Source of the DNA: Phymorhynchus buccinoides
Taxonomy: Eukaryota; Mollusca; Gastropoda; Neogastropoda; Raphitomidae
Assembly: GCA_017654935.2 (NCBI GenBank)
Contig: CM065703.1
Coordinates: forward strand, 45,759,627-45,823,626
Length of the DNA: 64,000 nucleotides
Direction: 5' to 3'
Under the pieces are notes generated by a model that was given only the letters and a program-made list of their open reading frames with translations, was not told where the DNA came from and searched no databases. Every line of letters starts with the position of its first letter. Position 1 is the stretch's first letter. The position numbers and the translations under genes were made by a program. Of this stretch, positions 1-64,000 are shown piece after piece.

Positions 1-976
1 ATATAAGATTGGACGCACGCATGGTAGAAATGTTTACGGGCGTTTACGTCTAGAAAGTTTTTAAGTTTAGAAAGCTGAAAAGTTTTTTGTGAGACACGTT
101 TGCTTACGTTGGATACATGGGATGACCAGGAAAGGTTATTGTCAATAGTGATTCCTAAAACTTTGTGAGTGCTGACTTCTTCTATTTGATTGTTATTAAT
201 GAATAGAGGGGGCATGGCAGAAATCAAATTTTGTCTTTTTTGACGAGTAGTAACTACCATATACTTTGTTTTCTGTTCATTTAAGGACATATGATTGAGT
301 TCTGTCCAATAATTTATTTGATTTACATTTTCCTGTAGGTTAACTGATAACTGTTTCAAATCAGAATGATTCGAATGAATTGATGTATCGTCTGCAAAAA
401 GTTCGCACGAGTCTTTCATGTATAAGGGGAGATCGTTTACATATAGTAAAAAAAGTAAAGGACCAAGAACTGTCCCCTGAGGTACACCAAATTTAAGAGA
501 CAAACAACTGGATTGCTTGTTATTGAGAAATACGGATTGTTGACGATTAGTAAGAAACGACTTAATAAGAGAAAGGGCGGGGTCTGAAAATTTGTAAAGG
601 TTCAGTTTACGTAATAATAAGTTATGATCAATGACATCAAAGGCTTTACAGAAATCAACAAATAGAACACAAGTAAACTTTAAATCATTAATGTTTGTTA
701 ACCACTGATCAATCAAATTTATTAATGCAGTATGACATGAATGATTAGATCGAAATCCAGATTGGTTTGGATGAATTAGATCATATTTAGATATATGAGA
801 AGCTAAATGTTTATGGATATGCTTTTCTAAAGGTTTAGAAAGAAGAGAAATAATAGAAATGGGTCTGTAGTTTGAGGGGTCCATTTTATTTCCAGCTTTA
901 AACAGTGGTATGACTTTTGCTTTTTTGAGAATATTAGGGAAATACGATTTATCTATACACATATTATACAAATATG
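1..976 (-). mobile_element. LINE (non-LTR retrotransposon) reverse transcriptase domain, partial, open to window edge
   Basis: Reading the minus strand from about 976 down to base 1 gives one uninterrupted frame of roughly 320 codons with the ordered reverse transcriptase motifs of a non-LTR retrotransposon: NYRPISIISLLSK, HPNQSGFRSNHSC, FVDFCKAFDVIDH (first catalytic Asp), GVPQGTVLGPLLF, and FADDT near 405 (catalytic Asp pair). Motif style is that of the CR1/jockey supergroup; the exact clade is not resolved. The frame runs off the window edge, so the 3' part of the element is not seen. The upstream linker (977-1387) is in another frame, separated by an apparent one-base loss near 977. Otherwise there is little decay, which suggests a young copy. 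Confidence 0.9.
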
Positions 977-1387
977 TTTTAAAATAATACCATCTAAGTT
1001 ATCAAGACCTCGAGTCCCAGATTGCTTCAAATGCATAAGATAGAAATAAACATCGTATAATGGAATTGGAGGGATGACTAATTCTGTTTCGATTGATTTA
1101 GAGCTACAGAACTCAGAAAGAGGTTCCAAATCGTTTTTATCAGTTTTGTCACTTTTTACTGTGATATTAGCAATATTACAAAAATGGTTATTTAGAATAT
1201 CAACAGAATGTTCTTTAGGAACCACGGTTAACTTATCAGCATTTTTATTGGTAAGCATGTTTATGGCTTTCCATATAGGTTTTGAGTTATTTTGTGGACA
1301 ACTGAAAATTAAATTACTGAAATATTTCTTTTTTGAATTTCGTAACATGGACGTCACTTTGTTTCGTTGTTTTTTAAAATTCTTCAA
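953..1387 (-). mobile_element. LINE linker between endonuclease and reverse transcriptase
   Basis: This minus-strand frame of 144 codons is the region just before the RT domain of the same element. It has the usual W-K-A-I-N motif near its first third and a Gly-Leu-Asp-Asn segment immediately before the RT. It ends at a stop caused by a one-base frameshift relative to the RT frame at 1-976. No endonuclease domain follows upstream; the copy is cut off at the GA microsatellite starting near 1423, so it is 5' truncated, as is common for LINEs. Confidence 0.8.
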
Positions 1388-1418
1388 ACTGTTTAATTTT
1401 CAATAGATTATTTCTTAA

Positions 1419-1574
<156 letters not shown>

Positions 1575-1751
1575 TACAAAGGCAAAACTGAAGTGTATGT
1601 GAAATTAAAACAACAAAACATGGCAATTATTAAAATCTGTATTCTTAGAAACGTTCATGTTCTTTTTAGGTTTACATATATGCACATATATATGTTCACA
1701 GTTGCATGTCTTACAATACTGTATAAACATTAAAACTATAAAAACAAAAGC

Positions 1752-1958
<207 letters not shown>

Positions 1959-2339
1959 ATTCTTCGAAACTGGAGAATGCAGAGAAATGTGGGCATCTTC
2001 TCGAACGTCTGGAGATGGGAAATGGATAGCATAAAGAAAACAGAAAAGACGACCTCTCCGTCCACCTCTAATTTTCGCTTTGAATATTTTCACTGGGAAG
2101 CGACATTCTGCAACTGTCTGGAAAAGATAAGGTTAGGATCAGCCTAGCATTGTTTTTCATCAAACTGAAGAAAGCAGACTTTGAGATTCAGCATCGTAAA
2201 CACGAGTGGGTGATTGTGGATGGGGGTCTTCTACAGATTGACTTTTAATGTAAGTATACTCTTCTCTTCTGTAAAACTGACCATTACTTAAGATAGGCCT
2301 AGGCTAGTCAATCGGTAGAAGTGGATGATGTCAAAATAT

Positions 2340-2830
2340 CCACAGATGCCTTTCTTAAATATTGGCTTTAAGAAATGTGTTATTTTGCACACAATATGTA
2401 ATGTTATTTGCACACGATATGTAAATGTTTTCTTTAAGAAATGTGTTATTTACACACAATATGTTAATCTTTGCTTTAAGAAATGTTATTTGCTCACAAT
2501 ATGTAAATGTTTGCTTTAAGAAATTTGTTATTTGGACAAAATATGTAAATGTTTGCTTTCAGAAATGTGGTAGTTGCACACGATATGTAAATGTTTGCTT
2601 TAAGAAATGTTACTTGCACACGATATGTAAATGTTTGCTTTAAGAAATGTTATTTGCACACGATATGTAAATGTTTGCTTTAAGAAATGTATTATTTGCA
2701 CACGATATGTTAATGTTTGCTTTACGAAATCTGTTATTTGCACACAATATGTAAATGTTTGCTTTAAGAAATGTTATTTACACACGATTTGTAAAATGTT
2801 TGCTTTAAGAAATGTCTTATTTACTGTTTT
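2340..2830. repeat. Minisatellite, unit about 40-45 bp, roughly 12 copies
   Basis: Tandem copies built around GCTTTAAGAAATG, TTATTTGCACACGATATG and TAAATGTTT, with variable unit length and point differences. Open frames across it come from the repeat. 2831-3150 after it is unique and shows no coding support. Confidence 0.92.
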
Positions 2831-3352
2831 TATCGCGAAGGTTGTACATAACACACACCCCTCCCTCATGTTTACGACCCTCGATCTCAAAGTCTGTTTC
2901 TCTCAGTTTCATGACAATAACCTTAGTGTTGGTCAGTTTACCAAGAATGGCAGAATATTTCATCTCTTTGACCTTTGTCTCTGCTACAATTTGATGAGGG
3001 GGTGGGGGGGTCTAACTTACTAATTAGCCGAGATTTATGGAGTCGAGTATATGTTTGCGTGTATCATCCCTATGTACTTGTTTTTTTGTGTCTAATCCAT
3101 ACATTAATGCTATCACATCGCTTGTTCAGGCTCATTCATCTTTGACAGCACCCCCCCCCCCCCCCCCTCTCTCCCAATCCCCCCCTCCCCATTCCTTCCC
3201 AATACTCTGTCCTGTTGTAGGCCTACACCTAACTGTCTGATCGGGTTCCCATTTCACTGCCATAACATCCGGTTCCTACACCACAATAGTACAGTTGTTA
3301 ACATGCACGCATTTTGGAGTAAACACATATACATAACAAAATGGAACCCAAT

Positions 3353-3362
3353 CAGAGAGAGA

Positions 3363-3437
<75 letters not shown>

Positions 3438-3462
3438 TCACAGAGAGAGAGAGAGAGAGACT

Positions 3463-3499
<37 letters not shown>
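3353..3499. repeat. (GA)n microsatellite with CACTCACA interruptions
   Basis: GA array broken by two short CACTCACA-type interruptions. A C-rich homopolymer stretch lies just upstream at about 3152-3185. Confidence 0.95.
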
Positions 3500-3633
3500 G
3501 CAGACTTTTTTTTATTCTTAAAGGCCATAGCCCCTTAGAAGGGGGTACATATATAACAAACAACATATCCTATTACAAAATTAGGTCAAGTTGCAATCAT
3601 ATCCTTACGGACTTGAAATGCTTTCTATATGTC

Positions 3634-3812
3634 ACGGGAAAATTCGGAATCTTCCCGGGAAAAATCAGAATTCGGATTTTTCCCGGGAAGATTCCGAATT
3701 TTCCCAAGGCTGGGAACATTCCCAATATTCCCGGGAAGATTCTGAATCTTCCCAGCCTTGGGGAAAATCGGAATTTTCCAGGGAAGATTCCGATTTTTCC
3801 CAAGCAAGTAGC
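3634..3812. repeat. Cluster of inverted repeats centred on CCCGGG
   Basis: About 180 bp made of alternating direct and inverted copies of GGGAAAATTCGGAATCTTCC-type words, joined by palindromic TTCCCGGGAA cores at about 3654, 3687 and 3730 and by AAGGCTGGGAA / TTCCCAGCCTT arms. Both strands read almost the same. It could fold into several hairpins. Confidence 0.85.
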
Positions 3813-4004
3813 TGCATGCCATAGAAAACAAAATAAATCACAGAGAGAGAGAGACAGGCATATAGGGAAAGATGGAGAGAGACAGGGAAGGGAGAGGGGA
3901 AGAGTGAGGCATGCTGATAGGCGGAGAAGCAGGTTTAAAAAAAAAAGATTTCACACATCTAGTGTTGGCCCATAACAATCCACTACGTTTCCAGAACAGG
4001 TGCG

Positions 4005-4162
4005 CGCGCGTGCGTGTGTGTGTGTGTGTGTGTGTTGTGTGTGTGTGTGTATATGTGTATGCGTGTGTGTATGCATGCGCCCCTGTTTATATGTGTGTGT
4101 GTGTGTGTGCACGCGCGCGCGTGTGAGAAAGAGAGAGAGAGCACGCGAGCACGTGAGGGTAC

Positions 4163-4196
<34 letters not shown>
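4005..4196. repeat. (GT)n / (GC-rich) microsatellite
   Basis: Compound GT repeat with GCGC and ATGT interruptions. 4197-4480 after it is unique sequence with no recognisable gene. Confidence 0.92.
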
Positions 4197-4485
4197 ATTT
4201 TTCCGCAAACGTTTTCTAAAGTGTTTCTCAGACCCCTTTTGGTGTAACAGTTATGCGCGCGGCGACCGTCGTCTAGAGAAACTCGACCTTGCACACGATT
4301 CCAACTTCCACCTACAGATCTCCATACTTTCATTCGTCATTGTTGTTGTGAGCGAGTTTCATTCCAAGTTTGCACTATTTGCCGCATATTTTAGTCATGC
4401 CTTTGAAAGGTGTATTGCATACTTCTGTGCTTTAGGGTTTAAAGTGTCCGTGGTCGGTCTGTCATTGAGATATGTCCAGCTAACT

Positions 4486-4722
4486 TTAAAGACCCATCAG
4501 ATCACGTGTGAAACTCACGGGTTTCACGTGTTTTCCCTCTTATAGCTGGTAAGAAATCTTGTTTTGACCAGGTTTAAGTCCCATACAAATGCCCCCAAAT
4601 TCAAAACGAAACATCATTTTAAAGAGCAGCCTCAATCTAAAGTTGGGGGCATTTGTGTGTGGGTCACAGCTACCCAGAAAAAAACCAAGACTTAATCGTG
4701 GCGGGTCAGAATGTCTTTAAAA
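4486..4722. mobile_element. Probable MITE with TTTAAAGACCC termini
   Basis: The left end reads TTTAAAGACCCATCAGATCACG; the right end, read in reverse complement, gives TTTTTAAAGACATTCTGACC. A clearer member of the same family sits at 44802-44930. The internal part contains an inverted ATGCCCCC / GGGGGCAT pair. Ends are approximate. Confidence 0.5.
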
Positions 4723-4972
4723 AGCAAAACCTTCTAAAGCAGCTGCCACAGACCACTGATGAAAGTAGGAACATTACATTATTCAAAATGGCACGTTGAA
4801 GGAAGATGAGTACATGTATTAGTATTATTGGAGAGTGTCTAGTTCTCTGACATTGCAAGCAAACCTTCGTTCAAAACATTCATCATAATCAAGGCCAACA
4901 TTTTCAAAACGCCTTTATTTTAATATTCTAGAAAGGCACATACAGGCTTATTATCAAGGAACAATACAAAAA

Positions 4973-5213
4973 TTAACCCTTTCACCGCCAAAGTCGCATT
5001 TTAGCACCACAGTGATTTAACACCTATATTTTTGTCACTAAAAGGCATCAAATTGGGGTCTATTACCCAAATACCCTATTGTCTTAGTTTTGGGAAGGAC
5101 AGAAATTATTTTATATATGTCACAGAAGAATCCCCAATACTGCAGATAGATTTTCTCTACCTAGGTATAATGGAATTTTTTGGCTGAAATATGGCTGGCG
5201 GTGAAAGGGTTAA
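4973..5213. mobile_element. piggyBac-like MITE, family A, copy 1
   Basis: Bounded by TTAA on both sides. Terminal inverted repeats are CCCTTTCACCGCCA on the left and TGGCGGTGAAAGGG on the right. TTAA target duplication with CCCTTT-type ends is the piggyBac signature. Related copies lie at 21263-21513 and 25925-26169. Length 241 bp, no coding capacity. Confidence 0.85.
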
Positions 5214-5304
5214 AGATATTCACGTTTTAATTTATTGTGAGACTTTTAAAAAGTATTGTGCATAAATAAAACTGGTTAAAGGTCAAGATGTGGCACCCCC
5301 CCTA

Positions 5305-5626
5305 CATTTCTCGGTTAATTGTATTTTTCCGTTTTTGCCTTTCTTACCATACATAAAGCTGTATTTTAGGAACATTTTTAGCTAATAACCTTTTTGGAAT
5401 ACTAACCCTATCCCTAACCCTACCCCCCACCCTATAAGACGGGAAAAACGCAACGAACCACAACTGTGACAAATCGGGTGTACTGCAGTACATAGTGGGG
5501 GGTAGGGTTAGGTTTAGGGCTAGGGTTAGTATTCCAAAAAGGTTATTAGCTAAAAATGTTCCTAAAATACAGCTTTATGTATGGTAAGAAAGGCAAAAAC
5601 GGAAAAATACAATTAACCGAGAAATG
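5305..5626. mobile_element. Long palindromic MITE with telomere-like AACCCT motifs in its arms
   Basis: Two arms of about 130 bp (5305-5434 and 5497-5626) are near-perfect reverse complements, beginning CATTTCTCGGTTAATT and ending AATTAACCGAGAAATG. The loop is about 60 bp. The inner part of the arms contains CTAACCCTATCCCTAACCCT on one side and its complement on the other. Non-coding. Confidence 0.88.
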
Positions 5627-5663
5627 CTTTACCTTTACCTAAAACTGTCCTACATGGGACTGT

Positions 5664-6029
5664 AAAATGAAGAAAAGCATTGTTCAAATGCCCAGTTGAA
5701 TCATGAATGGCTGGTACCCACGTGTCGTCATATCCGGCCACAAGTAGCGCCATATTATGGGAGACCGCCATCTTAGTCCTTACCTTTTTTTGAAAAATGC
5801 CAGATCGATGCTACGTATTTGGCTGTTCCAATTCGAAACTTAATCTAAACTGTATTTATAACATCTGGATGTTTTCTTTACACATTTAGATAACATTTTC
5901 ACTTTGTTTACACACAAATAAGGACTAAGATGGCGACACTTCCGTTGGAATGGTCGAGATGCGCACGCAGGTGGGTTGGAGCCATAAAATGAAGAAAAGC
6001 ATTGTTCAAATGCCCAGTTGAATCATGAA
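5664..6029. repeat. 45-bp direct repeat flanking a TIR-bearing insert
   Basis: The sequence around AAGCATTGTTCAAATGCCC occurs at 5664-5708 and again at 5985-6029 with at most minor change. Between them lies the THAP-remnant element. The duplication is too long to be a simple transposon target duplication, so a local tandem duplication or recombination is likelier. Confidence 0.8.
5766..5935 (+). mobile_element. Internally deleted DNA transposon remnant with THAP-domain start
   Basis: Perfect 17-bp inverted repeats CGCCATCTTAGTCCTTA (5766-5782) and TAAGGACTAAGATGGCG (5919-5935). Between them an ATG at 5797 opens a 30-codon frame ending at 5889, starting MPDRCYVFGCSN: the C-x4-C opening of a THAP zinc-binding domain (C2CH), which normally begins within the first ten residues. 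THAP domains are found in P-element transposases and in host proteins derived from them. The inverted repeats favour a transposon origin. The frame then runs into a stop, so it is not functional. Confidence 0.6.
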
Positions 6030-6055
6030 TACAAGTGCCAACCATAAACATGCAA

Positions 6056-6262
6056 AGTCTAATTATATGTACAGCACATACATATATGTCATTACTCATG
6101 TTCCTCCAATCACAAAGTCTAATTATATGTACAGCACATACATATATGTCATTACTCATGTTCCTCCAATCACAAAGTCTAATTATATGTACAGCACATA
6201 CATATATGTCATTACTCATGTTCCTCCAATCACAAAGTCATTACTCATGTTCCTCCAATCAC
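6056..6262. repeat. 60-bp tandem repeat, about 3.4 copies
   Basis: Three identical 60-bp units (starting CACAAAGTCTAATTATATG) plus a partial one. Identity between units implies recent duplication. 6263-6530 after it is AT-rich unique sequence without features. Confidence 0.95.
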
Positions 6263-6531
6263 AAAGTCAATGCATCAAACATTCCACTTTGAAAAAACAT
6301 CACATCATTAATATATATTTTTTAATTTACACTTAATACCAACATAAAAATTGCGTTAGAATAAACACAGCATTTTGAATTGGAGTGAAGTGTAGATTAT
6401 TTGATTATAATTATTTTAACAAGGGCAGAATGTGGCAGTGAAGTTTTGTTAGTTTATGGTTGAATGCAGCATTTGTTGACTTCTGTGCAAAAGAGTGAAG
6501 TTTAGTCAGTTTATGGTTGAATGCAGCATTT

Positions 6532-6985
6532 GACTTCTGTGCAAAAACACCCTTTGCACTATTTAAAGGGGATATACATGCTAGTTCTGACTTCTGTGCA
6601 AAGACACCCTTTGCACTATTTAAAGGGGATATACATGCTAGTTCTGACTTCTGTGCAAAGACACCCTTTGCACTATTTAAAGGGGATATACATGCTAGTT
6701 CTGACTTCTGGCGTGCAGACACCTTTTGCACTATTTAAAGGGGATATACATGCTAGTTCTGACTTCTGTGCAAAGACACCCTTTGCACTATTTAAAGGGG
6801 ATATACATGCTAGTTCTGACTTCTGGCGTGCAGACACCTTTTGCACTATTTAAAGGGGATATACATGCTAGTTCTGACTTCTGTGCAAAGACACCCTTTG
6901 CACTATTTAAAGGGGATATACATGCTAGTTCTGACTTCTGTGCAAAGACACCCTTTGCACTCTTTAAAGGGGATATACATGCTAG
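6532..6985. repeat. 57-bp minisatellite, 8 copies
   Basis: Unit starts GACTTCTGTGCAAAGACACC and ends CATGCTAGTTCT; a variant unit carries GCGTGCAGAC. The period of 57 is divisible by three, so frames stay open, but there is no sign of a real protein. It abuts the RTE fragment at 6993. Confidence 0.95.
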
Positions 6986-7619
6986 CAGCCTTCCACGAGG
7001 CATCAATGACAGACTTATGACCATGAAACGGTCTTTGACTGGAAAGAAACAGGCGACAATCATCAGTGCCTATGCCCCAACCATGACAAATCCAGACTAC
7101 ATCAAGGACAAATTATATGAAGATCTCCACTCACTCACAAGTTCAGTGCCCAAAGCAGATAAGCTGATCATTCTCGGAGACTTCAATGCCTGAGTAGGCA
7201 CAGACCATCAGATGTGGAAGGATGTCATCAGCAGAAACGGTGTTGGACTCTGCAACAGCAACGTCACCCTGCTCCTGCAGTTCTGTCTTAACATGAACAG
7301 CTCAACACCAACACGATCTTTCGACTCCCCAACAGAAACAAAACATCATGAATTTACCCTCGCTCAAAACAATGGCACCTTATTGACTATGTGATCGTCA
7401 GGAAACGCGACAGACAAGATGGTAGAGTCACAAAATCCATGTGCGGTGCTGAGAGTCGGACAGACCATCATCTCATTCTATCCAAAACAAAAATCAGAAT
7501 TCAGCTCAAAAGACGTCCGCAAGGAAAGAAAGTACCAGAAAGGCTCAACATCTCCCATCTGAATAGACCATCAGTTAGAGAAGAAACCGTAGAGAAGTGT
7601 GTGTATGGGGTGGGGAGTA

Positions 7620-7657
7620 GGGGGGCGGGGGGGGGGGGGGGGGGGGGGGGGGGGGAG
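7620..7657. repeat. G homopolymer tract
   Basis: About 35 nearly uninterrupted G on the plus strand, potentially G-quadruplex forming. Exact length is unreliable in sequencing. Confidence 0.9.
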
Positions 7658-7679
7658 GTGGGGTTAGGGGTTGTGGATT

Positions 7680-7828
7680 ATATGCAATGCATTCTCTAAT
7701 GTATTCATTTTCATAGAGATGTTTGGTGAGGGGTCTGTTAGAATGGTACGAATGGTGAGGAAAAGCGCATTGAGTTGTGTTAGCAAGATTATGCGCTATA
7801 TGCATTATTAATTATTATTATTATTAGA
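7680..7828 (+). mobile_element. (ATT)n-tailed short interspersed repeat
   Basis: The segment ending AAAAGCGCATTGAG ... GCGCTATATGCATTATTA and an ATT-rich tail is one copy of an interspersed repeat also seen at about 14375-14447 and 24692-24770 (reverse) and 45776-45866 (plus). Here it interrupts the RTE fossil, so it inserted later. Confidence 0.65.
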
Positions 7829-8099
7829 AGAGCAAACAGAACACATTCAGATCACAGATGATGTGGAGAACACATGGAAGACCTTCATTGAAGCAGTCCA
7901 CAAAACGGCCTTTGAGACTCTGGGCCCCATCCAGCGCAAACACCAAGACTGGTTCGACGAAAATGATGAGGAAATTGCAAAGCTACTGAAAACCACCAAC
8001 CAGAGCCTGCTCCAGTGTGCCAAAGATGCAGTCAACAATCAGAAGTGTCCAAAGGAAACTGCACTCGCAGCGAAAACCACCAACTTGTCAGAGCCTGCT

Positions 8100-8515
8100 C
8101 CAGTGACGAATCCATGCCAAAGATGCAGTCAACAACTTCAGAAGTATGTTGCAGTCAACAACTTTATGTCCAAAGAAAGATGCAGTCAACAACTTCAGAA
8201 GCAATGTCCAAAGAAAGATGCAGTCAACAACTTCAGAAGTAATGTCCAAAGAAAGATGCAGTCAACAACTTCAGAAGTATGTCCAAAGAAAGATGCAGTC
8301 AACAACTTCAGAAGTAATGTCCAAAGGAAGATGCAGTCAACAACGTCAGACGTAATGTCCAAAGAAAATGCAGTCAACAACTTCAGAAGTAATGTCCAAA
8401 GAAAGATGCAGTCAACAACTTCAGAAGTATGTCCAAAGAAAGATGCATTCAACAACTTCAGAAGTAATGTCCAAAGAAAGATGCAGTCAACAACTTCAGA
8501 AGTAATGTCCAAAAG
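8100..8515 (+). repeat. Minisatellite of about 38 bp derived from RTE coding sequence
   Basis: Some ten copies of GCAGTCAACAACTTCAGAAG plus TATGTCCAAAGAAAGAT, alternating short and long units. In frame it reads DAVNNFRSNVQRKM, matching the AFNN-linker part of the surrounding RTE element. The array therefore arose by amplification inside the transposon's coding sequence. Confidence 0.85.
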
Positions 8516-9219
8516 CAGCTCGCAGCGAAAACTTCCTTTTTCAAATTAAAGAGGGAAAAACTAAACTGATGCAGGAGAAAGCCGCAGCTAGGGGAGATGC
8601 TGGCTTGTTTTTGTCTCTCCCACTCACAACTGATTACCGGATTCCTGCAGGATCAGCTTTTATGCCCTGTTGTGCCTTTAAGTAAACCCTTCCCAAACTT
8701 GAGAATGGCGCTCCCTTTAACCATCGCAGACTAAACGCGGATGCGCAATAATGAACGATATGATGACCCTTTGTGTCTTAATAGGGCTAGGCCTACTGCT
8801 CACAAGTGACTTATCACTGTTATGATTACTTCACACTCCTTAGAACTCTCCCTTTTGTTTGGAATTTTTGTTCGCTCCTTCTTAATCTTAGTTGTGTAAA
8901 TAGACGTTGTTGCATTTGTCACTTTGCGGAGCAAATCAGATTTTCCCAGAACAGAAATTTGTCTTGCGATTTTTCCTGTCGCGGAAATTTTCAACTTGAA
9001 GTTTTTGTGACACGGAAATGTGTTTTGGGAAAACGTTCAAGGTGGAAATCAGTGGTAACTCAGAATTCTGTCAGCCCTGCAACTCTCAATGTTTTTACCC
9101 CAAATACCCAAGTTTTATTAATAAAAATACATTATTAGGCTTGTAAGTATCAGCAAAGCAAGAGTCACAACCAAGGAAAACAACTCCAGTCAGAAGTCCA
9201 TAGTTTCAGGTGACAACTA

Positions 9220-9320
9220 CAGTGGAACCTCCCTTATAAGACCTTCAAACATCATCCAAAATTAGGTCTTATATGGGAGGGAGTCTTATAATGGGAGGTC
9301 TTATAAGGGAGGTTCCACTG
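9220..9320. mobile_element. pogo/Tigger-like MITE (CAGTGGAACCTCCC family), copy 1
   Basis: TA target duplication (9218-9219, 9321-9322). TIRs begin CAGTGGAACCTCCCTTATAA and end with the reverse complement. Length about 101 bp. Other copies: 22809-22889, 28079-28235, 54702-55022. TA duplication plus CAGTGG ends fit the pogo branch of Tc1/mariner. Confidence 0.85.
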
Positions 9321-11896
9321 TAAACCTAAAAGGAGTCTTTATATACATGTAGCATCACATAAAATCTCATACAAAAGGAAACGACAATGTTTTGGGCTTT
9401 TTACACAATATAAGACCTGCACAATTGTCATTGCCTTCACAATGAGATCATTACATTTCATATTTGAGATTTCAAACAAAGACAACAGAGATCCCTATCC
9501 ACAAACTTTTACACACACTGTATCACACACACCGTAGAAGGAAGATCTGTAGGTTGTTGTTTTCAAAGCAGACTGTAGAACAGGAGAAAGACCGGGGGCT
9601 GGAGGCAGGTACAAGGAAGTGAAGAAATGACATTCCGGTCAGCAAGATGAATTGACGATTGATGACACGAGATTTGGCGAGATAACTGAAGAGATAATTG
9701 AAGAGCTGTAGATGCTTTCAATTTTGGGGAAGAATGTAGACAGAAGGTTGAGGACTTGAAGGCTGGAGGCAGGTAAAAGGAATATGATACTTCGTTCAGC
9801 AAGATGACTTAAGGGGATACGCGCCATTTACTTCCCACGAAGACAAATGATCAAGATTTTTGTCATAGCATCTACACATACTCCTAAGGTCAAAACTGGA
9901 AAAAAAAAATTGGGGTCACCGTGCTACTTTTCTTGTAATTCATGGTCCAAATGAACCAAAAATGGTCAAAAAATCAGGTGTACTGAAAACTGGATTTATT
10001 TCATACACTAAAGTGACTTACAAGTTTCAATAAAAATTGCCTAATACTACAACCTATTTCGTATTAGAATCTATGTCAAAGTTTAAAAAAAATTCAATTT
10101 AGTCAATAGGAAATATTGGAAAATAGTTGTACTGACACAAATTTCCCTAAATGTTATTGTTCAAATGCCTGTAGAAAAAAACTCAACGATGAAATAATTC
10201 TAGTTTTTTTAATAATAGATTAAATAAATAATCTATACTCTGCATAATAAAGATTAAAAAACAGTATGTCTCCGTGCTTGTTACTGAACCCCATACACTT
10301 TTTCAACCCCACCCCTATTTTCGCACGTGACTCATGCCAAGAGTTATATCCCTTAATACTTTTTTTGTGACAGTTTTATGACATCTTTTCTTTTAGTAAC
10401 GTGGTTTTAGTAGTTACTAAGAAATGAATAAATGTTTAAAATAATCATTATATTCTAACAATGCAAATGTTTTAGTGATATACTTTTCACAAACATAAAT
10501 AAACTTGTATATTTTCAAAAAATGTCTTGCACCACTGGGAGTCTTTTGTTATATTATGCTAGCACGATCAATCACAGAGAGAGTAGGTCAGTTCATTCAC
10601 AATTTCATTCTTACGTCATCTTATCCATACATCATTCATTCATGAAACCACAGAGAGAGTAGGCCATTTCATTCACAATTTCGTCATTTCATTCTTACGT
10701 CATCTTATTCATACATCTTTCATTCACTGAAACCCTTTAGTAGTGTTTCTTACGACACAGTCAGCCACAAGGGGAAAATTAGCGCCACCTGTATGCGCAT
10801 ATCCTCTTAAAGGTTGATGAGATATGACGAGAGACGACAGATTTGTGTGTGTGTGGATATATTCTGTTTCTTTTTCTAGTTACACAGACTTGTTTCTTTG
10901 AAGTTCGGGTTGCTCCCACCTGGCGAGCGTGTCGCCGTGAGTGCAGCGCCACATAGTAAAAGAGCTGTAGGCTGGTTCTTTCAGGGAGGAATGTAGGTTG
11001 AACATTTATGACCGAAGACTCACACAGGGAAGTGATAAGATTTCATTCAAACACAAAGAGTTGAGGACTTGAGCACTGTCAAAAGCAGTGATGACACTTT
11101 CTGATTATATGAGTTGATGACGGGAGACCCGAGCTTCATTTTAAAACAACAACAACAACTAAGAAGAGAATTGAAAGCACTAGCTTGAAGTGTCAGAGGC
11201 TTGGGAGCATTTGGACACTGAACACTGAAAACTACATGTATGTTCCAAGGATGACGATTTTAAGCAAAGCCTATTCTTTGTCCTTGTAGTGGGATTCTCT
11301 TAGAGAAACGGCAACAAAAAGATCTTGAGTTCACCAAGAATCAAAGTCTGCAGCCTAGATATTCAGAGATGAGTAGTTAAAGTCAGGAGATTTCAAATTG
11401 AAGAGTTGATTTGTAGAGAGCAGCATCGGCACAATATTTCACACCACCCAGGGGAGTATAAAGATTTTGCCCAAAACATTTTTTTAAATATAAAACAATC
11501 ATTGCACAAAGAGATTTCAGTCAGCAAAAAGAGCTGGAGAATTGAAGACTCATGGGTACAACTACACAAAATGAAAAAACCTGAAAGGCCGGGGTCCAGG
11601 GGTAATGTCCGCCTGCAGCTGAAGCAAAAACTGATATATGAAGGTATTTTTGCTTGCTTTTTCCACAATTCATACAAATGCTTGTGTTAAAGTGTTTGAA
11701 AAATACAGTAGACACACAAAGATCTTGTTTGACAAATTTAATAAAAAGGAACTTCCTATTCTGGTAAAATTCAAAACCAGGAAATCCTTGTATAGCAGGA
11801 AAATTTGCACCCATGAAGACTTGAGGTAGGTAGAGGCAAGCAACGAAAACAGATTTCAGATAAGCAAGAAGGGACAGACTGGGAGTTTGGCATTCT
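9321..11896. other. Non-coding repeat-poor stretch
   Basis: No supported gene. About 9595-9650 and 9765-9815 are diverged direct copies around GCTGGAGGCAGGTA. A possible 1 kb non-autonomous element runs from about 9812 (CTTAAGGGGATACGCGCC) to 10806 (reading back, CTTTAAGAGGATATGCGC), with a short internal direct repeat around CACAGAGAGAGTAGG at 10575 and 10651. The reading frames at 11393-11814 overlap each other on both strands and resemble nothing known. Confidence 0.5.
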
Positions 11897-13991
11897 TAAA
11901 GGGGCACCCTGACGGATGAGTTTTTGCAAGAAACACGTCGAGATCACCAGAAAGACAGCCTTTTCAAGGATCGGAACACTCACTTAGTTCTGGTTTCCTA
12001 TAAATTAAACCGTCAAAACGGTGATTCCTCCTTGGCGGAGATAGTAGCCATTTTGGAAGGTGTGGGTGGAGGTCACTTATTGTGGTTGAAGTGTTTTATT
12101 TTTTGGTAGTGCAGTAAAAAAAAAAAAGGAACTATTTCCTTTGTTGTGAGTGAAACTCCTGTAGATAAACTGTATAAAATTAAAAATAACAAGAGGCAAA
12201 GCCTGCAAGGCTCACGTCTGATTTTTATTACTATAGCAGGCATGGGAATTCCCATGACAATTCCCATGCCTGTATAGAGAGAATACTGTTATGTAGACAC
12301 TTGTGCATCTGAAAACAGAATTAATTTTTATTTTACTGTGTAAATTAAAATTATTTCTATGCACCCCTACCCCTTTCTTTAAAATTTAATTATATGTATG
12401 CGCATGTAACAGTGGAGCCCTATTTTTATTTTTGGCAAACAAGTAAAATTGAAAAGCATATTGACCAAGCTTTCAGAAAAAACATAGTGACCAATCCCCC
12501 CCCGCCGGGGTAAGGGGGGTCTACGGACACCTGTAGTAGGCCTAGTCTTTGCCTGTGGGTCTAAGCCTCTTACTCTTAGAAAATTAATAATTGAAGTTGC
12601 GTGATCTGTTACTGTTTTAAACTGATCGTTCATGCGATGAAAACTTGTTCCACATCTACATTTCTGTAAGATATTTTATATTAGTCCTAATATTTTATTT
12701 TCGTTTCGTTAATTCTCCCCCCCCCCCCCTCTCTGCCACAAAGCAAAGGTCAAGGTCACAGCCAGCAAGCTCATCCATGTTTATCTTCCCCTGTACAGTC
12801 TTTTCGTGGTGATCAATCGTCTAGGACTAACAAAGGATTCGTAAAGGCAGTGAAATCGACGAACCCTGGATTTTCCGTATATTTTTTTTCAAGACTGAAA
12901 TGAATGTGGGCTAAATGTTAAGTACGTCGTCTTGATTATGAGGTAAGGCATGGACTCTTGGCCTAGGCCTTGTTGCCGGAAGTGCAGTAGGCTAAGTTGT
13001 GCGCAGAGATGATGGGCAAATGAACACGAACAACCGTTACTCAAAGGCGCAAATAAAAGCTAAACAACCGGGCCGTCAACGCACACACTCGGTACATCCA
13101 TTTGTTACAGAAAATATAAGTTGACGACGTTAAAATGTACCTATTTGTACACACCTGAAGTCTTGTGTTTCTTTTTAAAGAGCGTTTTTGTATATCTAAT
13201 GGAGAGTCTTCTTTCCAGTATGTATCTCCTACTCGGTACAACACAACAGTTACAACAAATGATTTTCTTTCTTTTGTTCCTTACCGATGTATCTGACTGC
13301 TTTGATCGCCATGACTTGAAGGCTCACGTCAAAATCAAGTATCCTGCTAACTTTAACCCTCTATCTTATGTTTTTTTGAGAAAATGACAACGTTAAAGTT
13401 TCAGTGGAGAGTGAGAGTCTTCTTTAGTTTGAAGAGTGTGACTGAGTCAAGGTTCAAGGTTGCACAACCTTATCTTTATTTTGTTCTTTATCAATGTATC
13501 TGACTGCTTTGATCGTCGTGACTTGAAGGCTCACGTCAAAATCAAGTATCCTGCTAACTTTAACCCTCTAACGCCTTATATGTTTAGAGAAAATGACAAC
13601 GTTAAGGTTTGAGTTAAGGTTAAAGGTCGGGGCCACGGACGCAACACACACACACACACACACACAGACACACAACCGAACATGTACGATACTATAGACT
13701 CACTTTGTTTTAAAAAACGACGTGAGCCAAAAACAAATAAAAAGGCTTGTATTGCGAAAATTTCGTGCAAACGATTTGGCGGTCATTAGAAAAGAGACGG
13801 CACACGCCTTCTCTTTGGGTGAAATAATTTGACTTCCAGCACCTCCGCAAGGTGGAATCGCCGATTTGACGGTTTGGTTTTAAGGAAACCAGAGCAAAGT
13901 GAATGTTGCGATCTTTGTAAAGGGTGTTTTCCTGGTGACCTCGACGTGTTTCTTGCAAAAACTCGTTCGTGAGGGTGCCCCTTTAAAGATT
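11897..13991. mobile_element. Large palindromic element split by a nested insertion
   Basis: The sequence from 11897 (AAAGGGGCACCCTGACGG) through about 12080 reappears in reverse complement from 13991 back to about 13810, including TTTTTGCAAGAAACACGTCG, with roughly 80 percent identity by eye. This outer inverted-repeat pair (arms about 180 bp) encloses the 1.54 kb interspersed repeat at 12190-13729, which must have inserted later. Confidence 0.75.
12190..13729 (-). mobile_element. 1.5-kb interspersed repeat, copy 1
   Basis: Starts CAAGAGGCAAAGCCTGC and ends ACGACGTGAGCCA. It is nearly identical, in opposite orientation, to 39321-40937. Contains a GGCATGGGAATTCCCATG hairpin region near 12240, a short CA microsatellite near 13650, and an internal diverged direct repeat of about 90 bp (13280-13365 and 13493-13575). 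No convincing protein; superfamily unresolved. Confidence 0.85.
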
Positions 13992-14374
13992 TGGCAATTA
14001 ACTGCTTTTTTTTTGGGGGGGGGGGGGGCAATTAACTCCTTTACTGTTGTAGCGCCAAGCACTTTCTGTTCCTTGCAGTTGTACTAGTTGTAGCCTTCTC
14101 TGCCAAGCTATGTCTCAACAGAACTGAACACCATCACCAACTTTACTAGATGCGTTAAATTGACAGAAATGCATCGATTTAAGCTCTAAAAATAGACAAC
14201 CGCGTGGAAGATGTTTCCCAGCACCCACCTGGAACGCTGGCAATAATGTATCTAGGCAACATCATGGCATACGTCTGTGCCCGAGGCAGTAGAAGAGTTC
14301 AGAAGCATTCAGTCCAGCACACACAGTTAAGAATTGAAGGCTTGAAGTTTGCGAAGTATTAATAAGAAATTTAA

Positions 14375-14447
14375 TAATAATAATAATGAATATTTATATA
14401 GCGCCTATTCTCTGATTTAGGGCTCTAAGCGCTTTACATATTCAGTC
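14375..14447 (-). mobile_element. (ATT)n-tailed short interspersed repeat, reverse orientation
   Basis: AATAATAATAAT tract followed by TTATATAGCGCC and CTAAGCGCTTTACA, the same family as 45776-45866. It lies just downstream of the CRPPA stop codon, in what may be 3' UTR. Confidence 0.65.
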
Positions 14448-14520
14448 CAGCACAGATTCAAAGATGCGGGGTTTGAGATTCTGGGATGCGTAGCGTGTGT
14501 AGAGACTGAGGTCTTTTTTG

Positions 14521-14616
14521 TCAGCCGACCCTGAAGAGCTGTCCGGAGAAACAGCGCTGTGCCCGCTGTATGATGCTGCAGGCCATCTGACCCACTGTGA
14601 CCACTGGGCTCTGCTT
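14521..14616 (-). CDS. CRPPA: CRPPA exon 9 (terminal coding exon)
   Basis: 96 nt including TGA, acceptor TTTGCACAG at 14617. Encodes [20 protein letters not shown] and [11 protein letters not shown], equivalent to the vertebrate end in which the chain closes with Gly-Gln-Leu-Leu. The 3' UTR extends towards 14400; no polyadenylation site is certain. Confidence 0.87.
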   Translation of the reverse strand, partial: KQSPVVTVGQMACSIIQRAQRCFSGQLFRVG

Positions 14617-17600
14617 CTGTGCAAAACAGACAGAGACAAACAAAAGGCAGTTAGAATAAACAATGCTGCAGGTCATCTGACCCACTGGGCTCTGCTTCTG
14701 TGTTAAAAAAGCACACACACACAAAACCATCATGGTTGGAAGACGCTACAGCTATGTTTCACTAAGTTTGTTAGAATGAAAATGAACCCTTCCTACGCAA
14801 AACATTTCCAGTTTCAAACTCATCTGTTTAGTTTTACATCACACATACCAAAATACAATTTTTGCAACAATTTGGCAAGCACATTTTTTTTTTACAAGTG
14901 AAAAACAGTTCTAAAGCAAATAGCTTGCTGACAGGGGCCTATTTGTAGTGCTTTTCTTTTTCTTTTTCAATTCTTAATCTTCTATAATTCTAAGCTCTGG
15001 CACAAGAAAAAAAAAAAGATTGTGTTATAAAAAACGGTCACACACGTAATGTTCTCATCCCTAGCTGGTGCATTTGTACCATAGTTTTTAAGTGCTTCGG
15101 CTTTTCGGATGATCCCTGGAGTCTTTAAGCCAGGGTACAACAACAACAACAAACGTCATGACATCATATTGCCCGTAGCAGACACGGAGTTGGCATGGAA
15201 GGGGTTAACCACACTTACCGTAGCTAGAAAGTCATACATTAGTACCCCTCTCTCCCCAGACTCTTTGGACAAAGAGAGTAGTGCCCGGGATACACCCACA
15301 CTTTTAACCATACACCACACTTACTGTTGTCATCACACCTTAGATCTGCAAAGAAAGCAGTGCCCGGGATACATCTACACTATTAACAATACACCACACT
15401 CAGTTACTTACCGAAGCAAGTATGCCATAGACCATCACCCCTCTCTCCCCATACTCTCTGCTCAAGGAGAGTAGTGCCCGGGATACATCTACACTATTAA
15501 CAATACACCACTCAGTTACTTACTGAAGCAAGTACACCATAGACCATCACCCCTCTCTCCCCATACTCTGCTCAAAGAGAGTAGTGCCCGGGATACACCC
15601 ACACTTTTAACCATACACCACACTTACTGTTGTCATCACACCTTAGATCTGCAAAGAAAGCAGTGCCCGGGATACATCTACACTATTAACAATACACCAC
15701 ACTCAGTTACTTACCGAAGCAAGTATGCCATAGACCATCACCCCTCTCTCCCCATACTCTCTGCTCAAAGAGAGTAGTGCCCGGGATACATCTACACTAT
15801 TAACAATACACCACACTCAGTTACTTACCGAAGCAAGTATGCCATAGACCATCACCCCTCTCTCCCCATACTCTCTGCTCAAAGAGAGCAGTGCCCGGGA
15901 TACATCTACACTATTAACAATACACCACTCATGTTACTTACCGAAGCAAGTATGCCATAGACCATCACCCCTCTCTCCCCATACTCTCTGCTCAAAGAGA
16001 GTAGTGCCCGGGATACATCTACACTATTAACAAGTAGTGCCCGGGATACACCACTCTCATGTTACTTACCGAAGCAAGTATGCCATAGACCATCACCCCT
16101 CTCTCCCCATACTCTCTGCTGAAAGAGAGTAGTGCCCGGGATACATCTACACTATTAACAATACACCACTCATGTTACTTACCGAAGCAAGTATGCCATA
16201 GACCATCACCCCTCTCTCCCCATACTCTCTGCTCAAGGAAAGCAAGGCACCGGACAGTTCACCATGAAGCCTTATCATCCTCTCCTCATCCTCCTCCCCT
16301 GCACCCACCACAAACACGTGAACAAACGCGTAGTCCACCAGACGACGTTGACGACAACTCCATGATTCGGCAAACTGGTTCTGCACCGTAGCCAGTTTCT
16401 CTTTCAGACCATGCGTCCCACTGTTCAGGGAATTATCCGAAGCCTCTGTCTTTCCTTTGCCATCATTGTCGGTGTTGCCACGATCACTTTCCCGGCACCA
16501 GTCGCTGTCTACACAGTCTGTTGATTCGCGCCCAAAATTCTTGGCGTCGCCACCATCTAATTTTAGGCGCGAATCATCGTCTGAAGGGGTTGCGGTGTAG
16601 GAGGTGGCTTTGTGGGGAGGGAGGGGTTCGCAGGTAGTGGTGTGAAGGGGGAGGGGGTGGGGATGCAGGATGATAAAGGTGTTGGCATCATCATCGTTGT
16701 TTGAAGGAACTGGGGCGTGGTCTCCTCCTCCGGCTGCAGCGTCTGTTGGGTTGAAAGGTTCCACAACCTGAGGGAAACAACGACAACAACAAAAGACAAA
16801 AAATGCTAATTATAAGAATTTTTGTCTTGTTCATTTCTGAAGGCTACTCTCAGACTTTCCAATTTTGTCAGAAAAACAACTGTAAATAAAACAGGTTGAT
16901 ATGACATGCAGGCACAAACATGCGGACAAACAACATTAAATAAAACAGGTTGATATGACATGCAGGCGCAAACATGCGGACAAACAACAGTAAATAAAAC
17001 AGGTTGATATGACATGCAGGCGCAAACATGCGGACAAACAACAGTAAATAAAACAGGTTGATATGACATGCAGGCGCAAACATGCGGACAAACAACAGTA
17101 AATAAAACAGGTTGATATGACATGCAGGCGCAAACATGCGGACAAACAACTGTAAATAAAACAGGTTGATATGACATGCAGGCGCAAACATGCGGACAAA
17201 CAACAGTAAATAAAACAGGTTGATATGACATGCAGGCGCAAACATGCGGACAAACAACAGTAAATAAAACAGGTTGATATGACATGCACAAACATGCGGA
17301 CAAACAACAGTAAATAAAACAGGTTGATATGACATGCAGGCGCAAACATGCGGACAAACAACAGTAAATAAAACAGGTTGATATGACATGCAGGCGCAAA
17401 CATGCGGACAAACAACAGTAAATAAAACAGGTTGATATGACATGCAGGCGCAAACATGCGGACAAACAACAGTAAATAAAACAGGTTGATATGACATGCA
17501 GGCACAAACATGCGGACAAACAACAGTAAATAAAACAGGTTTATACGACATGCAGGCGCAAACATGCGGACAAACATATGCACAATCTCGGACAGCTTGA

Positions 17601-20600
17601 TGTAAAAAAAAAAGAAAAGAAGCAATATTCTTTGCTTATTCAGTGTTCCATCATGAAATAAAATTTCACACACACACACAGTGACACACATACAGTGACA
17701 CACACACACACACAGTGACACACACACATAGTGACACACACACACATAGTGACATACACACACACACATAATGACACACACTGTGTGTGACATACACACA
17801 CAGTGACACACACACAGTAACATACACACACACACAGTGACACACGCACACACACACACAGTGACACACACACAGTGACATACACACACACACACAGTGA
17901 CATACACACACACACACAGTGACATACACACACACACAGTGACATACACACACACACACATACACAGTGACACACACACAAGAATGCAAGTGAAATAATG
18001 AAAAAAGAGCTCTTAGCTTAGTCCTTTCTTGTCAATAAAAATCAGTTTGACTTGACACACACACATTTGTCCCAAAATCACTTCTTCCATTAATCATCCG
18101 CCTTCATCCATTTGAAGATTCTGATGATATAATAGAACTGAGGAGGGTTCTGCGCATGTTAGGATACAGTCAATTAGGGTTAATCAGTGTCAATTCCAGG
18201 GTATGAGTCTCAGTTTGGTAGGGAAGGGAGTGGGGGGAGGGGGACACTGGAGAGATGGAGTGGGGGGGGGGGGGGGGACTGGGGGTTGAAGGGGAGGAAG
18301 CACTAATGTGAATAAACATTAAATTGAAGAACACACACACCTTGATCTGTAAGGCGCGGAGTTCAGCACAAATGGCGTCAGCCAACCAAGGCCAGCATTC
18401 CTTGTTCACTATGCTCACTCTGGTCCACTGCTCTGTACAAAGAAAACAATCAGTATTAAAGCAGTACAAAGAAAACAAGCAGTACAAAAACAATCAATAT
18501 TAAAGCAGGTCAAAGAAAACAATCAATATTAAAGCAGTACAAAGAAAACAATCAATATTAAAGCAGGTCAAAGAAAACAATCAATATTAAAGCAGGTCAA
18601 AGAAAACAATCAGTATTAAAGCAGGTCAAAGAAAACAATCAATATTAAAGCAGGTCAAAGAAAACAATCAATATTAAAGCAGGTCAAAGAAAACAATATT
18701 AAAGCAGGTCAAAGAAAACAATCAATATTAAAGCAGTCAAAGAAAACAATCAATATTAAAGCAGGTCAAAGAAAACAACAATATTAAAGCAGGTCAAAGA
18801 AAACAATCAATATTAAAGCAGGTCAAAGAAAACAATCAATATTAAAGCAGGTCAAAGAAAACAATATTAAAGCAGGTCAAAGAAAACAATCAATATTAAA
18901 GCAGGCAAAGCAGCAGTCAAAGAAAACAATCAATATTAAAGCAGGTCAAAGAAAACAATCAATATTAAAGCAGGTCAAAGAAAACATCAGTATTAAAGCA
19001 GTACAAAGAAAACAATCAATATTAAAGCAGTACAAAGAAAACAAGCAGGTCAAAGAAAACAATCAATATTAAAGCAGTACAAAGAAAACAATCAGTATTA
19101 AAGCAGGTCAAAGAAAACAATCAATATTAAAGCAGTACAAAGAAAACAATCAATATTAAAGCAGGTCAAAGAAAACAATCAATATTAAAGCAGGTCAAAG
19201 AAAACAATCAATATTAAAGCAGTACAAAGAAAGCAATCAGTATTAAAGACATCACACTTATTAAAAAAAAAATTAAAAAAAGGATTCCCAACCCCACTAT
19301 TCCTTTCTTGACACAAAATATACAAGTTCAAGAAGGCTTACTAACAACTTACTTCAGCAATGTTTTATTAACATTCGCATTTGTTGCAGACAAAACGTCT
19401 TCTAGTGTTCCGATACTTTCACACATTTTCGGGAAAATCTGTCTTTTGAAGCACACAGAGCGCCATACAGTTACTATCACATCACCGCAAGTGAGAAGCT
19501 TCTTCATGGTGTGTGTATAACAAGCCAGAACTTAGTGCGTGATGGAAATGCCATCAGAGGGGGTCTCAGAGTGGGGGCAAGGTATGGGCGGTTTGGGGCT
19601 GCTTGAATACACAGAGGCAACTTCCGGCTGGGCGCTTTTGGGCGGAATAAATGCAAGAGGGTTAATCCTTAATGAATATTTATCTGCACTGATATAAAGT
19701 TTGCTATGACTTGACGTGACTTGAACGTACTTGTAACTTAACTGACCTTTCAGCATGGCTTCAGCAGCAAACAAATCCTTTTTGTACGTCACCTGAAACA
19801 TTAGAAATGAGACTAGTATTTGGTATTGGTATTTGGTATATTCTAGTCACAACAGACTTATTTCTGTGAAATTCGGGCTGCTCTTCCCCGGAGAGCGCGT
19901 CTCCACAAGTGCAGCGCCTACCCAATTTTTAAAAAAAATTGGGGGGGGGGGGGGGGGAGAGGGGCACACTTGGAAAACCTAGCTATCAATCTGGCCATAC
20001 CAGGCAGTGGGATTTCTCCCTGCTCTTACCGACTTTCAACTGCCATGGGATTTCTACATGCGTAAAGCGCACGGGTCAGACTAGCTTTAAGTCCCCATCC
20101 GAAGGACTCGACGTTCAGTTTGATTTTCCTGTCGAACTAGAAAGAAAGGGCGAGGCCGGAATTCAAACCCGGGTCACTCACGCTGCAGTCACGCATTACA
20201 TTTGGCAGGCGAACGTCTTAACCACTCTGCCACCTTTCTCCCTTGTCACTATGCTATACCAGTCATTAGCCATAAACAAACATTTTGAAGCAATCACAAT
20301 CAACAAGTAGGATGAATCCATCATTTCCACACACTAGCACTGCAAATCACATTAGATAATTAAAAACTATAGATAATAGATTGCAGACTTCTGGGAGGGA
20401 AAAAATGTTGTTTTAAAATCATGCTAATTGGAAGAGTTCAATCCTTTATAGGACTGAATTTTAAAAATAATATTGTCTTTTTTTTTTAAATCTTGGTTAC
20501 ATCCCCCTGATAATGAGTTATCTCGCGTAGTCAACATTGAAAATTATAACAAATGTGTTTGTTCTCCATTCATTTTCCTTCAATAAAACATATACCATTA

Positions 20601-23600
20601 TAATCTTTACAGTATCATTTCATTTTTAAAGAATTAAATAGTGAGGCCAAGAGAGGAGATGACGAAATTGAACAAAGGGTAATTACTCTCTTTTTCTAAT
20701 TAACTCCCCTCCACCAAAGTTGATTAAGATACCTACCTTCCAGAGGTCAGGCCTTCCGTCCAGAACACGAGCCTTCAGTCCTCCATGCTTCATGGCCATT
20801 TAATTTTTAGTTATTTTTTTAAAAGTTAGGTATCTCACTCGCTAAAAATACAAATAGTTACGGGAGTGAAAGGGTTAACTCATTCGCATCGCAACGATTT
20901 TGAATTATTAATAAAAACCTAACAAATCACGCCAGCCATACATACAAACAAAACAGACATAAACAAAAGGATAAATGAAAGAAGATTACAGGTTTTTACT
21001 TCAGGTTTAGACGTAGGTAAGTGGTAGATCAGACTCTTTTAAATATAGACTTTATATAGAAATACTCTCTACACCGATTGGTTTACCCACAACGAACCAC
21101 TACAAAAGCAAAGTCAGGGGCAAAATTGTGGTCTAAATGAGTGAAGCCAGTTTAGAAGTGACCAAGGTATGGTGTGCACACATATTTACTTCCCTTGAAG
21201 CAAATGCATCAAATTGACAGCTATTAATTCTGGACATATATGGCCGGAACGACTTGAATGAGTTAACCCTTTCACCGCATAAGTCGCATTTTAGCACCAC
21301 AGTGATTTAACACCTATGTCACTAAAAGGCATCAAATTGGGGTCCATTGTCCAAAGACCCTATTGTCTTAGTTTTGGGAAGTAAGGATAGACCTTATGGT
21401 TATATAATTATGTCACAGAAGAATCCCCAATACTGCAGATGGATTTTGTTCTCTACCCAGGTACATTTAATGGAACATTTTGGCTGAAATATGGCTGGCA
21501 GTGAAAGGGTTAAGCCAACACATCAGCAGAAGTGATGACCTTTTTGTCCCTACCTTCCAGAGGTCAGGCCTTCCATCCAGAACACGAGCCTTCACACCTC
21601 CATGCTTCATGGCCAGCAGAAGACACTCTGTGCCAAAGTCCAGGTCATCAGCAGTGCACTGTCACACAGAACGTGAAGATGCCTTCATTTCAACTAGTGC
21701 ATCACTTAAAACAGACTGATCACACATCATAGGGCAAATGCCTTGACTGTACTGTACAAGAGAAGACACTCTTCACAAAGAAGTGAAAATTCTGAGCACC
21801 AAAAAACACACACAAAAAACGCACTTATCATAACACAAAACCACGATAACTACATTTACGTCCCCCCCCCCCCCCCCCCCACTCTCAACTAGAATCCAAA
21901 CCATTACAAATAATGTTTTCCACGCAAAAGGCATTTTCTCACACTACCCTCCCCCGCATTCACCATCGCCCCTTCATAGACCTCAGGCTGACCTACTTTT
22001 TATAGATCTCCCAGCACGCAAAAATGCATGCACACACACCACACATGTGCAGAGCAGAAGACACTTCCAATCTCAGCTTTTTCATTCCTGATTCCAGGAG
22101 CACTCCTGAGCAGCTTTCTCAACAACAACAAAAGGTACCCTAGTTTTCAGACTATAAGGTGCACCCCCACAAAGCTCACATTTTGTTATTATATTTTCTT
22201 ACTACAGTGGAATCCGTTTAACTGGCCATCGGATCATCGGCCAAAGCCGCTTAATCGGCCAATTTCCTCTGGAACGGAATTTTTTCTTCTTAAGCATGTG
22301 TTATTTTGTTCGTTTTTACGGCCAAAGCTGAAATCTTCAATTTCGCTTTATTGGCCACTTTTTCTCTCTAATTTTGGCTCTTTACCCCTTTTTGAGAGGG
22401 AGAACAACAGAGGCAGACAAACTGACAACACGCTTTTGACGTTTCCATGGTTGAGTGTGAAGTTGGAAGGTGAGCTGTTGTCAATTGAAAGACCCTGCAT
22501 GGCGTTAAAATCACTCAAGAAAACAAAATCATTGTCTTTTACTCGTGCTTCTGTCAAGTTGTAGGATAATAAACACACACATAACAAAAAGGGAAAGAAT
22601 TTGAACTGCAACATTTAATTTTGACGTCATTGCTTTTGACTTGCATAATTGCGTCATACAGTATCTCGATGTTCGTTTTATCGGCCGATTTGCTTTATCG
22701 GCCATATTCTTCCTGGTCCCAAAAGTGGCCGATTAAGCGGATTCCACTGTATATGATCAATCCTAAGTTATAAGGCGCAGTCTCAATAATAGTCAGACAA
22801 ATACAGTACAGTAAAACCTCCCTTATAAGACCTTCAAAAATCATCCAAAGGAGTATTATAATGGGAGGTCTTATAAGGGAGTTCCACTGTGTAAGGCGCA
22901 CCCCCAAAATTTTACACAAAGCTAACATTTTGTTATTATATTTTCTTACTATATGATCAATCCTAAATGATAAGGCGCAGGGGTCTCAATCTGTCTCAAT
23001 AATAGTCAGACAAATACAGTGCTTACCTTGCTATAAGCGTTGGCAATCACGTCCACCTGGAAGGCCTGTGGCATCTCGCTGTTGACGTAACGGCTTCGGT
23101 CCAACGATTCGCTCAGCCTCTGCTCCGCGTCGCGAGCTATCACCGTGGAAACCAACGGTCGACACACGCCCGCTGCCTGAGCAAGAAAAAATAAAACTAA
23201 AAACAGTGATTGGTTAGTTTCCACGCTGTGAAAAAGTAAAAACACGTCTGTACTATGACAAAATGTTTTGATGACCTGAGGTCTGAAATGGGAGTTTTAT
23301 ACGGGTTGTTCGCGACACGCAAGGGCGCTAAATTTATGCAGAGATGCATCTAGAAATTTCTGAATTGGGGGGCATTGCCCCCCTTTGTGTGGGAATTTGG
23401 GGGGATCTGGAAATTATTAGGTGTTTTTTTAAATCAATGCCACGGAACTACATATTGGAAGAAAATAATTTGACAACCTGTTGTGAATGAATTTTTCTTT
23501 TTGCTTTGTAAGCACCAGCCACGAAACACTCGCTGTCAAACTGTAGCCAAGGTCTGCTTTTTTTCCAACTTTCCATGAACTCATGCTTTCGCTTTTTGGA

Positions 23601-26600
23601 AGGTGGTGGAGCGACACTACTAGTACTGGGGTCGTCAGTGACATCACATTCCTGACCCGATGCTTTGTCATTCGATGAACTTTCCTCGTTGTCACAATTT
23701 ACATCACTAACTGCCGATGATGAACAAGGTTGTTGATCATCATTACACTCCGCACTGTTTCCTTTCTTTTTAGAAGTCACAGTAAAATAGTTCAGAAGCG
23801 ACGCCATTTTCAGGCGGGCCGGTACTGCGCCTGGTACTGGTAAATGAAAGAGAAAGCCGTTGATTGGCTAGATTATTTATAAGACCCAATCAAAATGCTC
23901 GTTGTTTGCTGAAGACAATTTATTCGAGAAAAAACTTGATTGGTTTATAAGGAATCGAAATGCAGACGCAGAACGACCACGCAATCTGAATATTAATTAG
24001 TTTGAGTTATTTTTAAACGCATTTTCGTTTGCGGGATTTCACAAAATTTTGGGGGATTTTCCCGCAGCATATTCTTGTTTTTGCGGGAACATAAACAATT
24101 TTGAGGCAATGCTGCGCTCTAGATGCATCATTGCTTATGTATAGGTGGCTCACATGAGTCAGTATCTTGAGTCTATTATTAGCTTAGTGGTCGGGGCAGA
24201 TTCTTCTTCTTCTTCTGCGTTCCCAGACCATATGGCCATAATGGATAAGGTACGTATGTGTCCGTTTTTTTGTTTTCACTGGTCTCCCCGCTGCTTACAG
24301 CCGACACATTCCGATTTTGGAGGAACTCAAAGGAGAAAAACTATTTGGAAGATATTTTTTTTAAAGGGCAGGAGAATGGACCAATAAGTCAGAAAGATAG
24401 TAGATGATAGAAAGCAAAAGGAAAAGGCAGTCAAGGAGAGTGGCAGAATAGAGGAAGTTACAAGCACAGAACTTCCAGACGGTGGGGGAACTATTTTTAT
24501 GAAAGACACCCTGGTATCCCCACGGGGAGAGACTCGTGGAGGGGGTATGGTCGTCCAGCTCCCCGTATGGAGGCACGAGGCATCCACCCACTGCCCCAAG
24601 GGGCAGATAATTTTCAGAGGCTTCGTACTGTTTCTTCATGATGTGCTAGGGCGATGATTGCATGATTCAGTATCACGAGTCAGGGACAGAGAATTTTATA
24701 ATAATAATAATAATAATAATTAGCATCCATAGCACCTGATCTTAAAAAAGCCCTAAGCGCTTACAATAATAAATGAATAAACCAGCAAGCAATATAAATA
24801 AATAAACATCAAAAATATATTATACACACACACACATACACGAACGCACTACATAAACACACACACACACAAACAACATGAAGGCACACAAACACATGCG
24901 GATGGAAGGGGCACAGTATTTTGAAAAGAAATATAGCAGGCTATGATTTGAAGAGAGTAGTTTTGAGAGAAGACTTAAATCAAAGACTGTATAGGGGAAG
25001 ATAAGCATCCGGTCTCTTTTCCCTATATGAGTAGTGAGGACAGAAACACTGGTTATGTCCCTTTTAAACAGGACACATTTTACACGTCGATAGGCCAGTT
25101 GAATTCTCCGTTCAAGGTCCAGTCTGAGTTTTTGGATAGCCTCCACTGTGAATAGTGTACTGTCTGCACTAACGATAACTCTATCAGCCCGGTTAGCCGA
25201 GCTCTTAAGTAGTCCATCTTACCCTTTTAGAATATCTTTGCTTAAATGAAGAAAGGGAGTTGGCAGAAAGGAGAGGTAAAGGGAGGGTCTTGGATCACAT
25301 GAGAAGGGTAAATGTTCAAAGGCGTTCATTCCATTCATCACAATTCCCTCATTATCTTACTGGACTGATACTTTACATTAAATCCATGCATTTATGACTT
25401 TAGTTAAAAGATTGAAAGCCTTACCCCATGCAGGTGTGCTGCCGATGCCACGTCCTTCACAACTTCAGGGGAGACAAACGGGCGAACGGCATCATGAATC
25501 AACACCACCTCAATGCTGGGAGATACTGAAACAATGAACTATAAATGAATATTGTGTTAAAGAAAAATCGCATGTTTATCATCCCATTAAACAAATAATG
25601 TTCTTCATCATGCCAGGGGAGACAAACGGACGAACGACAACGTGAATGAGCTTTACGGTAATGCGCTATATACGTCTCCTAAATAAATAAATCAACACCA
25701 CCTCAATGAATGGAGATACTGTCACTGAAACATTGAACAATACATGAACCACACTGTGTTAAAGAAAAGTACAACACGATTATTACTAATCACTTTCCAT
25801 AAATTTATAATGTCCTTCAGTATGTCAGGGGAGACAAACGGACGAACGGCATTGTGACTCAACAACACCTCAATGCTGGGACTCGCAGTGGGAGACACTG
25901 AAACATTGGCAAATTAAATAAACCTTAACCCTTTCACCACCAATGTCGCATTTATGCACCACAATGGTTTAACACCCATGTTACTAAAATGCATCAAAAC
26001 AGATCCTGTTATCTGAAGACCCTATTTTCTTAAGTTAGGGACGCAAGGATAGGCCTAATGTTATACATGTCATACAGGAATTTCCAGTATTGCAGATACT
26101 TTTCTTCTTTACCCAGTTAAGTTTAATGGCATTTTTTGGCTGAAAAATGGCTGGCGGCGAAAGGGTTAATAACTTAACATAGGAAAGCATATTTTAATAA
26201 TCAATTTATACTAGTAAAGTCCTTCAGTATGGCAGGGGAGACAAATGGACAAACAGATTTGAGAATAATCATCACCTCAATGACAGGAGACACTGAAACA
26301 TTGAACAATAAATAAACCACATTGTGCTACAGAAAAATACAACACTATCATTACTAATCACTTTCCATAAATTTATAATATCCTTCAGTATGTCAGGGGA
26401 GACAAACGGACGAACAGCATCGTGAATCAACACCACCTCAATGCTGGGAGACACTGTCACATTGGCAAATTAAATAAACCTTAATAAATTAACATAGGAA
26501 AGCATATCTTAATAATCAATTTATACTAATATAGTAATAATGTCCTTCAGTATGTCAGTGGAGATAAACGGACGAACAGCATCGTGACTCAACACCACCT

Positions 26601-29600
26601 CAATGCCCGGAGACACTAACAAATTAAATAAACCTTAATGGAACCCCTTGACTGCCGTACAACGCATCACGTACTGATGTGACACATCACTGATGACGTC
26701 ATCAGATGAAGAGGAATAACTCTGATATGCTGGCTTTTGCTCTAACACAGACAAGAGAGTTATATCCCCAGACCATTTTGCCACATTGGTTCCTCTATCA
26801 GTTGTCTTTTTCATGGCATGATTTGTACAATGATTTTTTTAAAATAATTTTCTCTCACAGTCAAGGGGTTAATACATTGACATAGAAAAACAAAAAGCAT
26901 ATCTTAGTAATCAATTTATACTAATAATGTCCATCAGTAAGGCAGGGGAGGCAAACGGACAAACAGCATCGTGAATAATCATCACCTCAATGACAGGAGA
27001 CACTGAAACAATGAACAATAAATAAGCCACATTGTGTTAAAGAAAAATACAACACTATTAAAGAAAAAAGTATTATTAATAATCACTTTTCATAAATTAA
27101 TGTCCTTCACAATGCCAGGGGGAAGAAAGGGATGGACAGCATCGTGAATCATCACATCTTCTTCTGCGTTCCCAGCTATATGGCCATAGTGGGTGAGGTA
27201 CATTTTCAGTCCAGTTTTCACTGGTCTCCCTGCTGCATTCAGCCAACACATTATGCTTTAGAAGGAGCTCAAAGGAGTTCTAACATTATTTCGAAGACTT
27301 TTTATTTTAGAGGCAGGAGAATGGGCCAAGGCAGAAAGATAGTAGATGACAGTAAGCAAAAGAAAAACGCAGCTCTAGGCAAAGACTACAGGAAGTTGCT
27401 AGCACAGAACTTCTAGAAGGTGGGGGAACTATTTTTACAAAAGACCTCCTCCGGAATCCTCACAGGGAGAGACTTGTGTAGGGTGGGGTCATCCAGCTCC
27501 CCGAATGGAGGCACGAGGCATCCACCCACTGCTAGATATGAAACTGTTCATCTCAATAATAAAAAACTAACTGATAATGAGGTCGAAAATGTTGCGACGT
27601 GTAAAGGAATGTTATCCAAACACTGATTATTACATATTTACGCAAAGTTTAATACCTTGTTGCAACGCTTTGATCCCAGCGTATATCGAGCGATGGCGTG
27701 TGCTCCCTCCCTCCACCACGGTCACTTTGTTAAAGCCATAGCGATTGGTCAGTTCTCTCAGCCGCTCTGTGTGCTCCTTACTGGTGGAAATTACGATGTC
27801 TTGCACCAAGGGATGCCTGCCAAAAACACACAAACAAAAAAACAACACTAATCAATATCAGCTAACTTGTAGTTTACACATCCCCATCTCCTCCTAAATT
27901 GGAATGTGTCGGCTGAATGCAGCAAAGAGACCAGCAAAAACTGAAAACTGGACCCATACGTACCTCACCCATTATGGTCATATGGCCTGGGAACGCAGAA
28001 GAAGAAGAAGAAGAAGACACCCCCTTGTCACATTTTCACATTGAAAATTTTCGCACAGAAGCAATACATTACAATTTACAGTGGAACCTCCCTTATCAGA
28101 CCTTCAAAAATCATCCAAAATGAGGTCTTGTAAGGGAGGTAATTTTAATACTTACAAAGGGCAATGTCTCGGAGAAGTAGGTCTTACGTGGGAGGGAGTC
28201 TTATAATGGGAGGTCTTATAAGGGAGGTTCCACTGTATTGGGAAAGGGATAGGCTTAGGATTAGCCTATGGTTACTGTTCAAGAGAGAGACGCAGACTTT
28301 GAGATTGAGAGTTGTAAACATGAAGGGGGTGTCTAAACTACCACTCTGCCTCATTATCTGAAAAAAAAATCACCATGTTGCACTGAACAATAAATTGCCA
28401 AACGTCACCCTGCAAGTGCAAGCATTCACTTAGGCCCACTAACGAGCAACTTAAAGCTATCGTGTAATTTTAGACAACCCATCCACACACTCAGATACTT
28501 GCACAGAAAATATATTATATTCATTGTGAAGCAACATTCTCCCCATTTGGAGAAAATGATAGGGGAAGGATCAGCCCAGGATTACTTTCATAATTTACCA
28601 GAAAGTAGCAGACTTAGAAGCTCATAAGCATGAGGGGGGGTAAACTACGACATTGCCTAACTGAATTCAGCACTGTAACTCCTGGAGGGAGAAAGGTGGC
28701 AGAGTGGTTAAGACGTTCGCCTGCCAAATGTAATGCATGACTGCAGCGCGAGTGACACGGGTTTGAATCCCGGCCCCATCCTTTCTTTCTAGTTCGACAG
28801 GAAAATCGAAATGAACGTCGAGTCCTTCGGATGGGGACTTAAAGCTAGTTGTCTGACCCGTGCACTTTACACACGTAAAAATGCCACGGCAGTTGAAACC
28901 TGGTAAGGGCAGGGAGAAATCCTGCTGCCTGGTAAAAGTGGTAACATTGTTATTGATAGCTAGGTTTCCATAGTCTGCCCACATCCCCTCCGTACCCTGC
29001 AAGGAAGCTCCTCACCCACTTGTTGACCTGGCCTCTGAAACCGTAGTGACTGGACAAGTACTCAGTTTAAGAAGAGAGTGGGACATGATTTTATGCCGTG
29101 CCACAACATAATTTCTCTTTATAGTCTTGACACCTTGTCGAAGGCCTTGGAGAAGTCCATGACAAGAGTGTTAGTTCCCTTACCCAAGGCAAACCTTTGC
29201 TTGAAGTTGAACTAATTGAAAAGGTGGGCAAGATGAAGCCTGAAGCTGAAGGTCTCTATTCCGGTATATTATATATAGCCTTCAAAGGCTCCTACAACAT
29301 ATATGATCCAGTTCCAGTTGCGTCTATCCTCAGAAGACTGAGAAGTGGCGTCTGCGACATATTATTTCTACCAGATCCACTCATCCAGATCCCCAAATTT
29401 CTTAGATCAACTTCATGCAGGAACTGAGGAAGTGACAGAAATTATCCTTCTTCTTCTTCTTCTGTGGTGGTGGCCAGCTTCTTTTTATAGAAGTAAATGC
29501 ACACACTTTAGGGGGTGACCAAAGAAAAAGAAGCTGCAGAAGAGGAGAAAAGAAAACGATGAAGAGAAACTTAGACAAAAATCAGCTAGCCCGACAAGGC

Positions 29601-29809
29601 CTAATTAACGACTAGAAGTAAAATTTGAAGTCGAACCTTTGAAAGCATTCTATTGTGAAGCAGATAAGAGGCCGTCCGTTCACTTCACAAAATTGTTTGG
29701 GCGTTTGCAGCTTCATTCTTTCTCCGCATCCTGCTGCAGGCAGCACAACACCAACTTTGAACGGGACAAAATTATCGTCTGCTTGCATTGTTTCTGTCGT
29801 CTGTCGCAT
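14521..29809 (-). CDS. CRPPA: CRPPA/ISPD: D-ribitol-5-phosphate cytidylyltransferase, 9 coding exons (gene span)
   Basis: Makes CDP-ribitol from ribitol-5-phosphate and CTP, the donor used by FKTN and FKRP to build the matriglycan core on alpha-dystroglycan; cytosolic. Coding exons (minus): 29809-29637, 27816-27656, 25525-25425, 23176-23027, 21658-21554, 19792-19747, 18432-18341, 16767-16183, 14616-14521. All joins are GT-AG and keep phase, giving about 502 aa (human about 451). Residues 1-260 are the IspD-like nucleotidyltransferase: [12 protein letters not shown] (21-32), GGSTRHRSI (94-102), LIHDAVRPF (120-128), EMPQAF in exon 4 and [12 protein letters not shown] in exon 5. The rest is the CRPPA-specific C-terminal domain, with a lineage-specific low-complexity insertion in exon 8. 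The start is the first in-frame ATG after the head-to-head promoter; a second Met is at residue 8. Introns carry many exon-fragment duplications. Confidence 0.93.
14654..14705 (-). pseudogene. Duplicated 5' half of CRPPA exon 9 with its acceptor
   Basis: About 45 bp upstream of the real exon (in transcript direction) repeat the acceptor and the first codons, reading [13 protein letters not shown], with a 9-bp loss relative to the real exon. It then runs into unrelated sequence, so it has no stop or exon end of its own. Confidence 0.82.
15190..16182 (-). repeat. Tandem array of CRPPA exon 8 end plus splice donor, about 112-bp unit, 7 extra copies
   Basis: Each unit repeats, on the minus strand, the exon 8 tail (AGAGAGTATGGGGAGAG to CTTGCTTCG), the donor GTAAGTAAC and about 40 bp of intron ending GGGATACATC or its complement. 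Donor copies lie near 15219, 15411, 15529, 15711, 15826, 15941 and 16069. The 15219 and 15529 copies are degenerate. Confidence 0.92.
16183..16767 (-). CDS. CRPPA: CRPPA exon 8 with lineage-specific insertion
   Basis: 585 nt (195 codons), acceptor TTTCCCTCAG at 16768, donor GTAAGT at 16182. The 5' part (ANTFIIL) and 3' part ([15 protein letters not shown], then [15 protein letters not shown]) align with the vertebrate C-terminal domain. About 95 residues between them, rich in Pro, His, Asp, Ser and Thr, have no counterpart that I recall. Its last 80 bp and donor are tandemly repeated downstream. Confidence 0.88.
16868..17575 (-). repeat. 54-bp minisatellite, 13 copies, in CRPPA intron 7
   Basis: Unit contains AATAAAACAGGTTGATATG and ACATGCAGGCGCAAACATGC. 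It lies about 100 bp upstream of the exon 8 acceptor. Because 54 is divisible by three, minus-strand frames stay open over 200-340 codons with an 18-residue period. No conserved domain and strong copy identity argue for non-coding satellite. Confidence 0.95.
17668..17980. repeat. (CA)n with GTGACA interruptions
   Basis: Compound CACACA / GTGACACACA repeat in CRPPA intron 7. The long open minus frame across it is a repeat artefact. Confidence 0.95.
18341..18432 (-). CDS. CRPPA: CRPPA exon 7
   Basis: 92 nt, acceptor TTGTACAG at 18433, donor GTGTGT at 18340. Encodes [20 protein letters not shown] and [10 protein letters not shown], the start of the CRPPA C-terminal domain. Less conserved than exons 1-5; support comes from phase continuity and the helix pattern. 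The acceptor is the last unit of a 29-bp minisatellite. Confidence 0.82.
18433..19250 (-). repeat. 29-bp minisatellite abutting the CRPPA exon 7 acceptor, about 28 copies
   Basis: Unit is GTCAAAGAAAACAATCAATATTAAAGCAG-like (variant GTACAAAG). On the minus strand each unit reads TTAATATTGATTGTTTTCTT, an AT-rich branch-like word plus polypyrimidine tract. The unit next to the exon supplies the tract of the real acceptor. Confidence 0.92.
19747..19792 (-). CDS. CRPPA: CRPPA exon 6
   Basis: 46 nt, acceptor GTTTCAG at 19793, donor GTCAGT at 19746. Encodes [15 protein letters not shown], matching the VTYKRDLYAAE block at the end of the cytidylyltransferase domain. Confidence 0.9.
19930..20247 (-). 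mobile_element. tRNA-derived SINE, copy 1
   Basis: Reading minus from 20247: GGTGGCAGAGTGGTTAAGAC (A-box) and, about 70 bp later, GGGTTTGAATTCC (B-box), then a tRNA-unrelated body ending near a G-rich tract. Homologous over about 270 bp to 28686-28985. Located in CRPPA intron 5. Confidence 0.87.
20735..20803 (-). pseudogene. Duplicated 3' half of CRPPA exon 5 with its donor
   Basis: About 66 bp match the 3' part of exon 5 (21550-21616) with four or so differences, including the TGGAAG|GTAGGT donor, here closer to consensus than in the parent exon. No acceptor or 5' exon half. The two copies are separated by three TTAA-bounded MITE units (20858-21513). Confidence 0.85.
20858..21513. mobile_element. 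Three abutting TTAA-bounded MITE units
   Basis: 20858-20878 is the right end (AGTGAAAGGGTTAA) of a family A piggyBac-like MITE. 20875-21266 is a different element with CTCATTCGCATCG and TTGAATGAG ends. 21263-21513 is a complete family A copy (CCCTTTCACCGC ... GCAGTGAAAGGG). Neighbours share the TTAA tetranucleotides at 20875 and 21263. Confidence 0.85.
21554..21658 (-). CDS. CRPPA: CRPPA exon 5
   Basis: 105 nt (35 codons, as I recall the human exon), acceptor GTGACAG at 21659, donor GTAGGG at 21553. Encodes [20 protein letters not shown] through DGRPDLWK. A copy of the 3' half plus donor lies downstream at 20735-20803. Confidence 0.93.
22137..22800. mobile_element. ACTATAAGGCGCA-type MITE split by a Tigger-like element
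   Basis: Starts AGTTTTCAGACTATAAGG and ends AATAGTCAGACAAATACAG. This is the same family as 44045-44235, 50480-50715 and 51552-52135, whose best ends read TACCGTATTTTTCGGACTAT. At 22203 it is broken by a 545-bp element. Confidence 0.75.
22205..22749. mobile_element. pogo/Tigger-like non-autonomous element, 545 bp
   Basis: TA duplication at both ends; termini CAGTGGAATCCGTTTAACTG and, in reverse complement from the right, CAGTGGAATCCGCTTAATCG. Further CGGCCAA words repeat inside. No transposase frame. Confidence 0.82.
22809..22889. mobile_element. CAGTGGAACCTCCC MITE, copy 2
   Basis: 81-bp shortened copy, termini CAGTAAAACCTCCC and GGGAGTTCCACTG, in CRPPA intron 4. Confidence 0.8.
22890..23020. 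mobile_element. ACTATAAGGCGCA-type MITE fragment ending at the CRPPA exon 4 donor
   Basis: AAGGCGCACCCCCAAAATTT through GTCAGACAAATACAG, the same sequence as the right part of 22137-22800. It ends about six to seven bases from the exon 4 splice donor at 23026. Confidence 0.75.
23027..23176 (-). CDS. CRPPA: CRPPA exon 4
   Basis: 150 nt, exactly 50 codons, acceptor TTGCTCAG at 23177, donor GTAAGC at 23026. Encodes [12 protein letters not shown] through [23 protein letters not shown] terminus begins about 7 bp inside the intron. Confidence 0.93.
23342..24128 (-). mobile_element. DNA transposon remnant with transposase N-terminus
   Basis: Inverted ends ATGCATCTAGA (23344) and TCTAGATGCAT (24118). 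On the minus strand a frame at 23807-23448 starts [15 protein letters not shown], passes an acidic Ser-rich linker and reaches [20 protein letters not shown]. That order (basic N-terminus, linker, then the FxxSWxxxxPWLxxD opening of a TTF/BED-like zinc finger) is typical of hAT-related transposases. It ends in a stop; no catalytic domain remains. Located in CRPPA intron 3. Superfamily assignment is an inference. Confidence 0.6.
24204..24612 (-). mobile_element. (GAA)n-tailed SINE-like repeat, near-full copy
   Basis: In sense (minus) orientation the element starts near CCCGTGGGGATACC, runs through AGTTCCCCCACC and CTTGTAACTTCCTC, and ends GGCCATATGG...GGAACGCAGAAGAAGAAG, that is, a microsatellite tail. 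Related copies: 27149-27535, 36531-36872, 37730-37853, 41222-41505, 45486-46075, 52380-52875 (all minus), 48225-48530 and 59195-59405 (plus), and 5'- or 3'-only pieces at 27900-28020, 31000-31100 and 60857-60972. Confidence 0.8.
24692..24770 (-). mobile_element. (ATT)n-tailed short interspersed repeat, reverse orientation
   Basis: AATAATAATAAT tract, then TAGCACCTGATC and CCCTAAGCGCTTACAA, matching the family at 14375 and 45776. A CA microsatellite follows at about 24822-24870. 24870-25420 is otherwise unique intron sequence. Confidence 0.6.
25425..25525 (-). CDS. CRPPA: CRPPA exon 3
   Basis: 101 nt, acceptor TTTCAG at 25526, donor GTAAGG at 25424. Encodes [20 protein letters not shown] and [13 protein letters not shown]; the HDAVRPF motif is universally conserved in IspD-type enzymes. 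This is the only copy with both splice sites; eight truncated copies lie upstream in intron 2. Confidence 0.93.
25925..26169. mobile_element. piggyBac-like MITE family A, copy 3
   Basis: TTAA at both ends, TIRs CCCTTTCACCACCA and TGGCGGCGAAAGGG. Inserted within the exon 3 duplication array. Confidence 0.85.
26636..26875. mobile_element. TTAA-bounded MITE, CCCCTTGACTG family
   Basis: Left CCCCTTGACTGCCGTAC, right CACAGTCAAGGGGTTAA. Internal sequence unlike family A. Inserted in the exon 3 array. Confidence 0.7.
27149..27535 (-). mobile_element. (GAA)n-tailed SINE-like repeat
   Basis: Shares with 24204-24612 the CCAGCTCCCCGAATGGAGG and GGCACGAGGCATCCACCC segment at the 5' (minus) end and TATGGCCATA near the tail. 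About 80 percent similar by eye. Confidence 0.75.
27656..27816 (-). CDS. CRPPA: CRPPA exon 2
   Basis: 161 nt, acceptor TTTTTGGCAG at 27817, donor GTATTA at 27655. Encodes [15 protein letters not shown] followed by [20 protein letters not shown], the IspD substrate-binding segment. Confidence 0.93.
28079..28235. mobile_element. CAGTGGAACCTCCC MITE, copy 3
   Basis: TA target duplication, complete TIRs, 157 bp. In CRPPA intron 1. Upstream, 27900-28020 holds the tail end of a (GAA)n-tailed repeat. Confidence 0.85.
28686..28985 (+). mobile_element. tRNA-derived SINE, copy 2
   Basis: GGTGGCAGAGTGGTTAAGAC (A-box, 28693) and GGGTTTGAATCCC (B-box, 28758) at the spacing of a tRNA gene. The body continues with ATGGGGACTTAAAGC and a Leu/Ser-tRNA-like head. 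The sequence does not fold into a complete tRNA, so it is a SINE rather than a tRNA gene. Confidence 0.87.
29126..29172 (-). mobile_element. Small LINE reverse transcriptase fossil
   Basis: Minus-strand frame reads [15 protein letters not shown], the first catalytic Asp motif of non-LTR reverse transcriptases. Flanking codons contain stops. Too short for a clade. The frame at 29197-29427 (plus) shows no recognisable domain. Confidence 0.55.
29637..29809 (-). CDS. CRPPA: CRPPA exon 1
   Basis: Encodes residues 1-57 plus two bases. Contains the nucleotide-binding glycine-rich [10 protein letters not shown] and the following TPKQF, diagnostic of the IspD family. The donor is AAAG|GTTCGA at 29636-29635, a weak match to consensus. 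The ATG at 29809 is the first in frame; the ATG at 29788 has a slightly better context. Confidence 0.9.
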
Positions 29810-29970
29810 CAAATTTACTTTTGCGAGTTGTTTTGTGCTCGTCCATTGGTTGTTTTCCTCTGAAATAAAGTAAATTACCTTTTGATTGGTCAATCGCAAA
29901 CCGGAAACGCTGCAAACTAGGCCTTAATCTTTTGTCTCGAGAGAACACGGTTGGTCAAACGTTTGTCAAA
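29810..29970. promoter_or_regulatory. Bidirectional promoter between CRPPA and RNF113A
   Basis: 161 bp separate the two start codons. It contains ATTGG (inverted CCAAT) at about 29845 and 29885 and CCGGAAAC, an ETS/GABP-type site, at 29901. There is no TATA box. CCAAT plus ETS sites in a short head-to-head spacer is the usual pattern of housekeeping bidirectional promoters; that these sites act here is inferred. Confidence 0.7.
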
Positions 29971-49408
<19,438 letters not shown>

Positions 49409-49619
49409 AGTCGTGGTTCTTCACTTCTTGGCACCAAAGTTATCTTTCTTTTTTCATTCTTCAAGACTGACCGTTTCTTGTTGCTTGAATGTTGGTTCGT
49501 TTTTCGTGACAGGCAGGGGACATGATTCGAAATGTCATGTTTGTGTGATAACAGTTTCTCATAAATTATGGTCGTTTCACTTGTTTGGAAGGGCAAGGGT
49601 TATGCATTGTGCATGTGCA

Positions 49620-49836
49620 GGGCTCCCAATTGTCCTGCAAAACAAGGGGTCCCAGGGACTCCTTCACTTACATTATAGAGGGTCCTAGAGGCGGGATAGA
49701 GGGTCCCAGTGGCATAGCGAATGCTAAAAAGAAATTTTTCTACTGCATCCCTGGGACCCCTACACATTCTTTTAGAGGGTCCTGTAGAATTTTAGTGCTT
49801 CATAGACCCCCATTTGGGGGTCCCTGGGAGCCCTGA
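49620..49836. mobile_element. CAGGGCTCCC MITE
   Basis: Ends CAGGGCTCCCAATTGTCC and GGGGGTCCCTGGGAGCCCTG. ATGTG flanks it on both sides, a possible 5-bp target duplication. It lies in the RNF113A 3' flank or UTR. 49837-50480 after it shows nothing recognisable. Confidence 0.78.
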
Positions 49837-50479
49837 TGTGCGATTCACACAGATTTTGATTTCTATTGTGCAATGTGTTGATTTCTTTCTTTTCTTTTTT
49901 ACTTTTTTTTTTTCAATACCTGTTTAAATGAAACCTCGCTAAATGGTCATCTCTTTCTAAATCTGGAGGTGAATTTGCTGCTTTTGTAAGTTGTCTTTCT
50001 TGGGGGTGGGGCAGTGAATTACTCAGGTGTGTGTTTCAAGGGCACAAACAAACAAAGGGCACAAACAAAAAGCCATGTACTGTTAGAAACTTTTTTTTTG
50101 AATATTAAAAGACGGTGATTGAATATTGAGAGAGGGTGTCGGTCTGAGTTCCTTCGCGCACAGTAAAATGCAAGGCTCGGAAAGTAAATGTTCTTATTCG
50201 ATATGAAATTTTTGCGTGTCTTCTAGTATTATTATCGCCATTTTAAAATTGGTTTCCTTAGCAGTTTTAAATTTGTGTTAGTTTTATTGATTTTGTTTCA
50301 TCCGTGCGTCCATCCATCTGTGCGCGTGTCCGTCTGTGTGTGCGCGAGGGAACTTTGCACCGGCTGGAGTTAAGCCTTGTATGTAATTTGTGTTGTTGCT
50401 CGTTATTGTTAATATAAGTATTATATTATATTTTGCCATGATCTTTAAATTCATTTCCTTACAATTTGAGTGTGTTATG

Positions 50480-50715
50480 TACTGTATTTTACGGACTACA
50501 AGGCGCACCTGATTATAAGGCGTACCCCCAAAATTTTACACAACATTCAGATTTTGTTTCTGATAGTTTCTTACTATATTATCAGTCACATTACAAGGCG
50601 CACCTGATTATAAGGCGTACCCCCCAAAATCTTACACAAAGTTCAGATTTTGTTATTATAGTTTCTTACTATATTATCAATCACATTATAAGGCGCAGGG
50701 GTCTCAGTTTAGGAG
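50480..50715. mobile_element. ACTATAAGGCGCA-type MITE
   Basis: TACTGTATTTTACGGACTAC at the left, GGAGAAATACGGTA at the right; internal GGCGCACCTGATTATAAGG appears twice. Confidence 0.8.
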
Positions 50716-50825
50716 AAATACGGTACTTTGGTTTTTAGTTTCCATTCTTTTTCTTTAATGTGTAATGCAGTGCATCACCATCAACAGGGACAAATATTTG
50801 TTTTGTTGCAGTTGGGTTTTTTGGG

Positions 50826-51054
50826 TTAACCCATTCCCTGCCTGATATGAGATAGTCTGTAGAGTATGATGTCATTGATGATGTCATAACTTTTGATGTC
50901 ATAGTCCTGGGATGATGGGTTTTGGTTTAGATGAAAGCCAGGAAAGATATATCTCTAGGCCATTTTCTCAGATTGAGTCTAACAGATTTGTTTTAAACTT
51001 TGTGATAAGAAAATAGATAATTTGTCAGTTTTCCTGTGGCAGTGAAGGGGTCAA
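50826..51054. mobile_element. TTAA-bounded MITE, CCCCTTCACTGCC family, decayed
   Basis: Left TTAACCCATTCCCTGCC, right GGCAGTGAAGGGGTCAA. 51055-51550 after it has no recognisable feature. Confidence 0.65.
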
Positions 51055-51551
51055 TGTTGTTTCAAGAACAACAATTTTGTTTGTTTCCTTTTTTATTTTT
51101 TTATTTGTTTTTAATAGATTCAAGATTCTGACTGTCCTTGATGATTTTGTGTAAATAGGAATTGTTCGGAAATAATTAAGGGGGGTCATTTCATGGTGTG
51201 TAGGAGTGATCTTACCTAATTCAATCGGTCAACCAGGGGAAGTTACTCTGCCTTCAGGTAAATCCCCAGCCCTCGCTTTGTGTGTTTGAGGAGACACAGC
51301 ATGTAGAACGCAGTACGTCATTCTAAAATTTGTTGCAATTTATATTTTTGCGTCACAGTTCGCAAGTTCTATCACTTTGTAGCAACTGGCCACCCCTTAT
51401 TTTTCTAAAAACAATGTTTGCAAGTCGCTGACTCGCATCCTGCGGTTTCAAGCTTTGACGCCATTGTTACTATGGTATTAGACGGGTAATGGAGGTAAAC
51501 AACTCTAATTTTCATGAAGTGCTCTCCCCTTTTTTTTCTCCGAAAATCGTG

Positions 51552-52135
51552 TACCGTATTTTTCAGCTCATTAGGCGCTGCTGTGTATAAAGCGAATAGG
51601 GCAATTTTCAAGAAAAATCTGACAAAATCCAAGTAAAAGGCGCCCTTGTTTATAAGGCGATACACACCTTGCAACAGAAAGTCGAAGTTTGAAGCCCGTA
51701 CACGTCCTGTAAACGATTACTGACCGCCATTTTTGTTGTCGTAAACGAGAGTTGGCTCCCTTCGCAAATAATCGTAACTTCCGTTTTTGCGACTTCCGGT
51801 TGTTGATTTTGGCCAATTCTTCGTGGAAACTGGTAGAATTATGGCATTTTAAGCTCTACAACGATGCTTTTTACATCCAATGAAGGGTTGTGGCATCTGT
51901 TGGACGGTATCTCGGACGATAATAGGGATTTTAACGTGAGTATTCGTCGTATCGGCGACTTGTTACCACTTTCGATGTTGTGACTCACAGTAGACTGTAC
52001 TGAGTACGGCAATCGTTGCCTCTCTTCCCACGATTTTGTTCACTTATAGGGCGCCCTCGTTTATTAGGCGCATAGGTCGAAATTGGGAGAGAAAAATAAT
52101 ATCGCCTTATAGTCCGAAAAATACGGTATTTGTTT
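51552..52135. mobile_element. ACTATAAGGCGCA-type element, long copy
   Basis: TACCGTATTTTTCAGCTCAT at the left, CCTTATAGTCCGAAAAATACG at the right; about 580 bp. The minus-strand frames inside it look unrelated to known proteins. Confidence 0.78.
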
Positions 52136-52379
52136 TCTGTTGAGACTACAAAGTTCCAGAGATAGGTCCAGTTGATATAAAGTTGTTTCTGTTCTTTGCT
52201 TGAGGTACAGTAAAAGACTTGATGGCAGCATAACGCTATTGTCTTGTGTGTTCATTTATGGAGAGAAAGCGATGACGTTCATGTTCAATTCTGATCAAAT
52301 CTATGTGGCTTACACTATAGCTCTGTCAGCCACTAAATCCATGCTGTCACCACGTTAAAAGAAAAATCAATGAATAATG

Positions 52380-52875
52380 TAATGAACTTTGCTTAGAAAG
52401 TTTCCTCTCATATGAGAGCAGATGCCTCATGCTGCCATTATGCGTGTAAAGGTCTGTGTACACGTTAACATTATTCACAAAATTTCTCTTTTCCTCATGG
52501 CAACACAATGATAGGCCACTCATAATATGACTTACAAATCACTGCGTTGCCTTGGGGAAATACAGATATTTTGTGAATAGTGTTAACGTGTACATGGACC
52601 CTAACTAAGAAGTAGTTTGGCCCATCATGTCCGTCTTCAGCTGGAGAAAATCTTCGTAAGAATTTCTAAAGAAAAACAAGGGCAGGAGAATGGACCAGTA
52701 AGGCAGAAAGATAGTAGTAGATGACAGTAAGCAAAGGGGAAAAGGCAGGAGAATGGACCAGTAAGGCAGAAAGATAGTAGATGGCAGTAAGCAAAGGGGA
52801 AAAGGCAGAGTCAAAGCGAGTGACAGATTAGAGGAAGTTACTAGCACAGAACTTCTAGATGGTGAGGGAACTATT
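52380..52875 (-). mobile_element. (GAA)n-tailed-type repeat with internal duplication
   Basis: Body includes two tandem copies of about 62 bp (GGCAGGAGAATGGACCAGTA) at 52681 and 52744. The tail end is interrupted by an unrelated palindrome-like insert around 52450-52605 (GTACACGTTAACA / GTTAACGTGTACA). Confidence 0.7.
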
Positions 52876-52884
52876 TGTACAAAT

Positions 52885-54700
52885 ATTTCATTCTGACTTT
52901 CACCTGATGTCTGTGTGCATAAACCCACAGTGTCCTGTCACCAAAGGCAACACTAAGGCTGGTAGTTCATTCTGACTTTCACCTGATGTCTGTGTGCATA
53001 AACCCACAACGTCCTGTCACCAAAGGCAACACTAAGGCTGGTAGTTCATTCTGACTTTCACCTGATGTCTGTGTGCATAAACCCACAACGTCCTGTCACC
53101 AAAGGCAACACTAAGGCTGGTAGTTCATTCTGACTTTCACCTGATGTCTGTGTGCATAAACCCACAACGTCCTGTCACCAAAGGCAACACTAAGGCTGGT
53201 AGTTCATTCTGACTTTCACCTGATGTCTGTGTGCATAAACCCACAACGTCCTGTCACCAAAGGCAACACTAAGGCTGGTAGTTCATTCTGACTTTCACCT
53301 GATGTCTGTGTGCATAAACCCACAACGTCCTGTCACCAAAGGCAACACTAAGGCTGGTAGTTCATTCTGACTTTCACCTGATGTCTGTGTGCATAAACCC
53401 ACAACGTCCTGTCACCAAAGGCAACACTAAGGCTGGTAGTTCATTCTGACTTTCACCTGATGTCTGTGTGCATAAACCCACAACGTCCTGTCACCAAAGG
53501 CAACACTAAGGCTGGTAGTTCATTCTGACTTTCACCTGATGTCTGTGTGCATAAACCCACAGTGTCCTGTCACCAAAGGCAACACTAAGGCTGGTAGTTC
53601 ATTCTGACTTTCACCTGATGTCTGTGTGCATAAACCCACAGTGTCCTGTCACCAAAGGCAACACTAAGGCGGGTAGTTCCTTCTGACTTTCACAGGACGT
53701 CTGTGTGCATAAACCCACAGTGTCCTGTCACCAAAGGCAACACTAAGGCGGGTAGTTCCTTCTGACTTTCACAGGACGTCTGTGTGCATAAACCCACAGT
53801 GTCCTATCACCAAAGGCAACACTAAGGCGGGTAGTTCATTCTGACTTTCACCTGATGTCTGTGTGCATAAACCCACAACGTCCTGTCACCAAAGGCAACA
53901 CTAAGGCTGGTAGTTCATTCTGACTTTCACCTGATGTCTGTGTGCATAAACCCACAACGTCCTGTCACCAAAGGCAACACTAAGGCGGGTAGTTCATTCT
54001 GACTTTCACCTGATGTCTGTGTGCATAAACCCACAACGTCCTGTCACCAAAGGCAACACTAAGGCGGGTAGTTCATTCTGACTTTCACCTGATGTCTGTG
54101 TGCATAAACCCACAACGTCCTGTCACCAAAGGCAACACTAAGGCTGGTAGTTCATTCTGACTTTCACCTGATGTCTGTGTGCATAAACCCACAGTGTCCT
54201 GTCACCAAAGGCAACACTAAGGCTGGTAGTTCATTCTGACTTTCACCTGATGTCTGTGTGCATAAACCCACAGTGTCCTGTCACCAAAGGCAACACTAAG
54301 GCTGGTAGTTCATTCTGACTTTCACCTGATGTCTGTGTGCATAAACCCACAGTGTCCTGTCACCAAAGGCAACACTAAGGCTGGTAGTTCATTCTGACTT
54401 TCACCTGATGTCTGTGTGCATAAACCCACAACGTCCTGTCACCAAAGGCAACACTAAGGCTGGTAGTTCATTCTGACTTTCACCTGATGTCTGTGTGCAT
54501 AAACCCACAGTGTCCTGTCACCAAAGGCAACACTAAGGCTGGTAGTTCCTTCTGACTTTCACAGGATGTCTGTGTGCATAAACCCACAGTGTCCTGTCGC
54601 CAAAGGCAACACTAAGGCGGGTAGTTCATTCTGACTTTACCTGATGTCTGTGTGCATAAACCCACAGTGTCCTGTCACCAAAGGCAACACTAAGGCGGGT
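52885..54700. repeat. 79-bp minisatellite, about 23 copies
   Basis: Unit: CATTCTGACTTTCACCTGAT, GTCTGTGTGCATAAACCCAC, AACGTCCTGTCACCAAAGGC, AACACTAAGGCTGGTAGTT. Two main variants (ACAACG and ACAGTG). A partial last unit continues at 55024, beyond a MITE. Confidence 0.97.
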
Positions 54701-54701
54701 A

Positions 54702-55022
54702 CAGTGGAACCTCCCTTATAAGACCTCATTTTGGATGATTTTTGGAGGCATTGCCCTTCTTTGTAAGTATTAATGTTGCCTCCCTTATAAGACCCCTCCC
54801 TTATAAGACCCCTCCCTTATAAGACCCCTCCCTTATAAGACCCCTCCCTTATAAGACCCCTCCCTTATAAGACCCCTCCCTTATAAGACCTCATTTTGGA
54901 TTATTTTTGGAGGTCTTATAAGGGAGGGGTCGTTAAGGGACGTAACTTTAATACAAAGAAGTGCAATGTCTCAGAGAAGTAGGTCTTATATGGGAGGGGG
55001 TCTTATAAGGGAGGTTCCACTG
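54702..55022. mobile_element. CAGTGGAACCTCCC MITE with internal 16-bp expansion
   Basis: TA duplication is exact because the 79-bp unit on either side shows the empty site (GGGTAGTTC). It contains seven tandem CCCTCCCTTATAAGAC-type units derived from its own terminus. Confidence 0.9.
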
Positions 55023-55221
55023 TAGTTCATTCTGACTTTCACATGATGTTTGTGTGCATACAGGCACTACAGAAGGAAATGATCCTAGTAGTTGTACATG
55101 TTCTTTAGATGATACCAAACCCTGCAGTTAGTTGGCTGCACAAAATACCTTCATGGCTTTGCGTGTGTGTGCACAAACACACTGACTAAACCACGAGCAA
55201 GAGAATGAGCTCTTTAGGGTC

Positions 55222-55227
<6 letters not shown>

Positions 55228-55300
<73 letters not shown>
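55228..55300. repeat. (CT)n(CA)n microsatellite
   Basis: CT to 55258 then CA to 55297. A similar CT/CA array lies at 55525-55600; the two are flanked by copies of ATGTACATGCCTTATCAA, so the locus was duplicated. Confidence 0.94.
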
Positions 55301-55301
<1 letters not shown>

Positions 55302-55522
55302 GGCGTGACAAACACACTCACACAGAGAGGCATATGCGCGCACGCACACACACACATGTACATGCCTTATCAACGACACACAACATGTATGTACCTTGTG
55401 TGTGTGCGCGCGTGTGTTATGTTCATATTGAAAACTATGTGCTGCTGTTGTGCATGTTTTGTGTTAGTGTTCTCTTGTCATGATAGGGGCTGTTGGCCTA
55501 AGTCATTAAAATATTTCCGAGT

Positions 55523-55605
<83 letters not shown>

Positions 55606-55884
55606 CATGCCTTATCAAGGACGCACAACATGTATGTACCTTGACGTGGTTAAGGCCACTGGAATACAGCTCCGTGGTGACTGATAATGTTCTTTCTTTT
55701 CTTCCAACGAAGACACAGGCCTCCCTCCACCCATCTCTCTTCAACGTCAGATTGACCAGAGAAGGTCACTTCAGTCAGTAGAGTGGGTATTAACATTCAA
55801 CCTAGGGTTCTGTGTCCTTATTGTTTCAACAACAAGAAAACAGTAACTAAATGCTACGATTGTTCTTAAAAATTAAAACAAGAA

Positions 55885-56850
55885 GTTTGTGTTTATAAAG
55901 AAACTCTACGGAGAGCCGGACAACAGAGGGTGTTAAAAGAAAGAAGCCCCCCTCAATCCAGCGTTTCAGCCCTGAACTTACACTGCAATAGAGAAACTAT
56001 ACGGAGAGCCGGACAACAGAGGGTCTTCAAAGAAGACACACACCCACCCCCCTCACTCAAGTGTTTCGGCCCTGAACTCCTTGCACTACAGTACAACAAA
56101 GAAACTCTACGGAGAGCTGGACAACAGAGGATGTTCAGAGAAGAAGCCCCCCTCGATCAAGCGTTTCAGCCCTGAACTCCTTACACTCCAATAAAGAAAC
56201 TCTACGGAGAGCCGAAACAACAGAAGGTCTTCTAAGAAGAAGCCCCCCTCAATCAAGTGTTTCAGCCCTGAAGTTACACTGCAATAAAGAAACTCTACGG
56301 AGAGCCGGACAACAGAGGGTCTTCAGAGAAGAAGCCCCCCTCACTCAAGCGTTTCAGCCCTGAAGTTACACTGCAATAAAGAAACTCTACGGAGAGCCGG
56401 ACAACAGAGGATCTTCAGAGAAGAAGCCCCCCTCAATCAAGTGTTTCAGCCCTGAAGTTACGCTGCAATAAAGAAACTCTACGGAGAGCCGGACAACAGA
56501 GGGTCTTCAGAGAAGAAGCCCCCCTCACTCAAGCGTTTCAGCCCTGAAGTTACACTGCAATAAAGAAACTCTACGGAGAGCCGGACAATAGAGGATCTTC
56601 AGAGAAGAAGCCCCCCTCAATCAAGTGTTTCAGCCCTGAAGTTACACTGCAATAAAGAAACTCTACGGATAGCCGGACAACAGAGGATCTTCAGAGAAGA
56701 AGCCCCCTACCCCCCTCACTCAAGTGTTTCAGCCCTGAACTTACACTGCAATAAAGAAACTCTACGGAGAGCCGGAGAACAGAAGGCCTTCAGAGAAGAA
56801 GCCCCCCACCCCCCTCACTCAAGCGTCACAGTTTCTGCCCTGAACTGACT
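55885..56850. repeat. About 95-bp minisatellite, 10 copies, upstream of the secreted-protein gene
   Basis: Unit: AATAAAGAAACTCTACGGAG, AGCCGGACAACAGAGGGTCT, TCAGAGAAGAAGCCCCCCTC, AATCAAGTGTTTCAGCCCTG, AAGTTACACTGC. Most units carry AATAAA. The array ends about 100 bp before the proposed start codon of the next gene. Confidence 0.93.
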
Positions 56851-56951
56851 CCTTACGCTCTAAGGGGGCCGGGCCACACCCAGGTCGTGACTCTGTATGA
56901 CCCACTAATGTACACTGCATGAATGTGAAGTTTTCAGAGACAGAAGCAGTG

Positions 56952-57057
56952 ATGAAGACGACAAAGATGATGATGTCTGTGAGAATAGTTGCTGTTTGCT
57001 GTCTGTGTATTCTGCAATTAATCGCTGGAGTTTTTGCCCGTCAACATTTAATGAAAG
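56952..57057 (+). CDS. C4-like gene exon 1 (signal peptide)
   Basis: 35 codons plus one base, donor GTGAGA at 57058. Basic start, hydrophobic core and Ala-x-Ala-like cleavage region. Confidence 0.72.
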
Positions 57058-59175
57058 GTGAGAACAGAGCTAGCAAAATAAGGCTCTGTGGGGGTGGGGG
57101 TGGGGGTGCCCGTGTGTGTGTGCGTGCGCGCGCGCGAGCGTCCACATATGTATGAGTATGTTATACATGTAGGCCTATATGTGCGTCATAAATAAACCAA
57201 CTGATTTTTTTTGGTCCTAATGGGTAACTAAGCTGTGAACTTTATACAAAGAATGCATGAAGAAGTTTACAAGTGTGTGTGTGTGTTCGGGTTTTCCACG
57301 CGTAGTTTTGACAATGTTCTGTAAATCGACATTAATTGTTTTGACACCCCACATTGTTTTGACGTCAAAACAACGGAGAAAGTGTGAAGTGCAATTGTAG
57401 TTCACGCGAACTACAACCGCGCACTTGCGCTCCAAGTCACAAGTGTACTATCCGGGCCAGAAAATATTGGTTGGATTTATGGACGGAAGAAGGGATAAAT
57501 GCATTCTTAAAATCCCCTATAGAGACAGCACTTTTTCCGTTTTTGATGGTAAAGATACTGTTTTTGCTCAAACAACGCGGGGAAACCCAGTGTGTGTGTG
57601 CGTGCGTGCGTGCGTGCGTGCGTGCGTGTGTGTGTGTGTCTGTGTGTGTGTGTGTGTGTGTGTACTGTGTGTGTGTCAGTGTGTGTGTACTGTGTGTGTG
57701 TCTTTTTGTTTCGTTTTGATTTTGTGTTGTTGTCATCGTCGTCATTTTCATTGGAAAGTGTAAGTTGTTTCTTTACATGTTTCCTTTGGTGAACACTAGG
57801 CAACACCTACACTGAGTGGGGACACCCATCTTGTCTGTGTTGTTGTCAGTGATAGATGTTGTACATTATTACATGTGATGTCTGTGTTGTTGTTATTGAT
57901 AGATGTTGTACATTATTACATGTGATGTCTGTGTTGTTGTTATTGATAGATGTTGTACATTATTACATGTGATGTCTGTGTTGTTGTTATTGATAGATGT
58001 TGTACATTATTACCTGTGATGTCTGTGTTGTTGTCAGTGATATGTATTGTGTATTATTGTGCATTACATGTCTGTGTTGTTGTTATTGATAGATGTTGTA
58101 CATTATTACATGTGATGTCTGTGTTGTTGTCATTGATATGTATTGTGTATTATTTTACATTACATGTCTGTGTTGTTGTCATTGATATGTATTGTATATT
58201 ATTGTGCATTACATGTCTGTGTTGTTGTTATTGATAGATGTTGTACATTATTACATGTGATGTCTGTGTTGTTGTCATTGATATGTATTGTATATTATTG
58301 TGCATTACATGTCTGTGTTGTTGTTATTGATAGGTATTGTATATTATCTTACATTACATGTCTGTGTTGTTGTCATTGATATGTATTGTATATTATTTTA
58401 CATTACATGTCTGTGTTGTTGTGATTGATATGTATTGTATATTATTTTGCTTTACATGTACGTCTGTGTTGTTGTCATTGATATGTATTGTATATTATTT
58501 TGCTTTACATGTACGTCTGTGTTGTTGTCATTGATATGTATTGTATATTATTTTGCTTTACATGTTTCCTTGTGGTGAACAGGCAAGACCTTCACTCAGT
58601 GGGGACACCCAACATGTCCTGAGGCAACCCAGTTTGCTTACATTGGTGAGTAGGCAGTGTAATATACATGGAATCGCACATGGAATGCATGTGTGTGTGT
58701 GTGTGTGTGTGCATGCGCGCGCGCCATGTGCATGCCTATATATATGTGTGTGTGTGCTGTGTGTGTCTGCATGCGTGCGTATGTCTGTGTGTGCCTATCC
58801 ATGCGTATGTGTGTGTATATATACGCGCGCGTGTGCGTGAGTGCATATATGTGTGCGCATGCATGCTTTCTTCTGGCAGGTTTTTCCAAAGTGGCTCAAG
58901 CCCTCCTGACAGTGGGCACCACCCAGTGCCCTGACCACTGGACGCTAGACTACCCCGGACATCTGGTCGCTTGGAGAGACCGTTATTATGACGACACGTT
59001 GTCTGACCAACTGGAGTGTGTCAATACGACACACAGCTCCAACACGCTGCGTTCCAGCCAGTACACGGGAGGAACGACACACGTGTTCTACACAAACTCT
59101 GCCTGTGGGGATCAGCGACTATGGCCGCCTTATGGAGAGAGGGGGGTGCTTAGGTGTGCCGTGTGCTGGAAGTAA
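56952..59175 (+). CDS. Short-chain collagen C4-like secreted Cys-rich protein, 3 exons (gene span)
   Basis: Exons 56952-57057, 58583-58645, 58880-59175, all GT-AG with phase 1 joins, giving about 154 aa. Residues about 1-29 form a signal peptide (MKTTKMMMSVRIVAVCCLCI then a hydrophobic LQLIAGVFA). The mature part has FTQWGHPTCPEATQFAYIG, CPDHWTLDYPGHLVAW and ends PPYGERGVLRCAVCWK. The WGxxxCP opening and the CPxxWTxxYxGxL...CAVC ending match the C-terminal region of proteins annotated as short-chain collagen C4 in sponges and molluscs. The collagen repeat and the middle part of that region (with its own CAVC motif) are absent here. Function unknown; secretion is inferred from the signal peptide. 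A further upstream in-frame ATG at 56919 would break the signal peptide pattern. Confidence 0.75.
57590..57702. repeat. (GT)n/(GTGC)n microsatellite
   Basis: Compound GTGC and GT array in intron 1 of the C4-like gene; open frames here are artefacts. Confidence 0.94.
57789..57835 (+). pseudogene. Truncated copy of C4-like exon 2
   Basis: TTTCCTTTGGTGAACACTAG then GCAACACCTACACTGAGTGG GGACACCC, homologous to the acceptor and first 28 nt of exon 2. It then merges into the minisatellite. Confidence 0.82.
57830..58570 (+). repeat. About 50-bp minisatellite between the two exon 2 copies, about 14 copies
   Basis: Unit: TGTCTGTGTTGTTGTCATTG, ATATGTATTGTATATTATTT, TGCATTACA. The last unit leads into TTTACATGTTTCCTTGTGG and the exon 2 acceptor. 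The TTTACATGTTTCCT word also precedes the truncated copy at 57770. Confidence 0.92.
58583..58645 (+). CDS. C4-like gene exon 2
   Basis: 63 nt, acceptor GTGAACAG at 58582, donor GTGAGT at 58646. Encodes KTFTQWGHPTCPEATQFAYI. A truncated earlier copy of its 5' half is at 57789-57830. Confidence 0.78.
58690..58865. repeat. (GT)n-rich microsatellite
   Basis: Interrupted GT/GC array filling most of intron 2 of the C4-like gene. Confidence 0.9.
58880..59175 (+). CDS. C4-like gene exon 3 (terminal)
   Basis: 296 nt including TAA, acceptor TTCTGGCAG at 58879. Encodes the domain with six Cys, ending CAVCWK. A (GAA)n-tailed repeat follows 20 bp after the stop. Confidence 0.85.
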
Positions 59176-59194
59176 AACAACCCGGTTCGGCCCC

Positions 59195-59405
59195 CCGGGG
59201 TGGGGATTCCGGGGGCCTTTTGTATAAATAGTTCCCCCACCTTCTGGAAGTTATGTGCTTGTAACTTCCTCTAACCTGTCGCTCTCTTTGACTCTGCCTT
59301 TTCCCTTTGCTTGCTGTCATCTACTATCTTTCTGCTTAACCGGTCCATCTTTTCAAGAAACACTTTCAAAAACATTTCCTACAGCCGAAGTCGGACTTGC
59401 TGACA
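59195..59405 (+). mobile_element. (GAA)n-tailed-family repeat, 5' part
   Basis: CCCCGGGGTGGGGATTCC start, AGTTCCCCCACCTTCTGG, CTTGTAACTTCCTC; ends at AGCCGAAGTCGGACTTGC. No tail. Plus orientation, in the 3' flank of the C4-like gene. Confidence 0.75.
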
Positions 59406-60150
59406 TGCCTGGCTCATCCTTTATGTACACCATTCTCTCCACCACTGTTGTTGTGTGTACTGTGTGGGTGATGGTCATTATATAGGCAGAGCTGGGTCAT
59501 CCTTTCTGTACACCATTCTCTCCACCACTGTTGTTGTGTGCTGTGTGGGTGATGATCATATACTGATATAGGCAGGCCTGGGTCATCCTTTATGTACACC
59601 ATTCTCTCCACCACTGTTGTTGTGTACTGTGGGGCTGATGGTCATATAAACAGGCCTGGCTCATCCTTTATGTACACCATTCTCTCCACCACTTTCGTTG
59701 TGTACTGTGTGGGTGATGGTCATATACTGATATAGACAGGCCTGGCTCATCCTTTATGTACACCATTCTCTCCACCACTGTCGTTGTGTACTGTGTGGGT
59801 GATGGTCATATACTGATATAGACAGGCCTGGCTCATCCTTTATGTACACCATTCTCTCCACCACTGTCGTTGTGTACTGTGTGGCTGATGGTCATATAGA
59901 CAGGCCTGGCTCATCCTTTATGTACACCATTCTCTCCACCACTGTCGTTGTGTACTGTGTGGGTGATGGTCATATAGACAGGCCTGGCTCATCCTTTATG
60001 TACACCATTCTCTCCACCACTGTCGTTGTGTACTGTGTGGGTGATGGTCATTATATAGGCAGGCCTGGCTCATCCTTTATATGTACACCATTCTCTCCAC
60101 CACTGTTGTTGTGTACTGTGTGGGTGACAGGCCTGGCTCATCCTTTTTGT
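59405..60150. repeat. About 75-85-bp minisatellite, 9-10 copies
   Basis: Unit: GGCCTGGCTCATCCTTTATG, TACACCATTCTCTCCACCAC, TGTCGTTGTGTACTGTGTGG, GTGATGGTCATATA. No coding meaning. 60151-60850 after it is unique without features. Confidence 0.94.
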
Positions 60151-60856
60151 GAGGACGAAGTTAGGTTAGTTTCCCCTATGGCTGTTACCCATACTTTGCT
60201 ATATAGGTGGTGTTGTCGAAAATAACTTTGGTGGAGGGGAGTTAATAAATGGAGAGTTTCTTCCCCTTATTCATTTCACTATCTCCTCTCCTAGTCTCGT
60301 TATTTCAATCTTCGTTATAACCCTTTTGGGTTTTAGTTCATTTTAATGGGGGTTTTCTTCTTCTTTTTGTAACAATTTTGCTCACAAAAAGTTATGCACC
60401 GATTTTTGCCTTGATGCAGCTAATACAACAAAGAGAACACTTCTTCAAACTTTGTTTTGTAATCTGATTTGTCAGTAAGGAGGGCAGTTTCCTCCTCTTC
60501 TTTTTTTGTTTGTGAGCTGAACAGTAGAATGTGATTGAATCCTTCCATAAAATTTGTTTATACATTTTACGAAGTTAGCCATTTTTCTTCCAACAGGAAA
60601 TGTTCGCAAATAGCCAAGGGACGTAATTTTGCGGTTTGCGCGAGTGACTTTTCACTGATTAATTAGACGTGTCAGTTTGTCCTACTTGTTCATGGGGGAC
60701 AATCCGATTTTGTCGCAAAAAGACACATTTTGTTTGTCAGAAAATGATGTATTCTTGTTATGTTGGAAGATCACAATAAAACAAAAAGTATGTCTCACAT
60801 CTGTAGTAACTTGTTCTATTTGAGTGGGACTGGTTTAGTTGTATGGATGGTGGATT

Positions 60857-60972
60857 TAATATCGGAATGTGTCGGCAGCATGCAGCAGGGAGACCAGTGA
60901 AAACTGAAAACAGGACACATGCGGCGTATCTTACCCATTATGGCCATATGGCCTGGGAACGCAGAAGAAGAA
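60857..60972 (+). mobile_element. (GAA)n-tailed-family repeat, tail part
   Basis: GGAATGTGTCGGCAGCATGC through TTATGGCCATATGGCCTGGG and AAGAAGAAG. Confidence 0.75.
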
Positions 60973-61217
60973 GAATGATGGCGTATTGACTACAGAAGTG
61001 TGTGTCAAATGTTTTTGGTGCTTCTGCGTGTGAGTTGGAAAAGTAAAACAAGTTTACCGGCTGCACTGTACAAACTGGTCAGGTCAGGTCAGATCTTCAG
61101 GGCAGCCAGGCCTTGCGGCCTCTTGATGTGCCCTATCTCTTGATTGTTTGTTATTGTGGTTTTGTTCATTAATCAGATTGGCACCGCTGTGGCGCTTTTT
61201 GAACTATCATTGTCGTC

Positions 61218-61646
61218 TTAATCATAATTGTATTTAAAAACATTAATTTTTGGGTCACTATCTAGGAGGTTTTTGAAATGGTTAATGTTGGAAGCAAGTT
61301 TAGTTTGTGCAGGGAGATTGTTCCAGTGCTGGGTGACTCTATTAGAAAAGAAGTTTTTTCTCATATTAGTTCTACTGTATTGGGTTAGTATTTTTAGATC
61401 ACTGTTACGGGTTCTCAAATCGTTAGACAATTGAAACAAATGCTTGTTAGTTTTGTCAGGGTTATTCAAAATTTTATATACAGTTATCAAATCTCCCCTT
61501 ACTCTTCTAAATTTTAAGGATGGTAAACTTAACTTATGAAGTCTGTCCCCGTATTCCAAATTTTGTATTGATTTTATTAATTTGGTTGCTCGCCTTTGTA
61601 CCCTTTCAATTTGTGTAGATTGTCTTTTACTATTGCTATTACTCAA
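61218..61646 (-). mobile_element. LINE reverse transcriptase C-terminal fragment
   Basis: Minus frame of 142 codons with RVQRRATKLIKS, LSLPSLKFRRVRGDLITVYK and NRVTQHWNNLP, the conserved C-terminal tail after the thumb of CR1/jockey-like LINE proteins. It ends at a natural-looking stop (61218). The RT domain is missing, so this is a 5'-truncated insertion, probably not part of the 1-1387 copy. Confidence 0.85.
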
Positions 61647-61744
61647 ATTGCTTTTATCATTGGTTGCCCATAGAAAGGGACGATAATAAGGTGAGAGCTT
61701 TACAATCGTTAAAATCTTTTCTAGTGATGGAAAACCGCGGTGCA

Positions 61745-62140
61745 GCTTTTGTGAATGAGTAGACTATCAAACTATGGTCCATATGTACTGGGCTCTGAGT
61801 CCAAAGGGATTATATATAATTATATAGTTGGTCGATTTGTGAACGAGTGAGATTATCAAACTACGGCCCATCTGTACTGAGCGCTGGGTCCAAAGGGATC
61901 AGTTGGTTGATTTGTGAATGAGTGAGATTATCAAACCACGGCCCATCTGTACTGGGCTCGATTCTCAAACTATGGCCCATCTGTACTGAGCGCTGGGTCC
62001 AAAGGGTCAGTTGGTTGATTTGTGAATGAGTGAGATGCTCAAACTATGGTCCATCTGTACTGAGCGCTGGGTCCAAAGGGACTAGTTAGTTGATTTGTGA
62101 ATGGAGTAAAATTCTCAAACTACGGCCCATCTGTACTGGA
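61745..62140. repeat. About 85-bp tandem repeat, 5 copies
   Basis: Unit: TTTGTGAATGAGTGAGATTA, TCAAACTACGGCCCATCTGT, ACTGAGCGCTGGGTCCAAAG, GGATCAGTTGGTTGA, with indels. 62141-63000 after it is unique without features. Confidence 0.9.
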
Positions 62141-63024
62141 TCCAAGTGCTGCAGCCAAAGGGATTAGTTGGTCACTTTGTCTGTCAACAACTGAACTGGT
62201 CAGTGTACTGATCTCAATGAAGACATTTTGTGGAGGGTTAGGGGCAGGGCTTCTGAAAATCTACAGATTGTGCGTATTTACGCACACTGAAATCACCCCC
62301 TAGAATCTGAAACTTTGTGTGGGATTTACCGTCCTTTAAAATCTCATTTAGGGGGTGAGGTGACGCATTAAAATGATGAGGCGTGCGTGAACACAACCGT
62401 TACTTATCAGTAAGTTAATGACGTTCTTCGTATTTCATTTGTCTGCTAGGCGGCCCAGGCATGGGAATAAGAGAAGACAAAAAAGACTGAAAACCGTGTG
62501 TGTTCGGATACAGCCCCCAGAAAATGAAGCTTCTTCTGTTATCTAAGCCTTAAAAACAGTATTAGAGATAAGACTGATATATTTAGTTCATTTTGCATTC
62601 ATTTATAACCAATAACTTAAGTTTTACTCATTGGGCTTCTTTTTTTTTTATCTCATAAATGTCCTCTTGGACCATCAAAAAAGCTGAAACTTGCAACAAC
62701 AAAAAAGACTGAAGAGGACCATCAAAAAAGCTGAAATCAGCCAAAAGACTGACAATTCCCATGCCTTTCTGCCACAAGCTGAATTATAGGCTAGATCTAA
62801 AATTCTACTGGATCATGCGAAAGCCCAAATCGTTGAACGCTCATTGCTTATTGATATACTTTTGTTGTCAGCATCCAATAAAAACGTGTTATACATTTTG
62901 ATAATCCTTTCGCCAACATCAGTGCATATCAACATAAGTTTAGTCAATTTCATGCTTTCCGAATGTAATGAGCTACAAAATGAAACCCTCTCCAGTGTGT
63001 GTGTGTTTGTCTGTGTGCGTGCGG

Positions 63025-63260
63025 GTATGTCCTGTCTCTATGTGTCCCCATTCTCTATATGTTCTGTCTCTATGTGTCCCCCTTCTCTATATGTCCTGTC
63101 TCTATGTGTCCCCATTCTCTATATGTCCTGTCTATGTGTCCCTGTCTTTATATATATGTCCTGTCTCTATGTGTCCCCCTCACAATGTCCGTCTCTACAT
63201 GTCCCGTCTTTATATATATGTCCCCATCTCTATGTGTCCCCCTTCTCTATATGTCCTGTC
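63025..63260. repeat. About 30-bp tandem repeat (TCTCTATGTGTCCCC)
   Basis: Eight or so imperfect copies of CCTGTCTCTATGTGTCCCC and CTTCTCTATATG. A similar repeat in reverse complement occupies 63930-64000 at the window end. Confidence 0.88.
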
Positions 63261-63524
63261 CATAGGCCTTTGCAACTAGGGTTATTAACGCCTGTGACAG
63301 TGAGAGTAATTGCTCTTGCTGGTCAGTACTGACAAGGGCATTCACTGTTGCGAAAGGCAGCCATTTAGTGGCATCAAATAGGGGTTATTGGCAAGTTATC
63401 CCCCTGTCTGGTCAGTACTGAACCATCTTCCCCCACCCTCCAAGGGCATTCACTCTTGCAAAAGGTGTTCGTTGCAGACCCCAATATGTATCCCTCTCTT
63501 TTATGCCCCCATCTCTATATGATG

Positions 63525-63912
63525 GCTTGGAGTCAAAACGGGCTATCTTAGATAGTCCATTGACGTATTATTGAACATATTGTGAAAACTAATAACTTGT
63601 TTCCAAAAAAAAGACTGCAGACATATAGAAAGCATAATCCCCATTTTACATTATTTGCAGTCTTTTTTAATACAAGTTCTTAGTTTTTGCAATAACATCA
63701 ATGATACAGGCATGGTAGTGGGGGCAAAGTGGTATTCAAGGAAAATGGCCGGGGATCCAGGGGGCCGAAGAAAATTCAATAAATGAGAGTGAAATTTTCA
63801 TTTTCATGCCATTTCAATGCATTTTTAAAATAATTTTGTTTCAAGCTGTTTCGCTGAGTGATAATAAGTCAATGGATTATCTACAGATAGTCCGTTTTGA
63901 CTCTAAGCCATT
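63525..63912. mobile_element. MITE pair: outer TIR element with nested CAGGCATGGTAG element
   Basis: Outer ends GGCTTGGAGTCAAAACGGGC (63525) and, inverted, GTCCGTTTTGACTCTAAGCC (63891). Inside, from 63709, the sequence CAGGCATGGTAGTGGGGGC starts a partial copy of the MITE complete at 45529-45712. Confidence 0.75.
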
Positions 63913-64000
63913 GATTATTACATTAGAATGGGGACACGTGGAGGGTACATAGAGACGGGGACACATAGAGAAGGGAACATATAGAGACGGGATCACATAG

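Follow-up and report, generated by a model that had tools for sequence, protein, structure and literature searches.

In the caenogastropod Phymorhynchus buccinoides, families of local repeats span exon–intron junctions about 4.5–7 times more commonly than expected from random exon-sparing placement, as measured at loci outside the 64,000-nucleotide stretch (hereafter, the window) from which the observation came. We consider it probable that these arrays are minisatellites of the mirage type, the creation or retention of which is biased to junctions or exon edges. Mirage minisatellites were named in amphioxus, in Adh3, the globin genes BflGb6 and BflGb9, TnC and PGBD5; excerpts of the reports describe units of 10–160 bp that combine an exon edge with neighbouring intron sequence and occur at both 5′ and 3′ junctions, with many copies of AG or GT (PMC3087553, PMC3902484). 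According to the same excerpts, their length varies between haplotypes, RT-PCR showed normal splicing (PMC3087553, PMC3902484), and the mechanism generating them is called unclear (PMC3087553). Like the amphioxus mirages so described, the snail units span the exon–intron boundary at both 5′ and 3′ ends and keep copies of AG or GT. They differ in their molluscan host and in their measured excess over exon-sparing random placement; of the 56 junctions sampled beyond the window, 21 are spanned.

Three genes were modelled in the window, with GT–AG at all 38 junctions and frames open to a stop codon:

29971–49408, plus strand: RNF113A, 10 coding exons (GT–AG, open frame; PDB 5z56, RNF113A)
RNF113A exons 1–5, plus strand: 29971–30082, 31582–31670, 34861–34971, 36350–36457, 37895–38004
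RNF113A exons 6–10, plus strand: 42548–42654, 44524–44613, 45343–45436, 47685–47791, 49287–49408
29788–14521, minus strand: CRPPA/ISPD, 9 coding exons (GT–AG, open frame; PDB 4cvh; PF01128, E 3e-47)
CRPPA exons 1–5, minus strand: 29637–29788, 27656–27816, 25425–25525, 23027–23176, 21554–21658
CRPPA exons 6–9, minus strand: 19747–19792, 18341–18432, 16183–16767, 14521–14616
56952–59175, plus strand: C4-like short protein, 3 exons (56952–57057, 58583–58645, 58880–59175; GT–AG, open frame)

The name "C4" comes from the initial annotation; the protein matched no Pfam family. RNF113A aligns over its full length with six homologues (five from named molluscs and one transcriptome protein) at 64–85% identity. 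None of its array-bearing junctions shows an insertion in this alignment, and decoy sequence is absent from all six homologues. The RNF113A protein appears unchanged.

The repeats at RNF113A junctions, all on the plus strand, are as follows:

33340–34904: exon 3 acceptor array, 68 bp × 23, each unit holding the intron end, the acceptor and the first 44 nt of exon 3
34906–35473: exon 3 tail and donor, a diverged repeat (∼132 bp)
37993–39321: exon 5 donor array, 100-bp unit with the last 12 nt of exon 5 and the donor; 13 decoy donors
40935–41223: detached part of the exon 5 donor array, 100-bp unit; 3 decoy donors
42596–44042: exon 6 donor array, 87–95-bp unit with the exon 6 tail and donor; 15 decoy donors
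44423–44519: intron-only array at exon 7, 31 bp × 3, without AG, stopping 4 nt short of the exon
47706–47770: internal segment of exon 9, 65 bp, copied at 48148–48212 (89%), without a splice site

The authentic exon 3 acceptor is the last unit of its array, which makes the other 22 decoys, and the donor of the same exon has two close copies. Exon 5 has 16 decoy donors overall, 13 in the main array and 3 beyond an inserted element; the three lie 1.6 kb downstream because this dispersed element, of which there is an inverted copy at 12188–13733, splits the array. All 15 copies at exon 6 lack 9 nt of CCCH zinc-finger codons. The exon 9 copy had been described as extending into the intron; it is neither tandem nor does it include intron sequence, being an internal 65-bp fragment repeated 442 bp downstream.

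Repeats in the other two genes (CRPPA on the minus strand, C4-like on the plus strand) include several intron-only arrays:

25452–27155, minus: CRPPA exon 3 acceptor and 74 nt of exon, diverged copies in 3 blocks; 6 copies, 5 with AG
21549–21615, minus: CRPPA exon 5 tail and donor, copied at 20732–20798 (95.5%, GT intact)
15213–16244, minus: CRPPA exon 8 donor array, 113-bp unit with the last 62 nt of exon 8 and the donor; 6 decoy donors
14573–14726, minus: CRPPA exon 9 acceptor and 44 nt, with a second, diverged copy (75%, self-BLAST)
18435–19248, minus: intron-only array at CRPPA exon 7, 29-bp unit, stopping 2 nt short of the exon
16871–17576, minus: intron-only array in CRPPA intron 7, 54-bp unit, touching no exon; AG 2 versus 19.9 expected
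57832–58565, plus: C4-like intron-only array, 49-bp unit, ending 17 nt before exon 2; AG 9 versus 31.7 expected
58553–58618, plus: C4-like exon 2 acceptor and 36 nt, copied at 57768–57835 (85.5%, self-BLAST)

The 814-nt array at CRPPA exon 7 is devoid of AG, against 18.8 predicted by its base composition, and contains 71 branch-point-like YTNAY words. The acceptor copies at CRPPA exon 9 and C4-like exon 2 come from self-BLAST and were missed by an ungapped splice-site scan. CRPPA exon 5 and C4-like exon 2, which had been presented among the arrays, are really two-copy duplications with their members ∼800 bp apart.

Every junction case named in the initial annotation was found in the sequence. 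Both sides of the junction lie inside local repeat copies at 9 of 38 junctions (four in RNF113A, four in CRPPA, one in the C4-like gene); repeat copies come within 5 nt of 11 and within 10 nt of 12, such that the figure of about a dozen holds if abutting arrays are included and becomes nine for junctions that are properly spanned. The statement that the complete exon forms the terminal unit of the array does not count as independent evidence, because a unit straddling a junction forces that geometry.

Whether the repeats are concentrated at junctions depends on what the null permits. Circular shifting, which assesses base coverage and lets arrays swallow exons, gave no junction enrichment in the window (9 seen, 13.1 expected, P 0.94) or in the CCT loci. 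Repeat density at junctions thus equals that in introns, a result named beforehand as one that would speak against concentration, and an excess emerges only once exon-swallowing placements are barred. We distinguish a footprint null, in which arrays may be placed anywhere that spares exons; it was devised after the first tests and then applied to the window, PFDN5 and CCT. A unit null was run on the window first, PFDN5 next and CCT last. With exons spared, 9 of 17 window families span a junction against 2.5 expected (P 1.7e-4; seven TE-like families omitted). With those families kept, the count is 9 of 24, for 2.2–2.9 expected. For window TRF arrays under the footprint null, the difference was not significant (4/13 spanning, 2.2 expected, P 0.16).

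The out-of-sample set of 47 repeat families was drawn from the neighbouring gene PFDN5 and five CCT loci found by homology. The CCT exons correspond to 23 of 54 PF00118 matches, namely those in the five loci used, with exon ends placed by a simple splice-site score; two of the stretches are on 25-kb contigs and may be alleles of other loci. Two CCT rows were dropped: the exon 8 acceptor of C33, and exon 7 of C33, which matches the same profile positions as exon 8 and is thus a copy in its own right. A TE filter removed one pair from PFDN5, as it had the seven families from the window; none was applied in CCT. Outside the window, 56 junctions were counted (PFDN5 8, CCT 43, gene D 5), and repeats span 21 of them, or 21 of the 51 in PFDN5 and CCT. 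In PFDN5, 4 of 8 junctions are spanned, by 4 of 7 families (4 of 8 with the TE pair kept; P 4e-4, unit null). In the CCT loci, the counts are 17 of 43 junctions and 17 of 40 families, and two of the five stretches, C6 and C3518, are each non-significant alone. Flank gene D had none of its five junctions spanned by repeats; it and a PECR-like flank exon stand outside the 47 families. For stretch L007, a Pfam scan gave no usable gene.

Overall, 21 of the 47 out-of-sample families span a junction, compared to 4.6 expected under the footprint null (P 4e-10) and 3.0 under the unit null (P 9e-14). Only one counted exon, C33 exon 8, lies wholly within a merged repeat block, and its removal leaves 20 of 47 (P 2e-9, footprint). 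CCT array ends fall within exons in 18 of 126 cases (7.5 expected, P 5e-4). Across the window, PFDN5 and CCT, the 30 spanned junctions comprise 14 acceptors and 16 donors. The same junction pattern in PFDN5 and the CCT genes makes the splicing-factor role of RNF113A, which had been remarked upon beside its decoys, look incidental.

These numbers bear directly on survivorship, one of the two explanations first offered. On this account, tandem duplication has no preferred location, the duplications sparing an intact exon persist, and junction-spanning arrays are merely the noticeable part. It accords with the lack of any window exon wholly covered by local repeats and with base coverage at junctions no denser than in introns. 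However, uniform exon-sparing placement yields 4.6 of 47 spanning families out of sample, where 21 are seen, and 2.5 of 17 in the window, where nine are seen. Uniform survivorship is for this reason rejected on this sample, and as the sole explanation of the pattern we regard survivorship as unlikely; tolerance is necessary, not sufficient. A second possibility is that coding constraint freezes one copy, so that exon-containing duplications stay recognizable longer. Some families are indeed old (72–87% identity, self-BLAST), but the excess persists in young out-of-sample TRF arrays (at least 3 copies, at least 93% match), 8 of 19 of which span a junction (2.2 expected by footprint, 1.0 by unit), and junction arrays are no older than other arrays (median match 97 versus 96%). 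We thus find such a detection bias improbable.

The arrays are very unlikely to be artefacts of assembly, an outcome that the initial annotation had held would refute the pattern. There are apparent unmerged contig overlaps beside 500-N gaps in the region. On the other side, a second, separately assembled copy of the locus carries the common arrays at the same junctions with mostly different copy numbers (diagnostic-word counts of 23 versus 19, 17 versus 14, 15 versus 15 and 13 versus 44), which argues against an artefact; PFDN5 likewise has matching arrays in two assembled copies, with copy numbers that differ. Between the two copies of the locus, RNF113A exons 2–10, taken together with 20 nt on each side, show only 4 differences. 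Judging from this exon identity, a high but uneven flank identity and the 500-N joins, the second copy is probably the other allele and not a segmental duplication.

The claim of dozens of decoy splice sites stands as a matter of sequence: 67 were assessed in the window, and site copies accompany all 21 spanned junctions outside it, where 88 of 89 retain canonical AG or GT and 87 of 89 lie on the intron side (∼0.3 matches expected by chance). Use of 60 of the 67 window decoys is predicted to cause a frameshift or an added stop. This, together with the fact that window copies carry a single exon edge, led us to reject duplication of mutually exclusive or alternative exons. A partial parallel comes from intron 7 of human factor VII, where, in the excerpt consulted, highly homologous 37-bp repeats follow the real donor and normal splicing uses only the donor lying farthest upstream (PMC6627357). 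The near-identical repeats beyond a real donor resemble those at snail donors; factor VII is one isolated human example, its unit 37 bp long, whereas the snail has units of 33–165 bp at many junctions, donors and acceptors alike. Because the protein has to stay intact, and by analogy with factor VII and amphioxus, snail splicing must, presumably, mostly pick the copy nearest the exon body.

Could the copies be kept because extra splice signals aid splicing, as spare U1 or U2AF sites, or because they buffer the exon edge? The near-complete retention of AG or GT noted above would fit such selective retention, as would the AG-free or AG-poor composition of intron-only arrays at acceptors. The dinucleotides, however, are not clearly better kept than adjacent bases (mismatch 0.00 and 0.03 versus 0.07 and 0.05); a first test, with 95 of 96 diverged copies intact against 56.6 expected, was biased, as mismatches gather at unit ends. 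Most window decoys would break the protein, and AG avoidance near acceptors was rejected as a signal, since the 54-bp array away from exons is AG-poor like the three adjoining ones. On balance, we doubt selective retention, giving it slightly more credence than survivorship. A purine-rich enhancer was also considered and set aside: RNF113A exon 3 does have a purine-rich unique part (0.76 versus 0.07), but across the eight exons compared, two agreed, two went the opposite way and four showed nothing.

A duplication process biased to junctions or exon edges is the most likely explanation. Such an origin, the other of the two explanations first offered, is favoured by the spanning excess in combination with the lack of a gradient among intron-only families: for the 26 that lie between two known exons, exon distance is uniform (KS P 0.59). 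Four of the 26 are <30 nt from an exon (0.85 expected), three of them in the window. We infer that the bias lies in origin and not retention, and that the sample represents the genome. In the proposed sequence of events, a segment of ∼30–165 bp straddling an exon–intron junction would duplicate in tandem and then grow and shrink as an ordinary minisatellite. The copies would fall on the intron side, each bearing a copy of the real splice site, and the exon would remain whole because its unique body joins only one end of the array.

Related arrangements are on record elsewhere. In human segmental duplications, internal tandem repeats at exon–intron boundaries alter gene structure (PMC2812944, in excerpt). 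Minisatellites occupy exon–intron boundaries in both systems; the human repeats have grown in primate paralogues of recent origin and are able to give rise to new introns, in contrast to snail RNF113A with its seemingly unaltered product. Earthworm metallothionein genes, from another lophotrochozoan, have minisatellite introns and exon 4 duplications missing from the transcript, that is, unused exon copies; unlike in the snail, junction-spanning arrays are not among the features described in the excerpted text (PMC12783039).

Mirages, previously seen in a few amphioxus genes, are dense enough in this sample of one animal genome to be quantified, and the measurement counters a simple view of them as merely what selection tolerates. 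Two problems become testable: what drives the duplication of DNA at splice junctions, and by what means the spliceosome selects one of up to 23 near-identical sites. Mirages may, in addition, supply material from which introns are gained, and in genomes of this kind they endanger gene prediction as well as assembly from short reads. More tentatively, and with somewhat less confidence than an even chance would warrant, we propose that duplication is targeted to exon edges or junctions genome-wide in this caenogastropod lineage, through a link with transcription, splicing or the chromatin of exons. If so, introns would be continually seeded with decoys, and at a large share of all junctions the spliceosome would face many near-identical sites that it has to reject.

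Three genes in the window were rebuilt exon by exon (the assembly comprises 2.12 Gb in 3962 contigs, with the window on contig C24):

RNF113A, + strand, 10 exons
CRPPA, − strand, 9 exons
C4-like gene, + strand, 3 exons

Their 19 introns give 38 junctions, all 38 of them GT-AG, and the frames are open up to the stop. RNF113A was identified by its match to human RNF113A chain 5z56 (nearest homologues Nucella lapillus and Babylonia areolata, 83% each, which points to a probable caenogastropod host) and CRPPA by matches to ISPD 4cvh and Pfam IspD; Pfam support was not found for the C4-like gene, whose name is taken over from the initial annotation. CRPPA and RNF113A are divergent, and this layout, with start codons 182 bp apart (29789–29970), suggests a common promoter.

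Local direct repeats, defined by self-comparison with dust filtering and copies ≤3 kb apart, make up 31% of the window, 36% of intron and 26% of the sequence outside the three gene spans. The initial annotation had placed about a dozen of the 38 junctions in or against tandem copies, and our counts agree: nine are covered on both sides, 11 lie within 5 nt of a repeat and 12 within 10 nt. As it had also proposed, the arrays carry splice sites with them. We counted 22 decoy acceptors at RNF113A exon 3 (0–3 mismatches over 65 nt), 16 and 15 decoy donors at its exons 5 and 6, and six decoy donors at CRPPA exon 8. Of the 67 window decoys, 60 would disrupt the protein when used, and seven, every third RNF113A exon 3 copy, are in frame and would add multiples of 68 residues. 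All three forward frames are open in the 68-bp array (33340–34860, + strand). Geometry dictates that an array ends in the intact exon, since a unit straddling a junction can be stacked on the intron side only. The 15 copies of RNF113A exon 6 (42596–44042) lack 9 nt of the CCCH finger, including the codon of a zinc-binding Cys, and hence these decoys encode a broken finger. A 1.6-kb dispersed element (39317–40939) lies within the exon 5 donor array and cuts it in two; its copy at 12188–13733 is inverted and 93.5% identical.

Placement was assessed against three null models: (a) a circular shift of the covered bases; (b) a unit null, in which one repeat unit is placed at random; and (c) a footprint null, in which the whole array may fall anywhere as long as it neither contains an exon nor lies inside one. 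By circular shift, repeat coverage is not in excess at junctions in either the window (9 seen, 13.1 expected) or the CCT genes outside it (17 seen, 14.8 expected), and the idea that junctions are richer in repeats than other positions fails in that form. Null (a) allows an exon inside an array, of which there is one case among the counted exons, exon 8 of the CCT locus on contig C33. When families of repeat copies are counted, 9 of 17 non-TE families in the window span a junction, compared to 1.3 predicted by (b) and 2.5 by (c). For TRF arrays in the window alone, the figure under (c) is 4 of 13 (P = 0.16).

Because the window had been picked for its junction arrays, we turned to genes outside it. 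PFDN5, located in the right flank by reading frames and a Prefoldin match, has five exons and eight GT-AG junctions; four of the eight are spanned, by four of seven families. A search with Pfam PF00118 gave 54 CCT matches, and the sample comprised five loci at which several matched exons could be covered together (23 of the 54); here 17 of 43 junctions are spanned, and 17 of 40 families are junction-spanning. Collectively, 21 of 47 families in PFDN5 and CCT span a junction, where (b) predicts 3.0 (P = 9e-14) and (c) predicts 4.6 (P = 4e-10). Removal of C33 exon 8, which lies inside a merged block, leaves 20 of 47 against 4.5 under (c) (P = 2e-9). Singly, PFDN5 and the loci on contigs C33, C27 and C1055 are significant under (c), while those on C6 and C3518 are not. 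A further flank gene of three exons (gene D) has none of its five junctions spanned and one intron-only family; adding it brings the counts to 21 of 48 families and 21 of 56 junctions. Site copies occur within 4.5 kb at all 21 spanned junctions, with the canonical dinucleotide in 88 of 89 copies and an intron-side position in 87; the weakest (4 of 89, seven mismatches) are close to the level where chance yields 0.3 hits.

One CCT exon on C33 has a near-identical upstream copy matching the same profile positions (17510–17647 and 17950–18111 of that stretch), perhaps an exon-plus-acceptor copy. Just past a contig gap, at flank positions 50009 and 50118, part of the last exon of a putative PECR-like gene is duplicated ahead of that exon's acceptor.

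The initial annotation had offered either survivorship, in which duplications across junctions are simply tolerated, or a junction-associated mechanism. On this sample, uniform survivorship is rejected (21 of 47 families versus 4.6). Restricting the out-of-sample TRF arrays to those with ≥3 copies and ≥93% match, an age filter, left 8 of 19 spanning a junction, where (c) predicts 2.2 and (b) 1.0, and arrays at junctions are no more diverged than others. There is no gradient toward exons: the 26 intron-only families with a known exon on each side show an even spread of relative distances from exons (KS P = 0.59). Within 30 nt of an exon, intron-only families are slightly in excess, with four against an expected 0.85; three of these lie in the window. 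No clear sign of selection on decoys was seen. This leaves a preference for junctions or exon edges, either in where duplications begin or in where they are retained. Exons in general, as hotspots, would look the same as junctions, because selection would purge duplications lying wholly within an exon.

We fetched 100 kb on each side of the window. Window and flanks together contain two pairs of long similar stretches, the members of each lying on either side of 500-N gaps, about 96–99% identical in blocks near RNF113A and down to 88–95% in others. This arrangement likely reflects unmerged contig overlaps, and the stretches are probably two haplotypes, with a recent segmental duplication as a possible alternative source. 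In the right pair, the second copy holds RNF113A exons 2–10 and the C4-like gene, and also a portion of PFDN5. RNF113A exons 2–10 with 20-nt flanks differ at four places between copies, and the C4-like exons with flanks by two substitutions and one 3-nt gap. Array sizes were compared by counting one diagnostic word per array.

Diagnostic-word counts in the two assembled copies
RNF113A exon 3 acceptor array: 23 v 19
RNF113A exon 5 donor array: 17 v 14
RNF113A exon 6 donor array: 15 v 15
31-bp array: 3 v 3
49-bp array: 13 v 44
Intergenic 79-bp array: 22 v 4

In PFDN5, the 58-bp array at the exon 4 donor has 15.6 v 63.9 copies and the 33-bp array at the exon 5 acceptor 7.1 v 48.1. With the junctions unchanged and most counts differing, the arrays are variable-number repeats whose place at the junctions is fixed. 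The window arrays are probably real rather than assembly artefacts.

The intron-only arrays next to acceptors contain little or no AG. Ahead of CRPPA exon 7, the 29-bp array (18435–19248, − strand) has no AG in 814 nt, compared to 18.8 expected from base composition, and thus the next AG lies 822 nt upstream of the acceptor. At 16 of the 19 window acceptors this distance is 11–47 nt; values of 156 and 247 nt occur at the two remaining acceptors, those of RNF113A exon 7 and C4-like exon 2, both array-bearing. The 29-bp array holds 71 branch-point-like YTNAY words. As its units resemble a branch point with a pyrimidine tract, roughly 25 such tandem modules may serve the single AG of CRPPA exon 7. 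The 49-bp array has nine AG (31.7 expected) and none in its last part. The 54-bp array lies 103 nt from the nearest exon, yet is also AG-poor (2 versus 19.9 expected), and hence a tie to acceptors is not established.

Junction-spanning arrays of this kind are already known from amphioxus genes, as "mirage" minisatellites. The mechanism that generates them is described as unclear in PMC3087553, which also suggests how introns might be gained by this route; PMC3902484 also treats these arrays. Elsewhere, intron 7 of human factor VII carries repeats of 37 bp, of which, in the normal condition, the most upstream donor alone is used (PMC6627357), human segmental duplications have internal tandem repeats at exon–intron boundaries (PMC2812944), and earthworm metallothionein genes contain intronic minisatellites and exon copies missing from the transcript (PMC12783039). 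Among the titles and abstract openings listed in our literature search, with subscription papers mostly outside its range, none reported mollusc junction arrays or a measured junction excess; other papers, for example on cone-snail introns, may report such. As far as we have seen, what is new is how dense the arrays are and that, in this sample, uniform survivorship is rejected.
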